In this document: positions 1 through 64,000 of the stretch, one piece after another | Layout: every line of letters starts with the position of its first letter | Position numbering within the stretch: position 1 is the stretch's first letter | Assembly (NCBI RefSeq): GCF_031326345.1 | Contig: NZ_CP133671.1 | Span: forward strand, 4,216,001 to 4,280,000 | Reading direction: 5' to 3' | Length of the DNA: 64,000 nucleotides | From: Aureispira sp. CCB-E | GTDB lineage: Bacteria; Bacteroidota; Bacteroidia; Chitinophagales; Saprospiraceae | Position numbers and translations under genes: made by a program | The notes under the pieces: generated by a model | Database searches by the model: none | The model's input: only the letters and a program-made list of their open reading frames with translations | What the model was told of the DNA's origin: nothing

Positions 1-1123
1 CGCCTATTGCGCCCAAAACACGTACATCCTTTACTGAAGGATATGCTTTTGCCTTTGACAATTCTGTTTTCAGAACAACTTCAATAGAGGTAATGTTCTG
101 TTGCCAATTTGAATGTTGCAATAAATCTAGACTAGCATTCGCAACAGCACAAGCCAAAGGATTCCCCATAAATGTTGGACCATGCATCATTACCCCTGCT
201 TCTCCATTGCAAATTGTATCAGCGACATTTCTAGTACAAATTGTAGCTGCTAATGTCATGTAACCACCTGTCAACGCCTTTCCTATGCATAAAATATCAG
301 GCAAAACATCCGCATGTTCCACCGCGAATAACTTCCCTGTACGCCCAAATCCTGTTGCAATTTCATCTGCAATTAGCAACAAGCCATGCATTGAGCAAAG
401 GCGACGAATCTCTTTTAAATACTGAGGGGCATAAAAACGCATTCCCCCTGCACCTTGGACAATTGGCTCCAATATAAAAGCAGCTGCATTTTTAGCATGT
501 AATTCAAAAAACATTTCGATGTCTTCAATTTCCCCTGCTGCTAAAGTTTCTTCAAAACCACGTTCTGGCGCTTCCATAAAAAAGTGTTGTGGCATAAAAT
601 CTCGAAACAAATGATGCATTCCAGATACAGGGTCACAAACAGACATGGCGCCAGAAGTATCTCCATGGTAACCTTTTTTTAAGGTTAAAAACTTGGAGCG
701 ATTCTGCTTTCCTAGAGCGTGTTGATATTGTATCGCCATTTTCATAGCCACCTCTACGGAGATAGAACCACTATCGCATAAAAATACTGCTTCCAAGCCC
801 TTGGGTGTCAAGTTAACTAACTTTTTACCCAAATCAATCGCTGGCTGATGCGTCAACCCTCCAAACATCACATGCGCCATTTTTTGAGTTTGATTGACAA
901 CCGCTTGATTTAACTTTGGATGATTATAACCATGAATGACAGACCACCAACTTGCCATTCCATCTATCAATGTACGACCGTCTGTCAAATGAATTCTTAC
1001 TCCTTCCGCTGATTCCACGGGATAAACAGGGAGTGGCTGGGTCAAAGAAGTATAAGGGTGCCACAAATGTTCTTTGTCAAAAGCAATGTCTTCTTCGCTT
1101 ATTGTTGTATTGATTACTTCCAT
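1..1123 (-). CDS. bioA: Adenosylmethionine--8-amino-7-oxononanoate aminotransferase, 3'-truncated by window edge
   Basis: Biotin synthesis enzyme, a PLP-dependent class III aminotransferase that converts KAPA to DAPA with S-adenosylmethionine as amino donor. The ATG is at 1123-1121 and the reading frame stays open to base 1, giving about 374 residues; the final 50 or so lie outside the window. The N-terminus has the family's HLWHPYTS opening, then [18 protein letters not shown], the [13 protein letters not shown] segment with the PLP-contacting Asp, and IGKALTGG, whose Lys (residue 282, codon 280-278) should form the Schiff base. It continues through [15 protein letters not shown], also typical of BioA, and runs off the edge in [11 protein letters not shown]. 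The partner bioF lies about 50 kb away at 50459, so biotin genes are not clustered in this stretch. Assignment is firm from motif order. Confidence 0.95.
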
Positions 1124-1198
1124 TCTATTTATAATTTACTAAGCTGTATTCGTTAGCATCAAAAAAAAACTTACATCTAACTGATAAACAAAATATTA

Positions 1199-1651
1199 TC
1201 AAGGCAAGCAATAACCTATCTTTTCAGTTAGAGCTACTTTACTCCTTGCAAAATGCCCTGTTCCAAAAGCAATGGGTCTTCCTTTTTCATCGTAAAGCGT
1301 TGATTCTGCAATCCATAAATTCTTAGAGCTGAATTTGACATTTCCGATTGCTTTAAGAACTCCTTGACTAACAGGACGTATAATATTAATATTATAATTC
1401 GTAGTCAATACAAATACATCTTTAACAATTGAATTAACAGCAAAAAAAGCAGCATCATCCAATAGTTTAAAATAAACACTTCCATGCATTGCTCCCAAAG
1501 CATGAAAATACTTAGGCGATATTTCTAAGGTAATTGTTGCCTTTTCTTCTTCTATGTGCAATGTTGTAGTTTCATAAAAACTACTGTTAATAGATGCCCC
1601 TTCTAGGTACATTCGTTCTAATTTTCGATAGTGCAGTTCATTATCTGTCAT
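1199..1651 (-). CDS. PaaI-like hotdog-fold thioesterase
   Basis: Small acyl-CoA thioesterase-like protein of about 150 residues, usual length for the PaaI/4HBT hotdog family. The central HGSVYFKLLDDAAFFA segment matches the family's HGGxxxxLxDxAxxxA helix, where the Asp/Glu-type residue supports thioester hydrolysis; the strand that follows (VFVLTTNYNINIIRPV) is the typical NIxYLRPV region. Substrate cannot be read from sequence. The open frame extends upstream to an ATG at 1687, but I prefer the ATG at 1651 because the added dozen residues (MCELLDRIKKDI) do not belong to the fold and a purine-rich AAAAAAGA precedes 1651. It lies downstream of and in the same direction as nothing obvious; bioA is 75 bp further on in the same orientation and could be co-transcribed. 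Confidence 0.8.
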   Translation of the reverse strand: MTDNELHYRKLERMYLEGASINSSFYETTTLHIEEEKATITLEISPKYFHALGAMHGSVYFKLLDDAAFFAVNSIVKDVFVLTTNYNINIIRPVSQGVLKAIGNVKFSSKNLWIAESTLYDEKGRPIAFGTGHFARSKVALTEKIGYCLP

Positions 1652-1829
1652 AATGTCTTTTTTAATTCTATCCAATAATTCGCACAAGATAAGAAGTTCA
1701 AGAAAGGAACAAGCCTATTTATTTCAATTTAATTATATTCACGATGCTTCGTACTTAAAAAAACGTTCTTAACTTTAACTTGATTATTAAACATTATTAT
1801 CTTCCTTTATTCAATTTCCATAAAATACA

Positions 1830-4751
1830 ATGAACAAGTTCTTCTTATCTTTTTTTATAGTCTTCATCATTGGTTGCACAACACCTCAACCCAACTCCTC
1901 TAACAATTCTACCACTTACACACAATACGTTAACCCATTCATAGGAACAGGGGGACACGGACATACTTATCCCGGTGCAACACTTCCATTTGGCATGATG
2001 CAGCTAAGCCCTGACACTCGCTTGACGGGTTGGGACGGTTGCTCTGGATACCATTATACCGATTCGGTTATCTATGGTTTTAGCCATACACATTTAAGTG
2101 GCACGGGGGTTTCTGATTATGGCGATTTATTGTTAATGCCACACAGCCAGACAATCCCTCCGAGTTTAGAATACACAAAGTATAAATCTGCTTTTGAAAA
2201 AAATACCGAAAAAGCGTCGGCAGGTTACTATGAGGTAAAGCTCCAAGAAGGAAACATTCAGGTTGCCCTATCTACTACAGCTCGCGCAGGAATGCATCAG
2301 TACACTTTTCCAAAAGGCGCCCTACAAAATGTTTTATTAGATTTACAACATAGAGATCAGCTCTTAGCTGCCAGTTTGGAAATAGTAGACGAGCAAACCG
2401 TTCGAGGTTTTCGACGCTCTAATGCTTGGGCAACGGATCAGCATTTTTATTTCTATTTACAATTCTCAAAGCCATTCAAAGCACCAGCTTTGCTAAAGAA
2501 CGATCGAGAAGAAGTGGTTCATGCTCAATTTAATTTTGATAATAACGATCAAGAATTGTTAGTAAAAGTGGGCATTTCTAGTGTTTCTATGGAAGGCGCT
2601 CAAAAGAATTTAGAAAAAGAAATTGCGCATTGGGATTTTGAAAAAGTTCGAACGGCTGCTAATCAAGCTTGGGAAAAAGAATTGCAAAAAGTAGCAATAG
2701 AAGGAGGTACAGAAGATCAAAAAACAATTTTTTATACAGCGCTTTACCACTCCTTTTTAGCTCCTAATTTATTTATGGATGTCGATGGTAAATATCGTGG
2801 TACTGATTTGAAGATACACCAAGCGAAAGACTTTGACAACTATACTATTTTCTCCCTATGGGATACCTTTAGAGGCACCCACCCGCTTTATACAATCTTG
2901 CAACGCAAACGAACCACCGATTTTATCAAAACTTTTTTGGCTCAATATCAGCAAGGAGGGCAACTTCCTGTTTGGGAACTAGCGGGTAATTATACTGGTT
3001 GTATGATTGGCTATCATTCTGTCTCTGTTATTGCTGATGCTTATGCAAAAGGAATTCAAGATTTCGATACTCAACTTGCTTTAGAAGCCATGCAACACAG
3101 TGCTATGAAAGACCATTTAGGCTTATCTTTTTACAAAGACAAAGGTTTTATAGGTTGTGACGAAGAAGCCGAATCGGTTTCAAAAACATTGGAGTATGCT
3201 TATGACGATTGGTGTATTGCCACATTTGCTCAAGCAATTGGAAATGATTCTTTATACCGATCTTACCTTCAACGTGCACAGGGATACAAAAATTTATACG
3301 ATCCCAATAGTGGCTTCTTACGAGGTAGGATACATGGAGGGTGGTTTTCTCCTTTTGAGCCAAGTGAAGTCAACTTTAATTATACAGAAGCGAATGGCTG
3401 GCAGTATACGCTGTTTGCACCACAAGACATTCAAGGTTTGATTCAATTGATGGGAGGTTCCAATAGTTTTGAAAAAAAGCTAGATCAATTATTCACCACT
3501 GAAAGCACATTAGAAGGTAGACATCAAGTAGATATTACAGGGTTGATTGGGCAATATGCCCATGGCAATGAACCGAGTCATCATGTCGCTTATTTGTATA
3601 ATTACATCCAAAAGCCTTGGAAAACGCAAGAAAGAGTGCATCAAATCATGCAAGAGATGTATCAAAATGCTCCTGATGGTCTTTCTGGTAATGAAGATTG
3701 TGGGCAAATGTCTTCTTGGTATAACCTTAGTGCAATGGGCTTTTACTCTGTTACTCCTGGGACCAATTACTATACATTGGGCAGTCCAACCTTTGAAAAA
3801 ATTCGTTTAAATCTAGAAAACGGAAAACAATTTACCATCAAAGCAAACGGGTTGAACTCTAAAAATATATACGTGCAATCGGTTCAACTCAATGGAAAAG
3901 ATTATAATCTAGGTTATCTTCAACATGATGTTATTATGAAAGGAGGCGAACTAATTTTTGAAATGGGAAGCCAGCCTAATAAACAATGGGCTGCTTCAAA
4001 AGAAGCCATTCCTCCTTCTCAAATTACAGAGGCATTGATTGTTCCTGCACCATATTTGCTAGCAACAGGGAAAACTTTTGTAGATGAAATGCGTGTAGAA
4101 ATGGGAGCAGCTTGTCAAGATTGTATGATTCACTATACCATAGATGGCAGCCAACCAACCGCTCAAAGTCCTATTTATTCAGAAGGAATTGTTATCAAAG
4201 AAACTACTAATTTTCAATTAATTGCTATCAATCCAGAAGGAAAAGAAAGTGCTGTTATTCAAGAAGAAATTATTAAAATCAATGACAACCGTGCCATTAC
4301 AATCAATAGCCAATACGAAAACCAGTACGCTGCGGGAGGTGACAAGGCATTGATTGATCATTTGCGGGGAGGAGCTAATTTTAGAACAGGTTCTTGGCAA
4401 GGCTACCAAAAAGATTTGGATGTTATTGTTGATTTAGGAGAACCAAAATCTATTGCTAGCATTGAAGTGGGATTTTTGCAGGATATTCAATCTTGGATTT
4501 TCTATCCTAAAAAAGTAGCGTTTTTCATCTCAAAAGATGGCAAAAACTTCCAAGCATTGGGAGAGACTTCTAGTGATTTTCCAGATAATAAATACGGTGC
4601 TTTTACCGAAAATTTAGTCTTTGATTTGGATAAAAAATCAATGGCTCGTTATGTCAAAGTTTTGGCAACTAATTATGGCGTTTGCCCTGAATGGCATCTT
4701 GGTGCAGGAGGAAACACTTGGATCTTTGCCGATGAAATTACGATAAAGTAA
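1830..4751 (+). CDS. GH92 family alpha-mannosidase lipoprotein with CBM/discoidin-like C-terminus
   Basis: Predicted exo-acting alpha-mannosidase (GH92, calcium-dependent inverting enzymes that trim mannose from N-glycans or mannan). Residues 1-16 form a lipoprotein signal with lipobox IIGC, so it should sit on the outer membrane. The GH92 N-terminal beta domain starts at YVNPFIGTGGHGHTYPGA; the catalytic (alpha/alpha)6 part includes the hallmark HGNEPSHH (about residues 577-584) and GNEDCGQMSSWY (about 619-630). After roughly residue 755 comes a chitobiase C-terminal-type domain (YTIDGSQPT) and then an F5/8 type C (discoidin) carbohydrate-binding domain to the end. At 973 residues it is longer than plain GH92 enzymes (about 750) because of these two modules. 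It is monocistronic, with a hairpin terminator just after the stop. No SusC/D pair adjoins it, which is unusual for a polysaccharide-utilisation locus. Confidence 0.93.
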   Translation: MNKFFLSFFIVFIIGCTTPQPNSSNNSTTYTQYVNPFIGTGGHGHTYPGATLPFGMMQLSPDTRLTGWDGCSGYHYTDSVIYGFSHTHLSGTGVSDYGDLLLMPHSQTIPPSLEYTKYKSAFEKNTEKASAGYYEVKLQEGNIQVALSTTARAGMHQYTFPKGALQNVLLDLQHRDQLLAASLEIVDEQTVRGFRRSNAWATDQHFYFYLQFSKPFKAPALLKNDREEVVHAQFNFDNNDQELLVKVGISSVSMEGAQKNLEKEIAHWDFEKVRTAANQAWEKELQKVAIEGGTEDQKTIFYTALYHSFLAPNLFMDVDGKYRGTDLKIHQAKDFDNYTIFSLWDTFRGTHPLYTILQRKRTTDFIKTFLAQYQQGGQLPVWELAGNYTGCMIGYHSVSVIADAYAKGIQDFDTQLALEAMQHSAMKDHLGLSFYKDKGFIGCDEEAESVSKTLEYAYDDWCIATFAQAIGNDSLYRSYLQRAQGYKNLYDPNSGFLRGRIHGGWFSPFEPSEVNFNYTEANGWQYTLFAPQDIQGLIQLMGGSNSFEKKLDQLFTTESTLEGRHQVDITGLIGQYAHGNEPSHHVAYLYNYIQKPWKTQERVHQIMQEMYQNAPDGLSGNEDCGQMSSWYNLSAMGFYSVTPGTNYYTLGSPTFEKIRLNLENGKQFTIKANGLNSKNIYVQSVQLNGKDYNLGYLQHDVIMKGGELIFEMGSQPNKQWAASKEAIPPSQITEALIVPAPYLLATGKTFVDEMRVEMGAACQDCMIHYTIDGSQPTAQSPIYSEGIVIKETTNFQLIAINPEGKESAVIQEEIIKINDNRAITINSQYENQYAAGGDKALIDHLRGGANFRTGSWQGYQKDLDVIVDLGEPKSIASIEVGFLQDIQSWIFYPKKVAFFISKDGKNFQALGETSSDFPDNKYGAFTENLVFDLDKKSMARYVKVLATNYGVCPEWHLGAGGNTWIFADEITIK

Positions 4752-4769
4752 TTATTATTTTGTATTCGT

Positions 4770-4812
4770 GGTTCGCTGCTTTTTCATATAAAAAAAACAG
4801 CGAACCATTTTA
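4770..4812 (+). terminator. Hairpin terminator after the GH92 gene
   Basis: The 9-bp arms GGTTCGCTG (4770-4778) and CAGCGAACC (4798-4806) pair exactly, with T-rich and A-rich stretches between them extending the stem, and ATTTTA follows. It lies 18 bp after the GH92 stop. Confidence 0.6.
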
Positions 4813-4911
4813 TAGAACCTACTCATGATGCATAGAATGATTTATTTTCAACTTTTTAAAAAGCAACAAAACTAAGTCTGAGTAAAACATTATTACAAAA
4901 AAGTCAACTTA

Positions 4912-5790
4912 ATGAAAATATTCCCATCACTACTAATTCATCTTTTAGTTCTTATCTGCTCTACGTTTATATTGAGTTGCTCTAATGACAATGACATCCA
5001 ATCAAAAAAAATACTTCCTCAAAGTGCCATAAAATTTGAAACTGGAAACTATACTCATGGCTCTTTTAAAAGCAAAGAAAGAGGGCATGTTGATTTTAAT
5101 GTTTACCTACCTCCCAACTGGTCAAAAGACAACACGGAAGAATATGGCTTAATGATCTTGCTTCACGGTCAAGGAGAAGATGAATTTACTTTTTTGGGAG
5201 CTCTTCCTGCCTCTAGTCTAAATCACTGGATAAAACAACAATTTATATCAGATAACTTTGTACTAATTGCCGTACGAGGTGGCACAAACACTAATAAAAT
5301 GCAGTGGTATTCCAACTCCAATGAAGCGATGATAACTAGTTTGGATGCCCAAGAATTGAGACGTTATTGCCATAGGAATTTCCATACTAGCCTAAATCCT
5401 TCCAAAATTTCTATCTTAGGACACTCTAGAGGTGCGACAGGAGCTCTAAACTTTGCACTTTACTTTCCGAATCAATTTGCCTCTGTTGTCTCTAGTGCAT
5501 TTGTCAGCGATTATGCGGTGGAACGATTGCAACAAGCTGCCAATCAAAATTTAGATGTACTTTTACAACGTAAAGTTCCCATTTATATGCTTATTGGTGA
5601 AAACGATCAATATGTGTTGAACAACAAGCGAAAAGGAAGCCCTAATATGAGTGCCTTTTTTCACTCCAAAGGCATTGAGCATCAATTCAAAGTTGTTCCT
5701 AAAAAATCACACCGTTTAGCCGAATTGTGGGAATATCCAACCAATATCAATTGCCTTAAATTTTGCCTCGAATCGTGGCAATCTCAATAG
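4912..5790 (+). CDS. Alpha/beta-hydrolase (esterase-type) lipoprotein
   Basis: Predicted envelope-anchored serine esterase. Residues 1-23 are a lipoprotein signal ending in ILSC. The fold is read from the HG oxyanion strand (MILLHGQGED, about residues 81-90), the nucleophile elbow GHSRG with Ser172, a likely acid Asp232 (IGENDQY) and a likely catalytic His267 (KKSHRLAE); order and spacing fit the esterase D / PHB-depolymerase-like group. The 292-residue length is normal. It follows the GH92 gene in the same direction, but a terminator and 160 bp separate them, so a common transcript is not assured. A role in removing acyl groups from sugars is possible from the neighbourhood, but that is inference only. 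Confidence 0.8.
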   Translation: MKIFPSLLIHLLVLICSTFILSCSNDNDIQSKKILPQSAIKFETGNYTHGSFKSKERGHVDFNVYLPPNWSKDNTEEYGLMILLHGQGEDEFTFLGALPASSLNHWIKQQFISDNFVLIAVRGGTNTNKMQWYSNSNEAMITSLDAQELRRYCHRNFHTSLNPSKISILGHSRGATGALNFALYFPNQFASVVSSAFVSDYAVERLQQAANQNLDVLLQRKVPIYMLIGENDQYVLNNKRKGSPNMSAFFHSKGIEHQFKVVPKKSHRLAELWEYPTNINCLKFCLESWQSQ

Positions 5791-5969
5791 GTATTTACAC
5801 CAAGTATTGTACAGCTCTTAGGGGTATTTCTTATTTTTATCGTCTAACTAGATAGAACCATTGATTATTCTCTATTAACATCGTTTTGACCAATAATCAA
5901 TAAGGCTTATCTTTTAAAAATTCTATGGAACAATTTAGAATCGAAAACTAAGAACTCGTCAAAAAAACG

Positions 5970-5977
5970 TATCTTTG
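5970..5977 (+). promoter_or_regulatory. Bacteroidota-type -7 box TATCTTTG upstream of the desaturase gene
   Basis: TATCTTTG matches the TAnnTTTG consensus used by the Bacteroidota primary sigma factor. It lies 84 bp before the chosen ATG of the desaturase gene. No clear TTG -33 element is seen at the usual spacing. Confidence 0.45.
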
Positions 5978-6061
5978 CACCAAGAAATAGGACAGCATTG
6001 TGTTATGTGCCTGTAAGAACATGTAATCATTGCTGAAATTTTGAAATCAATCAAGTTTATA

Positions 6062-7132
6062 ATGAGAGAACTGCCAAAAATTACGGATCCAATATTCGTA
6101 AAAAAAGAATTGAAAGGAATGGATAAATTTTTTGTCACTAAAATTAGAGATGAAAGAGACTTGCCTTTTATTCATTTAATGCTAAAAATTACATTTATAC
6201 TAATACCATCTGCTATCCTTTTGTACTCCCCTTTATTGCAAGGCAACTATTGGTGGGCGTGGGCGGCATTTCATCTATTTTTAACTATCGTTGTCTTTTT
6301 GGGACCTTACACCTTAATGTTGCACAATACAAGTCATCGACCATTTTTCAAACGAGAAAACGAAGTTTGGAACAAATACATTCCTTGGGTTTTGGGGCCT
6401 CTGTTGGGACAATCACCTGAATTGTATTTCATCCATCATATGGGGATGCACCACAATGAGGGCAATATGCCAGAAGACAAAAGCTCTACAATGCCATTTC
6501 AAAGAGATAGTTTCTTTGGTTTTTTGCACTATTACTTGCGTTTTTTATTAATAGGAATCATTGAACTAGCACAATACTTCTTTGGCAAAAAAAGAAAAGC
6601 ACTCGGCATCAAGGCTGCTAGAGCAGAATTTACTTACCTATCCATTTTAGCCTTGCTTTGTATTTTTGTTAATTTGGGAGCTACAATGACTGTTTTTATC
6701 ATTCCATTGTTAATTATTCGTTTTGCTATGATGTCTGGTAATTGGGGACAACATGCCTTTGTCGATCCCAACGATCCCGACAACGACTATACAAGTAGTA
6801 TTACTTGCATTAATTCTGGATACAACCAAAAATGCTTCAATGATGGTTACCACATTGGACATCATTTGGTTCCAAATATGCATTGGACAGATATGCCGAT
6901 TAAATTTCAAGAGAATTTGCAAAAATACTCTGATAATAAATCTTTAATATTTGAAGGACTAGATTTTCAATTAGTTTGGGTGCTACTGATGGTCAAACGA
7001 TACGATATTTTAGCCAAGCACTTAGTCAACATTAACGGCAATACATTTGCATCTGACGAAGAGGCTATTGCCATTATGAAAGAAAGAACTAGACGTTTCT
7101 CAAAAGAAAAGTTGCAATTTTATACTCAATAA
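6062..7132 (+). CDS. Membrane fatty-acid desaturase
   Basis: Integral membrane di-iron desaturase. Three histidine clusters are present in order: HNTSH, HHMGMHH and HIGHH, followed by VPNMHW, which supply the iron ligands of the FA_desaturase family. Four hydrophobic segments flank them (around LMLKITFILIPSAILLY, WAAFHLFLTIVVFLG, YLSILALLCIFVNLG and TVFIIPLLIIRFAMM). The open frame reaches a TTG at 6041, but the ATG at 6062 (MRELPKITD) is preferred. Length from there is 356 residues, normal for the family. The gene stands alone between a -7-like promoter box and a strong terminator. The regiospecificity and substrate (acyl lipid, carotenoid or other) cannot be decided here. Confidence 0.85.
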   Translation: MRELPKITDPIFVKKELKGMDKFFVTKIRDERDLPFIHLMLKITFILIPSAILLYSPLLQGNYWWAWAAFHLFLTIVVFLGPYTLMLHNTSHRPFFKRENEVWNKYIPWVLGPLLGQSPELYFIHHMGMHHNEGNMPEDKSSTMPFQRDSFFGFLHYYLRFLLIGIIELAQYFFGKKRKALGIKAARAEFTYLSILALLCIFVNLGATMTVFIIPLLIIRFAMMSGNWGQHAFVDPNDPDNDYTSSITCINSGYNQKCFNDGYHIGHHLVPNMHWTDMPIKFQENLQKYSDNKSLIFEGLDFQLVWVLLMVKRYDILAKHLVNINGNTFASDEEAIAIMKERTRRFSKEKLQFYTQ

Positions 7133-7158
7133 GTGAACCTTTCATTTCCTGAATAGTT

Positions 7159-7198
7159 AAAAAAACGGATTCGTATCAATCGAGTCCGTTTTTTTTTG
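7159..7198 (+). terminator. Intrinsic terminator after the desaturase gene
   Basis: An A-run plus CGGATTCG (to 7173) pairs with CGAGTCCG plus a run of T (7181-7198), with one mismatch inside the stem. This is a typical rho-independent terminator 25 bp after the stop. Confidence 0.8.
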
Positions 7199-7379
7199 AT
7201 CTACACTACATTAGTTGTACCTTTGTTTAGAAATCCATTTATCATTAACCTTAGTAGTTGTCTAATTATCAAACAGCTATACCTGTGAATATCCCACTTC
7301 GTAAAATACATTGTGGCTAGCTTTGCTCGATAGCTTGCATTTGGTTAGTAAACTACTCTAATCTTAAACTCGAATTACG

Positions 7380-7961
7380 ATGAAAAAATTTGTCCAATCT
7401 CCATTTTTACTAGGTTTGCTCTTTGTTTGCACCCTTCTATTTTCAAGCTTTTCGGTAGAATATTCAAAAGTTGATAGTAGAGACGATAATCCCCCTGTCA
7501 CCCAAAAGGAAAACCGCCGTAAGCATCGCCTTGAAAAACGCCAAGCTAGACTACAAAAACGTTTGAAGAAAAGCAAAAACACTGTAAAGCGTCAACGAAT
7601 TCAGAAAAAAATTCGAGGAATTCAAAAACAGAAAGACGATGGTTTTGGAAGCCCTGCGTTGGGAATTGTTGGAATGGTATTGTCTATCCTTTCCTTCATT
7701 TTGTTCGTTGCATTTATCGCTAGCTTGCTTTCAGCTGCTGTTGCTGGAATTGCTATAGGAATTACTTCTTTGGGCTTATTATTAGGTGGTTTAGGGCTTG
7801 CCATTATAGGCTTGACCATATCTATTATTTCACTAATTTTGAATGCCAAAAACCCTGATAAATTTACCATGAGAGGCTTTGGGCTTGCAGGAATGATTGT
7901 CGGTAGTATTATGACAGGTATTTTTATTGTTGCTGCTGTCGTTTTCTTTGCGTTCATGTAA
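7380..7961 (+). CDS. Small membrane protein with basic coiled segment (DUF4190-like C-terminus)
   Basis: I do not recognise a function. The 193-residue product starts with a signal-like hydrophobic stretch (residues 1-24), followed by a highly basic, Lys/Arg/Gln-rich helix (about residues 40-85: ENRRKHRLEKRQ, then repeated KR pairs) and then two or three very hydrophobic Gly/Ile/Leu segments (GSPALGIVGMVLSILSF, GIAIGITSLGLLLGGLG, GLAGMIVGSIMTGIF). The GxxGxxxG spacing of the C-terminal half resembles DUF4190-type membrane proteins, in which such hairpins are common. It is a single gene ended by a terminator at about 8005-8037 and followed by an IS element. Confidence 0.6.
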   Translation: MKKFVQSPFLLGLLFVCTLLFSSFSVEYSKVDSRDDNPPVTQKENRRKHRLEKRQARLQKRLKKSKNTVKRQRIQKKIRGIQKQKDDGFGSPALGIVGMVLSILSFILFVAFIASLLSAAVAGIAIGITSLGLLLGGLGLAIIGLTISIISLILNAKNPDKFTMRGFGLAGMIVGSIMTGIFIVAAVVFFAFM

Positions 7962-8004
7962 AATAACTTTATCCTCTGGATACCATATAACTTAACTTAT
8001 CAGG

Positions 8005-8037
8005 AGCTTGCATTTCTTAGGAATTGCAAGCTTTTTT
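8005..8037 (+). terminator. Intrinsic terminator after the small membrane protein gene
   Basis: AGCTTGCA (8005-8012) pairs with TGCAAGCT (8025-8032), followed by a run of six T. It lies just outside the left end of the IS4-family element, which did not disturb it. Confidence 0.7.
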
Positions 8038-8054
8038 GTTTTCGTGTTGCAACA

Positions 8055-9526
8055 AAACATGAGTCATCCCGAATTTTCTAAAGCACATTGACAAAATAAA
8101 AATGTTAAGATAAAATGGATGGCTTTTCTAAGTCTGTAAATCGGCATCGAAGTCTTTCGGTGCCGATTTCCTGTTCTAGGACACCAAATATTAATGATAG
8201 TAGTCATAGTTGCTCTAAAGTTCCTCAACATCCGAAACAAAAAATCCATTACCAAAGTAACTAACATCAACATTTTAAGACGATTTTCAAAGAACCAAAG
8301 CCTAGGAGACTCCATACCCAACTCTGATTTTCCATATCTAAAAACCTGTTCAATATCCCATCGTTTCATATAAGAATAGAACATTTCCCATGCTTTGCCA
8401 CAAGTGTCAATTACTTCATTGGTTAGCAAGTACATAGGAGAAGTGCCTTTGCGTTTATCACGAACAATAACGAGGTATAAATCTGTTTGGGGAAACCATG
8501 GATGAGCTACTTTTCGGTAGAGTATTTTGACGCTTCTCGTTTCTTTCCGAATATTATCCCATATTAGGCGATGATCCTTAGCTTTTTGTCCCAGAGAAAG
8601 ACGATAGGTATTTTTCTTCACTCCATTTTCATCAATCAAATTATTAAGCTTTTTCCAACGAACTAGAAACTTTGCTTTAAAGTTGAGCATACGTTCTACA
8701 AAAACACCATTGGCATAACCTCTATCAAAGACATGAAGCACATCCGCTTGTGTAGATGCTACACGTTTATTTAGAGCATTAAACATCCGATAAAATATCT
8801 CCGAACTTTCCTCTTTATGTTTACCTCTTGTGGCAAACCAACGCATTTTAGATATTTGAGGAACTTCCTTCGCATGCAAGGAGGTTAAAACTGCACCCGA
8901 CCACTCAAATCCAGGAACACAAATACGTTTATGCTTATCATAATAACCTGGTTTTATTCGTGTTAACCGTTGACTCTTCTTACTGTGTACTGGGCTTAGC
9001 CCTTCACTAAACCAACTTTCGGGCTTTTCTAGTACACTATCATCCCAGAGCATCAACCAACTTTTTCCTAATTCTTGCTTATCTTCCAATCTAGCAACAA
9101 ACTCTTCTTCTAAATGTTGATCTATTATTTGGTAATCCCATTTCTTACTGCGAAATAAATTACTCACACGTTTTACTCCTGCTTTAGCTTTTTTAGGACC
9201 AAGAACTAAGGCGCCTAACTCGGTCAATAGCAAGGCATCTGAACGATTTCTTGACATTAAAACTGCTATAAATACATTATAAAATGTACGCACCAAACGT
9301 TTATCTAAATCTTCATCTAGTTTTAAGAGTAATTTAGACAAGTATTGATGTGAGCGATGTAAAATTGTCCATCCTGCTCCATTCTCTTTATTGATATTTT
9401 CTGTATCTTGTAGTTTATTATAATACATAGGAATCTCTAATTTTTTGTGGTAATTAAATCTAGTAGATTCCTATCTTTTTTCCAAAAAAAAAGTCATCGC
9501 CGAAAAATTCGGGATGACTCATGTTT
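8055..9526 (-). mobile_element. IS4-family insertion sequence, about 1.47 kb, apparently complete
   Basis: A transposase gene is flanked by inverted repeats: ACATGAGTCATCCCGAA plus T-run at 8057-8077 and its complement at 9504-9524, about 21 bp identical, with the match continuing two further A/T bases outward. The octamer AACAAAAC occurs at 8051-8058 and again at 9528-9535. This could be a target duplication but does not abut both repeats cleanly, so exact ends are uncertain by a few bases. The insertion lies between two convergent genes, downstream of both, so it breaks nothing visible. Confidence 0.8.
8064..9428 (-). CDS. IS4-family DDE transposase
   Basis: Transposase of 454 residues, full length for IS4-type enzymes. 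The DDE residues are visible: first Asp in the LWDDSVLEKP segment, second Asp in VFDRGYANGVF, and the Glu within YMKRWDIEQVFRYGKSE, which is the Y-x2-R-x3-E-x6-K signature of the IS4 group. No frameshift or internal stop is seen, so the enzyme may be active. The stop codon sits within 10 bp of the left inverted repeat, a compact arrangement typical of simple insertion sequences. No passenger gene is present. Confidence 0.92.
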   Translation of the reverse strand: MYYNKLQDTENINKENGAGWTILHRSHQYLSKLLLKLDEDLDKRLVRTFYNVFIAVLMSRNRSDALLLTELGALVLGPKKAKAGVKRVSNLFRSKKWDYQIIDQHLEEEFVARLEDKQELGKSWLMLWDDSVLEKPESWFSEGLSPVHSKKSQRLTRIKPGYYDKHKRICVPGFEWSGAVLTSLHAKEVPQISKMRWFATRGKHKEESSEIFYRMFNALNKRVASTQADVLHVFDRGYANGVFVERMLNFKAKFLVRWKKLNNLIDENGVKKNTYRLSLGQKAKDHRLIWDNIRKETRSVKILYRKVAHPWFPQTDLYLVIVRDKRKGTSPMYLLTNEVIDTCGKAWEMFYSYMKRWDIEQVFRYGKSELGMESPRLWFFENRLKMLMLVTLVMDFLFRMLRNFRATMTTIINIWCPRTGNRHRKTSMPIYRLRKAIHFILTFLFCQCALENSG

Positions 9527-9553
9527 GAACAAAACAGTACTATTCGTTGAATC

Positions 9554-12500
9554 TTATTTTCCGTCTACTTCTTTAAGCAATACCTTTACAGCTGCTTCAA
9601 TTTGCTGATCCTGTCCATTGGTTACTTTTGATGGTTCGTTGGCTACTTTCACATCTGGCTCCAACTGCGTATTTTCCATAAAGGAACCATCATTGCCAAC
9701 CATTCCTACTTGTGGAATACCAAAAACATATCCACCGGGCAAACGTTCCCACCAAACAGCTGTCCCCGTTCCTGGCACAGGCATTCCAACCAGTTTTCCT
9801 ACACCCAATGCCTTGTAAACATATGGAAATAGATGCGCGTCAGAATAATTTCCTTCCCCCATCAAAACACAAGATGGCTTAGACCATTTAAACATAGGCT
9901 CTCTTCCTATATCTTGTCCACGAGGCAAAATTTTCATATATATTTTTCCCCCTAAGAAAGTTGCTAAGTCATCGTGCAACCAACCACCCCCATTAAAGCG
10001 AGTATCCACAATAACAGCATCCATGCCAGCATTACGCCCTAAAACTTCTTCGTAAACCGTTTTATAACTTTCTGTATTCATTCCTCTAACATGCACATAC
10101 CCGATGCGACCGTTCGAAACTCGTTCTGCTGTTTCCCTACAGTTTTCTACCCAACGATCATAACGAATATTAAACTCCGCTCCTCTGCTAATTGGCTTTA
10201 CCGTTTCTTCCCAACGCTCTCCAGAAGCTGGATCAAATAAAGAAACTAAGGTATAGTTGCCCGCTTTTCTATTTAACATTGGATAAAAATTGGTCTCTGC
10301 TAGAATTTCGATACCATCTATTTTTTCTATAATGTGCCCAGCTTCCAATTTAGACGCTTTTTTATCAAAAGGACCTTTATTAATCACTTCTGCCACTTTC
10401 AAGCCTTTACCCTTATAGCCTTCATCATAATACAATCCTAAACTAGCTGTTGCATCGGCCGTTCTATTATAAGGAGGACGATAGCGACAACCTGTATGAG
10501 AAGCATTCAATTCACCTAACAATTCGCTCATCATCTCTGCAAAATCAAAACCATTATTAATATGTGGCAAGAAACGCGCATATTCCTTTTTATAAAAGTC
10601 CCAATTAACGCCATGCAAGTCTTTTTTGTAAAACTTTTTAACAACTTGTCTCCAAGCATGCTCAAACAAATAAGCTCGTTCTTCTGCTTCCTTCAAAATC
10701 ATTTCTCCCCGAATAGTAATCGCTTTTTTCTTCTTTGAAGCTAGTTCAATGCGAGCGATACGCCCTGCATTAACAACAAAAAGATACTTACCATCCTTAG
10801 ACAATTCCATTCCTCCACCTCTAGCACCTAGCTTCATTAAGATTTTTGTCTCTCTAGTTCTCAAGTTTGTTTCCCACAAATCAAAGCCCTTCTCAAAGCT
10901 AGCCATATAATATAGCTTTTCACCATCTTTCGAAACAATAGCATCCATAATAGAAGCAGAATGAATGGTTAGACGTTTTTTTCTATCGTGAATTCCATCA
11001 AAATCAATTGTTATTTCCTCCAACTTAATTTCATCATCATTTCCATCCTTATCTTCTTTATCTTTATCTTGGTCTTTTTTATCCTCAGTTTCTTCCTCTG
11101 TATCCTTTTTGTCCGTTTTCTTTTTCTTTTTGTCTTCCTTCTCCTTTTCCTTCAACAAAGCATACTCTTCCTTTGTTAGGTTGAAACGATCCCATCCTTC
11201 TTCTGTCAAAAACATACCGTAAATATCCGACTGTCCGCCCCAACTAGCTTGCGCCTTCATACCATCTCGTCCTGATCCCCAAATAATCATTTTGCCCCCC
11301 ATTACAAATTTAGGCGCATAATCACCATAACCACTACGAGTCAAGTTAATGACGGATTCTTTCCCATCGGCTTTAATTAAACCAACTTCAGAAATCCATT
11401 GTTGAGGCTGTAAAAAGTTCACCAAGAACCATTTTCCATCTGGAGACCAAGAATAAGTTTGGTCGCCATCTGCATAAGAATAGTTCTTATCCGCAGGCAT
11501 TACCTCTCGAACTGCCTTCGATTCCAAGTTAATTACCTTCAAAGCCGTGCGCTCTTCCAAGAAAGCAACCTCTTTGCCATCAGGAGAAAAAGCAGGTTGA
11601 AACGTTTCGTTTTTACTTTCCAAGATAGGCTCTTCTTTAAGAATCGTAGAATTGAAAAAATACGTTTCTTCTTCTCGTCCTAATTTAGTCTGATATAAGT
11701 TCCAACTTCCGTTGCGTTCACTTGCATACAAAATAGCACGTCCATCTGGGCTAAAACTGGCTGTGCGTTCTCTTTCTGCTGTATTGGTAATTCGCTTTGT
11801 CATACCACTTTCAACAGAAGTCACAAATACTTCTCCTCTATTGACAAAAACGATTTCTTTTCCATTTGGAGAGACATCCATTTCTTGTGCAGCACTAATC
11901 GCAACTGTTTTTTTCTCATTGTAACGAGCATCTGCAACGATGTTAATCGACACTTTTAATGGTTTGTTGCCATCTCTTAGCAAGTAAATTTCACCATTAT
12001 AACTAAAACACATTAACCCTTCATTAGAAATCGTTAAGTTACGAACAGGATGATTTTTTAGTTTGGTTACCCTTCTGGTACTTTTGGGGTCGTCTAATTT
12101 AATTGCATGAACATTCATTGTCCCGCTTTCTTCACTTAGGTAAAATAACTCCTTGCCGTCTTTTGAAAAAACAGGGTTTCTATCTTCTCCGATAAAAGAA
12201 GTTAATTGAGTATATTTCTTGTCCACTATAGAATACATCCACAAATCACGCGTCACAGAGGAGGTATGATGCTTACGAAACTCATCTTCATAGCCTTTTC
12301 TATCGTGATAAGCAATCATTTTTCCATCTTTTGAATATACAGCATCATCAGCCGGGATGGTCAAAATTTGTTGCACTCGCCCTCCCTTTGTTGGAACCTG
12401 ATACAATTCTGGCATTCGTCCTGAAGGAAACATTCTATTTTGAACATTATCCAAGCGCAACGAACTAAACAACACCCCGCTATCATCATTGGCAAAATCT

Positions 12501-12850
12501 GTTGGAAAATCATTGGCGGAATGATACGTCAAACGCGTAGGACGACCACCTGTAGCTGGCATGATATAAACATCAAAATTGCCATATCGATTAGAAGCAA
12601 AGGCAATTTGCTTACCGTCATTAGACCATACTGGTCGAGAGTCATGCGCATCGTGCAATGTTAAGGCTGTTGCCGTCCCTCCTGTCGAAGGCACCTTGTA
12701 TAAATCTCCTTTATAACTAAATACAATCTGCTTTCCGTCTGGGGAAATGGCAGCATATCGCATCCACAAAGGAGGTCCATCCTGCGCCCATACTTGATTT
12801 ATTGCTACGAATAATAATGCCATTAGGCATAATCTCCAATTTGTTATCAT
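9554..12850 (-). CDS. Secreted tricorn-type S41 peptidase
   Basis: Tricorn protease homologue of about 1098 residues exported by a Sec signal (MITNWRLCLMALLFV, cleavage after VWAQ). It contains an N-terminal WD40/PD40 beta-propeller with repeated SPDGK motifs (AAISPDGKQ, SFSPDGRA, AFSPDGKE, SWSPDGKW), a second propeller, a helical C1 domain, a PDZ domain and a C-terminal S41 catalytic core. The SHTG motif (Ser near 783 with His) and YSDAHLFPY (Ser near 1003) match the tricorn charge-relay Ser-His and nucleophile regions; LEPDVKV is the C-terminal acidic motif. A Lys/Asp/Glu-only linker lies at about residues 563-610. The open frame extends to 12931, but the ATG at 12850 is chosen because the signal peptide starts there. 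It probably degrades peptides in the periplasm. Confidence 0.92.
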   Translation of the reverse strand: MITNWRLCLMALLFVAINQVWAQDGPPLWMRYAAISPDGKQIVFSYKGDLYKVPSTGGTATALTLHDAHDSRPVWSNDGKQIAFASNRYGNFDVYIMPATGGRPTRLTYHSANDFPTDFANDDSGVLFSSLRLDNVQNRMFPSGRMPELYQVPTKGGRVQQILTIPADDAVYSKDGKMIAYHDRKGYEDEFRKHHTSSVTRDLWMYSIVDKKYTQLTSFIGEDRNPVFSKDGKELFYLSEESGTMNVHAIKLDDPKSTRRVTKLKNHPVRNLTISNEGLMCFSYNGEIYLLRDGNKPLKVSINIVADARYNEKKTVAISAAQEMDVSPNGKEIVFVNRGEVFVTSVESGMTKRITNTAERERTASFSPDGRAILYASERNGSWNLYQTKLGREEETYFFNSTILKEEPILESKNETFQPAFSPDGKEVAFLEERTALKVINLESKAVREVMPADKNYSYADGDQTYSWSPDGKWFLVNFLQPQQWISEVGLIKADGKESVINLTRSGYGDYAPKFVMGGKMIIWGSGRDGMKAQASWGGQSDIYGMFLTEEGWDRFNLTKEEYALLKEKEKEDKKKKKTDKKDTEEETEDKKDQDKDKEDKDGNDDEIKLEEITIDFDGIHDRKKRLTIHSASIMDAIVSKDGEKLYYMASFEKGFDLWETNLRTRETKILMKLGARGGGMELSKDGKYLFVVNAGRIARIELASKKKKAITIRGEMILKEAEERAYLFEHAWRQVVKKFYKKDLHGVNWDFYKKEYARFLPHINNGFDFAEMMSELLGELNASHTGCRYRPPYNRTADATASLGLYYDEGYKGKGLKVAEVINKGPFDKKASKLEAGHIIEKIDGIEILAETNFYPMLNRKAGNYTLVSLFDPASGERWEETVKPISRGAEFNIRYDRWVENCRETAERVSNGRIGYVHVRGMNTESYKTVYEEVLGRNAGMDAVIVDTRFNGGGWLHDDLATFLGGKIYMKILPRGQDIGREPMFKWSKPSCVLMGEGNYSDAHLFPYVYKALGVGKLVGMPVPGTGTAVWWERLPGGYVFGIPQVGMVGNDGSFMENTQLEPDVKVANEPSKVTNGQDQQIEAAVKVLLKEVDGK

Positions 12851-12884
12851 TTGAGTAGTATTTTGGTAGTAGTTAGTGTAATAA

Positions 12885-13024
12885 TACTCCGTTGATTTTT
12901 TAGTTTTCCTACGAAAAACGTAAAAAATCATCTTGCATTAGTTTGATTATCAGCCTTTTAGTATAAAAGTCAACAAAAGTACATCTTACTGATAATCAAA
13001 CTAATACGATTTTTCAACGGAGTA
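12885..13024 (-). repeat. Dispersed palindromic repeat, copy 1 (CCGTTGA subfamily)
   Basis: A 140-bp element bounded by exact 11-bp inverted repeats TACTCCGTTGA (12885-12895) and TCAACGGAGTA (13014-13024). Inside, ATTAGTTTGATTATCAG (12937-12953) is perfectly complementary to CTGATAATCAAACTAAT (12989-13005), giving a 17-bp stem with a 35-base loop. Compared with copies 2, 4 and 5 it lies in the opposite orientation. See copies at 15976, 28591, 29219, 47967 and 61807. Confidence 0.85.
12974..12981 (-). promoter_or_regulatory. Possible -7 box (TACTTTTG on the minus strand) inside repeat copy 1
   Basis: CAAAAGTA on the plus strand reads TACTTTTG on the minus strand, matching TAnnTTTG, and lies about 125 bp upstream of the tricorn gene start. 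It falls in the loop of the palindromic element, so the repeat may supply this gene's promoter. Short motifs occur by chance in AT-rich DNA, so support is weak. Confidence 0.3.
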
Positions 13025-13459
13025 ATGTGTAATAATAGAAACTTCTAAGTTAAAAAATATCTAGCGATAATTGGATTGAGAAAGGGCTTGTTTCGGATTA
13101 CATTCAACATTATCAGACGAACGGCTTGTTATAAACGATGAATTAAGAAAAACTAGTGATAAAAGCTTTCTTTAATCCTCTGCAATCATCGGTACTATCA
13201 GTAGAAACCACACAGCAAATTTGGTTAACAGAAAGAGAAAAAAACACATTTATAGTAGCTTATTTCATGGAGTTATAAACTCCGCTAGTTTCGCTCCTAC
13301 TACCTCGCATTTCAAAAGCATTATAAATACTGATAATCAAAAGGTTAATACAAAATAAAATAAAAACATAAGTCGTTAATTCTTAGGCTTATAAAATTTA
13401 GCTGTGCTGCTACTACATGGTTTCAGCGAACTATTGTTTCAGACTTTGACAAATAATTG

Positions 13460-13467
13460 TATTTTTG
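13460..13467 (+). promoter_or_regulatory. -7 box TATTTTTG upstream of ychF
   Basis: TATTTTTG fits TAnnTTTG; a TTG at 13434-13436 lies 23 bases upstream, within the range reported for Bacteroidota -33/-7 spacing. The ychF ATG is 134 bp downstream. Confidence 0.4.
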
Positions 13468-13600
13468 CAGCAAGTTTTGGCAATAACGTTTCAAATGTTT
13501 CAAAAAACAACTGTCTTTATTAGACATTTTGAAGCATTTATAAATTTTATTAAGTGGCCATTAACTTCTAAATTTGCTAACTATTTAACTTACATACAAC

Positions 13601-14704
13601 ATGGCATTAAAATGTGGAATTGTTGGACTTCCAAACGTAGGAAAATCAACGCTTTTCAATGCACTTTCTTCTGCTAAAGCCTTAGCAGCTAATTATCCTT
13701 TTGCGACCAAAGAACCCAATATTGGTACGATTACAGTACCAGATGAGCGTTTGACAAAATTAGAATCTATTATCAATCCTCAAAAAGTAATTCCTACTAC
13801 TATTGATATTGTGGATATTGCTGGATTGATTCGTGGTGCTAGTAAAGGGGAAGGACTTGGCAACCAATTTTTAGGTAATATTCGTGAAGTAAATGCTATT
13901 GTGCATGTTGTTCGTTGCTTTGAGAATGGTAATATTGTACATGTTGATGGCGATGTAGATCCTGTTAGAGACAAAGAAACGATTGATTTGGAGTTAATTT
14001 TCAAAGATATTGAAAGTGTTGAGAAGCAGATTCAAAAACAAAAAAAGATGGCTAAAGGTGGCGATAAAGCGCTACAAAAATTAGTCGTTATCTTAGAAAA
14101 CTTGTTGAAGCACTTAGAAGATGGCAAACCTGTTCGTAGTTTTGACGATTACGAAACAGAAGAAGCTGAAATTATTATCAAACAATTGCAACTTCTAACT
14201 GCAAAACCCATCATCTATGTTTGTAACGTTGATGAAGATTCTGTTATCTCTGGTAACGAACATACTGAAGCTTTTAAAGAAGCTGTAAAAGATGAAAATG
14301 CAGAAATCATTCTAGTTAGTGCTGCTATTGAAGCTGATATAGCGGAGTTGGATACTTACGAGGAACGCATGGAATTTTTATCTGATTTAGGCTTGACAGA
14401 GCCTGGTGTCAATAAATTGATTCACGCTTGTTATAGTATTCTAAATCTTATCACTTACTTTACTGCTGGAGAAAAAGAAGTACGTGCTTGGACCATTAAA
14501 GTTGGAACCAAAGCTCCCGCCGCAGCTGGTGTTATTCACTCTGACTTTGAGCGAGGATTTATCAAATCCAAAACCGTTGGTTTTGATGATTTTATTGCCA
14601 ACAATGGTTGGAAAGGTGCCCAAGAAACAGGCACTTTGCGTCAAGAGGGCAAAGAATATGTCGTTCAAGATGGCGATTTGTTAGAATTTATGTTTAACGT
14701 ATAG
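13601..14704 (+). CDS. ychF: Redox-regulated ribosome-binding ATPase YchF
   Basis: Obg-family P-loop protein that prefers ATP and associates with ribosomes. G1 loop GLPNVGKS at residues 9-16, G3 DIAG at 72-75, and NVDE at 209-212 in place of NKxD, which is the YchF-specific change that gives ATP preference. The helical insertion follows DIESVEKQIQKQKK, and the C-terminus is the TGS domain ending EGKEYVVQDGDLLEFMFNV. At 367 residues it is full length (E. coli YchF is 363). The gene is monocistronic and followed by a strong hairpin terminator. The ATG at 13601 is fixed by the conserved MALKCGIVGLPNVGKS opening. Confidence 0.97.
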   Translation: MALKCGIVGLPNVGKSTLFNALSSAKALAANYPFATKEPNIGTITVPDERLTKLESIINPQKVIPTTIDIVDIAGLIRGASKGEGLGNQFLGNIREVNAIVHVVRCFENGNIVHVDGDVDPVRDKETIDLELIFKDIESVEKQIQKQKKMAKGGDKALQKLVVILENLLKHLEDGKPVRSFDDYETEEAEIIIKQLQLLTAKPIIYVCNVDEDSVISGNEHTEAFKEAVKDENAEIILVSAAIEADIAELDTYEERMEFLSDLGLTEPGVNKLIHACYSILNLITYFTAGEKEVRAWTIKVGTKAPAAAGVIHSDFERGFIKSKTVGFDDFIANNGWKGAQETGTLRQEGKEYVVQDGDLLEFMFNV

Positions 14705-14723
14705 AATATACTTCGTTTTTTGT

Positions 14724-14772
14724 AAAAAAAAGCGTTGAGAGAATCATTTAGAAATCTTTCAACGCTTTTTTA
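14724..14772. terminator. Bidirectional terminator between ychF and the thioredoxin-like gene
   Basis: A-run plus AGCGTTGA (14724-14738) pairs with TCAACGCT plus T-run (14759-14772). With A-tract and T-tract on either side it can end transcription from both convergent genes. Confidence 0.85.
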
Positions 14773-14781
14773 TTTTAACAA

Positions 14782-15960
14782 TTATTCCCCCTTAATTTGA
14801 GCTATCAAAGCTTCTGTTTCTTTGATGTATTTATTCTCTTTTTTGCTCAGCTCTAACTGTTTATTGGCCACTTCCAAAGCAGCCTCCCGATCTTCTAAGG
14901 CTAGTAGAATCAAAGCTTTGGTTTCTAGAGTTGCGATACTTTCTTCTAACAAAATTGCTCGATCTACCCACTCCAAAGCCGCATTCAATTGCGTTTTACT
15001 TTTACCATATACATCCAACATATAACGAGCGATTCCATTCAAGCTTTTGGCATCCTTGCAATGCTTTTCATATTTGCGAGCCAAACGATAATCTCTGCGC
15101 TCATCTCCACGCTTGCTATAAAAATCAATTCTCGTCTTAAAATACTCTACCCTATCAGGCAAAATTTGTTTTACTTCTTGTAAAAAATCACGAATAACTA
15201 CTTGACTCGAACCATTTTCAATAATTTCATAACAACGAATGTTAAAAGCGGCATCCAAATAACTATCAACTCTATCTATCCCCAAACTTGTGATAAAATC
15301 TGATTTGTTAGCTACGACATAATGATAAGCTCTATGGTTATAATTATTGATACAATGCTCCAGAACATCAAAATGCTCCGCCTCTTTTAGTGCCTCCATC
15401 CCCACCAAATCAATGTATACATCGGCTATATAGGTATAATCTTCTCCAACACGTTTCAATGCTTCAGCATATTTTTTAAGAAAAGCTGGATTATCTTTTT
15501 CCGTTTCAAATTGCTTTTGTAAAGTGTAAATTTGATTTTCAGGCAGTAGAGCTTCTTTGCTTTTAGTAATTAAATCTTCTGCTTTGTAAGCACCAATAAT
15601 TCGGTGTACCAACTCCCCCTCTGCATCAAAATACAACAAAGTTGGATAAGAAGTCACCCTATATTTTTTCGCAAAATCTACTCCTTCTCCTTTTTCTATA
15701 TCCAACTTATAACTAATGTAGTTTTCTTTAAAAAACGCACCGACTTCGGCTTTAGAAAAAGTATTGTTATCCATCCACTTACAAGGCTCACACCAAGAGG
15801 CGTAGGTATCAACAAAAATTGGTTTATTCGAGTCTTTCGCCTTTGCTTTTACCGACTCCCAGTCTACTGCTTCAAAATCAATACCTTGAGCATTTATCAA
15901 TGAGGAAATCATAAACAATGGGGTCGTAAACAGAAAAGTAAGTAAGTAATTTTTCATCAT
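14782..15960 (-). CDS. Exported thioredoxin-fold protein with helical C-terminal half
   Basis: The signal peptide (residues 1-24, cleavage after INAQ) is followed by a thioredoxin-like domain (about 27-130) with the active-site motif WCEPC inside ASWCEPCKWMD and the cis-Pro loop SYPTLLYF. This is the thioredoxin_7/DUF255-like type common in Bacteroidota periplasm, likely a disulfide reductase or isomerase. Residues 135-392 are all-helical and TPR-like (repeated A-L-x-W-V/A pattern, e.g. NAALEWVDRAILLEE and ETKALILLALEDREAAL), a common scaffold attached to such domains. Its target proteins cannot be inferred. Upstream lies palindromic repeat copy 2, so its promoter must be in or next to that repeat. 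Confidence 0.85.
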   Translation of the reverse strand: MMKNYLLTFLFTTPLFMISSLINAQGIDFEAVDWESVKAKAKDSNKPIFVDTYASWCEPCKWMDNNTFSKAEVGAFFKENYISYKLDIEKGEGVDFAKKYRVTSYPTLLYFDAEGELVHRIIGAYKAEDLITKSKEALLPENQIYTLQKQFETEKDNPAFLKKYAEALKRVGEDYTYIADVYIDLVGMEALKEAEHFDVLEHCINNYNHRAYHYVVANKSDFITSLGIDRVDSYLDAAFNIRCYEIIENGSSQVVIRDFLQEVKQILPDRVEYFKTRIDFYSKRGDERRDYRLARKYEKHCKDAKSLNGIARYMLDVYGKSKTQLNAALEWVDRAILLEESIATLETKALILLALEDREAALEVANKQLELSKKENKYIKETEALIAQIKGE

Positions 15961-16285
15961 GGATTGCTTTTACAATAGTTCGTTGAAACCACGCATTAGC
16001 AGCGAAGCTAAACTTTATTAGTTTGATAATCAGCAAGTTGCAACTTTGCTTCGTTTCGTATTAAAGCTTTGGTTATCAAACTAATATAAATGTGCTTTTT
16101 TATTTTTTTGGTAAAAAAGTAAAAAACTAAGCTTGCGCCCTCATGAGCGTAGCGAACTAATCAACGAACTACTACTTTTAATAAAGAAGAATAAAGGCAC
16201 TTTAAAACAACAGATGCATTGTTTTCGTTTCGATAACACTAAAATAAGACCAATTGTTCTAATTCAACGTCATAGAACTGTCATT
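15961..16285. other. Gene-free interval dominated by repeat copy 2
   Basis: Apart from the palindromic element (15976-16171), about 115 bp of AT-rich DNA remains downstream of the VOC-family gene; no hairpin terminator or open frame stands out there. Confidence 0.6.
15976..16171 (+). repeat. Dispersed palindromic repeat, copy 2 (CGTTGA/TCAACG, AGTTCG subfamily)
   Basis: A 196-bp element with exact 11-bp outer inverted repeats TAGTTCGTTGA (15976-15986) and TCAACGAACTA (16161-16171). Inner arms ATTAGTTTGATAATCA (16017-16032) and TGGTTATCAAACTAAT (16070-16085) pair with one G-U-compatible difference. A tail module with TTTTTGGTAAAAAAGTAAAAAACTAAGC (16109-16136) is shared with copies 3-5. Confidence 0.85.
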
Positions 16286-16672
16286 CTAAAGTTTTTCATC
16301 TACGGGCTCCCACAACTCAATCTTGTAACCATCAGGATCCAAAATCCAAGCAAATTTACCATATTCAAAGCTTTGCATTTCTCCTACGATCGTTACGCCT
16401 TCCTCTTTTAGACTAGTCAACAAAGCCTCTAAATCATCTACTCTGTAATTAACCATAAATTCCTGTTCAGAAGGATTAAAGTAAGTTGTATCTTCTGGGA
16501 AGGCATTCCACACCGTATTTCCTTCTTGTTCAGGGTTTTCTTTTTCTAACCACTTAAAAGTTGCCCCATACTGGTCAGACTCTATCCCTAGATGATTTTG
16601 ATACCAATTTTTGCTTTTTTGAGGGTCTTTTGTTTTAAAAAAAATGCCTCCAATTCCTGTTACCCGTTTCAT
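16286..16672 (-). CDS. VOC (glyoxalase/bleomycin-resistance) superfamily protein
   Basis: A 128-residue single-domain VOC protein. The opening GIGGIFFKTKDPQKSKNWYQNHLGI is the standard first beta-alpha-beta unit of the fold, and the end (QSFEYGKFAWILDPDGYKIELWEP) carries the DPDGxxIELWEP motif whose Glu is a usual metal ligand. The central VNYRVDDLEALLTSLKEEGV is the second repeat. Members bind a divalent metal and act on varied substrates, so no reaction is assigned. The gene stands alone on its strand. Confidence 0.85.
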   Translation of the reverse strand: MKRVTGIGGIFFKTKDPQKSKNWYQNHLGIESDQYGATFKWLEKENPEQEGNTVWNAFPEDTTYFNPSEQEFMVNYRVDDLEALLTSLKEEGVTIVGEMQSFEYGKFAWILDPDGYKIELWEPVDEKL

Positions 16673-17056
16673 AGTTATAAAATTTTAAGTTGATAAGTAT
16701 AATAGTTGGTGACACTTAAGAAATACAATGCAGATATCTTTTAATTTAAAATACTAGGATCCAGCAGTTTTACAAGTTTAATGCCTTTTAATAATGACTT
16801 TTTTATTTTAAACTAAATGAACAATTCTTACTTTATTATGTTTGCAAATAAGTGCCTTTAATAAACCTTTACAATTTACCAAAACCAACAAATTATAATT
16901 ACAAAATACACATTTCTTTTATTAGCACCTAAGTAAGTGAGCATAAAAAATTATCGGTAAAAGTTATTGAACACGCATCTCATTTATGAGTCAAACAGTA
17001 ACTTATTATGGTTGCTATATTTTTTTCTAAACATTTACTTATATTCCAGAACTTGT
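16673..17056. other. 384-bp divergent intergenic region
   Basis: AT-rich DNA between the divergent VOC and MATE genes. It contains a -7-like box at 16837 for the MATE gene. I see no repeat copy or open frame worth annotating. Confidence 0.5.
16837..16844 (+). promoter_or_regulatory. -7-like box TATGTTTG upstream of the MATE gene
   Basis: Fits TAnnTTTG, about 210 bp before the chosen MATE start. No good -33 element is seen, so this remains a candidate. Confidence 0.3.
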
Positions 17057-18433
17057 ATGCAACCCAATAATCTAAGTACAGAAAAAAAATCCAACGAATT
17101 AGGCACCGAGACAATCGACAAATTGATTGCCAAGCAAGGAATTCCAGCTGCAATTGGTTTTTTAGTCATGTCTATCTATTTGATTGTCGATACTATCTTT
17201 GTAGGGCATTGGGTTGGTGCCATGGGAATTGGAGCTATCTCAGTTGTCTTACCTGTTACATTTTTAATCGCCTCTATTGGAATGTCGATAGGAATTGGAG
17301 GCGCCTCAATCATTTCTAGAGCATTAGGTGCAAACGACAACCAACACGCACAACAAGTCTTTGGCAATCAGATCACATTAAACATGTCTATTGCTACCTT
17401 TTTTGTTATCATGGGAATGATTTTCAAAGAAGAGTTATTAATGATCTTTGGTGCCAAAGACGACATCATGCCCTTTGCCAAAGAATACTTCACCATCATA
17501 CTGCTAGGCATACCTTTTTTGTCGTGGGGAATGATGAGCAACCATGTTATTCGAGCACAAGGTTTTCCCAAAATAGCTATGAATGTAATGCTTGTTCCTG
17601 CTATCTTAAATTTAGTGCTAGATCCTATTTTTATCTATTGGCTTGATTGGGGAATGCAAGGAGCTGCTTTGGCTACTATTTTTTCGTATTTTGTAAGTGC
17701 TAGTTATACCATTTGGTTCTTTGTAAAAGGCGATAGCGATTTGAGAATTAGTAAAAAAAACTTAGTCCTACATTGGTCCATTATTTCTGAAATTATCTCT
17801 TTGGGTTTTGTCTCCTTAGCACGCCAAGGAGTGATTAGTATCTTGGCTATTGTCCTCAACCACTCCTTATATACTTATGGACGTAGCGAAATTTATATTT
17901 CGGTCTATGGAATTATCAATCGTGTTATGATGTTCGCTATGTTCCCAATCACAGGAATTACACAAGGTTTTTTACCTATTACCAGTTATAATTATGGCGC
18001 AAAAGAATACCATCGTGTCAAAGAAACCATTCGAAAATCAATTATTTATGGAAGCTTAATTGCGATTCTTATATACATCTGTATTCTGTATTTTCAAGTT
18101 ACAATTGTTAAACTTTTCTCTACCAACAAAGAGATTTTAGCAATTACTCCCGAAGCTATGGCGATTGTATTTATGGCAATGCCTTTGATACTCATACAAT
18201 TGATTGGTTCTTCCTACTATCAAGCTATCGGGAAAGCCGTCCCTGCGTTATTACTAACCTTAACCAAACAAGGTTTTTTCCTCATCCCATTGGTTTTTAT
18301 ACTTCCTCGTTTTTGGGGGATTAATGGCATTTGGTATGCTTTTCCTATTGCAGATGTTTTGTCAATGTTGGTAACCGCTATTTTCCTATGGAGGGCTTAT
18401 CGTCAACTGGGCACCCCTTCTAAAATAGAATAA
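17057..18433 (+). CDS. MATE-family multidrug/organic cation efflux transporter
   Basis: Twelve-helix antiporter of 458 residues. The N-terminal half carries the family's PAAIGFLVMSIYLIVDTIFVGHWVGAMGIGA region in helix 1 and the following GGASIISRALGA; the second half repeats the fold (FPITGITQGFLPITSYNYGAK is the typical helix-8 motif QGxxPxxxxNYGA). An upstream TTG at 16967 extends the frame, but the ATG at 17057 (MQPNNLSTEKK) gives a normal short cytoplasmic N-terminus. The substrate is unknown; MATE pumps are driven by Na+ or H+. It is a single gene, convergent with the next gene 33 bp away. Confidence 0.92.
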   Translation: MQPNNLSTEKKSNELGTETIDKLIAKQGIPAAIGFLVMSIYLIVDTIFVGHWVGAMGIGAISVVLPVTFLIASIGMSIGIGGASIISRALGANDNQHAQQVFGNQITLNMSIATFFVIMGMIFKEELLMIFGAKDDIMPFAKEYFTIILLGIPFLSWGMMSNHVIRAQGFPKIAMNVMLVPAILNLVLDPIFIYWLDWGMQGAALATIFSYFVSASYTIWFFVKGDSDLRISKKNLVLHWSIISEIISLGFVSLARQGVISILAIVLNHSLYTYGRSEIYISVYGIINRVMMFAMFPITGITQGFLPITSYNYGAKEYHRVKETIRKSIIYGSLIAILIYICILYFQVTIVKLFSTNKEILAITPEAMAIVFMAMPLILIQLIGSSYYQAIGKAVPALLLTLTKQGFFLIPLVFILPRFWGINGIWYAFPIADVLSMLVTAIFLWRAYRQLGTPSKIE

Positions 18434-18466
18434 TACGAATAACTAAAAAACAAACAGCCTGCTGAA

Positions 18467-19375
18467 CTAATACAATGCCGTATTATTTCCTTGTATCTGA
18501 AAGAACAATTTAGCAGGTCGAACTTTTTGTCCTTCTTCGTACAAATATTGTTTTCCTTCGGTGTCGATCATTGGAATATGTGGATCTGTTAATAAAAAGG
18601 AATCGTGAATCAATAGATTTTGAAAAGCATTTCTTACTTGATCTGCATCAACCCCTAGCGTTGCCCCTAAATATTGCCCAAAACCTAGATACTGTTCTAT
18701 TCCTATTGCCAATACGCCAGCACTTTTTTCTTGATACAAAACATCTTTCATGGCTCGATAACCATATTTCGCAGGAAATTGCTTTGATTTCATGGTAATG
18801 CTTCCTGGACCGTAGGGATCGGCTGTCCAAGCAATATTAGCAATCGAAATTTGAGTATTTTGTATTCTATAATATAAACCAACCGCTCCAGTTCTGTGCT
18901 TATCCTCTTGAAAAAATGCCAAAAAATCATTTTCCATCAACAAACTAAAACCATAAATTCCAAAACCAAATGTCCCAGTTAATTGAGAAGTTTTTATATT
19001 ATCCAAATAAAAATTATAGCTATAACCAATGGAATATGGGCGACTTGTTTGGTTGCTAATTTCATGAATAAAAGGACTATAATGCACCGAATCTTTAGCT
19101 CCAAAAGCAGCTACAACTCCCACTCTAAGCTGCCCCTCCCAAGAAGGAATTTCTGTTGCAAAAGAACGTGGATTGTAATAACCTGCTAGTTGTAAATTTG
19201 CTTGTATGTATTCGTAATGGAAATAAACCTTTGCGATCAAACCAATTCGGTTAAAATGGCTTCCCAAATTAAAAGAAAAACCAATCTGCCCGCCAAAACC
19301 TTGTCCAAAATCCAGTTGGGCAGTTGCACTACATGTTATCAAAAAAAAGAACGTTGACAAAAAAAATTGCTTCAT
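18467..19375 (-). CDS. Secreted beta-strand-rich protein, possibly of the polymorphic toxin type 23 family
   Basis: The product is 302 residues, with a Sec signal (residues 1-19, cleavage after ATAQ). The rest alternates aromatic and glycine residues (GQGFGGQIGFSFNLGSH, YSIGYSYNFYLDN, TGTFGFGIYGFSLL), suggesting beta-strands. The stretch GLYYRIQNTQISIANIAWTADPYGPG, with FPAKYGYRAMKD after it, resembles the domain called bacterial toxin 23 in Bacteroidota, but I recall this only loosely and give it low weight; an outer-membrane barrel is the alternative. It starts 4 bp after the stop of the B3/B4-domain gene, so the two form an operon with this gene second. No immunity gene is recognisable. 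Confidence 0.5.
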   Translation of the reverse strand: MKQFFLSTFFFLITCSATAQLDFGQGFGGQIGFSFNLGSHFNRIGLIAKVYFHYEYIQANLQLAGYYNPRSFATEIPSWEGQLRVGVVAAFGAKDSVHYSPFIHEISNQTSRPYSIGYSYNFYLDNIKTSQLTGTFGFGIYGFSLLMENDFLAFFQEDKHRTGAVGLYYRIQNTQISIANIAWTADPYGPGSITMKSKQFPAKYGYRAMKDVLYQEKSAGVLAIGIEQYLGFGQYLGATLGVDADQVRNAFQNLLIHDSFLLTDPHIPMIDTEGKQYLYEEGQKVRPAKLFFQIQGNNTALY

Positions 19376-19379
19376 CAGA

Positions 19380-20042
19380 TTACTCGATAATTAAAGTTTG
19401 GCAATCCGTTGCATTCGTATATTCCTCATACAAGCTCTTGGTCTGTATCAAACTATCTTTTAAAGTGGCATGATTTCCAAAGTTTAGAAAAACCATCAAA
19501 AAAGAACTTGTATTTTCTGTCACCATCGTTCGAGTAGAGTCGCTCGTTGGCGTACCAAAAGCCCCTTTGTTATCTCTAAAAACAGGCAAATGTTCAATAT
19601 TTAAATCTCCCTTTCCTATCCCCTCATAAAGTTCTCCTTTTGCACCTATTCCCAACACAATATCCCCCTCTATTTTTGCAGCATCATAGCCTCCTATCGA
19701 ATATCCCGTCTTTATGGAAATTAAATTCAATGTATCTACAATCGTATTAATTTGATACAATCCCTTTCCAGAGACTACTCGCCTTAATAAAGCCTCTGCC
19801 GATAAACGATAACGGCTAGGATCTTTTCCCAAAGCCTTGTAAGCTGCTCTAGAAGAAGCGATCGCTTCAATTTGACTGACCTCTGGTCTAGTCAACTCTT
19901 GAGCCAAAGAAGCGCAAGTATCTTGTATTTTTTTTTCGAGTCCTTTTGAACTAGCCTCCCAAGTCAATTGACAAGAGAAGCAGCCCAAAACCAAATCAGG
20001 GCATTTTTTTCTTATTTCTGGAGCAATAGAAATATTATTCAT
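19380..20042 (-). CDS. B3/B4 (tRNA-synthetase editing-like) domain protein
   Basis: A free-standing B3/B4 domain as found in the beta subunit of phenylalanyl-tRNA synthetase, here 220 residues. Recognisable parts are RAAYKALGKDPSRYRLSAEALLRRV, the YQINTIVDTLNLISI helix, and the glycine-rich GGYDAAKIEGDIVLGIG. Such stand-alone proteins are proposed to hydrolyse mischarged tRNAs or related aminoacyl esters, but the function is not proven. First gene of a two-gene unit with the beta-rich secreted protein downstream (4-bp gap). Confidence 0.85.
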   Translation of the reverse strand: MNNISIAPEIRKKCPDLVLGCFSCQLTWEASSKGLEKKIQDTCASLAQELTRPEVSQIEAIASSRAAYKALGKDPSRYRLSAEALLRRVVSGKGLYQINTIVDTLNLISIKTGYSIGGYDAAKIEGDIVLGIGAKGELYEGIGKGDLNIEHLPVFRDNKGAFGTPTSDSTRTMVTENTSSFLMVFLNFGNHATLKDSLIQTKSLYEEYTNATDCQTLIIE

Positions 20043-20279
20043 AAATGTGTAATAATGCTTTTATAGTTTAGTCGTATGCTAGTAATGCCTTACTAAGCCA
20101 TTTTTGTCCCAATTGGGAACAATTAGAAATTGATTTCGGGGGCTTTTAATCGGCTTATTGTTTTAATACTGGAAGGATTAATCATCCAATCCATCCAAAG
20201 ATGCATTTTTCAGTTTTTTGTTAAAACTCAAAAAAATATAAAACCACGCAATAATAGCACAGTTAAGTTTTATCTTTTA

Positions 20280-22133
20280 CTAATCGTCTAATTTAATAAA
20301 CTGTTTATTTCTCAATATATAACGATGCGCTCCAATTTCAACAATTTCTCCTTCTTTTTTTTCGCTAAGATTGAGAATATCTTGTCTTAAAGTATGAATA
20401 GAACCTTTCGTTCGATGGGCAATGGTCAAATACTCTTCGTTGATATCTGGCTTAAGTACTTGATAAAAGCTATTTTTTTCTTCTGCCCCACATAGAATAA
20501 TTCGAATTGGAATGTCGATTTGTGAGAGTAACTCCATATCACGAACACGACTATAACTATCTGCAATTAGCACTACTTCTTCTATATCTTGACGTTGTTG
20601 AATGCCTTTTAAGACCGCTTCTAAATCATTTTCGGGCGGCTCTCCCCCTCCTAAACCTCGTTCTATAGCCAGATGCATGGTATTTATAACTAAAGGCAAT
20701 TCTTCCCAAGCACCTTCACAGTCATAAATCCCCCCCGTTGCTCCTATTTTTTTTGCACTGGCCATTTTCTGATCGCCATCATTAAAAAATAAATACTTGG
20801 TGTGTTCTCCTTGTTTTAGATTTAACAAATGCCAAATTAAAACCTCCTCCAAGTAAGGGTTCATACTTTGTGTTATATCTGTCACTACAACTTTTCCTTT
20901 CCATGATTCCTTAAAACGCTGTAATGTTGCCAAAATCGGTTTCCCTTCATCCACAAAATAATTGGGATTAACCTTTAGTTGCTCTTCTATGATTGCTACC
21001 TTAGCTTTTACCGCTTTTCTAATTTTAAACGTTCGTTTAATCGGAATAGGTTGATTTTTTCGAATCAGCTCTTGTATCAATTTTTCTTCTAAATTTAGCT
21101 TCCTTAACGAGTCTAATTCTTTTGCTTGCCGCAACTCTTCTGCCACCGCTATAGAATCTCGACGGGCAGCCAAGAGCTCCTGTTTCTTTTGACGAGCACG
21201 CCATGCTTTAGAGGTAACCGACTCATAAACAATAGTTTCAACTACAATATCACTCTCCTGATCCAAAACAACTTCTTTTTCACCAAAATTGAGATTATAA
21301 GTCGCATTGAGCACATAGACATCATCTAGAGGTACCAAAATCTGTGCAATCCCATAAGCATTTGTCACTCCTTCGTAGCGAGTCCCGTCTTTTTTGCTAA
21401 TCAACCAAAAGGTTTCTCCTTCGGTCAAATTTCCATCCAAATCTTGAAATACAAAATTAAATAATGCACGATGAATAGATGGGTATTTATCCATTCCTAA
21501 TTTTCGCTCAAACAACACATCCTCAGTCCAAGCAGCGTAAGGTTTGTTAGGAATTTCAAATTTATAATAATTCGGTGCTCCTTTCAAATTTAGCATATAC
21601 TCACAACCTATTGGCAAATCAAGTGCCGCTCGCCCATTCGAATCCGTCGTTACCCGATGTGTTTTTCGGCTCGTCCCACTTCGTATCGTCAATTCTTCCA
21701 TCAAATTAGATGGCTTATTATCACTGTTAATGAGCCGAATATGCACTGGTATATCAATCAACAAAGCACTCCCATCTTTAGGCATTTCGTAAAAAGGCAC
21801 TGGAATTTCGTGTCGTTGATATTCCCCCTTGGGAATTGTTACCGAAGCAAAACGCTGCCAATTATCCAAATGCACTGCATAGATGTCGTCTATAGGTACC
21901 AACGAAGCTGCTTTCCCTTCTTTATCCGTCTCTAAATAGAGTTCTTTTTTATTTTTTTGTCCTTCTAATACAAATTTCTTCCCTCCAACGGGTTCTTTTG
22001 TCATTGGATTAGTGAATATAAATGTCACAACCGCTTCTGTTTTGGTTGGCTTTAATTGTGCCTTGACAGAAATGGGGATATTGCACAGCAAGAATAGAAC
22101 AAGAAAAAAATGACAGATTTTGGACATGGGCAT
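20280..22133 (-). CDS. Secreted protein with three N-terminal repeats and a vWA/MIDAS-like C-terminal domain
   Basis: I do not recognise a named family. The product is 617 residues with a signal peptide (1-25, cleavage after VKAQ). Three related beta units of about 90-110 residues follow, each with a D-x-x-G-x-A ... P-x-x-x-x-Y-x-L core (TDKEGKAASLVPIDDIYAV about 69-87, TDSNGRAALDLPIGCEYML about 163-181, NAYGIAQILVPLDDVYVL about 258-275). A charged helical linker spans about 305-390. From about 412 the sequence is vWA-like: VVVTDITQSM gives a DxTxS MIDAS (Asp419, Thr421, Ser423), and VLIADSYS (about 521-528) supplies another acidic loop; GGGEPPEND (495-503) lies where vWA domains have a metal-proximal loop. 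Likely a periplasmic or surface binding protein that holds a divalent metal. Transcribed alone. Confidence 0.7.
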   Translation of the reverse strand: MPMSKICHFFLVLFLLCNIPISVKAQLKPTKTEAVVTFIFTNPMTKEPVGGKKFVLEGQKNKKELYLETDKEGKAASLVPIDDIYAVHLDNWQRFASVTIPKGEYQRHEIPVPFYEMPKDGSALLIDIPVHIRLINSDNKPSNLMEELTIRSGTSRKTHRVTTDSNGRAALDLPIGCEYMLNLKGAPNYYKFEIPNKPYAAWTEDVLFERKLGMDKYPSIHRALFNFVFQDLDGNLTEGETFWLISKKDGTRYEGVTNAYGIAQILVPLDDVYVLNATYNLNFGEKEVVLDQESDIVVETIVYESVTSKAWRARQKKQELLAARRDSIAVAEELRQAKELDSLRKLNLEEKLIQELIRKNQPIPIKRTFKIRKAVKAKVAIIEEQLKVNPNYFVDEGKPILATLQRFKESWKGKVVVTDITQSMNPYLEEVLIWHLLNLKQGEHTKYLFFNDGDQKMASAKKIGATGGIYDCEGAWEELPLVINTMHLAIERGLGGGEPPENDLEAVLKGIQQRQDIEEVVLIADSYSRVRDMELLSQIDIPIRIILCGAEEKNSFYQVLKPDINEEYLTIAHRTKGSIHTLRQDILNLSEKKEGEIVEIGAHRYILRNKQFIKLDD

Positions 22134-22563
22134 ATAAAATAATTATTGAATATCGACGTTTAATAATAGTAATTGGTTTATTCTATACAAAACGAAGCCG
22201 TAAATAGAGTATAATAATATTATCTTTAAACGAATAATTCTCTTTGGTTAGTACCTCAAATATTAGGTTAATAATAATTTTTTGTGTCCTATTGATTAAG
22301 GTTTTATTTTATAATTGTTATTAACCAAATGGTTGTTAAAACTATAACATTGTCTTAAAAAAAAGAAATTAAGCATTCTAAATTTGGTAATTCTACCAAA
22401 AAACCCTATTATTGATAGCCGTATAGATAGAATATTGAAATAAAAGACATCAAAAGTAAGTTCCTATAACATTGTAGTAAATAAAAAAAATAGCTATTCT
22501 CCAATGTTGAACTACTTTTTAAGAAAAGAAAAAAACTCGCTAAATTTTCTAAAAAAAAAATTA
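22134..22563. other. 430-bp divergent intergenic region
   Basis: Very AT-rich spacer between the vWA gene and a small secreted-protein gene. I see no repeat copy, hairpin terminator or open frame; promoters for both genes must lie here but none is convincing by eye. Confidence 0.5.
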
Positions 22564-22971
22564 ATGAAGGCCGTAACTTGCATTACCTTTATTCTCCTAT
22601 TATGCCAATACGCAATAGGACAACATCAAACCGCTTCTACCTCTGACATTGCCATTGTTTCTACTCCTTCCTCTGATATTGATTGGGCTAATTTTGAAAA
22701 TGAATTAACAAAAGAAGATAATTGGTCTTTTCACACCAACCAAGAAGGCAAATTGCTTTATATAGATTTTGAATCTTTAGGTGGCAAAATGAATCGTTTG
22801 GTCTTAAAGTCTTCCGAAAAAGATATTGTTATTGAAGATAATCACCTTTTTGACCTTCCAATCAACACTATTTACGAAGTAAATTTGGAAAAATTAAAAA
22901 GAGGTAGTTATTTTGTAGAGTTATATACTTACGACAACAAAATTATTCGTGAGGAAATAACCATTCAATAA
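22564..22971 (+). CDS. Small secreted protein with a single beta-sandwich-like domain
   Basis: Unknown function. From the ATG at 22564 the product is 135 residues with a clear signal peptide (MKAVTCITFILLLCQYAIGQ). The upstream ATG at 22504 would put 20 Lys-rich residues before the signal and is rejected. The C-terminal third (VNLEKLKRGSYFVELYTYDN, then a short strand) resembles the last strands of a type IX secretion sorting domain (G-x-Y-x-V pattern), but most of the usual PNP-type motif is absent, so it may simply share the immunoglobulin-like fold. The next gene in the same direction starts 51 bp downstream. Confidence 0.6.
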   Translation: MKAVTCITFILLLCQYAIGQHQTASTSDIAIVSTPSSDIDWANFENELTKEDNWSFHTNQEGKLLYIDFESLGGKMNRLVLKSSEKDIVIEDNHLFDLPINTIYEVNLEKLKRGSYFVELYTYDNKIIREEITIQ

Positions 22972-23022
22972 ATTATCAACAAGATAGAAAAGAGTTTTTC
23001 TATCTATCTAATTAGACTTGGC

Positions 23023-24024
23023 TTGGATCTATCTTATCACATAGAAGAACTCCTTTTTTCAAACGATTGTGTTATTATACCCACAATTGGGGGCTTTATT
23101 GTCAATTACGCTTCTGCATCAATTGACTTTGTAGAACAGCGTCTATTACCTCCTCAAAAAGTCGTTTCCTTCAATCCCAAGTTAGTCAACAACGATGGCT
23201 TGTTAGCCAACCATATTGCTCAAAAAGAACATTTAACTTATAAACAAGCTACTCAAAAAGTAGAGGCTTTTAGTCGTCAAATTGAAGTTGATTTATTTAA
23301 CAATAAAATTGTTCATTTTGAAAATATTGGTAAACTGTATTTTAACTCAGATTCTAAATTAGAATTTGTTCCTGCTGATACTAATTTCTTGAAAGACGCT
23401 TATGGGTTACCTAGTTTGGCTTGTACTCCAATTCTTCGCAACAAGGATTACTTGAGCAAACAAGACATACCAGAGCATTTAGTTCCGATCAAACGAAAAC
23501 AAAAAGCAGGTATTTTGTCGATTGTAGCACAACCTAAAGTGATTGCTATTGCTGCTGTCTTTATTTTTGCTTTATCTACACCGTTTATCTATCGGGCTAT
23601 TGTTGGTGCTTCTAGCACTAATCCACCTACAACTATTGCTAGCAATAACAATACATCTACTCAAGATACAAACAATAGTTCTCAAGCTTCTTTGATCCCA
23701 TCTATCGGAAGTAATCCAACAGCAACCCAACCTGAAGTTGAAGAAACACCAGTTGATACAATTGTTGAGAAAGTGATTGAAGAGTTGCCTGAGATAGACA
23801 AAAATGCAGAAGATTATGTTATTGTTTTGGGAGCTTTTGGAAAAAAGAGAAATGCTGATCGTCTGGCCAAAAAATTAGAAAAAGACAATTACCTACCAGA
23901 GGTAACTGTAAAAAATGGGTTAAATAGAGTTGGTGTTCAAATTACTTGTACTCCAGAAGAACTAAAGTTGCATTTAGATTTTTTGCAAGAAAATTATAAC
24001 AAAAAAGCTTGGGTTGTAGAGTAA
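23023..24024 (+). CDS. HU-CCDC81 and SPOR domain membrane protein
   Basis: The N-terminal part (1-140) matches the paired bacterial HU-CCDC81 domains found in Bacteroidota (YHIEELLFSNDCVIIPTIGGFI, then LANHIAQKEHLTYKQA). A transmembrane helix sits near 170-190 (VIAIAAVFIFALSTPFIY), followed by a Ser/Thr/Asn-rich disordered stretch. A SPOR domain at about 265-333 (YVIVLGAFGKKRNADRLAKKL) should bind denuded peptidoglycan, pointing to a role at the division septum or cell wall. The start is a TTG at 23023; no ATG is in frame upstream, and MDLSYHIEELLF aligns with the usual start of this family, so the TTG is likely real. The preceding stop is 51 bp away. Confidence 0.85.
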   Translation: MDLSYHIEELLFSNDCVIIPTIGGFIVNYASASIDFVEQRLLPPQKVVSFNPKLVNNDGLLANHIAQKEHLTYKQATQKVEAFSRQIEVDLFNNKIVHFENIGKLYFNSDSKLEFVPADTNFLKDAYGLPSLACTPILRNKDYLSKQDIPEHLVPIKRKQKAGILSIVAQPKVIAIAAVFIFALSTPFIYRAIVGASSTNPPTTIASNNNTSTQDTNNSSQASLIPSIGSNPTATQPEVEETPVDTIVEKVIEELPEIDKNAEDYVIVLGAFGKKRNADRLAKKLEKDNYLPEVTVKNGLNRVGVQITCTPEELKLHLDFLQENYNKKAWVVE

Positions 24025-24049
24025 GCCAATTGCTAAAGTTGACTTTGTA

Positions 24050-25240
24050 TTAATCAAAAAAAGAGACTACCTTTTGGCTAAAAGTTTTCACATCTACTTG
24101 TTCTATTGGATGCTTAACTCCCTCTAATAATTTAAACGTCCCGTTGGGTAAAGTATTGGCAACCTCTCTAGTCTCTTCTTCACTAACCATTCTATCTTTT
24201 GAACCGACTGTTAATAAAACCCTATGCTGAATTTTTTGAAAATCTTCTGTAGACAACTTTGCACCATTGCCCAAAGCTAACATCATTGCAGCTGTTTTGC
24301 TTAAATGAACCTTCCAATCTAAGGGAGCATGTCGTTCTTTCAATGTTTCTGCAAAAGCAGGAACTTTCTTTTTTATCACAACTGGATCAAGCATTTTTAC
24401 TTCTTTAGAAGCACTTTCTGCCGACCAAGCAAATTTTGTTGCTAACGTAAAAATCCTAAAAACTTTGCTAGGATGTTTCAGAGCCAGATTCAAAGCCACA
24501 TAGCCCCCCATTGAATATCCTAAGATATCAATCTGCGCAATTTTATTTTTATTGAGGTACTCCAACACATTTTCTGTGAAACAATCAATAGAAAAATTTG
24601 CTGCTTCTGTCGCTCTTCCTCCATGTCCTTCAAAATTAAGTGTATGTACCTCAAAATAAGGTTCCAATGCCTGTTTCAAAGGGCTTAGTTGCTCAGCACT
24701 CCCTAGTGCTCCATGTAGTAACAATAGTTTCTGATTCATTTTACGTTGAATTTCAAATACGATTCTTGCGGAATAGTTTTCTTTTATAGTATGAATTGCT
24801 TGCTCATAAAAATTGCGACGTTCTTCTAATTTTTGCTCAATAAAAAGGCGCAATGCCACGCTATCTTTGCCCTTTAGCAAAGGTCTTTTGTCTTGTTCTC
24901 CAATCAAACGTTCTACCAATACATCAATCGGCGGATCCAAAAAGAAACTGCATCCCGTTTGATTGATCCAAGGCATATTACCCGAAAAACAAGGCGTTCC
25001 CCCTCCCAAAGCAATGACTGCTCTAGCCGATTCTAACTGCCGTAAACACACTGTTTCTACCTGCCGAAAGTAAGCTTCCCCTTTCTGTTCAAAAATATCA
25101 GTGATTGTACATCCCTCTTCGGACTCAATAAAGGCATCTAAATCTATCAATGGCACGTCTAATACCTCTGACAGTATTTTGCCAATATGCGATTTTCCAG
25201 AGCCCATAAAGCCCAGCAAATATATATTATGTTTCAACAT
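24050..25240 (-). CDS. Shikimate kinase fused to an alpha/beta hydrolase
   Basis: A single 396-residue frame carrying two enzymes. Residues 1-165 form a shikimate kinase (AroK/AroL type): Walker A GSGKS at 13-17, shikimate-binding LIDLDAF (31-37), GGGTP (79-83), and the lid QDKRPLL (116-122). From Met168 begins a complete alpha/beta hydrolase: LLLLHGALG, nucleophile elbow GYSMGG (Ser243), acid Asp349 (GSKDR), and His377 (VKHPIE). The overall look is of a MenH/esterase-like small hydrolase. In typical bacteria these are separate genes. The first 14 bp overlap the 3' end of the MarR-type gene, so it is translated from an operon. Nothing links the hydrolase to the shikimate pathway except this fusion. 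Confidence 0.88.
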   Translation of the reverse strand: MLKHNIYLLGFMGSGKSHIGKILSEVLDVPLIDLDAFIESEEGCTITDIFEQKGEAYFRQVETVCLRQLESARAVIALGGGTPCFSGNMPWINQTGCSFFLDPPIDVLVERLIGEQDKRPLLKGKDSVALRLFIEQKLEERRNFYEQAIHTIKENYSARIVFEIQRKMNQKLLLLHGALGSAEQLSPLKQALEPYFEVHTLNFEGHGGRATEAANFSIDCFTENVLEYLNKNKIAQIDILGYSMGGYVALNLALKHPSKVFRIFTLATKFAWSAESASKEVKMLDPVVIKKKVPAFAETLKERHAPLDWKVHLSKTAAMMLALGNGAKLSTEDFQKIQHRVLLTVGSKDRMVSEEETREVANTLPNGTFKLLEGVKHPIEQVDVKTFSQKVVSFFD

Positions 25241-25871
25241 AGTCCTCTACAATTATCTCCAAAGGAGCGTCTTTTTCATTGTGAAAAATAGGATTATGAA
25301 AATAGTTCAATTTATTCAATAGTTCAAACAATTGCTGTTTTTCTATATCCGTCAACTCTCCTGTCGCTATTGCACCTATTTGTTGTAATATAGGCAAGGC
25401 ACTAAAAAAAACCTCCTGACCTTTTGCAGTAATTTTCACTCGTTTGGCCCGTTTATCCTCTGGATCAGGAAAAGACTCAATCAATTCATTCCGCTCTAAC
25501 CTACGAATAACTTCCATTCCTGAAGTAAATTCACTAGTATTTTTTTGAATTAATTTATTCTTTCGTAAATCTCCAAAAGTAGCTAGCGTTGCCAAAAAAC
25601 CAAAATCTTCCGATGTTTGTAAAAGTGAATTCTTAAATCCCTTTTTATAGTAAAATCGAGTGTATTTATACATTAATGCAATCAATTGACAAATTTGAGC
25701 ATTAATATTTCCCTGCAATGGTACCGACTTTAATCTTTTGCTCCCCACACTTTCATCTAAGATTGGAGTTCCTTGCATCCAACTAATAAAGTCTTTTACC
25801 GTCTCTCCATCTCCTTTCTTTTCAAATTGCTCTAAATAAGGAAGTATTTCTATCAATAATTTGTATTTCAT
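25227..25871 (-). CDS. MarR-family transcriptional regulator
   Basis: Winged-helix DNA-binding protein of 214 residues, longer than typical MarR proteins (about 145) because of about 60 extra N-terminal residues. The wing region IESFPDPEDKRAKRVKITAKG is the standard MarR signature (DxRxxxxxLTxxG); the recognition-helix part is EFTSGMEVIRRLERNELI. It overlaps the shikimate kinase/hydrolase gene by 14 bp and precedes it, so regulator and fusion protein share a transcript. The ligand and operator are unknown. Confidence 0.85.
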   Translation of the reverse strand: MKYKLLIEILPYLEQFEKKGDGETVKDFISWMQGTPILDESVGSKRLKSVPLQGNINAQICQLIALMYKYTRFYYKKGFKNSLLQTSEDFGFLATLATFGDLRKNKLIQKNTSEFTSGMEVIRRLERNELIESFPDPEDKRAKRVKITAKGQEVFFSALPILQQIGAIATGELTDIEKQQLFELLNKLNYFHNPIFHNEKDAPLEIIVEDYVET

Positions 25872-26108
25872 CCACTAAGCTGTTTAAATAATTTTCTATT
25901 GACAATTATTTTTTATTAAAAATATCTCAAAATAAAAAGCAAAACACCACTGTATATCAAACATTTAAATCACAAAACAGTTTGCTTTTCTTGTCATTTA
26001 GAAAAAAATAAGCTGTAAAATAAACTTTTTTTTCTTGGATATTAAACCTAATTACATTTACTATGTTATCACAATATTATTAACAATATTACAACAAAAA
26101 AATATCAA

Positions 26109-28571
26109 ATGAGTTCTAATTGTCTACAAAAGTCCTTCCTTTTTGTATTTGTGCTTTTTATTCCCCACTTTTTTTGGGCACAAACAGGAATTATCAAAGG
26201 AAAAGTCCTTGAAGCCGCCAGCAATCAACCCATTCCTTTTGCCAATGTATTCATCGAAGGAACAACCATAGGCGTTACAACAGATATTGATGGAAATTAT
26301 GAATTGAATCAACTAGAACCTGGATTGTATACCGTTAATGCTACCTTTTTAGGATTTAAGACCGAAGCCAAACGAGAAATACAGGTTACCAATTCAAAAC
26401 CTGCTATTGTAGACTTTGCATTGGAAGAAGATACTGAAAAAATAGACGAGGTTGTTGTGAAAGCATCGCCATTTAAGCAACCAGCAGATGCCCCTGTATC
26501 CCTACAAACAATCGGAACAGCAGAAATTCAACGAAATCCAGGAGGCAATAGGGATATATCAAAGGTTATACGTTCTTTGCCAGGAGTCACGAGCGCTTCT
26601 AGTTTTAGAAACGATTTATTGATTCGTGGTGGTGGTCCTAGTGAGAATCGTTTTTTCTTGGACGATGTTGAAGTGCCCAACATCAATCATTTTGCCACAC
26701 AAGGTTCTTCTGGAGGTCCTAATGGTTTGATTAATGTGGACTTTATTCGTGAGGTAGACTTTTACAGTAGTGCTTTTCCTGCTAATCGAGGCAATTCCAT
26801 GAGCTCTGTCTTTAATTTCAAACAAAAAAATGGTCGTGATGACCGCTTGGGTTTTACAGCAACCGTTGGTTCTAGTGATTTAGCCGCAACTTTGGAAGGT
26901 CCCATTGGAGATAAGACAACATTTATCTTTTCCATTCGCCAATCGTATCTACAATTCTTATTTCAGGCATTAGATTTACCATTTTTGCCCATTTATAATG
27001 ATTTTCAATTTAAGTTTAGAACTCGTTTTGATGATAAAAATGAGCTTTATTTTGTAGGCTTAGGTGCTTGTGATCGCTTCAAGTTGAATTTAAATGCTAA
27101 CAAAACAGAGGCACAACGTTTTCAATTGGAACGACTACCTGTCTATTTTCAATGGAATTATACAATTGGAGCGGTATACAAACATTATATGGAAAAAGGC
27201 TATTTTACAGCCGTTGTTAGTAGAAGTATGCTGAACAATGATATTTACAAACATGTTGATAATGATGAAAGTCAAAAAAGGATTATTGACTATACTTCTC
27301 AAGAAGCAGAAAATAAAGTACGTCTAGAACATCGTGTTAATCTACCAAAGGGTTTCATTTTAAACTATGGTGTTGGATATGAATACGCCCGATATACTAA
27401 CTTGACTAAGATTGATGCTACGACTTATCAAGAAATAAGAACCGACCTAAGAATGAATAAATACGCTGCATTTGGACAGCTAAGTAAAAAATTCTTTTCT
27501 GATAGGCTTGTCTTATCAACAGGAGTTCGATTGGATGGAAATGATTACAATGAAAATATGATGAATCCTTTTAATCAAGTCTCTCCAAGATTCTCTGCTT
27601 CTTTTGCGATTATGAAAGGTCTAACCATCAATGCCAATACAGGGCTTTATTATCAACTACCTTCTTACACCACATTGGGCTACCAAGAAGATAATGAATT
27701 TGTGAATCGAGATCGACTACAATATACTCGCTCTTTTCACCTTGTAGGAGGACTTGCATATGTGACAGAAAGTAGCACTAAGTTTAGTTTGGAAGGCTAT
27801 TATAAATTATATGATAATTATCCTTTTTTAATTGAAGATCAGGTTTCTTTAGCAAATTTTGGCGCTGATTTTGGCGTCATTGGCGATGCTCCAATCTCTT
27901 CTACTGGAAAAGGGCGAACATATGGTTTAGAATTGTTGGTTCAACAGCGCTTGTACAAAGGATTTTATGGCATTCTAGCTTATACGTTGGGATGGTCTGA
28001 ATATACTGATGGCAGTGGGCAATTCGTTCCCTCAGCTTGGGATAGCCGCCATATTGTTAACTTAACCTTAGGTAAGTCATTTAAAACCATGAATCAAGCC
28101 ATTCGTGATAAAATCAACGCCAAACGAGCAGCCAAAGGCAAAGCCGTTTTAACCAGAAAAGTTGTTGCTCAAACATTAGAAATTGGAACCAATCTTCGTT
28201 TTCAAACAGGACTACCTTATACACCATACGATGTAGAACAATCAGCATTGGTGACCAATTGGAATCGTTTTCGTCAAGGTATTTTAGATTATGACCAACT
28301 CAATTCTCAGCGATTGGGTGCCAACTACAGTCTTGATTTTAGAATTGATTACAAATGGTTCTTTCCAAAGTGGAGCTTCAATTTATACCTTGATCTACAA
28401 AACATTCCTGGAGTTGTCACAGAAAATGCTTCCTTGGTTTTGGATAGAGATGCTGATGGAAATCCTCAAATCGAAAATCCTGGGGGACAAAATCAATCTT
28501 ATAAGTTAAAAACGTTGGACGCAGGCAGAGGCACAGTTATTCCGACCATAGGCATTATTGTACAGTATTAA
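26109..28571 (+). CDS. TonB-dependent receptor with carboxypeptidase-regulatory N-domain
   Basis: Outer-membrane active-transport receptor of 820 residues. Signal peptide 1-24 (cleavage after FWAQ). A carboxypeptidase-D regulatory-like beta-sandwich follows (GIIKGKVLEAASNQPIPFANV, then GNYELNQLEPGLYTV), as in Bacteroidota receptors, then the plug domain (GGNRDISKVIRSLPGVTS, DLLIRGGGPSENRFFLDDV) and a 22-stranded barrel ending in an aromatic residue (GIIVQY). No SusD-type lipoprotein follows, so glycan import by a SusCD pair is unlikely; siderophore, vitamin or peptide uptake remain possible. It is monocistronic. A repeat element follows 20 bp after the stop. Confidence 0.93.
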   Translation: MSSNCLQKSFLFVFVLFIPHFFWAQTGIIKGKVLEAASNQPIPFANVFIEGTTIGVTTDIDGNYELNQLEPGLYTVNATFLGFKTEAKREIQVTNSKPAIVDFALEEDTEKIDEVVVKASPFKQPADAPVSLQTIGTAEIQRNPGGNRDISKVIRSLPGVTSASSFRNDLLIRGGGPSENRFFLDDVEVPNINHFATQGSSGGPNGLINVDFIREVDFYSSAFPANRGNSMSSVFNFKQKNGRDDRLGFTATVGSSDLAATLEGPIGDKTTFIFSIRQSYLQFLFQALDLPFLPIYNDFQFKFRTRFDDKNELYFVGLGACDRFKLNLNANKTEAQRFQLERLPVYFQWNYTIGAVYKHYMEKGYFTAVVSRSMLNNDIYKHVDNDESQKRIIDYTSQEAENKVRLEHRVNLPKGFILNYGVGYEYARYTNLTKIDATTYQEIRTDLRMNKYAAFGQLSKKFFSDRLVLSTGVRLDGNDYNENMMNPFNQVSPRFSASFAIMKGLTINANTGLYYQLPSYTTLGYQEDNEFVNRDRLQYTRSFHLVGGLAYVTESSTKFSLEGYYKLYDNYPFLIEDQVSLANFGADFGVIGDAPISSTGKGRTYGLELLVQQRLYKGFYGILAYTLGWSEYTDGSGQFVPSAWDSRHIVNLTLGKSFKTMNQAIRDKINAKRAAKGKAVLTRKVVAQTLEIGTNLRFQTGLPYTPYDVEQSALVTNWNRFRQGILDYDQLNSQRLGANYSLDFRIDYKWFFPKWSFNLYLDLQNIPGVVTENASLVLDRDADGNPQIENPGGQNQSYKLKTLDAGRGTVIPTIGIIVQY

Positions 28572-28590
28572 TACTATTTATAACTTACAC

Positions 28591-28898
28591 TACTCCGTTG
28601 AAAAATCGTATTAGTTTAGCTGCGCTGCTACTTCGTGGTACTTCGTGAGCGCTTTGCTTTTAGTTAGCTGCGCTGCTACTACGTGGTATTTCATGAGTGC
28701 TTCGCAGTTGATTAGTAGCAAGATACGCCTATGTCAATCTTTGCACTAAAAAACTGATAATCAAAATAATGCAAGATACTTTTTTATATTTTTACTTCGT
28801 AAGTCTACGGGTTCTTAGAAAAACTAAAAAACTAAGCTTGCGCCCTCACGACCGCAGGGAGCTACCACGAAGTAGCACCGCAGGTAATCAACGGAGTA
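28591..28898 (+). repeat. Dispersed palindromic repeat, copy 3 (CCGTTGA subfamily, expanded)
   Basis: A 308-bp element with the outer repeats TACTCCGTTGA (28591-28601) and TCAACGGAGTA (28888-28898). The first 27 bases are identical to the reverse complement of the right end of copy 1. The inner stem is broken: the left arm runs into two tandem copies of the module TAGCTGCGCTGCTACT (28617 and 28665, each continuing to 23 bp), while the right arm CTGATAATCAAA remains near 28757. The distal part carries the AAAACTAAAAAACTAAGCTTG module of copies 2 and 5. Confidence 0.8.
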
Positions 28899-28922
28899 TT
28901 AAACTTATTGATATAAAAACAT

Positions 28923-28952
28923 AAAAGCTGCTTTTTATAAGTGGCTTTTTTT
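28923..28952 (+). terminator. Intrinsic terminator downstream of repeat copy 3
   Basis: AAAAGCTGCTT (28923-28933) pairs with AAGTGGCTTTT (28939-28949), with two G-U pairs and a 5-base loop, followed by T-run. Probably the end of the TonB-receptor transcript, with the repeat inside its 3' region. Confidence 0.55.
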
Positions 28953-29031
28953 CTAAATAAACGCTGCATCATCTAGGCTTGGGATACACAATCACCTTGG
29001 GAGGATTAAAAGTTTTCAAATCCATTTCTTT

Positions 29032-29469
29032 TCAAATTCGATACATTGAAATGCCATATAGACACTTCCCTTGATGAATTTTTCCTACTATCTGATTATT
29101 ATCCTCTCTCTCAAAAAGAAAAAATGTATCTTCCTTTATTTTCCAAGTACCGCATTGAGCTCCTATTGTTCGGAGACAAAATGTAGAATCTGGATACATT
29201 TCAAATTGATAGGAACAATAGTTCGTTGAAAACTTTATTAGTTTGATAATCAAAACACTAGTGCATTTCGTGCTGGTGTTTTGGTTATCAAACTAATATG
29301 AATGTGATTTTTTATCTTTTTGGTAAAAAATAAAAACCAACGAACTACTAATAGGAAAAACACTACTATTATAATAACCCGCCATAGATGCCTTTTTTTT
29401 CTCTGAAAAAAGCAAACAACTCCCTAGAAGGCTGCTCATTAAAACGACTATACCTATGCTTCTTTTCAT
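29032..29469 (-). pseudogene. Small lipoprotein gene split by palindromic repeat copy 4
   Basis: The 5' part starts with ATG at 29469 and encodes a lipoprotein signal (MKRSIGIVVLMSSLLGSC) followed by about 22 residues ending MAGYYNSSVF. Repeat copy 4 then interrupts, bringing an in-frame TAG (reading ...SHSY then stop). On the other side the same register continues as YCSYQFEMYPDSTFCLR ... GTWKIKEDTFFLFE to a TGA at 29032. GTWK and YPDSTF are typical of small Bacteroidota lipoproteins whose products contain a G-x-W-x-x-x-x-D core, so both halves look like one former gene of about 100 residues. The 135 or so inserted bases leave both halves in the same codon register. The ATG inside the repeat (29253) could still allow expression of the 3' half without a signal. 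Function unknown. Confidence 0.7.
29219..29347 (+). repeat. Dispersed palindromic repeat, copy 4, inserted in a lipoprotein gene
   Basis: A 129-bp element with outer repeats TAGTTCGTTGA (29219-29229) and CAACGAACTA (29338-29347). Inner stem from ATTAGTTTGATAATCA (29237) to its complement ending at 29297 continues through CAAAACAC/GTGTTTTG to a loop of about five bases, giving a nearly 29-bp hairpin with only wobble-type differences. A 7-bp direct repeat ATAGGAA lies just outside each end (29209-29215 and 29351-29357) and might be a target duplication. Confidence 0.85.
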
Positions 29470-29581
29470 TTATTTTTTAAATGTTTCTTAATTCCCTCCC
29501 TCTACCTAACAACAATAACAACTGCTTTTACACCAATACGGAACGTTTTCTTCAAAGTAGCTGTTATCGATAAAAAAAATT

Positions 29582-29665
29582 ATGGAAATAATAATAGAGC
29601 TGGTGGTTGCCTTTTTAAGTTTTTTAACGGATGTAATTCTAAAATTAATTGGTGTCAAAAAATAA
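29582..29665 (+). CDS. 27-residue hydrophobic mini-protein, translationally coupled to the next gene
   Basis: A 28-codon frame, ATG 29582, stop TAA 29663-29665, encoding a mostly hydrophobic helix (starts MEIIIELVVAFLSF, ends KLIGVKK). The stop and the next ATG overlap as TAATG, a coupling signal, and the peptide resembles the start of the downstream protein (MGEIVIEIIGQFVLEL), so it may be a duplicated first segment or a leader. Too short to prove coding. Confidence 0.35.
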   Translation: MEIIIELVVAFLSFLTDVILKLIGVKK

Positions 29666-29994
29666 TGGGAGAAATTGTTATAGAAATTATCGGTCAATTT
29701 GTCTTAGAATTATTTTTTGCGGTCGGTGGTCTCCTATTGGACTTGTTGTTAATAATAACAAATGTTCGTATTTCATGGGGACATTGTTATAATAGGCATC
29801 CACTTGCTTCTATCCTTACTATAATTCTCTGTATTTTATTTCCAGTCCATATTTGTAACTGGGGGTTCACCAATGGATTATTTGTATATTTAGGTATTTT
29901 AGTATGCACATTTATTGTTGTTTATTTATCAAATGTTAATGTAAAAAAACCGCTTAATAAATCCAATATTTTGGACGATGAGTTTTTGAGCTAA
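29665..29994 (+). CDS. Small membrane protein of unknown function
   Basis: A 109-residue protein with three or four hydrophobic segments (IGQFVLELFFAVGGLLLDLLL, HPLASILTIILCILFPVHI, GLFVYLGILVCTFIVVYL) and a polar C-terminal tail (NVNVKKPLNKSN, ILDDEFLS). I do not recognise the family. It starts in the overlapping TAATG after the 27-residue frame and ends 22 bp before the DUF1963-like gene, so the three probably form one operon. Function cannot be inferred from the neighbours. Confidence 0.55.
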   Translation: MGEIVIEIIGQFVLELFFAVGGLLLDLLLIITNVRISWGHCYNRHPLASILTIILCILFPVHICNWGFTNGLFVYLGILVCTFIVVYLSNVNVKKPLNKSNILDDEFLS

Positions 29995-30016
29995 CAATTA
30001 CCAAACTTCCTAACCA

Positions 30017-30748
30017 ATGACCACAAAGGATCTTGAACAAATTGTAAAAAAGTCTATAACTACTATTAGCTGGGATGCTATCAAACTCCTTATACAACCT
30101 TCTATAGAAATAGAAAAAACAGATTCTAATGTCCATAAAACAGGGGATAGTAAATTAGGTGGTCTTCCCGATGTTCCCCTCAATTTTGTATGGCCTTCTC
30201 ATCACCATCATCCTTATAGATTCATAGCTCAATTCAATTTAACAAAATTAGCTACCCATACAGATCTTCCATCTAACGGCTTGCTTAGTGTTTTTGTAGC
30301 CGATACGCCCGAAAAAGAATACTTTTGGGGAGATGATGGATATGCCAAAGTTTTTTGGTTTGATAATAGTAAAAAACTAAGTCCTTGCCAACATCCTCAA
30401 GGATTCCAACAACCTTTTATCTCGATAAAATTAGTTCCATCTGTTGCCCTACCTCTTCGAGAGGATTTGATCCGCAACTCCTTGCTTAGCCCTGAACAAA
30501 TGGAAGAACTTCAATTTGAAATCTTAGAACGCCAATGTAAAGAAATGAATCACCTTTTGGGATATCCCTTTTTTTCGACCTTGGCTTATGACCCTAGACC
30601 TGATGAAACTTGGGTATCATTGTTAAATCTTGCATCAATTCAAGAATTGGATTGGTGTTGGCACGATGGAGATTTTTTAATGTTATTTATTGAAAAAGAA
30701 AAACTTGCTAAAGGAGACTTTTCGAATATCCAGTCTGATGCAGGATAA
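30017..30748 (+). CDS. DUF1963 (YwqG-like) protein
   Basis: A cytoplasmic protein of 243 residues. GGLPDVPLNFVWPSHHHHPYRFIAQFNLTKL is the hallmark opening of the DUF1963/YwqG family (GG.P.....WP......p..FlaQinl), followed by GLLSVFVADTPEKEYFWGDDGYAKVFWFD. The function of this family is not established; members are often found with polymorphic-toxin or immunity-type genes, but no toxin is recognised here. It lies 22 bp after the small membrane protein, in the same direction. No signal peptide is present. Confidence 0.8.
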   Translation: MTTKDLEQIVKKSITTISWDAIKLLIQPSIEIEKTDSNVHKTGDSKLGGLPDVPLNFVWPSHHHHPYRFIAQFNLTKLATHTDLPSNGLLSVFVADTPEKEYFWGDDGYAKVFWFDNSKKLSPCQHPQGFQQPFISIKLVPSVALPLREDLIRNSLLSPEQMEELQFEILERQCKEMNHLLGYPFFSTLAYDPRPDETWVSLLNLASIQELDWCWHDGDFLMLFIEKEKLAKGDFSNIQSDAG

Positions 30749-30845
30749 GGTATATTTCTCATTCACTTTCTTTTATTAACGTCCGTTTAAACAAAAAAGG
30801 CTACCCATCAAAAGACAAGTAGCGCTTAAAAAAATTTAATCCTTT

Positions 30846-32549
30846 TTATTTCTTTTTTTCTTTTTGCTCTTCGGCAGGCGTTTTGCACTGCACCCAAGAA
30901 TTGTCGTATGCTTCAAAGGCTCCTGTTTCATGAGCTTTCTTGTGATCTATTTTCCCATCTGCGTATTGGGCAAAGGCTTTAAATGCCTCTGTTTTTTGAG
31001 TTTTCAAAACAATCAAAGCTGCATTGGCAGCAGATTTAACAGCAATAGGTACACCGCCACCTAAATCCGCCCAGTGACCACCCAAAATTAAGTTTTTGAC
31101 AGGCGTTTGATAATGCGCAATTTTTGCTTCCATATTCGCCCTTCCTGGACGTGCTCCCATGATCGATCCTCCCCGATTATAACTATACCTCCAGTGTGTA
31201 ATAGGAGAAGCTACATCCATAAACATAATATGGCCGCGCAAATCGACCTTTAGACGTTCTTCTATACGGTCTAAGATAATATTCGCAAATTCCTCTTTTA
31301 TTTTATAATAAGCGTCTGTACGAACATAGTTTCCAGCAGCGTCTACTTCACACCCCCAATAATTCTTATAATCAATATAAGCAGAAGAATATACTGTTAG
31401 AGTACCTTTCCCTTCTGGTGCCAAGCTTTTATCTCTCAAACTAGGCGGAATAATAGAAATAGCAGTTTTATAAGGATCTCCTGAATCGTGCTCTGCCCTG
31501 CTAATTCCTTCCGCTTGAATCATAATTAACTCTTCGGTAAATCCTAAATCCTCTGTCGGGCAATCTAATGCTAAAGAAATAGCCACTGCCGAACTATATA
31601 ATTCAGCTGACTTTAGATTATCTTTCAAACTTTGAGGAATTAAATCGGTCGGTAGTAAGCGTTCGTAAAGCATTTCCACATCACAAGCGGCAATTACCTG
31701 TTTGCTTTTAACCGTATGTACTTTTCCTTTTCTCTCAAATACAACCCCCTTACAGACATTGTCTTCCAACAAGATACTTTGAACCGTAGCACCATATACG
31801 ATATCGTTTCTATAAAACTCCGTTACGTGCGTCAACCACTCTATAAATACTTGGCTTCCGCCTTGAGGTGGTAATTGATAATCTCCAATATAAGCCCAAG
31901 CAATTGGAAACAAACAAGACAACAAATCATGCTCCGAAGCCCAATAGCGGTGCAATTCAGGGTCTTTAAAGAACAAATTCAGCCCTTTTGTAACGCCCTC
32001 TTCTCCATGATACCAAATGTAACGAATGAGTGGGCGGATGAAATTCAGTTTTTTCATTCCATTAGACACCTTATCCAAAACAGACATGGTTTCTGCTGCT
32101 CTAAAATTTTCTGCATACAAATCCCAAGTACGTGCTATTTTTTTTGCAGCTCCAAAGAACTTTTCTATGCCAGCCTTTTCGTGTGGAAAATCTTTGATCA
32201 ACTGCGCTTTTAAGTCTTCGGGATTACTAGTTAATACATAATCCAAATGCTCTGCCTTGTTTCTGTAGATTCGATCCAAAGGTTTTGGTTTAGGGCGATC
32301 TTCTCCTATAAATTGAAACACTCTGGTTACAATTCCTTTTTCACCACATTGATTCAACCAATGAATAGCAGAATCAAATCGAAAGTTTTTTCGTCTAAAT
32401 CCTGCCAAATATCCTCCCGCATGAGGTTCTTTTTCTACGACACAAACAGACAAGCCCGAACGGCTTAACAAAGCAGCCGCAGTCATTCCTGCGATTCCTG
32501 CACCAATAATGACGACATCATACGCTGATTTTGCCACAATTTCACTCAT
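30846..32549 (-). CDS. CrtI/phytoene desaturase-like FAD-dependent oxidoreductase
   Basis: A flavoprotein of 567 residues. The N-terminus has the dinucleotide-binding motif VVIIGAGIAGMTAAALLSRSG followed by VVEKEPHAGGYL, as in phytoene desaturases, carotenoid isomerases and retinol saturases. The FRFDSAIHWL segment and the C-terminal MFMDVASPITHWRY and NLILGGHWADLGGGVPIAVKSA motifs (the GGxWxxPGGGVP-type FAD tail) place it in that group. It ends in a charged tail (ending EEQKEKKK). Bacteroidota often use such enzymes in carotenoid or flexirubin-type pigment pathways, but no other pigment gene is near, so the substrate stays open. Single gene. Confidence 0.87.
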   Translation of the reverse strand: MSEIVAKSAYDVVIIGAGIAGMTAAALLSRSGLSVCVVEKEPHAGGYLAGFRRKNFRFDSAIHWLNQCGEKGIVTRVFQFIGEDRPKPKPLDRIYRNKAEHLDYVLTSNPEDLKAQLIKDFPHEKAGIEKFFGAAKKIARTWDLYAENFRAAETMSVLDKVSNGMKKLNFIRPLIRYIWYHGEEGVTKGLNLFFKDPELHRYWASEHDLLSCLFPIAWAYIGDYQLPPQGGSQVFIEWLTHVTEFYRNDIVYGATVQSILLEDNVCKGVVFERKGKVHTVKSKQVIAACDVEMLYERLLPTDLIPQSLKDNLKSAELYSSAVAISLALDCPTEDLGFTEELIMIQAEGISRAEHDSGDPYKTAISIIPPSLRDKSLAPEGKGTLTVYSSAYIDYKNYWGCEVDAAGNYVRTDAYYKIKEEFANIILDRIEERLKVDLRGHIMFMDVASPITHWRYSYNRGGSIMGARPGRANMEAKIAHYQTPVKNLILGGHWADLGGGVPIAVKSAANAALIVLKTQKTEAFKAFAQYADGKIDHKKAHETGAFEAYDNSWVQCKTPAEEQKEKKK

Positions 32550-33146
32550 TCCTTATTTTATTTTCAATGAATAAAGCAACTTTACAATATTTCGTTACAA
32601 AATCTTATCCATTTAATTATCAACAAAATAACCTTCAAACATTTAAAGAATTAAAAACATGACAATCAAACCGAGATAAAGAAAAAAGCTATGCTGCCAG
32701 TACTAGCCTTTAGTGTACACTTACATGACTTAGCATATGGTTTCTATCATTTTTTTAACGACTACTTTCTCTATTCATTATTGTTTATATTTTAAGAGCA
32801 TGTAGATTTATACTCTTCTAAAACCGCCCTTTGTTTTTGGGGAGAACAAAGCTAACAAATAATTCAGATATACAGAATTATTTGTTCGAACACCTTTATT
32901 GTTAGTTTCTATCAAAAATAAAAAGCATACTAAAGTTTTATAAGACCAATAGGCTAACATACAACCATCTATAAAACTCAATTTGCAGTATCTTTGAACA
33001 ATGCTCTCTCTATCTACTCCTTCACAACCAAAAGCATTTTTATCCTTTTCCTCTCTCATCAATAATTCTAACTACTTTTTTTTAGCAAAAAAAATGCTTA
33101 TATTCATCCGTTATTTTTTATTCAACTGAACAGACTACTTAACAAT
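32550..33146. other. 597-bp divergent intergenic region
   Basis: Between the CrtI-like gene and the S15 peptidase gene. AT-rich, with a -7-like TATCTTTG at 32989-32996 on the plus strand. An 84-codon frame on the minus strand (32808-33062) is rejected as non-coding. No repeat copy is seen. Confidence 0.5.
32989..32996 (+). promoter_or_regulatory. -7-like box TATCTTTG upstream of the S15 peptidase gene
   Basis: Exact TAnnTTTG match, the same octamer as at 5970, placed about 150 bp upstream of the peptidase ATG. No firm -33 element at the expected distance. Confidence 0.4.
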
Positions 33147-36023
33147 ATGCTATTAAAAATTCCCCCACTTTTATTGTCCCTTTTAATCAATACTTTTTTT
33201 TTCATTTCTGCTTATGGTCAAAACAACAATGGTCGACTAGATCAAATCGAAGAGCTAGGCACCAAACTATCGGTTCCGATTAGAGCTCCAGGAGACGTGC
33301 ATATTGCTACCGATTTATTTTTACCAATTACAAGTGATAGCTTGGTCATTAATACCAATATTTTAGGACAAAACATTAATTTAGAATTAATTCCAAAAGG
33401 AACACAAATTGTAGTATATCCCGAAATTATGGATAGCTCAGGAAATTGGATTCCTAATCCTAATCCATATCAACTTCCTATCGTTCTGACTAGAACACCT
33501 TATGGCAAAGATGGTTTGGGAGGCATTGGCAATATTATTCCCATTTTAGGCTATGCTTACGCCAATCAAGATGTACGAGGTAGAGGTGAATCCGAAGGCG
33601 TTTATCTGCCTCTTTATAGTGACAGTTGGCAAAAAGCTCCCTATCACAACTACAATCATTTATTAGACATTAGCAACTCTACAGATTCTACCAATGGTCG
33701 TTTCCATGAAGATGGCTGGACTGTTTATAAATACTTGTTGAACGACCTAAAAAAAGATTTTGATTTAGATGGAGATGGAATTGCCGAAACGAATGCTACT
33801 ATTTGTAATGGTACCATTGGACTCTTTGGCGCGTCAGCCTTTTCTATTCCTCATTTTCAACTGATGGCATCCAACTACATTGATCCTTCTCCCAATCTAC
33901 CAGGCTTAAAGGGCAATGTTGCTTTAATTGCTACAGGTGAACATTACAATACAACAGGCTACCATAATGGTGTTTTCAGACAAGGTCTAGTCAGTAAATG
34001 GCTAGAAAAAGAAATGGAATCTATAGAAGACTCTATTGGAACAGACAATTCACTATCCAATGCCTTGCATACCCCTTTTGATTTTGGCTTACCCACCAAA
34101 GCAGATGTTCTTTATGCAACTGTTGACCATTATACTGCATACAAATACCCGAACTCCTCCATTGCCAATGGCTACCCCAACTCTATTGGGCGGACTGAAA
34201 TGGACATTAGCTATGCTCCTGTGGATATAAATGGAAAAGGAGATCCTAACGGAACTTTTTCTAGATATACTAATATGAATGTTCCTACTTACCACTTAAC
34301 AGGTTGGTACGACTTATTTGTAGATGGGCAAATCAAAACTTGGAAAAATCTACGTACACACACCTCTACTCAACAAAAAATTGTCATTGGTCCTTGGGCA
34401 CATACCTCTCTTACGATGAATCAATCTGGCGACTTAGTTTATCCCAAACAAGCTGCTGATTTACTTGGTTTTGACGGCTCTGGACTGGATTTAGGAAATT
34501 TAGCAACAATAGACTTTAGTAAAATACTGGGAACAGAACCTATCGAGTTTATGCGTTACACACTTAGTAGCAATGGTTACCTCAAATTGGGCGACCCAGT
34601 GATTCGAATTCCTGAAAGTAACACATGGCAAGGCAATAATTTAAAAGTTAGAATTCCCTCTCAAAACTACGATTTGAGTCTTATCCAATTGCTCAATTTT
34701 ATTGCAGGGCAAGGAAGTTTGCCTGATATTCCTGTAGAAGCGCAACTCGGTATTTTACCAGCTGTTAATTTAAACATTCCATTTCCTAATGTAAGCGGCT
34801 TATTACCTAACTTGCCCTTTACTCTAAACCAACCCATTGCAGAACCCAAAGATATAGATTTTGATACCATTCCAGATGTTCGCTTCTACGTCATTGGTCC
34901 AACCGATAGTTTAGCAGGAAACGAGCGAGCTGGCAACTACTGGTATGCTGCCACAGAATTTCCTCTTAGTCAAGGCATTCATTATACTCCTTTTTATTTG
35001 CATCAAAATGGAACCATTGATGGTATTCGCCCCACCACAAATGAAGGAAGCACAACTTATATACACGACCCTAACCACCCTGTTTTAACAGTCGGGGGCG
35101 GTAATCTTTTCATCAAAAATCCTGACGGCAGAGATTCTCACGGGCAAATGAACTTGGCTGATTCTTCTGTTATCAACAGAACTTTAAATCATGCGGGAGT
35201 TATTCAGTTTGAAACAACTGTCTTGACGGATACTTTTTCTATGATTGGTATCCCTAAAGCCACTATATATGCCCAATCAGAGCCTCAATCTAGCGGTTCT
35301 GGCGAAACAGATACAGACTTTTTTATTAGAATTGTAGATGTTTATCCTGATGGCAAGGAGTATTTGGTCATTGAAGGGGCTGTAAATGCTCGGGCAAGAG
35401 CGTACGCTAAGTCAATTTATGATAACAACGAAAATCCTAATGCCCTATTCTCAAACATCCAAATCGGTCAAATTTATGCGTATCAATTTAATTTATTACC
35501 TATTGCCTACACATTCGGCAAACAGCACAAAATGAAAGTGTTGATTAGCAGCAGCAATTACCCTCGTTATATGGCAAACCCTAATATTCCTTTAGAAAAT
35601 GGTGATTTCTTTAGAAGAAGACCCAACGATGGTAAAACGTATACCTACCAAAATCAAACCTATAGTGCTAGAGTCGCTGACAACAGCATCCATTTTAGTG
35701 ATAGTTTGGCTTCTCGATTAGAATTGCCTATATATGGCAAAAATCCTTTTCCTGTTTCTGTTGACAAAATTGTATCGAACTCAGAAAATTTCTTACAATT
35801 AAGTCCCAATCCTAGCAAAGACTACTTACAACTTACATTATCCCAACAATGTGATGGTTTGATTTCGGTTTATGATAATCTTGGTCAATTAGTACTCCAA
35901 ACATCCATTCATTCCAAAATAAAACAATTAGACATTCGAGCCTTAGCTACTGGGGTTTACAGGGTTCAAATAACAGATCATGACACCCAACAAAAACGAA
36001 TTGGCAGTTTTGTAAAACGCTAA
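33147..36023 (+). CDS. S15/CocE-type serine peptidase or esterase with T9SS sorting domain
   Basis: A secreted enzyme of 958 residues. Signal peptide 1-24 (cleavage after AYGQ). The alpha/beta-hydrolase core of the X-Pro dipeptidyl-peptidase/CocE family shows LTRTPYGKD, ANQDVRGRGES, nucleophile GLFGASAFS (Ser230), the acid within GWYDLFVDGQ, and GPWAHTS with the catalytic His. The jelly-roll C-domain (PepX_C) includes IFFIRIVDVYPDGKEY-like strands at about residue 730. Residues 880-958 form a type IX secretion sorting domain (LQLSPNPSKDYLQLTL, GVYRVQI), so it should cross the outer membrane by T9SS. The usual G-x-S-Y-x-G around the nucleophile is GASAFS here, so the Tyr oxyanion residue is missing. 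A roughly 130-residue insertion sits between the Asp region and the C-domain. Confidence 0.88.
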   Translation: MLLKIPPLLLSLLINTFFFISAYGQNNNGRLDQIEELGTKLSVPIRAPGDVHIATDLFLPITSDSLVINTNILGQNINLELIPKGTQIVVYPEIMDSSGNWIPNPNPYQLPIVLTRTPYGKDGLGGIGNIIPILGYAYANQDVRGRGESEGVYLPLYSDSWQKAPYHNYNHLLDISNSTDSTNGRFHEDGWTVYKYLLNDLKKDFDLDGDGIAETNATICNGTIGLFGASAFSIPHFQLMASNYIDPSPNLPGLKGNVALIATGEHYNTTGYHNGVFRQGLVSKWLEKEMESIEDSIGTDNSLSNALHTPFDFGLPTKADVLYATVDHYTAYKYPNSSIANGYPNSIGRTEMDISYAPVDINGKGDPNGTFSRYTNMNVPTYHLTGWYDLFVDGQIKTWKNLRTHTSTQQKIVIGPWAHTSLTMNQSGDLVYPKQAADLLGFDGSGLDLGNLATIDFSKILGTEPIEFMRYTLSSNGYLKLGDPVIRIPESNTWQGNNLKVRIPSQNYDLSLIQLLNFIAGQGSLPDIPVEAQLGILPAVNLNIPFPNVSGLLPNLPFTLNQPIAEPKDIDFDTIPDVRFYVIGPTDSLAGNERAGNYWYAATEFPLSQGIHYTPFYLHQNGTIDGIRPTTNEGSTTYIHDPNHPVLTVGGGNLFIKNPDGRDSHGQMNLADSSVINRTLNHAGVIQFETTVLTDTFSMIGIPKATIYAQSEPQSSGSGETDTDFFIRIVDVYPDGKEYLVIEGAVNARARAYAKSIYDNNENPNALFSNIQIGQIYAYQFNLLPIAYTFGKQHKMKVLISSSNYPRYMANPNIPLENGDFFRRRPNDGKTYTYQNQTYSARVADNSIHFSDSLASRLELPIYGKNPFPVSVDKIVSNSENFLQLSPNPSKDYLQLTLSQQCDGLISVYDNLGQLVLQTSIHSKIKQLDIRALATGVYRVQITDHDTQQKRIGSFVKR

Positions 36024-36056
36024 TTTCAAACAACTTCCAAGTTAGAATACTTTAAT

Positions 36057-36091
36057 AAAAACGACTTCCTGTAGATCACGAAGTCGTTTTT
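36057..36091. terminator. Bidirectional terminator between the S15 peptidase and ADP-ribosylglycohydrolase genes
   Basis: AAAAACGACTT (36057-36067) pairs exactly with AAGTCGTTTTT (36081-36091), loop of 13 bases, A and T tracts on both sides. Serves both convergent genes. Confidence 0.85.
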
Positions 36092-36092
36092 G

Positions 36093-37025
36093 CTATTCAT
36101 TTTGACCGTTCCAAAAAATACTAGTCTCAAAATCCTCCACTGCACACACCCACTTTTTAGGAATATTTTCTTCTTTTGAGGATAAAATGGTAATACTTCC
36201 TACAATTGCCCCTATGGTATCTCGATCTCCCAAAATAGAAACAGCCTTCCACAAAGCATTCTCAAAATGCTCTAAATTATGTGCAGCACACCAAATTGTA
36301 AAAGGAACCGTATCTTGCGTCATAATCTTGCTGCCATTACCTAATATAGTTTTTACCGTATCTATATGATAAGAATAAGGCACGGATAAACTTTTCTTAA
36401 TTTTGGAGCGCGTGTCTGTATCAGGCAAATGAGCTAGAATCTGGTTTATAAATTCATGGGGATTTAAGGATATTTGATGCAACTTGATTTGAGTTGCTAA
36501 AGCAGCTCCTAACGCTACAGCTAATGCTCCTGCTTTTGCTTCTATGTTAGCATGCGTGACTTTTGATGCATCAAAAGTTAGCATTTTTATCTTCTCAAAG
36601 TCATCATAGTAGTAAGCACCAATTGGAGCTACACGCATAGCTGCTCCATTTCCCATAGACCCCATTCCATCAAATACAGCCGTTGTGATTTTACGCCAAT
36701 CTCCCCCTTCGCCTACTTCTCGTAAAATTCGCCTAGCGGTAGCTCCATATCCTCGATTTGGATCTTTATCATGATTTTCTACAAACAACTGAATCAACTC
36801 GTTGGGTACAATCGATTCGTGCCGTTTCAACTGCTCAACAATAGCAATTGCCATTACGGTATCATCAGTAAACTCCCAAGTTGTTGTCGGAATTTCTCGT
36901 TGCGCTATTTTAGATAATACAAACGCCCTTTCACCAAAAAAGCTTTCACCAAAAAAGCTTTCACCAAAAGCATCTCCAATCGAAAGTCCTTTTAAGGATT
37001 TTTTTGCCAACTTTAAACGATTCAT
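36093..37025 (-). CDS. ADP-ribosylglycohydrolase family protein
   Basis: An all-helical dimagnesium hydrolase of 310 residues that removes ADP-ribose from proteins or related substrates (DraG/ARH superfamily). Metal ligands are seen in FTDDTVMA and DRDTIGAIVGSI; GSMGNGAAMR and GATARRI are family motifs. Near the N-terminus a short repeat GESFFGESFFGER (residues 18-30) comes from a 15-bp tandem duplication (36928-36970). The gene ends 2 bp after the terminator, is convergent with the S15 peptidase gene and has no obvious partner such as an ADP-ribosyltransferase. Substrate not known. Confidence 0.88.
   Translation of the reverse strand: MNRLKLAKKSLKGLSIGDAFGESFFGESFFGERAFVLSKIAQREIPTTTWEFTDDTVMAIAIVEQLKRHESIVPNELIQLFVENHDKDPNRGYGATARRILREVGEGGDWRKITTAVFDGMGSMGNGAAMRVAPIGAYYYDDFEKIKMLTFDASKVTHANIEAKAGALAVALGAALATQIKLHQISLNPHEFINQILAHLPDTDTRSKIKKSLSVPYSYHIDTVKTILGNGSKIMTQDTVPFTIWCAAHNLEHFENALWKAVSILGDRDTIGAIVGSITILSSKEENIPKKWVCAVEDFETSIFWNGQNE
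36928..36970 (-). repeat. 15-bp tandem repeat inside the ADP-ribosylglycohydrolase gene
   Basis: CTTTCACCAAAAAAG at 36928-36942 is repeated exactly at 36943-36957, with a third shortened copy at 36958-36970. Each exact copy adds five residues (GESFF-type) without changing frame. Confidence 0.9.
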
Positions 37026-37066
37026 CCTTGTTATTTTATTTTTTATGGTTCTCCCCAGCCTCGTTG

Positions 37067-37115
37067 CTTCGTGGCTTTTTTAGTTTTTTACAAAAAAGCT
37101 AAAAAAGCCACGAAG
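37067..37115. repeat. Long perfect hairpin related to the dispersed repeat modules
   Basis: CTTCGTGGCTTTTTTAG (37067-37083) is exactly complementary to CTAAAAAAGCCACGAAG (37099-37115); the intervening TTTTTTACAAAAAAG extends the stem after a G-U-type position. It lies upstream of the ADP-ribosylglycohydrolase start. The left arm resembles the TACTTCGTGG start of repeat copy 6. Confidence 0.7.
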
Positions 37116-37199
37116 TACTACAGCCTATAATTCTCATTAAATTATTACAACAATAACCATAGTACAAATCGTTCACGAATCCCAATCAATTATTTATCT

Positions 37200-37790
37200 T
37201 TAGGTATTTTCAAACCCCAACGATTTCATAATAGTGTTGATAAACCCTGATTTAGCTTGAGCATAATCATTTTCCGATTCCCAGTTCAAAGCCCCTAAAT
37301 GCAGTTTCAATGCTTCGTAGGCTTGTCTATCTTCAACCTGCTTTCTCAAATGATTTCTAAAGGCTATGTGCCGTGCATAAAAATTAGTGTCTTCATGTAC
37401 TATATGGACATGAAACACTCGATCATAAGTTTGACGCAAGGGCATCCTATCTTCAGTACCGATCTCTTTTTGAGACCATTTTTGTAAAGGGTTCTTTGAT
37501 TTAATCTTAATAAAAAAACGACGAAATGGCATAATTCCATTATATTTGGAGACATATATATACCCCAATTTCTTAAAAACAGGAATGCAATCATCTAGTG
37601 TTGCCTCTTTGGCTAAACCTAATAAAATATCTATCGTTGGCTTAGCAGACAACTCAGGAACAGAAGTACTTCCAATGTGGGCTATTTTAGACGATATATT
37701 TGCTACCTTTAAAGCTCTTAGTATCCTTTGTTCTTCTTTTTGGTAAATTAATTTCCAATAAGGATTATGGGGAACGATTTCGATTTGCAT
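37200..37790 (-). CDS. GrpB family (nucleotidyltransferase-fold) protein
   Basis: A 196-residue member of the GrpB/UPF0157 family, which has a nucleotidyltransferase fold but no settled function. The hallmark HIGSTSVPELSAKPTIDILLG (about residues 40-60) contains the G-S and acidic residues of the active-site region; VPHNPYWKLIYQKEEQRI is the family's start. The C-terminus (RKQVEDRQAYEALKLHLG) is the usual helical end. Single gene; no partner. Confidence 0.88.
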   Translation of the reverse strand: MQIEIVPHNPYWKLIYQKEEQRILRALKVANISSKIAHIGSTSVPELSAKPTIDILLGLAKEATLDDCIPVFKKLGYIYVSKYNGIMPFRRFFIKIKSKNPLQKWSQKEIGTEDRMPLRQTYDRVFHVHIVHEDTNFYARHIAFRNHLRKQVEDRQAYEALKLHLGALNWESENDYAQAKSGFINTIMKSLGFENT

Positions 37791-37898
37791 TTGTTAATTT
37801 AAAATGAGTAATCCTCAAAAATAATAAATACCATACAGTAGCAGCATCGCTACAACCATCTTATTCTTTAATATTATTTTTTTGACCACTGACTTAGA

Positions 37899-38672
37899 AT
37901 GATAAACAGTAAAACTATCTTTTTTAATTTATTCTTGTTATGTTTCTTCATAACACTTAAAAGTAAAGCTAGTTTTATAAATTCCCAAACAATGCCAGTA
38001 CAAGAGAAAAAAACAACGGTCTATCTATTATCTGGATTGGGCTTAAACCCAAATGTTTTTAAACATTTAACAATTCATTCAGATGACATTCATCATCTCA
38101 AATGGTTAGAACCAAAAAAGAAAGAATCATTAGAGTCCTATGCTTTGAGAATGTCAGAAGGCATCCAGCTTAAAGGAGACAACAAACTTGTCTTAATTGG
38201 ACATTCCTTCGGAGGTGTGTTGATGCAAGAAATTTCAAAAATTATAACAACAGATCAAATTATTTTGATTTCAAGTATTAAAGCAAAAAAAGAAAAAGAT
38301 GCAGGAATGAATTTTTGGATGCGTACTTTTCCTCTACACCAATTAGTAACTCAAAAAATGGTCGTTAACAGCTTCAAATCTTGGGGCAAAAAACATGGTT
38401 ACCAAAGTCAAGAGGCACAAGCTATGTTTCTCCATGCAGCACAGCAACACAGTAGTTATTATTTCCGCTGGGCAACTTCCCAAATTATCGCTTGGGAATC
38501 AAAAGATATAACCACCCCAATTGCTCATATTCACGGCACAAAAGACAAAACTTTTGCCTTCAAACGCATTCAACCACCCCTTATAGCAATCGAAGGGGGT
38601 AGTCATTTGATGGTTTTTAACAAAGCTGCTGAAGTAAGTCAACACATCAATCATATTCTTGATAAGATGTAA
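37899..38672 (+). CDS. Alpha/beta hydrolase, exported
   Basis: A 257-residue hydrolase. A hydrophobic N-terminus (IFFNLFLLCFFITLKSKA) looks like a signal peptide. The core has VYLLSGLGLNPNVF (oxyanion strand), the nucleophile elbow IGHSFGG, a possible acid in HGTKDKTF, and a His in EGGSHLMV, in the right order for a catalytic triad. The HGTKDKTF...GGSHLMVFNKA pattern is common to lipase-like proteins of Bacteroidota. Single gene. Substrate unknown. Confidence 0.78.
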   Translation: MINSKTIFFNLFLLCFFITLKSKASFINSQTMPVQEKKTTVYLLSGLGLNPNVFKHLTIHSDDIHHLKWLEPKKKESLESYALRMSEGIQLKGDNKLVLIGHSFGGVLMQEISKIITTDQIILISSIKAKKEKDAGMNFWMRTFPLHQLVTQKMVVNSFKSWGKKHGYQSQEAQAMFLHAAQQHSSYYFRWATSQIIAWESKDITTPIAHIHGTKDKTFAFKRIQPPLIAIEGGSHLMVFNKAAEVSQHINHILDKM

Positions 38673-38708
38673 TATTCTCAGTAACTCTAACGATAAACAG
38701 AATTATAT

Positions 38709-39461
38709 TTAATAGCTTCTAAATGCCCCATTTTTCCAAAACAATTGATGGTGCAATCCTTTTTCTCTTGCTCCCGTTTTAAAATTAAATGTAGGCTGGT
38801 AATAATGTATTTGCTTTCTGCGAGCATTGTAAGTTAATTCGACGGGATATTGAGTGGACCCCTCGACACTCCAGTAAGATGTTTTACTATCAAAGCAATG
38901 AGCACATTCTAAGAGTTGATTGTGTTCAAGAGAAAAAATGCGAAGTGTCGTGTGTTCTTGCCCAACGCCATGGCTGCCTTTTCCCAAGAAGAGATAATAC
39001 AAATCATTAGAAGGGGTATCTAACAAATAAATTTCTTGAATAAAAACATCCTTATAATCTCTCTCCCTTTCCTTTCCATCGGACAAAACATGGAAATAAG
39101 ACTCATTTCGAGCTCCTCTAAACTGAGCAATGGAACAGACTGTTCTGCCATTACCTAAACAGAATGCATCCCAACTAAAAACACGAATTCTCTTATCGGG
39201 AGATTCGACTATTTTGATCAACTGTTTTAATCGCAAAAAAGGATAATAATAACTCCCTTCTTGCAACAAAACATGCATCAATTGACTTTTTAGTTTCTCA
39301 CTAAAAATTTGTTGACGCTCTGGGTTTTGTTCTAAGTTCGCCTTTTTTAGAATTCTATAAGTATCTAAAATTTGCTGCTCAACTTGTCCAAAATCTATTT
39401 GTGCCTGCAAATCAAGTATTGCAAACAATATTACAATTAGTACAAAACCTATTCGATTCAT
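38709..39461 (-). CDS. Exported protein of unknown function
   Basis: A 250-residue protein with a signal peptide (1-20, cleavage after LQAQ). I do not recognise a domain. The middle has short strands with paired aromatics (FSWDAFCLGNGRTVCSIAQF, YHVLSDG-like, DLYYLFLGKGSHGVGQEHTTL), and the end (ELTYNARRKQIHYYQPTF) is beta-rich. It begins 12 bp after the stop of the glutamate-synthase-like gene on the same strand, so the two are likely co-transcribed, but no functional link is apparent. No membrane segment after the signal. Confidence 0.6.
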   Translation of the reverse strand: MNRIGFVLIVILFAILDLQAQIDFGQVEQQILDTYRILKKANLEQNPERQQIFSEKLKSQLMHVLLQEGSYYYPFLRLKQLIKIVESPDKRIRVFSWDAFCLGNGRTVCSIAQFRGARNESYFHVLSDGKERERDYKDVFIQEIYLLDTPSNDLYYLFLGKGSHGVGQEHTTLRIFSLEHNQLLECAHCFDSKTSYWSVEGSTQYPVELTYNARRKQIHYYQPTFNFKTGAREKGLHHQLFWKNGAFRSY

Positions 39462-39473
39462 ATTATTAACCTC

Positions 39474-41081
39474 TTATTCGTCCTCTTCTGTATCTCCTAA
39501 TAACATCAACATCTCTCGTTTAAACAAATCAGGAATTTCCTCTGTATTCAAACAACAACCAACAGGGATATTGGGATACAATTGATCGTATCGGCGAACC
39601 AAACCAACGGTTGTTCGTCTAAATATATGCTTACGTTTGATTTTTGCTGGTTCTGCAATGCCCGCAGCAGCCATCATATCCACAAAAGCGTACAATGTTT
39701 TTTTATGGAAATGATAAACACGTTCACTCTTATCATCAACATGCAAACCTTTCATTAACTCTTTGTCTTGCGTAGCGACACCAGTAGGACACTGATTCGA
39801 ATGGCACTCCAATGCTTGGATACATCCCACCGCCATCATCATAGCTCGAGCACTGTAACAAGCATCTGCTCCCATTGCCAATACTTTGACCATGTCAAAT
39901 GCTGAAGTAATTCTACCAGCAGCGATAACTCTAATGTCTTTTTTTAGATTAAAGCCTCTCAATGTATCAATGGCAAATGACAATCCTTCTTTCATAGGCA
40001 TTCCCAAAGAGTCAGAAAACTCGACAGGAGCAGCTCCTGTTCCTCCTTCGCCTCCATCAATGGTAATAAAATCGGGATAAATATTAGTCTTTATCATCGC
40101 TTTGCACATATCATAAAACTCTTGTTCGCTTCCTATGCAAAGTTTAAAACCAACGGGCTTCCCTCCTGATAAATCTCTCAATTTTTTGATAAAATGCATC
40201 AACCCTTCAGGGCTGCTAAAAGCTTTGTGGTAAGCTGGCGAAATAACATCTTGATGAGGCTCTACACCACGAATTTTTGCAATTTCTTTTGAGTTTTTAA
40301 TAGCAGGCAAGATACCACCTTTTCCAGGCTTTGCTCCTTGAGATAGTTTTAGTTCTATCATTTTGATAGATTCGTAGGCAACCGTTTTTTTATACTTTTC
40401 GGCATCAAAAGAACCATCTTCGGCACGAGCACCAAAGTACCCTGTTCCTAACTGCCATATCAAGTCGCCACCTTGCTTGTGATAAGGGCTAACTCCGCCT
40501 TCTCCTGTATTGTGTGCAAATCCACCTTTTTTAGCTCCTTTGTTCATTGCCATTACAGCATTAGCACTCAAAGAACCATAACTCATAGCAGAAATATTGT
40601 ACAAACTTAAATCGTAGGGATGTTGACAATCGGTCCCTCCTACTCGAACTTTAGGATGTCGATTCATTTTGGAGGGATCCAACGGGTAAGCTGAATGCAC
40701 CATCCATTCGTACCCTTCTTCGTAAACATCAATCTGAGTTCCAAAAGGTACGTTCTCATTGACCTCCTTGGCACGTTGATAAACTAAAGAACGGCGACGG
40801 CGACTAAATGGCTTTCCATTTAAATCATTTTCTACAAAGTATTGTTGTATAGCTGGTCGAAAGGATTCCATTACATACCTCAAACGTCCTAATATAGGGT
40901 AATTTCGTCGAATAGCATGTTCTTTCTGAAAAACATCATACAAGCCCATTAGTATAAGTGGTGCAAGTACGGCGAATGCCCATAAAGCTTTTGGTGTGTA
41001 AAATTGTGCCAACAATAGGACCATCGCAATGGATAAGATCGAAACAACATAGAATTTCAGACGCAGGTTTGGTATTGTCAT
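39474..41081 (-). CDS. FMN-binding glutamate synthase family protein with N-terminal membrane anchor
   Basis: A stand-alone copy of the FMN/iron-sulfur domain of glutamate synthase (GltB C-terminal TIM barrel), about 535 residues. The N-terminus has one or two transmembrane helices (FYVVSILSIAMVLLLAQFY, LWAFAVLAPLILMGLYD). The barrel shows NISAMSYGSLSANAVMAMN, GAKPGKGG, DGGEGGTGAAP and IAAGRITSAFDMVKVLAMGAD, and the 3Fe-4S cluster motif C-x5-C-type in ECHSNQCPTGVATQ. It lacks the glutaminase and the NADPH small subunit, as is usual for this archaeal-type family, whose reaction is uncertain. The open frame extends to 41108, but the Met at 41081 (MTIPNLRLKFYVV) fits better. The gene downstream begins 12 bp later. 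Confidence 0.88.
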   Translation of the reverse strand: MTIPNLRLKFYVVSILSIAMVLLLAQFYTPKALWAFAVLAPLILMGLYDVFQKEHAIRRNYPILGRLRYVMESFRPAIQQYFVENDLNGKPFSRRRRSLVYQRAKEVNENVPFGTQIDVYEEGYEWMVHSAYPLDPSKMNRHPKVRVGGTDCQHPYDLSLYNISAMSYGSLSANAVMAMNKGAKKGGFAHNTGEGGVSPYHKQGGDLIWQLGTGYFGARAEDGSFDAEKYKKTVAYESIKMIELKLSQGAKPGKGGILPAIKNSKEIAKIRGVEPHQDVISPAYHKAFSSPEGLMHFIKKLRDLSGGKPVGFKLCIGSEQEFYDMCKAMIKTNIYPDFITIDGGEGGTGAAPVEFSDSLGMPMKEGLSFAIDTLRGFNLKKDIRVIAAGRITSAFDMVKVLAMGADACYSARAMMMAVGCIQALECHSNQCPTGVATQDKELMKGLHVDDKSERVYHFHKKTLYAFVDMMAAAGIAEPAKIKRKHIFRRTTVGLVRRYDQLYPNIPVGCCLNTEEIPDLFKREMLMLLGDTEEDE

Positions 41082-41332
41082 TGAGGATTTTTTTAGTAAA
41101 ATAGTCACACTCGTATAACTGCAAAAACAGAAAACAGTTTAAATTAATAAAAAAATCTGATTTTTTGACAATGGATTGAATGAAATCCTAGAGCAGTGGC
41201 TTTTGTGGTTGTGTATAACCATAATATAACTTGCTTCCCCTTCTAGCAGTCTTAAAAGGAACTTTCTAATGACACCAAACGGTTTATTAAATAATCATTT
41301 CTAACACTATTCATTTTTAAACCTAACCCTTC

Positions 41333-42559
41333 ATGAAAAAAAACACTCTTTCAGAACTTAGAATAACAAAGAAACATATCATAAGTGTTATGGTTATGCC
41401 CAGCATCATCTTTAGTTTTTTATTTTATCATGGTTTTATAAATCCAACCAAAGATGATAGTAACGACACCTTGTTTATCTATTCTATAATGATAATCTTA
41501 ATTTTATGGGCTATCACTTATATTTGGAATGCCTTAAAATATAAATTAACTGTCACCGACCAATTTATTCATTTAAAAAGTCTATTCACAGATAAAAAAA
41601 TATTAGCTGCAAGTGTAGACAACTATAAAACAGATCAGTATGGTTTGCATATTTACATAAAGAACTACTCTGAATCTCCTTGTATTTCAATAACTGCTAA
41701 TTTAGATAATTCTGAAATACTATATACATGGTTGGCGTATTATTCTAAAAACCTCGAAACAGAAACTTATGTAAGAGCTTATGAAGATGAATTAAAAGAA
41801 ATTTTGAGTGATAATAAATATGGAAAAAATAAAATAGAAAAAGAAGAGAATATAGCTTCTGTCAATCACTTTGTGAAAATACTAAATAGGTTTGCATTTA
41901 TTTTATTCATATTGATCTTTGTAGGTAGTCTAAATCTATTCCCCATCCCCTATATTCTGCTAGATATAAGCATTTTTTTAACCATTTTAATTCCTATCAT
42001 ATTAGTGTACTTCTCTCTGAGATACCAAGGCTTTTTCAGTTTAGATGAAGAACAAAATAAAATATCTCATTTCCCAAGCATATTTGAATCATTAATCAAT
42101 CCAAATATATCGCTCAGCACCTACTGGCTTTTGACTGGTTTTTATATCTTTGACATTTCTACTATTTGGACATATGCTTTAGTGATAAGCTTACTTATCA
42201 CCTTTCCTATATTTTATTCTGCAAGAGATGTTTCGTTTAAAAAGATTGGTGATTACTTTGGTGCATCATTGGCTGTTATTCTCATGCTAGGATATGGGTA
42301 TGGAACCATAGCTTATCTAAATTTTTATTTTGATAAATCTGAAGCTCAAATATACCCTGTTGAAATATTAAATAAAAGATCAGGGAAAAACAATGACAGT
42401 GCAAAGCATATAACATTGGCTCCGTGGTCCACCTACAACAAACCTCAAGAAGTAGAGGTTCTTCAATCTTTTTTTCATAAAATAGAAAAAGGAGATAAAG
42501 TAAATATTTACCTAAAGGAAGGCTATCTTGGGATTAAATATTATAGTATCAATACTTAG
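41333..42559 (+). CDS. Multi-pass membrane protein of unknown function
   Basis: A 408-residue protein with about eight to nine hydrophobic helices in three groups (VMPSIIFSFLFYHGF and IYSIMIILILWAITYIW at the start; FAFILFILIFVGSL, LLDISIFLTILIPIILVYFSL in the middle; IWTYALVISLLITFPIF, ASLAVILMLGYGYGTIAYLN toward the end). Between helices 2 and 3 lies a soluble stretch of about 120 residues (KYKLTVTDQFIHLKSLFTDKK) with a pleckstrin-like strand pattern of the type called bacterial PH; this is only suggestive. The C-terminal 60 residues are soluble again. No family recognised. It ends 2 bp before the end of the convergent lipoprotein gene. Base composition is like its neighbours. Confidence 0.6.
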   Translation: MKKNTLSELRITKKHIISVMVMPSIIFSFLFYHGFINPTKDDSNDTLFIYSIMIILILWAITYIWNALKYKLTVTDQFIHLKSLFTDKKILAASVDNYKTDQYGLHIYIKNYSESPCISITANLDNSEILYTWLAYYSKNLETETYVRAYEDELKEILSDNKYGKNKIEKEENIASVNHFVKILNRFAFILFILIFVGSLNLFPIPYILLDISIFLTILIPIILVYFSLRYQGFFSLDEEQNKISHFPSIFESLINPNISLSTYWLLTGFYIFDISTIWTYALVISLLITFPIFYSARDVSFKKIGDYFGASLAVILMLGYGYGTIAYLNFYFDKSEAQIYPVEILNKRSGKNNDSAKHITLAPWSTYNKPQEVEVLQSFFHKIEKGDKVNIYLKEGYLGIKYYSINT

Positions 42560-42561
42560 TT

Positions 42562-43422
42562 TCATTCTAGCACTGAAGTAGCATGGAAATATTTTAGACT
42601 CGATTGATTAACTAGATTAAATACTTCTTTTTCCAAGCCTCTTGCATCATACAATGTCTTTATAATGAAACTATCCCTTTGCTCACTTAAATCTGTATAC
42701 AAAGCTTTCTTTTGAATTATCAGCTTACTTTTTCCTTGATACCTAAAAGTTTCTTCAATTTTGGGTTTAGAAGAAAGCATTACTCCTTCAAAAGGGTTGT
42801 GTAAAACTGTCATATAACGAAAATCTTTTTCTAAGTTCAAATATAAAGTTGTGATTTTTTTGACTCTATTTAATGAATCATACTGATATGCTTTTTTGTA
42901 AGCAATACTTTTTACCTCTTTATCTTCGTGCCAATATCCATTTTCTGATAATAGCAAGTTTTCTGATGAGAATATCAAAATAGTAGTATCTGAAAGCGGC
43001 ATTTCACTCGGGTCCATTGTTTCTAATGATTGTTGGGTCTTGAACCAAATTTGGTGTAGTTTTCTTTCTTTAGGGAAAAAATCATATCTAATGCTAAAAG
43101 AGGCTATATAATCTGTTATGAATTCTTTCTTTATAAGAAATCCTAATGAATCATATTTTAAACGAGTACGCCCAGTTGAAGCATTTATATAAATTACGTT
43201 TCCTAATGAATCAAATAAATTATATCCAACTTGCAAGGTATTATGCAAAGAGTCCTTGTAACAAACAATCGTTTTCTTGATTTCGTTTTTGATGATAACA
43301 GGTTGGTTGGTTACAGGGAAAATTAAATCTGAAATATTAGGCAGATTTTCAGTTTTATTGAGCGTACATCCTTCTAGTATAAAAAGTAGTAAAATTAAGA
43401 CTACTATTTTAGTTTTTATCAC
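42562..43422 (-). CDS. Lipoprotein with YD-like repeats
   Basis: A 286-residue protein with a lipobox at LEGC (Cys19). Several Y-D-S-L-G/N motifs occur at intervals (NLFDSLGNVIYINASTG, RLKYDSLGFLIKKEF, AYQYDSLNRVKKITT), reminiscent of single YD/RHS-type repeats found in short Bacteroidota lipoproteins. There is no RHS core domain and no toxin end. Downstream of the outer-membrane-barrel-like gene with a 32-bp gap, so probably in one transcript. Function unknown. Confidence 0.6.
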   Translation of the reverse strand: MIKTKIVVLILLLFILEGCTLNKTENLPNISDLIFPVTNQPVIIKNEIKKTIVCYKDSLHNTLQVGYNLFDSLGNVIYINASTGRTRLKYDSLGFLIKKEFITDYIASFSIRYDFFPKERKLHQIWFKTQQSLETMDPSEMPLSDTTILIFSSENLLLSENGYWHEDKEVKSIAYKKAYQYDSLNRVKKITTLYLNLEKDFRYMTVLHNPFEGVMLSSKPKIEETFRYQGKSKLIIQKKALYTDLSEQRDSFIIKTLYDARGLEKEVFNLVNQSSLKYFHATSVLE

Positions 43423-43454
43423 CTTGTCAATATTTATATTACAGGAGAAAATAA

Positions 43455-44192
43455 CTACTTCTTAAACGAGCATTGAACTCCTAGCATCAAACTAACTTGG
43501 TCTCCTTTGTATTGAGCATTAAGAATGCCTTCATCATCCAAGGCAGGTGTTTTTCGTTCCCAATAAACCAAAGAATCATGTATAGAAGTACTTCCCAATG
43601 TAAAACCCAACGACAAAGTAATGCTAAAATGTCTCGTGATTTTATACTGAGCAATCAACCCCGCTTCACCAAGTAACAGATACCTAGATTTGAAACTAGC
43701 ATTGTACTCATATTTAAAAGAAGAACTATTGGTAGGATCTTCTATTTTTTGCTGTTGAAAACGCCACTCATAACGCCCTGTTTCGTGTCGATGTACCAAG
43801 AGCGCAATTCCAAGATAAGGATGAATCGATAGTTTTTTGTCAATCGTAAAAATAGTCGTTTTTAGCCGCAGTGGAAATTGTAAAAATTGCCCAGGCAACC
43901 ATTGCTCTTTGTCCAACCAACTTACTCCATCCAAATGATAGGCATAGTTATTATTCAGTTGATGGGCATATACTCCCATCTCCAAGGCAAGGTAAGGATT
44001 GATTTCAAAACCCAAACGAGCTCCACCAATAAAATCTGGGCGATTGACAAAATTAAACTCCCCTTGCGAAGCAAACGTTTGGACAATATCCCATTTCAGA
44101 CCACATTCCATATTCACATAGAATTGAGCCTCTACTGATTTATGAATAAAAAGTAAAAATAGTATACACAACCAATAATTCCGTAATGGCAT
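43455..44192 (-). CDS. Outer-membrane beta-barrel-like protein
   Basis: A 245-residue protein with a signal peptide (1-22, cleavage after VEAQ). The remainder has amphipathic alternating strands and short turns (GGARLGFEINPYLALEMGVYAHQL, SIHPYLGIALLVHR, YKITRHFSITLSLGFTLG, QVSLMLGVQCSF), typical of an 8- to 10-stranded porin-type outer-membrane barrel (the common OmpW/OMP_b-brl type of Bacteroidota). The last residue is Lys rather than an aromatic, slightly unusual. The lipoprotein gene follows 32 bp downstream. Function unknown. Confidence 0.7.
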   Translation of the reverse strand: MPLRNYWLCILFLLFIHKSVEAQFYVNMECGLKWDIVQTFASQGEFNFVNRPDFIGGARLGFEINPYLALEMGVYAHQLNNNYAYHLDGVSWLDKEQWLPGQFLQFPLRLKTTIFTIDKKLSIHPYLGIALLVHRHETGRYEWRFQQQKIEDPTNSSSFKYEYNASFKSRYLLLGEAGLIAQYKITRHFSITLSLGFTLGSTSIHDSLVYWERKTPALDDEGILNAQYKGDQVSLMLGVQCSFKK

Positions 44193-44274
44193 ATTTTTTA
44201 TTTTATAAAGTAGAGATTATCCCTCCAATAAGACAATTCTTTATAAGATACAATTAAAAATTCAAGTCTAAAAA

Positions 44275-44306
44275 AAAACGTTGCAAGCATTCACTTACAA
44301 CGTTTT
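44275..44306 (-). terminator. Hairpin terminator after the ArsR gene
   Basis: AAAACGTTGCAAG (44275-44287) pairs with CTTACAACGTTTT (44294-44306) with one mismatch and a short loop. It is 31 bp beyond the ArsR stop in the direction of that gene. Confidence 0.7.
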
Positions 44307-44337
44307 AATTTTAACATTTTTATTACATTCTTGGGAA

Positions 44338-44658
44338 CTAGAAACAATTAACACAAGTATCTAAACAAGATAGCAAATTGTTTAAGGCAGGTAGTTTGAG
44401 GTAATAATAAACTCGTTGTCCTTCTCTCTTGCTTCCTAAAATTCCTTTCAGTTTCATATTGGACAAATGATGTGAGGTTAGAGACTGCTCACTATTGATT
44501 CGTTCGCAAATTTCGTTAACGGATAATCTATCCTCATTGTCTAACAGTTGCAAGATAGATAAACGAATAGGATGTGCTACAGCTTTTAGTATCGAAGCTG
44601 CAAATTCTAATTGATCTGGTGATAAAGAGGTTTTCTTCTCTATTTGAACATCTTTCAT
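44338..44658 (-). CDS. ArsR/SmtB-family transcriptional regulator
   Basis: A small winged-helix dimer of 106 residues. LKAVAHPIRLSILQLL is the classic ArsR helix 1-2 region, and SLTSHHLSNMKLKGILGSKREGQRVYYYL holds the recognition helix and the wing. The usual ELCVCDL metal site is absent (here DRLSVNEICER, one Cys), but the C-terminus ends in TCVNCF, which could give another Cys pair for metal or redox sensing. No transporter or other target gene lies next to it; the gene stands alone with its own terminator. Confidence 0.87.
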   Translation of the reverse strand: MKDVQIEKKTSLSPDQLEFAASILKAVAHPIRLSILQLLDNEDRLSVNEICERINSEQSLTSHHLSNMKLKGILGSKREGQRVYYYLKLPALNNLLSCLDTCVNCF

Positions 44659-44957
44659 AAAAGTGAATTAAACGCAGGTTATACCTAAAAATAAAGTAGG
44701 TGTTAATTGATGGCAGTTCGGGGGAGTTTTTCTATTTACAAGTAGGTTAATTAATTCCTGCAATATAAGCAACCAACTGATAACTAAACACATTAAAGCA
44801 TTGAACTCTCTTAAGTAAATGTAAGATCGAACTATTTAATTGATTGATAGCAATGAATTGGTATTCTATATACCTTGAAATACCAATTCAAAACTCCAAT
44901 AAAGATACTTCTTTTAAATCACTTTTCAAAATATGAAAGACTTATCATAACTATTTT

Positions 44958-46898
44958 TTAATTAGAAATAATAATCTCTACTCTACGTTTCTGATGCTTT
45001 GCAATATCGCCTTGAACAACGCCTCCTCCTTCATATTTAACTTGCGAGGTATCCAAGCCCAAACTAATTAAATAGTCAGAGACCATTTTAGCTCGCTCTA
45101 TGGATAGAGCAAGATTAAAATCTTGGTTTCCAACATCATCAGCAAAACCAGTTACTTTTAGCTTTATGGTTGTTTTATCTTCAAATTGGTTCACCATCCG
45201 TTCCAATTGTTCTTTTTGAATTTCTGTAATATTATACTTTCCAGAATCAAAGTAAACGGAAAGATTTTTACGCACCTTTCGTTTGGGAGGTATTTTTGCT
45301 TCTGTCTTGGTCGTGCTTGGAATTAGAAACACTTCTATCTTTTTAGTAGGCTCATCTTTGTTTCTTCTAAAATATTCCGCGCCCACAAAAGTTTGATAAT
45401 CTGGTTTCATTAAAATATAAGAATAGGAATTTTTATCGGGTAAACAAACAAAAAAGCGACCATGCTCATCCGTTTTAAATTCTTGTTTTGGCGTTCCAGA
45501 TTTACCTATCTTAACCTTGACATTCTCTACAGGCTCTTTGGTAGCCGCATCATAAACATAAGCATCAACCATGACATTCGCTTTTTCTGGAGCGATTTCG
45601 GGGTGCATTGCAATGGTGTAAATATCCAACCCACCTTGTCCGCCTTCTTTTGCGGAAGCATAATAAGCAGTCGTACCATCAGGACTAATGACAATTCCTG
45701 CCTCTCTAAATGGCGTATTAACAGCGTGTCCCAAATTTACAGGTTGGGTCCATGTTCCATTTTCTTGTTGAACCGTTCTAAAAATGTCTGCTTCCCCAAA
45801 ACCAGGATGACCATCAGAAGAAAAATACAAGGTGACCCCATCAGGAGCAATATAAGGCGCTTCCTCATCGCCATCAGTATTAATTGCTTCCATATTAACT
45901 GGAGGATCCCAGAGACCATCCTCTGCTAACTTACTCATCCACAAATCTGTTCCCCCTTTTCCTCCCTTTCTATTGGATGCAAAATACATGGTTTTTCCAT
46001 CACAGCTAATAGCGGGTTGTGAATCCCATTGCTTGCTGTTTAGTCCTTGAGATGGGCGCACTTCATCTACAACTGCAAAGTCGTTTTGAGTATCAAAATC
46101 TGCTTCAAATATGTCGCAACCGCCTTCCACATTTTCCCAACCACAAGCAGAAAAATAAATCACTCGACCACAAACCGTCAATTTGGCCATTCCTTCATTT
46201 CTAGGAGTATTGATTGCTTTTGATATAGATCTAGCTTGCGACCAATTACCATTCGCAGCAGGCTTACTCATTAAAATATTTTCGCCCCCTCTATTAGAAG
46301 TAAAAATTAACCAACGACCATCCCCTGTAAGAGTAGGCAAGTATTCATCCGCAGCAGAGTTAATATTTCCTCCGAGATTAATTGATTCTTCTTTCATCCC
46401 ACTTACATCAATTTCTCTAGCATAAAGACAACTCCTAATTTCTCTCTCCAAAATCATATCATAAGCAATTTGTACCGTTTGCTCATCGGCTTTATAATCC
46501 GCAGAAGCAGCATTTTTATACAAATTAAACAATGCCAATGCTCTGTCATACTTGTAACGTTTCATATACGCCTGCGCACATTCAAAATAAGCTGCTTTGG
46601 ACAACGTTGGAGACAACTCAAACAACTTTTCATAAGCAAGAATAGATTCGTCGTAGTTTCTTAATTTGGTATTAACTATACCTAATAAACGATAAGCAAT
46701 AACAAAATTTTTCTTTTGCTTAATTGCCGATTCCAATGCTACCTTTGCTGGTTCAAATTGCTGTCTATTAATAAGTAATTCCGCATCTTGAATAAGCTCT
46801 TTTACATTTTTGGTCTTGGTAGGTGTGTCTCCAGGTTGTGCATCAATCTGAGCACAAAAAAGAATACAAGTAATTGTAACAATGAATACTTTCTTCAT
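44958..46898 (-). CDS. OmpA-family protein with TPR, PD40 propeller and peptidoglycan-binding domain
   Basis: A periplasmic/outer-membrane protein of 646 residues with a signal peptide (1-20, cleavage after IDAQ). Order of domains: TPR helices (about 30-140; FVIAYRLLGIVNTKLRNYDESI), a WD40/PD40 beta-propeller (about 170-430) with repeated LTGDGRWLIFTSNR- and ISPDGTTAYYAS-type blades, a carboxypeptidase-regulatory-like beta sandwich (about 445-520; TKEPVENVKVKIG), and an OmpA C-domain (about 540-646) with NLALSIERAKMVSDYLISLG and the peptidoglycan-binding R (KHQKRRVEIIIS). This architecture is shared by the PorE-like proteins of the T9SS and related envelope factors, so it may tie secretion to the wall; the T9SS link is inference. 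No PorP/SprF-like gene sits beside it. Confidence 0.88.
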   Translation of the reverse strand: MKKVFIVTITCILFCAQIDAQPGDTPTKTKNVKELIQDAELLINRQQFEPAKVALESAIKQKKNFVIAYRLLGIVNTKLRNYDESILAYEKLFELSPTLSKAAYFECAQAYMKRYKYDRALALFNLYKNAASADYKADEQTVQIAYDMILEREIRSCLYAREIDVSGMKEESINLGGNINSAADEYLPTLTGDGRWLIFTSNRGGENILMSKPAANGNWSQARSISKAINTPRNEGMAKLTVCGRVIYFSACGWENVEGGCDIFEADFDTQNDFAVVDEVRPSQGLNSKQWDSQPAISCDGKTMYFASNRKGGKGGTDLWMSKLAEDGLWDPPVNMEAINTDGDEEAPYIAPDGVTLYFSSDGHPGFGEADIFRTVQQENGTWTQPVNLGHAVNTPFREAGIVISPDGTTAYYASAKEGGQGGLDIYTIAMHPEIAPEKANVMVDAYVYDAATKEPVENVKVKIGKSGTPKQEFKTDEHGRFFVCLPDKNSYSYILMKPDYQTFVGAEYFRRNKDEPTKKIEVFLIPSTTKTEAKIPPKRKVRKNLSVYFDSGKYNITEIQKEQLERMVNQFEDKTTIKLKVTGFADDVGNQDFNLALSIERAKMVSDYLISLGLDTSQVKYEGGGVVQGDIAKHQKRRVEIIISN

Positions 46899-47191
46899 AA
46901 GTATATAATCGTGAGTTGTTGAGTATCGATCTGTTTTGTAATGTTATTAAGAGCAATTAAATCAGCACCATAGCTGCAATTCTATTCTCAACTCAAAACC
47001 TTGATTGACTTAATAGTATTTTGAGCAAGTTCAACATTCAATGACCTATACAAAAACCTATTGAGTTGAATAAAAACTATTGTACAAAGCAAAACTGCAC
47101 TTTCCTTAATAACAATTTTTAATCCATTCTGGCTTAATGTTTTGTTAAGGTTTGTTTTTTCCTAAAAAGAAAGTCTTGACTACCTTTTTCT

Positions 47192-47746
47192 TTATTTCCG
47201 AGGTATCCAACAAACTTCTTCGGCATTTAACAAAGCTCCTACATAACGACCTAAGACAAATAAATAATCAGATAGTCGATTTAAATACTGCATGACAACA
47301 GGCAAAATGGGTTCATTCTCATTCAATGCAACAGTCATGCGTTCTGCTCTCCTACAAACACATCGAGCAACATGGCAAAAAGATACTGTTGGATGTCCTC
47401 CTGGTAAAACGAAATATTTGAGTGTTGGCAGCGTTTCTTGCATTCTATCAATCTCTGATTCTAGATAAGTCACATCTGAGTCGTGCAAATCAGGTGTTTT
47501 TAAATTGTTTTTAGATGGATCTGTTGCCAAAATAGCTCCTAAAGTAAATAAACGATCTTGTACCTCTTTTAGTACATCTCTCAATGCTTTATCTTCTAAG
47601 TAGTCTCGAATCAGCCCTATATAAGAATTTAATTCATCTACTGTTCCATACGATTCGATTCGAATATGATTTTTGGGCACTCTTGCTCCTCCAAAAAGAG
47701 CTGTAGATCCTTTATCACCTGTTTTTGTATATACTTTAAATGCCAT
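47192..47746 (-). CDS. PduO-type cob(I)yrinic acid a,c-diamide adenosyltransferase
   Basis: ATP:corrinoid adenosyltransferase of 184 residues that makes adenosylcobalamin. The N-terminus YTKTGDKGSTALFGGARVPK is the ATP-binding loop of the PduO type, followed by YGTVDELNSYIGLIRD; CRRAERMTVALNE is the conserved R-x-x-E-R motif, and PVVMQYLNRLSDYLFVLGRY carries the NRLSDxxFxxAR-type signature. This is the complete single-domain form. A -7-like box lies 55 bp upstream. No other cobalamin gene is nearby, so it probably supports a B12-dependent enzyme encoded elsewhere. Confidence 0.92.
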   Translation of the reverse strand: MAFKVYTKTGDKGSTALFGGARVPKNHIRIESYGTVDELNSYIGLIRDYLEDKALRDVLKEVQDRLFTLGAILATDPSKNNLKTPDLHDSDVTYLESEIDRMQETLPTLKYFVLPGGHPTVSFCHVARCVCRRAERMTVALNENEPILPVVMQYLNRLSDYLFVLGRYVGALLNAEEVCWIPRK

Positions 47747-47796
47747 TGTCTTTTGTCATTAAATTTATTAATTGGCTTCTAATTGTTTCTGTTACA

Positions 47797-47804
47797 CAAA
47801 AGTA
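47797..47804 (-). promoter_or_regulatory. -7-like box (TACTTTTG) upstream of the adenosyltransferase gene
   Basis: CAAAAGTA on the plus strand, TACTTTTG on the minus strand, 50 bp ahead of the adenosyltransferase ATG. Matches TAnnTTTG; -33 element not clear. Confidence 0.4.
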
Positions 47805-47877
47805 CAAACAATGTGCAATTTATAAACAGGATTATCACAAATATTCTAAACTTGCTTTGTAGAATGCGTACTGTTTT

Positions 47878-47925
47878 TATCAAAAATGAGGTTTGACGCC
47901 AATGCATCAAACCTCATTTTTGATA
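47878..47925. terminator. Long perfect-stem bidirectional terminator
   Basis: ATCAAAAATGAGGTTTGA (47879-47896) is exactly complementary to TCAAACCTCATTTTTGAT (47907-47924), an 18-bp stem with a 10-base loop and A/T tracts at the base. It can end the NUDIX-folK-kinase operon coming from the right. Confidence 0.85.
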
Positions 47926-47966
47926 AACTTCCTATAACAATAGTTAGCTGCGCTGCTACTACATGG

Positions 47967-48154
47967 TCGTTGAAAAACTTTATTAGCTTGATAATTAATA
48001 AGTTACAAATTCACTACACTTGTGCTAAAGCATTAATTATCAAGCTAATAAAGTTTATTTTTTGTTTTTTTTGGTAAAAAAGTAAAAAACTAAGCTTGCC
48101 GAGTAGGCTTGTGCTAGTAGCACAAAAGCCCAAGGTCATGAACATAACGAACTA
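47967..48154 (+). repeat. Dispersed palindromic repeat, copy 5
   Basis: A 188-bp element, outer ends TCGTTGA (47967-47973) and ACGAACTA (48147-48154). Inner arms ATTAGCTTGATAATTAAT (47982-47999) and ATTAATTATCAAGCTAAT (48032-48049) are a perfect 18-bp palindrome. Compared with copies 2 and 4, the left arm has C for T (AGCTTG versus AGTTTG) and the right arm has the matching G for A. The TTTTTGGTAAAAAAG tail module is present after the stem. Confidence 0.85.
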
Positions 48155-48270
48155 CTACTAAAGGTTATGTAAGTAAATTTTGTATGAAGAATGAAAAATG
48201 ACCGTTAACGGAGATTAGGTAATGATTTAGCTCGCAGGCTCGTGAGAGAGTTCTGCGTAGCTTTGCGTCC

Positions 48271-48302
48271 GAACTAGCTTGGCGAAGCATGCAAGCTAGT
48301 TC
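48271..48302. repeat. Isolated 11-bp hairpin in non-coding DNA
   Basis: GAACTAGCTTG (48271-48281) pairs exactly with CAAGCTAGTTC (48292-48302), loop of ten bases. No T-tract follows, so it is not a normal terminator. Confidence 0.6.
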
Positions 48303-48494
48303 AGTAAACAAGCAGTAAAAATCATCTAATCGCAGTGTTGGGTCTTGATTTTGCTTCTTTTATCAAGAAAAGAAGAACAGACGAGTAAACTATTCCATAG
48401 TGTTAAAAATCAAAAGACATAGTAACGGTTCTCATAACTTTTTACATGCATAACCTTTACTACAAAACATCTCTTTAAAAACACAAACACTGTT

Positions 48495-49160
48495 TTATTG
48501 TTGATAACTCCAGTGATGCAATCCTTTGGGGTACTCTTTCTCTAACTGATCCACAACAATTTGATAGTGCGAGACATTATTAATAAAATCTAAGCCCTCT
48601 ACATCCATTATCAAAATGGATAAATCATGCTCTACCAGTCTAAAGAAATCAAAATAAGCTTGCTGAATTTTTAGTAAATAGTTGGCACTAATGTCCTGCT
48701 CGTATGCTCTTCCTCTTTTAGAAATATTTGCTAACAGGTCATCCACAGAACGGTGCAAATAAACCAATAAGTGCGGTTTTGGAAAAGAGGCATTAAGTGT
48801 ATGGAACAACCGCTGAAATAGGCGCAATTCTTCGTTGACTAAGTTTTGGCCTGCAAACAACAGAGTCTTGGAAAAGATATAATCTGAAACGACATACTCT
48901 TGAAACAAATTACCTTTCATTAACAAATCTTGTAATTGCTTGTGTCGTTCGGTCATAAAAAACAACTCCACAGGAAATGCATAACGATCAGGATTCTTGT
49001 AAAAAAGTGGCAAAAAAGGATTATCTGAAAACTCTTCTAAAATAAGACGGGCGTTCAAATCTTCTGACAGTAATTTACTCAAAGACGTTTTACCCGCCCC
49101 AATATTTCCTTCGACAACAATATAATTTCCATTCCTCACTTTTAGAGTACTCTTTGTCAT
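48495..49160 (-). CDS. Deoxynucleoside kinase
   Basis: A 221-residue salvage enzyme that phosphorylates deoxynucleosides (dAK/dGK/dCK type). The P-loop EGNIGAGKTSLSK, the ILEEFSDNPFLPLFY segment with the catalytic Glu, the DYIFSKTLLFA (DRS-like) region, and KRGRAYEQDIS for the arginine-rich lid are all in place. Third gene of an operon after NUDIX and folK; its ATG is 5 bp after the folK stop. Pairing of folK with a deoxynucleoside kinase is common in Bacteroidota. The substrate base is not decided. Confidence 0.9.
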   Translation of the reverse strand: MTKSTLKVRNGNYIVVEGNIGAGKTSLSKLLSEDLNARLILEEFSDNPFLPLFYKNPDRYAFPVELFFMTERHKQLQDLLMKGNLFQEYVVSDYIFSKTLLFAGQNLVNEELRLFQRLFHTLNASFPKPHLLVYLHRSVDDLLANISKRGRAYEQDISANYLLKIQQAYFDFFRLVEHDLSILIMDVEGLDFINNVSHYQIVVDQLEKEYPKGLHHWSYQQ

Positions 49161-49165
49161 AATAA

Positions 49166-49657
49166 TTAATCTGCAAGTTCTAACAATACAACAGATGCTT
49201 TATCTGTGCATGCTTCTAATAGCTCTTGAACATTTTTATTTAAAATTGGATGTACCCAATCTGTTGTCAACTCCGCCAAAGGTTTCAGAACAAAATTACG
49301 CTCTTGCAACAATGGATGTGGAATTTCTAGCCCCTCTTCTTTAACTACTAAATCATTAAAGAATAGGATATCAATATCCATTACCCTTGGCTCCCATTTT
49401 ACAATGCGGGAGCGCCCCATTTTTTGCTCGATAACTTGGCACTTGTGCAACAATACAGCTGGTTCTAATGCTGTTTTCACACAAAGTACTTGGTTATAAT
49501 AATTTTCTTGTCCTTCAACGCCCCAAGGTTCTGTTTCATAGATATTGGATTCTTTGGCAACAATTCCAATATTGCGGCTAATCAGACTGTGTACTAATTC
49601 TAGGTTTGCCGCTCGATTTCCCATATTGGTTCCTATGGATAAATATACTGTGTTCAT
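49166..49657 (-). CDS. folK: 2-amino-4-hydroxy-6-hydroxymethyldihydropteridine pyrophosphokinase
   Basis: Folate-pathway kinase (HPPK) of 163 residues that transfers pyrophosphate from ATP to hydroxymethyl-dihydropterin. The opening LSIGTNMGNRAANLE is the standard start; NIYETEPWG contains the pterin-binding region, and RVMDIDILFFND is the signature with the Asp pair binding magnesium; PHPLLQERNFVLKPLAEL is the C-terminal motif. Its ATG directly abuts the NUDIX stop, and the deoxynucleoside kinase follows 5 bp later, so translation is probably coupled. Confidence 0.95.
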   Translation of the reverse strand: MNTVYLSIGTNMGNRAANLELVHSLISRNIGIVAKESNIYETEPWGVEGQENYYNQVLCVKTALEPAVLLHKCQVIEQKMGRSRIVKWEPRVMDIDILFFNDLVVKEEGLEIPHPLLQERNFVLKPLAELTTDWVHPILNKNVQELLEACTDKASVVLLELAD

Positions 49658-50350
<693 letters not shown>

Positions 50351-50458
50351 CTAGCAAATATACTATAAATCTTAGTTTCTAACGATTTAGAATAGAGGAT
50401 ATGCAACTATTTTTAAGATTATCAATTGTAAACAATTCGCTTAGAACACATTAGCCAG

Positions 50459-51580
50459 ATGAATAAACTATTAGAGAAAAGAATGTTAGCTTTGCTAAAC
50501 CGCCGAAAAGCCCAAAATGCTTTTAGAGTGGTTCGCAGTCAATCCCACTTAATTGATTTTTGTTCTAACGATTATTTAAGCCTAGCTCGATCCGAAGAAC
50601 TACAAATAGAAACCAAAAAACAATACAAAAACCAATTATCAGGCGCCACAGGATCTAGGCTATTATCCGGGCATTATGATTTGTTAGAAAGATTAGAAAA
50701 CCAATTGGCAATTTTTCATCGCGCTGAGTCTGCTTTGGTCTTTAATTCAGGGTACAATGCTAACCTAGGACTTATTAGCACCATCCCAAGACGATCGGAT
50801 GTTATTTTGTACGATGAACTCATCCACGCAAGTATTCACGATGGGATACGATTAAGTCCTGCAACACCCCTAAGTTTTGCACACAACGATTTAAGTGAAC
50901 TAGAGCATTTGCTTAGCAAACACCTTGGAAAGAATATTTTTGTCCTCGTTGAATCCATCTACTCTATGGATGGAGATGCTGCTCCTCTAGTGCAAATTCA
51001 GGAACTTTGCCAGAAATATGATGCCAATTTAATTGTTGATGAAGCACACAGCACAGGAATTTATGGCAGTCATGGAGCTGGGCTTTGTGTCGAATTGGGT
51101 ATCGAACAATTTGTCTTTGCTAGGGTACATACATTTGGCAAAGCCATTGGTACACATGGCGCTGCTATTGTTGGTTCCCAACTACTTAAAGAGTATTTAA
51201 TTAATTATGCTCGCCCTTTAATATACACAACCGCCTTGAGTCCTCATACTGTACAAAGTACTTTAGTAGCCTATCAATTCTTGGAACAAGAAGGCAAGCA
51301 TTCTATTCAGCGATTAAACGAACGTATTGCTTATTTCCGAAAACTCATTCTCAAACAGAACAAATATACTTACATACAAAGTACTAGTCCTATTCAATGC
51401 CTTATTGTCCCTGGAAATGAAGCCGTTTCTCAACTTGCATTATCCCTACAAAATGCGGGGTATGACGTGCGCCCTATTCGCACACCAACCGTTCCTATGG
51501 GAAAAGAACGCATTCGAATTTGTCTTCATTGTCATAATTCACTAGAAGAAATTAAGCAGTTGATCGAACTAATCCTTTAG
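50459..51580 (+). CDS. bioF: 8-amino-7-oxononanoate synthase
   Basis: A PLP-dependent enzyme of the alpha-oxoamine synthase family that condenses pimeloyl-CoA/ACP with alanine in biotin synthesis. Motifs: FCSNDYLSLA at the N-terminus, GATGSRLLSGHYDLLERLE, SGYNANLGL, ESIYSMDGD, LIVDEAHSTGIYG (Asp and His contacting PLP), and TFGKAIGTHGAA with the Schiff-base Lys. At 373 residues it is full length. KBL (Gly C-acetyltransferase) is the nearest alternative, but the bioA gene elsewhere in the window and overall motif fit favour BioF. It converges with the giant-repeat gene, 10 bp between stop codons. Confidence 0.88.
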   Translation: MNKLLEKRMLALLNRRKAQNAFRVVRSQSHLIDFCSNDYLSLARSEELQIETKKQYKNQLSGATGSRLLSGHYDLLERLENQLAIFHRAESALVFNSGYNANLGLISTIPRRSDVILYDELIHASIHDGIRLSPATPLSFAHNDLSELEHLLSKHLGKNIFVLVESIYSMDGDAAPLVQIQELCQKYDANLIVDEAHSTGIYGSHGAGLCVELGIEQFVFARVHTFGKAIGTHGAAIVGSQLLKEYLINYARPLIYTTALSPHTVQSTLVAYQFLEQEGKHSIQRLNERIAYFRKLILKQNKYTYIQSTSPIQCLIVPGNEAVSQLALSLQNAGYDVRPIRTPTVPMGKERIRICLHCHNSLEEIKQLIELIL

Positions 51581-51596
51581 AGTTTTTTTTCTAAAG
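51575..51596. terminator. Hairpin overlapping both stop codons of two convergent genes
   Basis: CTTTAG (51575-51580) pairs with CTAAAG (51591-51596) around an AG plus eight-T loop; the arms contain the bioF stop TAG and the complement of the giant gene's stop. It could serve as a minimal two-way terminator, but the stem is short. Confidence 0.35.
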
Positions 51597-54500
51597 AGGA
51601 CCTCCTTGCAATTTATATTTTTGAGCGTCCATTTGAGATTTCACCCCTTCGTTTAAATTAACACTAAAATCGTCAAAATTATATTGATATTGCTGCCCCA
51701 TATGAGCACCTCCTTCAATACTTGGCGTTACCAATGAGCCACTCATAAAAGTCAATTCGTTAGCAGATTTCACATAAGACAAACCTCTAGCTTTAATCTC
51801 AAAGCCATTTTGTTGCATTAAAATTTCTGCATTTTCGATATGTACATTTTCAGCATAATGATCTAAATAAAAATTCCCCGATCCAAGTACTGAAGCTTCA
51901 ATAGCATCCGATTCTTTGTAGGTATATAGACCACTCAATACCAAGTCATTAAAGATATCAATATCCTCATAAATATCCTCCCTATTTCCCTCTGAACTTT
52001 CCAAATTGATTTTGATGTAGGTCAATATATCTTCGTTAGATTCCAAAGGTGTATCAAAAGCCAAACTATCTTTCATTAACAGACGGATGCTATCTATTTT
52101 TTCCTTTGCAGCAGCTTCTGCAGCTTGCCAATCATGGTAGATTTGCTGTTGGTTAGCGCGCTTACTTTCTATTTCTGCTTTTAGAATATTAATAGACATT
52201 TCTTTAGACAGCGATTCACCAGGGCTAAGGTTTCCTTCTTTTAATTCTTTCTCTAGTCGTTTTAATTTTTTTAAGTCCTCTTTTAGAGATTCATCTTCTC
52301 CCATTTCCGCCAACATTTGGTTGACTTCAATTTCTCTCAAATCATCTTCTATATGGTACTGCACCTCTTCCACTTTTGTTTCTAAGGCAAAAAACATATC
52401 CAACAATAGTAGATCGTCCAGATAAAAATCTTGAGAATCTCCAAAGAGTAAATCTTTGAGTACATTTAAAATGCTATTTCCTGATTCTCCCAAACCATTA
52501 TCAATTTCACCCCCCATTCCACCACTACTAACTTCTTTCCGTTTATCCAGAGCGGCCGTCATTGCAACAGCATTTAGCTCTGCCAAACTCTGAGCACGAG
52601 CAATTTGATAAGCCTCTTTATAACTTGACTCAAAACTTTGCCAACAAGACACGCGCTCATCTTCAGACAAATCGGCAAAAGAATAATTCAAATATTTATT
52701 AAAACCTTCGTCCAAATAATCAGATACAACGGTTAAGTCTTTTACTTCATAATAAACCAGCAACTCCCCCAAAGACCCCATACTTTGTTCTCCAACACCA
52801 AGTGCTTTGATGGTATTCAATTTTTTATAACGGCTATAAAATGGATCTTGAGAGTAAACAATTTTTCGAATTATTTTTTCACTTAATTTCAATTCATGAA
52901 CAGCGTCAATAGCCGCATTTCGTTCAGCATATTTTGCCGTAATTTTTTGAATAACTCCTAGTGGCGATTTAGGAGTCGCTCCAGATTTCCCTTTAGCTCC
53001 ATACAATGCCTCTTTAGGCAAACCAGCAATAGCGACACTTCTTCCTTCATCTACCCCTTTAAAAAAGGCATCTTTATCATCGATGCGAACCCCATCTTCT
53101 GGCTCCACATTAAACATAGCATCCCCTCCTAGAAGTCCACGATCATAACCTAACAACTTGCCATATTCATAATCTCTATTTGTCCAATATGCTTCAAAAT
53201 ACGCTTTCACATAAGCCGATTTATAATCGTAATTCATAGCATCGTGCTTACCTTTATTTTTTCGTCGATAATCATCGTCCAATTGCTGTACTATTTCTCT
53301 TCTTGAAGGCGGTTCTTTGTGGGGCTCTTGAGCATCTAATGCCCCCTGTTCCCTTCCTTTAGATTGTCCATCATCAAAACCCTGCTTATATTCATCTCCA
53401 CTAGCCGTTGCCAAGTCTGCATCCGAAGGCTGTATTACTCCATTTTTGATCAGCACTCCTACTTTAATACCTTCTAAATATCCTGTTTTGTAATAAGAAC
53501 TTTCATAATCAATTTCATCACCAGACATTTGAGCATACGGAGCACTAGGAACTTCTATTGCTGTCTCTGGAGCCATCTCTGTGATCCCCATATAGTAACC
53601 ATAATCCTGCAACCAGTCTTGCATGAATTTATCTTTGTAATTACTTTCAATAGATGCAACTTTTGCTTGATAACCTTTGATGTAAGCCTCTTTCGCCTTT
53701 TCTTTAGATTTATCGTAGCCTTGCAGAGCATCTCCTAAAGTTGAAAAATCCAGCGAAAAAATACTCAAGAATACATCTTTAGTATAATTTTCTTCTATGT
53801 AATAATTGGCAATTTTTTTAATATAATCATCTTTTTTACCATAAAAATCATTAATAACAGCCAAATCAGTTGAGTCAGTTATCGTTACTGTCTCCCCAGC
53901 CTCTAAATCAGCCTCGCCTTCAAGATATCTAAACGTTATTTCTTTAGGAATATTAACACCTTCTAACTTCACCCCTTTCCTCATGTAGATAATTTTAGTC
54001 CAAAGCGATGTAGCATCATTATTGCCTTGCAAATAAAACCGTTCTTTATCTTCTTTCTCCTTATTTAGATCCACGTTTTCCTTTTCTGCCAATTCAGCCA
54101 AACCTCCAGTAAGGCTTGCATCTGTCACACTTTCTTCCAAAGTTGGATCGGTTCCGAGTTTGCTTATGAAGCCACCTAATCTCTCAAGTAGTCCCCCCCC
54201 TTTGTCATTTCCTTTTGCTGTTTCCTCTTTGCCTTTTTTATGATTACCCGATGCACCAGTAGCCGTTTTCTCACCAGCAATAGAGCGAATCATTCCTTTT
54301 TTGAAAGCATTGTATCTAGCTTGATACTTAGCGGCACGATATCCCTCTTGATAAGCAGCTTTAGACGTTGCCTCACCACTTCTATCAGCAATTTTTCCTC
54401 CTTTAGATTCCTCTTCAGCCACACGATAACCCAAGTTAAAACTTTCCGCATCTGCCTTTCCTTTTGGCAAACCATATTTTAGAGTCGATTTATCTTTATT

Positions 54501-57500
54501 ATGATATTGATATCCAATTAAGAAAAAATACAGCATTCCTGCCCCCATATCTCCTGCATATTGAAGCTTACCATCCTCCGTTTTCATCCCCTTATAGGTC
54601 TTATACTGATCTCTTATTTGCGCTTCGTCTTCCTTTGTATTATTTTCAGGTTTGCCTGTTTTTGCATCAACCACATATGTACTATACCCAGAGCTATACC
54701 CTCTAGCAAGACCATCCTCAAAAGCTTCTTGGGTTTTGCCCTTAAACTTTGAGTGAGCGCTTTCTACCCCCTTCCGCAAAGCAGATTCCGTTAGGTTTCC
54801 TCCCAAATTAACTTTTGTAATAACTTTATCGTAAATTTCTTTTACCAAATACGAACCTTTACCACTTGCATTTTCAAATAAATCATCCGTATCCAAATTC
54901 CCTTTATCTGATTTCTTCCCCTCTTTGGCTACTCTAAAAGCATGATTATAACCATTTCTATACCCTACAAAATAATCCTCTCCACCTTGATTTTTAGAAG
55001 TAACCTTCGCTTCTTTTTCCGAAGCTTTGATAGCAGCATTAAGTTGCGCACTACGAGATTTTATGTCTCGTCCTTTCCGATTAAGTTCTTTTAATTTTTC
55101 TTTTCCTTCAATAACTTTAGCTCCCACTTTCAGCCCCCAGTTAAAGCCCTTTCTCTTAGGAGAATTCTCTGCACCAGCATATCCTTCCTCTTGTTTCTTT
55201 GTTTGTGCTTTTTTAATCAGTTCTTTTGTCCACCAATTAAAATACTCATCTACTCCCAACTTATAGTAACTACTTTCTGCCCCCACAACTCCATTCAAAG
55301 CATCTATTGCTTTGGTTAAATCTGTCAATCGTTTTTCCTCTTCCTTTGAACGACTATTCTTTGTCAGCAGTTCGTTTTTCTCAAACTCAGCATTTGCCAA
55401 CAACTGCCCCATTGTAAACCCTTTAGCAACATTTCCAGTTTCGGTTGGTCCCGCATAAGTAGATTCATCGCTTGGCATCAAGACCAATATCGATCGTTGA
55501 TAATCAGGGTGCATTTTATGCTTATCCCGTTTAAAAGCAACTCTAGAATTTTGCCCTTGACGGTACCCTTGATTAAAGCCCATCAACAACCCTTCCTTAA
55601 ATAAGGGTTTGCCCAATAAAGCCTTGGTAGGGTTCGACTCGTTCTCTTTGTCTGCCACCTCTCCAAATATCAATGTTGCCTTGATACTTTCTCTCAACTC
55701 ATCGGGGATAGGAAAATATTTAGGCACACCAGCCGCTTCCATTTGATCAGGATCGTTTAAAGCCGTTAACAGATCAATCCCCGAAGATTCTATCATTGCC
55801 GATAAAAAGCCCTTTAGATTTCCCGTAGAGTAACCTGCAACAAAGTTCGGTTTCTTGTATTTTGCTTCTCGTTCAGCTTTCGCTTTATTTTTCTTTCCCT
55901 CTTGAACCTGTGCATAGCCCTTATTATAACCTGCATAGAACCCACGGTATCGCTGCATATCAGCGCCCTTTAGTTCTCGTTCATCTTTTCCTTCAAACGT
56001 TTTTTCTAGTTTCAACAAATCTGGGGCACCACTTTCTCCATTTGCTTGTTGTACCCCTAGTTGGTAGCCTTGCTCATAAGTAGCTTTATAATTTTCATCC
56101 ATTTTAGGAGCTTGCTTCCGCTGGTTCTGAGCTTGGCGATATCCTTGATTAAAATGCAACAAAAAAGCTTTTTCATAAGCAGGACCAGACAATTCACCAC
56201 CTGGAGTTTGTTTCTTCTCAGAAGCAGCATTCTCCAATTCAGCAACCGTAGTTTTCACAATTACTTCGTGATATTTGCCATCTTTTGTCATCGAGAACTT
56301 TGTATCGACATTTTTTTCACCTTTTGCCAAGAGCACCCCACAAGTCATTCCCAATGAAGCCCCCACTTTATATTCTTCCGAACCTTGTTCTTTCTCCATT
56401 TGAGCCGTTCGCTCTGCTGCTGCTGCTTCAGCTTTTAGGGTTTCCCCTTCTCTATAACCTTCATTATAACCTTGTATATAAGCATCATAATACCCTTTCA
56501 TAGGAGTTCCAACGCCACTTTCTGGTTTTTCCTCTGTACCGTACTCCTCCATATTTTTGGCGATCTCCGTATTAACACGGTCATACTTATTTTTTGCCGT
56601 TTCTTCCTCCGCAGGGTCATCACTTTCCGAAAATTTTGTAATGCTAAACTTCCCTCCAGCAGCAGGAGTAAGCTTGGCACCATAGCCTAAGCTTCGTCCA
56701 ACCATTAATCCTCTATTCTTTCCTTCATTTTTAATGTTTTCCGCTTCAGCATCTTCCTTAATCTCTTCATCTGTTTCTTTTACATCAAAAGCGGCTAAAG
56801 CCTTGGCTTTAGGATCTTCTTTTCTTTCTTCCTTTTTCTCCTCCTTTTTAGGCTCTGTCGTTTTAGGTGTAGAAGTTCCCCCTACAGAAGTCGTATTAGT
56901 AGTCCCTGAGAATGTTGTCGTTGATTTCTTCTTCTTGGTCAACGCATTTTTTGCTTGTCCGATCTGCTTAGCGCCATCTTTATCTGGTTGTCCTGTAGGT
57001 ACCGCCCCATTCTCATTTTTGTCTTTTTGAGCCAAAATCCCTAACACACCTTTTAATTTATCAGAAGCAAAAATTCCTTTTGGGGCTTCCTTTTTTTCTT
57101 TCGGAGCTTCTTTCTTTTGAGAATCGGGGGTTCCTGTTGTTCCAGAAGGCACTGTGCCAGTTTGTTTAGGAGCAACCTTTTCGGTTGTTTCGGTAGGCGG
57201 TGCTATATTTTTAGGTGTTGGAGAAGGAGTTACATTAGGCATAGGACCTTTAGGGGTAGGTGGAACATAAGTACTAGGCGCTACTCCAAGTCCACCCCCT
57301 GTATTTTTTTGAGGATTAGTTGTGCCAACGGGTTTGCTCTTCAGTCCTCCGCTAGTATTTGTATTTAATTTATTTTTAACTGTTGGAGGTGTTCCACTCA
57401 AGCCACCTGATGTATTAATTTTAGGGTTAGACTCTATTTTTTTTACTGTTTCCCAATCGGTGTATTGGGATTTTTTTTGTAGGCTTCCCTCTCCTATGGC

Positions 57501-57683
57501 ATAAGTTTTACTATTTCCATCAAAATTTATGGCTACAGGTTTTGTGTGTTTAGATTTAAACCCTGCTTCTACATTTATGTTTTTAGGTTTAGAGTGATCG
57601 TTCATACGAACAAACTCTTTGCCCTCTTTTTCTTTATTTTTATTTAAATTATTACCGTTGGTAAGGTCATTTGGATTAGCCAT
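51591..57683 (-). CDS. Giant GY-repeat protein (about 2030 residues), unknown function
   Basis: Largest gene in the window; I do not recognise a family. Residues about 1-330 are low complexity (Pro/Thr/Gly, then Lys/Glu-rich), probably disordered, with a repeated NTSGGL motif (near 94, 113 and 131) and no signal peptide. From about 330 to 1555 a motif Y/F-x2-G-Y/F-x2-G recurs at least 17 times, irregularly spaced: YIQGYNEGYREG (406), FNQGYRQAQ (515), YEQGYQLG (540), GYNKGYAQ (589), FNQGYRQG (707), YFVGYRNGY (908), LARGYSSGY (997), YQEGYRAA (1115), YIKGYQAK (1338), YKTGYLEGIKVG (1402), YKQGFDDGQSKG (1436), LLGYDRGLLGG (1514). Residues 1560-1850 are helical (coiled-coil-like KKLKRLEKELKEG at about 1809), and the last 100 (FYLDHYAENVHIENAEIL) are beta-rich. 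The ATG at 57683 (MANPNDL) is preferred over 57695. Cytoplasmic or exported by an unrecognised route. Convergent with bioF; transcribed alone. Confidence 0.85.
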   Translation of the reverse strand: MANPNDLTNGNNLNKNKEKEGKEFVRMNDHSKPKNINVEAGFKSKHTKPVAINFDGNSKTYAIGEGSLQKKSQYTDWETVKKIESNPKINTSGGLSGTPPTVKNKLNTNTSGGLKSKPVGTTNPQKNTGGGLGVAPSTYVPPTPKGPMPNVTPSPTPKNIAPPTETTEKVAPKQTGTVPSGTTGTPDSQKKEAPKEKKEAPKGIFASDKLKGVLGILAQKDKNENGAVPTGQPDKDGAKQIGQAKNALTKKKKSTTTFSGTTNTTSVGGTSTPKTTEPKKEEKKEERKEDPKAKALAAFDVKETDEEIKEDAEAENIKNEGKNRGLMVGRSLGYGAKLTPAAGGKFSITKFSESDDPAEEETAKNKYDRVNTEIAKNMEEYGTEEKPESGVGTPMKGYYDAYIQGYNEGYREGETLKAEAAAAERTAQMEKEQGSEEYKVGASLGMTCGVLLAKGEKNVDTKFSMTKDGKYHEVIVKTTVAELENAASEKKQTPGGELSGPAYEKAFLLHFNQGYRQAQNQRKQAPKMDENYKATYEQGYQLGVQQANGESGAPDLLKLEKTFEGKDERELKGADMQRYRGFYAGYNKGYAQVQEGKKNKAKAEREAKYKKPNFVAGYSTGNLKGFLSAMIESSGIDLLTALNDPDQMEAAGVPKYFPIPDELRESIKATLIFGEVADKENESNPTKALLGKPLFKEGLLMGFNQGYRQGQNSRVAFKRDKHKMHPDYQRSILVLMPSDESTYAGPTETGNVAKGFTMGQLLANAEFEKNELLTKNSRSKEEEKRLTDLTKAIDALNGVVGAESSYYKLGVDEYFNWWTKELIKKAQTKKQEEGYAGAENSPKRKGFNWGLKVGAKVIEGKEKLKELNRKGRDIKSRSAQLNAAIKASEKEAKVTSKNQGGEDYFVGYRNGYNHAFRVAKEGKKSDKGNLDTDDLFENASGKGSYLVKEIYDKVITKVNLGGNLTESALRKGVESAHSKFKGKTQEAFEDGLARGYSSGYSTYVVDAKTGKPENNTKEDEAQIRDQYKTYKGMKTEDGKLQYAGDMGAGMLYFFLIGYQYHNKDKSTLKYGLPKGKADAESFNLGYRVAEEESKGGKIADRSGEATSKAAYQEGYRAAKYQARYNAFKKGMIRSIAGEKTATGASGNHKKGKEETAKGNDKGGGLLERLGGFISKLGTDPTLEESVTDASLTGGLAELAEKENVDLNKEKEDKERFYLQGNNDATSLWTKIIYMRKGVKLEGVNIPKEITFRYLEGEADLEAGETVTITDSTDLAVINDFYGKKDDYIKKIANYYIEENYTKDVFLSIFSLDFSTLGDALQGYDKSKEKAKEAYIKGYQAKVASIESNYKDKFMQDWLQDYGYYMGITEMAPETAIEVPSAPYAQMSGDEIDYESSYYKTGYLEGIKVGVLIKNGVIQPSDADLATASGDEYKQGFDDGQSKGREQGALDAQEPHKEPPSRREIVQQLDDDYRRKNKGKHDAMNYDYKSAYVKAYFEAYWTNRDYEYGKLLGYDRGLLGGDAMFNVEPEDGVRIDDKDAFFKGVDEGRSVAIAGLPKEALYGAKGKSGATPKSPLGVIQKITAKYAERNAAIDAVHELKLSEKIIRKIVYSQDPFYSRYKKLNTIKALGVGEQSMGSLGELLVYYEVKDLTVVSDYLDEGFNKYLNYSFADLSEDERVSCWQSFESSYKEAYQIARAQSLAELNAVAMTAALDKRKEVSSGGMGGEIDNGLGESGNSILNVLKDLLFGDSQDFYLDDLLLLDMFFALETKVEEVQYHIEDDLREIEVNQMLAEMGEDESLKEDLKKLKRLEKELKEGNLSPGESLSKEMSINILKAEIESKRANQQQIYHDWQAAEAAAKEKIDSIRLLMKDSLAFDTPLESNEDILTYIKINLESSEGNREDIYEDIDIFNDLVLSGLYTYKESDAIEASVLGSGNFYLDHYAENVHIENAEILMQQNGFEIKARGLSYVKSANELTFMSGSLVTPSIEGGAHMGQQYQYNFDDFSVNLNEGVKSQMDAQKYKLQGGPL

Positions 57684-57923
57684 GTAGGATATCAATTAGT
57701 CTAGAAAAAAGTGTGTTGCATGCTCCCATTTAAACAAAAACAAAATGAGCCAGCTAATACAGCATTAAATTACAAATAAAATGTAACTTTGCCAAACAAT
57801 ATTTTCATAAGTCATCTCTTTTTTAAGTTTTTGATATTTGCTCTAAAAATAGTTTTTTTATAGCCCTATTTATCAGCACTTAACACCTTGTGGCTTTTTA
57901 ATTCTAATGCATATTTTTTTACT

Positions 57924-58412
57924 GTGAAAATTACAACATCTAGTTTTTTAATACTATCCATACTACTCACCACTCCTTCCTTCTTATCCGCCCAAACTCC
58001 TGTCAATGTACATTACATTGATTTAGATGATTTATTGTTCTATGTATTGCCATTTTATGCCATCACTATTTTAGGCTTGGGTTTATTTATTCATAAATTA
58101 ATGCGCCCTAACTTCTCGTCTAAATGGCTATATATATGTAGTTTAATTGGCATCTTAGGAGCTGCGGCTATTGCTTATAAGTTTCAAGAAATTCGTACAA
58201 CTCAGTTGCCAAGTGCGCAACCTTCTAAGATTGACATGCGTAATATTCCCAAGGATATTCAAGAACAAATAAGAGCAAGAGAAAATGATGAGTTGAAAGA
58301 AACAATTGCCAATTATTGGGTAGTCGCTATTCCAAACTTTATTCTATTAGGACTTGGTTTGGCAATTGATTGGAGAAACAAGAAAGATTATGAATTAAAA
58401 GACAACTCATAA
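57924..58412 (+). CDS. Small multi-pass membrane protein, unknown
   Basis: A protein of about 162 residues with a signal-like first helix (VKITTSSFLILSILLTTPSF, then LSAQ) and three further hydrophobic stretches (LLFYVLPFYAITILGLGLFI, WLYICSLIGILGAAAIAYKF, WVVAIPNFILLGLGLAIDW). A soluble, charged loop (KIDMRNIPKDIQEQIRAREN) sits between helices 3 and 4. No family recognised. The start is uncertain: the frame extends up to a TTG at 57888, and the GTG at 57924 is preferred because it starts the signal-like helix directly. A hairpin follows at 58428. Confidence 0.55.
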   Translation: MKITTSSFLILSILLTTPSFLSAQTPVNVHYIDLDDLLFYVLPFYAITILGLGLFIHKLMRPNFSSKWLYICSLIGILGAAAIAYKFQEIRTTQLPSAQPSKIDMRNIPKDIQEQIRARENDELKETIANYWVVAIPNFILLGLGLAIDWRNKKDYELKDNS

Positions 58413-58427
58413 ATCCCTCTTATCACA

Positions 58428-58482
58428 AAGCCTGCTTTGCATTTCAGATCAAGAGATCGTATTAAAAATACAAAGCAGGCTT
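58428..58482. terminator. 12-bp stem hairpin between convergent small membrane genes
   Basis: AAGCCTGCTTTG (58428-58439) pairs exactly with CAAAGCAGGCTT (58471-58482), loop of 31 bases. It lies between two convergent genes and is placed like a two-way terminator, though the T-tracts are weak. Confidence 0.5.
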
Positions 58483-58509
58483 ATCGAATTATTGAGCAGA
58501 TAAGTTTGG

Positions 58510-58929
58510 TTAACGCAAACGGTTAGAATCACGAACCAATTTGTCATCTTTTTGAATTCCTTTATTGGCTAAGATAATTAAAATCATTACCAATACGGGC
58601 ATAAACAAACCTCCTCCAACAGTTGCAATTGATTGAATGGTGTAAAACAAGTAAGCAGCAAAAGCAAACAACCCTGCTGTAATCAAAATATTAAGCTTGC
58701 CTAAATTCATTTGCAATTTTCGATTGTTGTACAAGAAAATCGTGACAAATGATAGCAAAACCACTAAAACGGTCAAAATAATTAAAGCGATATTATCATT
58801 AATATTTAGATAACCATCAGCCAAGACTCCTTCTGATTTAACAGGACCACTAGCAAATGGAAGTGCAAACAAGGAACTTCCTACCAAAGATGCTAATAAT
58901 AAGTAAACAGATTGAATGCGTTGTATCAT
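58510..58929 (-). CDS. DUF4293-family small membrane protein
   Basis: A protein of about 139 residues with four transmembrane helices. The opening MIQRIQSVYLLLASLVGSSLF and the later LYNNRKLQMNLGKLNILIT match the DUF4293 family of Bacteroidota (typically MIQRIQTVYLLL... and NRKLQ). Function is not established. The ATG at 58929 is chosen because MIQRIQ is the family's conserved start; the frame extends upstream to 58977 through an unrelated sequence. Confidence 0.85.
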   Translation of the reverse strand: MIQRIQSVYLLLASLVGSSLFALPFASGPVKSEGVLADGYLNINDNIALIILTVLVVLLSFVTIFLYNNRKLQMNLGKLNILITAGLFAFAAYLFYTIQSIATVGGGLFMPVLVMILIILANKGIQKDDKLVRDSNRLR

Positions 58930-59116
58930 GTTTTCTTTTAATTTTTTATGATAAGTAGTCGGACACAAAACAAACATATGACGTAATTTCTTCTGTGTTC
59001 ATTTACTTATATTGTAGATTATAATAAAAATCAAATACTGAACAAGCTTGCCTATTAGTTGTTATAAGATTCAAAACAATTCTCGCTAGACATTTCCTTT
59101 GCTCTACTATGTTTAA

Positions 59117-59124
59117 TACCTTTG
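59117..59124 (+). promoter_or_regulatory. -7-like box TACCTTTG before the thiolase gene
   Basis: TAnnTTTG match, with a TTG at 59099-59101, 15 bases upstream (slightly shorter than usual). It lies 70 bp before the ATG at 59194 and overlaps the alternative TTG start at 59122, so that start cannot be used if transcription begins here. Confidence 0.4.
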
Positions 59125-59193
59125 AACTCCTTTTTGCGAAAAGGTCACTTCAATATTAAAATAAACTCTCGCAAAATTAATATTTTGCTTCAA

Positions 59194-60375
59194 ATGAACA
59201 ATAAAAATCAAACAATATACATCATAGATGCTCTAAGGACACCAATAGGAAAACTACATGGAGCACTATCACATATCCGCCCCGATGACTTAACAAGCCT
59301 ACTTATCAAGGGGTTAGTTAATAAAAACGCTATTAATAAAGAAGAAATAGATGGCATTATCCTCGGTTGTGCGAATCAGGCTGGCGAAGATAATAGGAAT
59401 ATAGCCAGAATGGCTAGTCTATTAGCAGGACTCCCTTACGGCTCTACAGCCACTACCATTAATAGTCTTTGTTCTTCGGGAATGGAAGCCATGCTAAATG
59501 CAATAAAAAATATTGCCCTTGGGGATGGTGATTTGTATTTAGCTGGAGGCGTAGAAAGCATGAGTAGAAGCCCAATGGTTACAAGCAAAGTAGATCAAAC
59601 GACAGTAGATAGCCTTATTGGCTGGCGATTCGTTAACCCCAATATACAGCAAGCTTGTCCTCCTTTGTCGATGGCTGAAACAGCGGAGTTATTGGCTCAA
59701 AAATATGCTATTTCTAGAGACCAACAAGACTTATACGCTTATCACAGCAGACAAAAATACCAAGCTGCTCTCGAAAAAAACATCTGGCGATCAGAGATAC
59801 TAGCTTTGGCAGATCAAAAAAAGAAGCTTTGGCGATTAGACGAACAACACCGCCTTTTATCTTTGGACTTGTTAACTAAATTACCTACATTAGTTTCTAA
59901 TGGGGCTCATATTAGCTCAGGGAATGCGGCTAGAATCGGCGATGGAGCAGCTTTGGTTGCTTTTGCTTCGAGAAAATACATTCGCAAACATAATATTCAA
60001 CCTATTGCAAAAGTAAAAGCATGGGCAAGTGCCTCGTGTCATCCTAGCGAAATGAGTCTTTCGGCTGTGGTAGCAGCACAAAAAGCTTTGAATAAAATTG
60101 ATTTAAAAACCAATGATCTCGACTGGATTGAAATGAGTGAATCTTTTGCTGTTCAGACTTTGGTTTGCATCCAAGAACTGGGACTAGATCCTCAAAAAGT
60201 AAATCCAAACGGAGGGGCATTGACCATTGGCAATCCTATTTCTGTGAGCTCTGCTCGATTGGTTGTTTCTCTGGCAAAAGAGATGCAACGGAATAAAAAA
60301 ATCAAGTATGGATTGGCGACAACTTGCGCTGGTTTGGGTACAGGAACCGCTTTGATTTTAGAAGCTCATAATTAG
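59194..60375 (+). CDS. Thiolase-family protein with altered catalytic residues
   Basis: A 393-residue thiolase (acetyl-CoA acyltransferase fold). The start MNNKNQTIYIIDALRTPIG, LCSSGMEAM with the nucleophilic Cys93, GGVESMSRSP, and the end TTCAGLGTGTAL with the second Cys378 are all conserved. Two of the other catalytic positions are not: the NEAF motif reads SESFA (Ser315 for Asn), and the GHP motif with the active-site His reads GNPIS (Asn347 for His); SGAR following it reads SSAR. A standard thiolase needs that His to activate the first Cys, so activity is doubtful or different. The ATG at 59194 is chosen over the TTG at 59122 on motif and promoter position. Single gene; no 3-hydroxyacyl-CoA dehydrogenase partner nearby. 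Confidence 0.88.
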   Translation: MNNKNQTIYIIDALRTPIGKLHGALSHIRPDDLTSLLIKGLVNKNAINKEEIDGIILGCANQAGEDNRNIARMASLLAGLPYGSTATTINSLCSSGMEAMLNAIKNIALGDGDLYLAGGVESMSRSPMVTSKVDQTTVDSLIGWRFVNPNIQQACPPLSMAETAELLAQKYAISRDQQDLYAYHSRQKYQAALEKNIWRSEILALADQKKKLWRLDEQHRLLSLDLLTKLPTLVSNGAHISSGNAARIGDGAALVAFASRKYIRKHNIQPIAKVKAWASASCHPSEMSLSAVVAAQKALNKIDLKTNDLDWIEMSESFAVQTLVCIQELGLDPQKVNPNGGALTIGNPISVSSARLVVSLAKEMQRNKKIKYGLATTCAGLGTGTALILEAHN

Positions 60376-60445
60376 AGTAGTCATTCACAGGTTATCGCTC
60401 CAAATCCGCACAAAACACCTTGTGTGTATATTTGATTAAAGAACA

Positions 60446-61696
60446 ATGATTAAGAAGCTATTTAATAATATAAAGGCAAAAGTTCTTCCAGTTGTACATT
60501 ATATTTACAACCACCCCTTAGTACATCCTATTATACATCCAATATATACTATTCTTAGCAATACCATACAAAGTTACAACGATCACAAGGTATTTCGTTT
60601 AGGAGCAGCACTAGCCTATTACACTATTTTTTCCTTGCCAGCACTTATTATTGTAATTGTTGGTTTGGTTGGCTTTTTCTTAGGAGAAGCCGCTGTTCAT
60701 GGAGAAGTCTATCTTTTTTTGGTCGAATTTGTTGGACCAGAGGCTGCCAAACAAGTAGAAAATGCCGTGATCAACATCGGTACTCCAGATACCAATTGGT
60801 GGGCAACTGTTATTGGTATAGGGGTTCTTATTTTTGTTGCTACAGGTGTTTTTTATGCCCTCCAAGATACTTTAAATCATATTTTTGAAGTCAAACCAGT
60901 TCCTACAAGAGTTCGAGTATTGGAAGTGCTTATCAATCGGGTACTTTCTTTGGGAGTTGTACTAAGTATTGGTGGTTTGCTTCTTTTATCCATTGTTCTC
61001 AATGCATTACTCTTAGAAATGAGTAATTTCATTAGTGGCAACAAAGCCTTTTTGCACGACACACTTCCTGATTTCTTCATTCCTTATATGGAATATTTGA
61101 CCGATTATTTTTTAGTATTCTTAAATCTTGGCATTTCTGTTTTTTTGGTCACCTTATTTTTTGCTATGCTATATAAAATTCTTCCCGCAGTCAAATTACA
61201 GTGGAAATATATCTGGTTAGGTGCCTTTTTTGCTGCCATACTATTTTGGATTGGGCAATTGGTCATGGGAATCTATTTGAGCAAGACTAGTGTCATTTCA
61301 GCCTACGGTGCTGCGGGGTCTATTATTGTCATCTTAATTTGGGTTTCCTATTCTTCTCAATTAGTCTTTTTGGGGGCAGAATTTATTATTGCTGCTTGTA
61401 ATTACAACGACGTTGAAATCAAACCCAAACGATTTGCTAGAGCACTGCAAAAGACTCGCCGCAAAAAGATAATCAAACAAATTGCTCGCAAACAGCTAGA
61501 AGATCTTTCTAATGATTTCTTGATAGCAGCTCCACCTTCATATACCAAACTCCGAGAAGCTAATGAGATGGCAAGTGTAGAAAACCTTCCCAACCCTCCT
61601 GCTCCCGATCCTCAACAAGAGGACATAAGTAAAAACATCAAATCCAATGAAGAACTTGGATTCAATTCGGATAAAAACATTGATTTAACCAAATAA
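60446..61696 (+). CDS. YihY/BrkB-family membrane protein
   Basis: An integral membrane protein of 416 residues with six helices in the YihY/virulence-factor-BrkB family (sometimes called ribonuclease BN by error). Family signatures: LGAALAYYTIFSLPALIIVIVGLVG (first helix), the VFYALQDTLNHIFEVKP segment, GVVLSIGGLLLL, KLQWKYIWLGAFFAAILFWIGQ, and SAYGAAGSIIVILIWVSYSSQLVFLGAEF near the C-terminus. Residues about 320-416 form a basic then Pro/Asn-rich cytoplasmic tail. Function in this family is not established (proposed transport or sodium tolerance). A TATATTTG (60427) lies only 12 bp before the ATG, so a very short leader is possible. Confidence 0.9.
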   Translation: MIKKLFNNIKAKVLPVVHYIYNHPLVHPIIHPIYTILSNTIQSYNDHKVFRLGAALAYYTIFSLPALIIVIVGLVGFFLGEAAVHGEVYLFLVEFVGPEAAKQVENAVINIGTPDTNWWATVIGIGVLIFVATGVFYALQDTLNHIFEVKPVPTRVRVLEVLINRVLSLGVVLSIGGLLLLSIVLNALLLEMSNFISGNKAFLHDTLPDFFIPYMEYLTDYFLVFLNLGISVFLVTLFFAMLYKILPAVKLQWKYIWLGAFFAAILFWIGQLVMGIYLSKTSVISAYGAAGSIIVILIWVSYSSQLVFLGAEFIIAACNYNDVEIKPKRFARALQKTRRKKIIKQIARKQLEDLSNDFLIAAPPSYTKLREANEMASVENLPNPPAPDPQQEDISKNIKSNEELGFNSDKNIDLTK

Positions 61697-62047
61697 GATT
61701 GATATGATCTTAAAGTTTCAATTGGAATGATAATTGATTTTTAGGTTAAAATCGTATTTTTACTACTGTCATAACATCAACTTTATTTTCCATATACTTT
61801 ATTGAATACTTCGTGGATTTTTTCGTTTTTTACAAAGAACAAAAAGCAATTTTTCATCAATCTGATTATCAATATTTTAACCATTCAAACCCTAAGAAAC
61901 ACATCTTATTGATAATCAACTGCGCAGTACTCACAAAGTAGCACGTAGTAGCAATATAACTAAAAGCGCAGTGCTCACGAAGTGAACTGATGCGCTTTTT
62001 ACCCGAAGTAATGTTATTAAAAAACACACGCAAACGATTTCATCATT
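61697..62047. other. 351-bp intergenic region with repeat copy 6
   Basis: Between the YihY and MORN-caspase genes. Contains the degenerate palindromic element at 61807-62010 and no open frame. Confidence 0.6.
61807..62010 (-). repeat. Dispersed palindromic repeat, copy 6 (degenerate)
   Basis: A 204-bp element with short outer repeats TACTTCG (61807-61813) and CGAAGTA (62004-62010). Inner arms TGATTATCAAT (61863-61873) and ATTGATAATCA (61908-61918) pair exactly. The order of modules (GGATTTTTTCGTTTTTTAC, arm, CATCTTATTGATAATCA) parallels copy 1 read on the same strand. The right part contains GTAGTAGC and GCGCAGTGCTCACGAAGT modules seen elsewhere in the family. Confidence 0.65.
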
Positions 62048-63244
62048 ATGTTATCCAAACAATACCTATCTTCTTTTATTTCTATTTTCATCTTAACAAT
62101 ACTTAGTACCCTTGGATTTGGGCAAACAGGTTGCACCATTGGCGATTGCCAAAATGGAAAAGGTCGATTTATTTATGAAAATGGAGACAAATACATTGGG
62201 GAATTTAAAAACTCAGTGCCTCATGGTCGTGGCGTTTATTATAACAAAGATGGAAGCATGTATAAAGGTCCCTTTGTAAATGGGAAACGCCAAGGTTATG
62301 GTACGTTTATTTGGACTAATGGCGAAAAATACATTGGAGAGTACCACAATAATATGCGTCATGGAGAAGGCATCTATACATTTTCGGATGGCACGCAACA
62401 AAAAGGTATTTGGCGAGATGGAACATTTGTAGAAACTATTGTAGAACAAAAAACAGAAGTTGTTGTTGCTAGCAACGATCCTTTTGGTTCCAACAAAGAA
62501 GAAAAATATGTTGGCAAATTTTTCAAAGCATTGAGCAATGTTGACACTAGTCAAGCAAGAACTGCGTTGATTATTGGTAATAGTTACTATCAAAAAGCCC
62601 CTCTAAAAAATCCAGTCAATGATGCCATTGCCATTGCAGAAGAACTCCAACGTTCTGGTTTTGATGCCTATGTTTATACGGACTTGAACCAAATTACTAT
62701 GAAAAAAGCCATTCGAGAGTTTGGAGAAACTCTAAAAGAACGAGGCGGTGTAGGTCTATTTTTTTATGCAGGGCATGGTCTACAAGCTGATGGACGAAAC
62801 TTTTTAGTTCCTGTTGATGCGGTTATTGCCAAAGTCCAAGATATTGAATTTGAATCGGTCGATTTAGGGCGTGTTTTGTCAGAGTTCGAATACGCAGAAA
62901 ATGATATGAATATTATTATTCTGGATGCTTGTAGAGATAATCCATACAAAGAGGAGTTTGAAAAATCTAAGCATGCCAGTTATAATGGTTTGGCATCTAT
63001 TGGTTCTGCGCCTTACAACTCGTTTATAGCTTTTTCAACCGCTCCTGGATCGGTTGCTTTGGATGGTAAAGGAGTCAATGGGTTGTATACGCAAGAACTG
63101 CTAAAAGCCATGAGCAAAAAAGGACCTGGATTGGAGGAAGTATTCAAGCAAGTCCGCAGAAATGTTCGTAAATCATCGGAAGGCAAGCAAATTCCTTGGG
63201 AAAGTTCGTCTGTAGAAGACGATTTTTATTTCAAAATTCCATAG
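62048..63244 (+). CDS. Secreted caspase-like (C14) protein with MORN repeats
   Basis: A 398-residue protein. Signal peptide 1-25 (cleavage after GFGQ). Residues about 30-125 carry MORN-type repeats (GDKYIGEFKNSVPHGRGVYY, SMYKGPFVNGKRQGYGTF, EKYIGEYHNNMRHGEGIY). The caspase p20-like domain (about 165-398) opens with RTALIIGNSYY and has the catalytic His243 in FFYAGHGL and Cys295 in ILDACRDNP, with FIAFSTAPG and DGKGVNGLYTQEL for the rest of the p20/p10 fold. Prokaryotic caspase homologues usually cleave after Arg/Lys or Asp; specificity and trigger cannot be told here. MORN plus caspase is a frequent pairing in Bacteroidota. The gene stands alone. Confidence 0.93.
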   Translation: MLSKQYLSSFISIFILTILSTLGFGQTGCTIGDCQNGKGRFIYENGDKYIGEFKNSVPHGRGVYYNKDGSMYKGPFVNGKRQGYGTFIWTNGEKYIGEYHNNMRHGEGIYTFSDGTQQKGIWRDGTFVETIVEQKTEVVVASNDPFGSNKEEKYVGKFFKALSNVDTSQARTALIIGNSYYQKAPLKNPVNDAIAIAEELQRSGFDAYVYTDLNQITMKKAIREFGETLKERGGVGLFFYAGHGLQADGRNFLVPVDAVIAKVQDIEFESVDLGRVLSEFEYAENDMNIIILDACRDNPYKEEFEKSKHASYNGLASIGSAPYNSFIAFSTAPGSVALDGKGVNGLYTQELLKAMSKKGPGLEEVFKQVRRNVRKSSEGKQIPWESSSVEDDFYFKIP

Positions 63245-63738
63245 GATTACTTTTTTTCATTCTGTATCCTCACTCAGTTCTGATTCTTTTATGCTAAGAA
63301 CGTAGGCATAAAAGAGCCCTCATACTGAGATAAACACCTAAGTAACGATAAAAAATAATCTTCCGATTTGCCTAATCTTGCTGCCAATTTTTGAAAACTT
63401 ATATTTTTGAACGTTACTAAGCAATTTTATTTTTTTGCAATAAAATCGCAGGTTTTTGTATTTCCTATTATTGAATGTTGACCTATCTTTGGTTTACTAA
63501 AAATGGGTTATGTTGGTTTCATATTTTGGGGTTCGTCCATACATTACAAATTTTTCAACAGAGTAATAAACGAAGAACCTGTATGATACCAATTCCCAAC
63601 TAGTACTTAATACCACACCCCAAGCTACGTGAGCTATTAGCTATAAGATGAATGAGGCATTAGAAAGAGATCTTCATCATCTTCCTTCCTTAACTCATCA
63701 TACAACTTACATCTCTACTCAATTTTTTGGTTGTGTTG
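63245..63738. other. 494-bp gene-free region with a repeat fragment
   Basis: Between the caspase gene and the IS1-type gene. It contains a fragment of the palindromic family: TTTTTCAACAGAGTAAT at about 63552-63568, close to the right end of copy 1 (TTTTTCAACGGAGTAAT). The inverted repeat of the IS1-family element is expected near 63690 but I cannot mark it. No open frame is seen. Confidence 0.5.
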
Positions 63739-64000
63739 TTAAATGTATGATGGAAGTTCATTGAAATAAAAGACAAAAATTTTAAACAAATGCCATTGAT
63801 ACTTAAGTTTCTTAGAAAACTTGGTAGTTCTTCGGTGAAATCGTGCAATTTTAGAGCGAATAAGAGTATTAATACCTTCAATATCTTTAGTAAAAGATTT
63901 ACCAATAATATGTTGATAATAAGGTAAGACCTCTTTAAAACTCTTAAAAGCATCTGTACAGTAAAATTCAATTTCTATATCTAGACACTTTAATTGTGTC
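63739..64000 (-). CDS. IS1-family transposase, C-terminal part (runs off the window)
   Basis: The minus-strand frame read from the window edge encodes at least 86 residues ending with TAA at 63741-63739: FYCTDAFKSFKEVLPYYQH, then IIGKSFTKDIEGINTLIRS, and ARFHRRTTKFSKKLKYQW. The D in YCTDAFKSF and the N/R in IEGINTLIRSKIARFHRRTTKFSK match the end of the IS1-type catalytic domain (usually G-K-x-x-T-x-x-I-E-R-x-N-x-x-x-R ... R-x-T-x-x-F-S-K). The 5' end lies outside the window, so integrity cannot be judged. A hydrophobic frame over the same bases in another register (63690-63971) is a shadow. Confidence 0.8.
   Translation of the reverse strand, partial: TQLKCLDIEIEFYCTDAFKSFKEVLPYYQHIIGKSFTKDIEGINTLIRSKIARFHRRTTKFSKKLKYQWHLFKIFVFYFNELPSYI

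Follow-up and report, generated by a model that had tools for sequence, protein, structure and literature searches.

What are the short palindromic elements dispersed through the window analysed here (a stretch of 64,000 nucleotides from Aureispira sp. CCB-E), and why do their lengths differ? An earlier note on this DNA had described six copies with a common layout, in two subfamilies, and proposed either a non-autonomous mobile element or a structured RNA family. The outer terminal inverted repeats (TIRs) and the inner stem, built around GATAATCA/TGATTATC, were found as described at 12885, 15976, 28591 and 29219, and the remaining two copies had to be redrawn. The copy placed at 47967 in fact begins at 47938, a 22-bp insert interrupting its left TIR (CAATAGTT / 22 bp / CGTTGA), and the copy at 61807 falls outside the two subfamilies, its ends (TACTTCGTGGA) being those of a further diverged type. 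Both orientations occur in subfamily B, as had been stated for each subfamily, whereas all three window copies of A lie in the same orientation. Much of the spread in length from 129 to 308 bp depends on whether discrete inserts of 20-36 bp are there or missing. The features are collected in Table 1.

Table 1. Repeats, target duplications and micro-inserts of the window (positions from the first nucleotide of the window)
Feature	Position	Strand	Remark
MITE B, empty core	12882..13027	-	140 bp between TIR edges
TGTAAT duplication of this copy	12877-12882 + 13028-13033		left end shifted 1 nt
Decayed MITE A end	13400..13438	-	beta insert at 13400-13421
MITE A	15973..16174	+	CAATAGTTCGTTGA..TCAACGAACTACTA; 196 bp between TIR edges
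CTTTTA duplication of this copy	15967-15972 + 16175-16180
Beta micro-insert in this copy	15988..16009	+	22 bp, twin C-GNA-G hairpins
Gamma micro-insert in this copy	16125..16158	+	34 bp
MITE B with seven micro-inserts	28588..28901	+	308 bp between TIR edges
AACTTA duplication of this copy	28582-28587 + 28902-28907
Array alpha-beta-delta-beta in this copy	28618..28709	-	minus-strand order: alpha 28688-28709, beta 28666-28687, delta 28640-28665, beta 28618-28639
Epsilon micro-insert	28792..28811	-	20 bp
Gamma, then beta-prime	28830..28885	+	gamma 28830-28863; beta-prime ACCACGAAGTAGCACCGCAGGT 28864-28885
MITE A, short, insert-free	29216..29350	+	129 bp between TIR edges; one TIR mismatch
ATAGGA duplication of this copy	29209-29214 + 29351-29356		left end shifted 1 nt
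MITE A, left TIR split by beta	47938..48157	+	beta insert at 47946-47967
Diverged E-type element	61807..62010	-	TACTTCGTGGA end; alpha 61918-61939, delta 61958-61983

The real ends reach 3 bp past the TIRs given in the earlier note and are followed by 6-bp duplications. Family A terminates in CAATAGTTCGTTGA..TCAACGAACTACTA and family B in CATTACTCCGTTGA..TCAACGGAGTATTA; empty elements of about 146 bp carry 14-bp imperfect TIRs, a long conserved internal hairpin and a T-rich tail. Exact 6-bp target duplications at an offset of +3 were detected in 18 of 39 sampled MITE A pairs (shuffle mean 0.53) and 19 of 28 MITE B pairs (shuffle mean 0.89), and at least five of the six positions matched in 38 of 56 MITE copies from the fetched loci (shuffle mean 2.7). 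Within the window, duplications could be read at the copies 12885, 15976, 28591 and 29219, and no clear one on reading the sequence at 47938-48157 and 61807-62010. Likewise, no clear target-duplication length emerged for the repeats C (17 pairs) and E (10 pairs).

Copies and shared ends are commoner in the genome than expected by chance. A search with the copy at 15976 gave 45 matches in the same genome, one of them the copy itself, with scores for 40 of the 513 first-look candidates; AGTTCGTTGA was counted 307 times and ACTCCGTTGA 158 times, against 38 and 15 for their reversed controls. Convergent end pairs, as expected of terminal inverted repeats, numbered 96 in a 2.06-Mb sample, against 14 with reversed motifs. 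Among 62 close end pairs, 61 were not mostly within an ORF of at least 90 aa and one lay mostly inside such an ORF. The MITE core is conserved across other Aureispira genomes. Because of the TIRs, the 6-bp target duplication, the many copies, the mostly non-ORF location and the presence of MITE B in three further Aureispira genomes, the identification of A and B as MITEs (non-autonomous DNA transposons), the first proposal of the earlier note, is well supported. Taken alone, they would be an ordinary new family.

No transposase with matching ends had been noticed in the window, and none with A or B ends turned up in the sequence searched, a negative that is partial since it covers about 28% of the genome plus the fetched loci. 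In DNA from the genome itself, none of 1262 end pairs 0.5 to 5 kb apart had matching 6-bp flanks. One of 536 end pairs in 3.36 Mb did have 6/6 flanks; it is made up of one MITE B end and one E-type end, and the ORF they enclose looks peroxiredoxin-like by eye. Long repeated sequences from the sample families, in the part of them whose ends were inspected, end differently from A and B.

Length differences between MITEs are largely the exact presence or absence of GC-rich micro-inserts of 20 to 36 bp, namely beta (22 bp), alpha (22), epsilon (20), delta (26) and gamma (34-36). Near-full copies, 54 of A and 19 of B, contained 102 insertion rows of at least 12 nt, and these are mostly the same 20-36-bp sequences at few sites. 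The inserts lie beside an A, with no distinguishable target duplication longer than 1-2 nt, and 46 of 207 arrays stack two or more modules. Beta is the commonest, CCACGNAGTAGCAGCGNAGCTA matching this genome 196 times and its reversed control never. A third repeat family, C, was read from the sequence in filled and empty versions, beta included. Of 113 beta matches in this genome, 91 have an A, B or C end word no more than 300 bp away or interrupt a TIR. The other 22 mostly resemble decayed MITEs by eye. The earlier note had missed this layer inside the MITEs.

The inserts of 20 and 22 nt, like some of the longer ones, can be read as mini-hairpins of the form C(GNA)G or C(GNNA)G. Their type is beta, which consists of two C(GNA)G units, CCxC-GNA-Gx'AG and CAyC-GNA-Gy'TA. 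Compensatory changes were analysed for beta and alpha. Over the 190 column pairs of 67 distinct beta 22-mers, mutual information was highest for columns 3-9 (1.05) and 14-20 (0.75), both of them stem pairs, compared to a shuffled maximum of 0.26. All 28 stem pairs were complementary in the 14 relaxed matches (10 distinct) of the class sample, and the second stem pair of alpha was CG in 18 cases, TA in 15 and TG in 3. Covariation thus shows that the beta stems are real. The folding energies of single oligonucleotides are unremarkable, the program favouring for beta another stem, the 4-bp TAGC/GCTA, which covariation does not support (mutual information 0.04 at columns 11-20). The known extra-stable, nuclease-resistant DNA mini-hairpins have loops of the GNA and GNNA kind, and two G-C pairs are stated for them (PMC4686876); hairpin 2 of beta has two, whereas hairpin 1 falls short, in most copies combining a single G-C pair with an A-T pair.

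A scan for beta gave at least 120 loci, and of the 120 listed, 39 bear non-Aureispira titles, all of them Bacteroidota. Altogether, 87 non-Aureispira loci held 61 beta sites, 40 of them distinct in their flanks; an A precedes the insert in 39 of these 40 and follows it in 38, and none has an A or B end word within 300 bp. The same 22-mer was found in very different contexts. One repeat site outside Aureispira was filled in 20 cases and empty in 28 (five genomes), one insert there being a single 11-nt unit; in one genome (G432) the repeat is filled in 10 of 12 copies. Exact beta copies numbered 196, 80 and 33 in genomes G000, G001 and G003, respectively. The exact 22-mer word was absent from 391 other genomes of the phylum sample, and a relaxed pattern with the four stem positions free matched 8 of 394 other genomes of the class sample (reversed control, 0). 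Viral contigs contained no exact beta; the relaxed pattern matched there 3 times, and in 2 of these cases the bases of both stem pairs are complementary (0 for a control two letters off the reversed pattern). The flank-distinct sites in other Bacteroidota support the view that the micro-inserts can enter unrelated sites independently as well.

Comparison of this genome with Aureispira sp. CCB-QB1 yielded 7 indels of at least 15 bp in 33 alignments (113 kb), and 5 of the 7 are exactly modules at orthologous MITEs. Substitutions between the two strains are denser inside MITEs (0.031 vs 0.0045 per site) and coincide with the insert differences, so that presence or absence in this strain pair can be gene conversion, a process by which Aureispira MITEs appear to exchange inserts. 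The same 5 indels, with their denser substitutions, would suit an explanation in which the micro-inserts are not self-mobile: they would be ancient components of a few repeat families and would spread only by repeat transposition and ectopic recombination. Insertion positions 15, 28, 83 and 130, common to A and B, also point that way, and amplification could account for the filled copies of G432. However, beta is also present in repeat C, the 40 flank-distinct sites outside the genus offer neither a nearby A or B end word nor a shared flank for recombination, and the stems covary across genomes; we regard this explanation as improbable.

Much less probable still is a system of the REP/REPIN kind, in which a tyrosine transposase, REP-associated or of the IS200 type, would move the hairpins. 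The shortness of the DNA, its hairpins and the lack of a clear target duplication would fit it, and a Y1_Tnp match was obtained in 11 of 15 other beta-bearing genomes (9 over the cut-off) as well as in G006; but the beta-bearing G000, G001 and G003 gave no such match and none of 8 fetched Y1 loci (2.1-3.3 kb each) contained beta. An IS200/RAYT route for beta is thus largely refuted. The structured RNA or regulatory family of the earlier note (a terminator, riboswitch or sRNA instead of mobile DNA) is hardly credible: the long conserved hairpin and T-rich tail of the MITEs and the covarying mini-hairpins could act as RNA, but the 6-bp target duplications already speak against it for the MITEs, no Rfam match reached the gathering score in the window and 7 loci, the arrangement of neighbouring genes resembles that of intergenic DNA at large, and one and the same 22-mer stands in unlike contexts.

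The likely explanation, in our judgement, is parasitic DNA in two layers, MITEs and 20-36-bp micro-inserts. The MITEs would be moved in trans by a transposase, and micro-inserts inside a repeat would be copied along with it and apparently shuffled between copies by gene conversion. Passage from a donor to a new site would most likely involve a folded single strand joined beside an A. The intermediate is perhaps single-stranded DNA, because the GNA/GNNA loops are those of known nuclease-resistant DNA mini-hairpins, and the joining may be the work of host repair enzymes alone. It is conceivable, if rather unlikely, that the 22-mers are self-sufficient single-strand parasites, each a single-stranded DNA oligonucleotide that its two C(GNA)G mini-hairpins make nuclease-resistant, that survives in the cell and that is captured beside an A by ordinary replication or repair enzymes, the TAA end serving as microhomology and no dedicated transposase taking part. 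They would then count with the smallest mobile elements known, survival against degradation being the only trait under selection; mobile inserts of 20-36 bp would rank among the smallest mobile DNA known. Two further candidates gained no support. For a reverse transcriptase, RVT_1 was detected in G002, a genome lacking exact beta, and was not found in the fragmented assemblies of the beta-bearing G001, G006 and G436. Hairpin loops were not preferred as targets (p = 0.85 and, in a count with 14 more loci, 0.93).

To our knowledge, how a 22-bp sequence moves has been an open question since the cyanobacterial small dispersed repeats (SDRs) were proposed. The SDRs of Nostoc and relatives, attributed to Elhai et al. 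in 2008, are reportedly about 21-27 nt long and occur inside one another as well as inside minitransposons; they are said to share a secondary structure with compensatory changes and to have been proposed as mobile. Beta resembles SDRs of this description, in another phylum. Size, multiple copies and dispersal agree for beta, alpha, epsilon and delta, gamma (34-36) being too long; exact filled and empty sites are seen at the non-genus repeat site, in MITE A, B and repeat C; compensatory structure is seen in beta and alpha, and nesting or stacking is also found. Unlike SDRs, which reportedly belong to one cyanobacterial subgroup, the micro-inserts have twin C(GNA)G 11-nt units and occur in several Bacteroidota orders. 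A second phylum brings many copies, clean filled and empty sites, a covarying two-hairpin fold and close strains differing by inserts, making the Bacteroidota inserts a tractable system in which to distinguish a DNA from an RNA intermediate and to look for the enzyme required.

Like REPs and REPINs (PMC3116915, PMC3733652), the micro-inserts are short, mostly intergenic, hairpin-forming and multicopy. They differ from those with a RAYT in that no associated tyrosine transposase was found for beta and that two hairpins stand in tandem, with stems of 2-3 bp and 3-nt loops against the 6-13-bp stems of the GTAG families. The A and B elements share TIRs, a target duplication, the lack of an ORF and many intergenic copies with bacterial MITEs such as that of P. 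gingivalis with a minisatellite (PMC4596501), and differ from them in their 6-bp duplication, in that no parent IS was found in the DNA examined and in the discrete micro-inserts of many copies. A search of open-access literature returned no report of these MITEs or micro-inserts.

A strand bias of beta is unsupported (61 vs 52); the strand counts were 18 vs 27 for alpha, 16 vs 12 for gamma1 and 7 vs 2 for gamma2. Finally, GNA triloop hairpins followed by AA are in slight excess over the Markov expectation in the genome, with 197 vs 153 for GTA and 188 vs 160 for GCA.

The genome of the window, 7.39 Mb in two contigs, was sampled systematically as 99 chromosome stretches of 20 kb, one stretch from contig C2 and the window itself (2.064 Mb, 1,107 N included). 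The copy at 15976, which the earlier note had placed in a dispersed family, has at least 45 matches in this genome, counting itself, with 40 of the 513 first-look candidates scored. Two non-autonomous families with terminal inverted repeats (TIRs), MITE A and MITE B, were distinguished. Their end words occur 307 and 158 times in the genome (reversed controls: 38 and 15), and half of the excess gives, very roughly, an inferred 135 A and 70 B copies. Convergent end pairs in the sample, some of which overlap or arise by chance, numbered 57 for A and 39 for B (reversed motifs: 14). The target duplications that the note had proposed to seek in the flanks were found: among pairs with no more than one mismatch in either end, exact 6-bp duplications flank 18 of 39 A and 19 of 28 B pairs, against 0.53 and 0.89 with shuffled flanks. 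In a second set, MITE copies in loci from the beta or MITE B searches and partly from the same genome, at least five of the six duplication bases agree in 38 of 56 copies (shuffle mean 2.7). These duplications begin three bases beyond the TIR, so that the complete ends read CAATAGTTCGTTGA..TCAACGAACTACTA and CATTACTCCGTTGA..TCAACGGAGTATTA. No clear duplication length was obtained for the further repeat types C and E. At L055:16590-16615, a minimal 26-bp B element comprising little beyond its two ends is flanked by a perfect 6-bp duplication (ATATTT), suggesting that ends can be mobilised by themselves. Further 26-bp B pairs are present among the convergent pairs of the sample.

Of the 8 same-genus genomes searched, 4 carry MITE B, and it is these four that also contain exact beta (see below); in 52 relatives MITE B was not found, one weak partial match excepted. 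Only one of 62 close MITE end pairs lies mostly within an ORF, and the genes beside MITEs are arranged like those bordering intergenic DNA in general. In the own-genome sample, 54 of 81 MITEs A and B follow the leading-strand direction (p = 0.0036).

To survey inserts, 54 A and 19 B near-full copies were aligned to empty cores put together in this analysis. Insertions of at least 12 nt filled 102 rows, counting one L009 copy twice and including a few split, misplaced or unrelated alignments. Most rows are the same few sequences at few sites.

Micro-inserts in MITEs A and B, with insertion positions in the empty A or B core
Insert	Length	Position	Remark
beta	22 bp	A15, B15	
alpha	22 bp	A28, B28	
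alpha-led arrays		A83	
gamma	34 or 36 bp	at/near A130 and B130; also A117	
epsilon	20 bp	B112	
compound	82 bp	B83	two B copies

TIRs too are split by beta, and a third repeat family (TAAGTAATCGTTCA ends) has filled TATAA[22 bp]AAACAACC alongside TATAAAAACAACC. Arrays contain two or more micro-inserts (modules) in 46 of 207 cases and are followed by AA in 168. In one left context they form the prefix series a, ab, abd, abdb; b, bd; G, GB; and g, gB; the combinations Bg, zd, zdb, gd, db and gb were also found. With up to 5 mismatches, 113 beta-like hits were obtained in the sample, compared with 0 for the reversed motif and 3 for one shuffled motif. For 91 of these, the hit is inside a split TIR or has an A, B or C end word no more than 300 bp away; the remaining 22 look by eye mostly like decayed MITEs and a few like chance. 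An ORF of at least 90 aa contains 4 of the 113.

The 22-mer beta comprises two C(GNA)G mini-hairpins. Folding energies of the isolated oligonucleotides were unremarkable and the program favours a 4-bp stem for beta; the case for the hairpins rests on covariation. Over the 190 column pairs of 67 distinct 22-mers, selected for both loops reading G.AG, mutual information was highest for columns 3-9 (1.05; A-T 50, T-A 6, C-G 5, G-C 4) and 14-20 (0.75; G-C 44, C-G 9, A-T 6), with a shuffled maximum of 0.26 for these two pairs; columns 1-11 came third (0.27). Across 209 sites with the other 16 positions exact, the stem pair of hairpin 1 is A-T in 200, T-A in 5, C-G in 2 and unpaired in 2; in these sites, that of hairpin 2 is G-C in 189, C-G in 17, A-T in 1 and unpaired in 2. 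Leaving the loops free, an unselected sample of 71 sites has GNA in the first loop of 69 and the second of 59, and both stem pairs complementary in 65. The second stem pair of alpha is CG in 18, TA in 15 and TG in 3. Mini-hairpins that combine a GNA or GNNA loop with two or more G-C pairs are described in PMC4686876 as resisting nucleases and melting near 78 C (GCGAAGC). By the rule as given there, hairpin 2 of beta qualifies, whereas hairpin 1, usually with one G-C pair, falls short.

The word CCACGNAGTAGCAGCGNAGCTA occurs in at least 120 loci of genome contigs, for a chance expectation of about 0.5 by our own arithmetic. Among the matches listed, 39 are titled non-Aureispira, all Bacteroidota: they include the isolates Neolewinella antarctica, N. 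lacunae, Faecalibacter rhinopitheci and Parapedobacter tibetensis, the other titles being for the most part those of metagenome bins, where the naming may be in error. Outside the genus the word is rare in genome samples, the exact form being absent from 32 relatives and from 391 other genomes of the phylum. A relaxed pattern (four stem positions free) matches 8 of 394 other genomes of the class (reversed control: 0 of 395), and all 14 matches have complementary bases in both stem pairs; they represent 10 distinct 22-mers, three matches being identical copies in one genome. From 87 non-Aureispira loci we obtained 61 beta sites, 40 of them flank-distinct. None of these 40 has an A or B end word within 300 bp; adenine precedes 39 and follows 38. 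In the five genomes G430-G434, one repeat site, between AAAAAGAANCA and AAAA, holds an insert in 20 cases, one of them a single 11-nt unit, and is empty in 28; amplification of filled repeats may have inflated the filled count, cf. G432 (10 of 12). In L308 (G439), a 449-codon open frame has an insert of the variant beta-prime at its 3' end, right before the next start codon. The viral contigs L339 and L340 gave two relaxed-pattern matches with both stem pairs complementary (T-A and A-T), too small a number to weigh.

For a strain comparison, 46 loci of Aureispira sp. CCB-QB1, chosen for holding beta, yielded 33 alignments of at least 600 bp to own-genome DNA (113 kb); the median identity, 99.4%, identifies the host as an Aureispira. 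Five of the seven distinct indels of at least 15 bp are exact modules (22, 22, 22, 34 and 36 bp), a sixth overlaps beta-prime and one is unrelated. Substitutions are about seven times denser inside MITEs (119/3,844) than outside (489/109,291), the outside class including genes and overlapping alignments being kept in. In two pairs, one gamma is exchanged for another. We interpret the module indels, dense substitutions and gamma swaps as the outcome of ectopic gene conversion between MITE copies. Gene conversion accounts for spread within a repeat family. It does not account for the occurrence of beta in other genera at unrelated positions, which insertion explains most simply.

Two enzyme profiles were considered for beta. 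The tyrosine transposase profile Y1_Tnp had no match in G000 (the own genome), G001 or G003 and one in G006; it matched 11 of 15 other beta-bearing genomes, 9 above cut-off, and beta was absent from the 2.1-3.3 kb examined at each of 8 Y1_Tnp loci. The reverse transcriptase profile RVT_1 matched 14 of 20 genomes, in a distribution that does not track that of beta. Non-Aureispira sites showed no excess over control AA sites in hairpin-loop preference. The mechanism of insertion is therefore one that we infer.

The window also holds an IS-like sequence at 8055-9532 (ends AACATGAGTCATCCC), with four more copies in the own-genome sample; its ends do not match those of the MITEs. A near-perfect palindrome at 37067-37115, CTTCGTGGCTTTTTTAG..CTAAAAAAGCCACGAAG, resembles a minimal E-type element. 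Next to the copy at 47938, a GC-rich stretch (48228-48303) carries at its end the inverted repeat GAACTAGCTTG..CAAGCTAGTTC.
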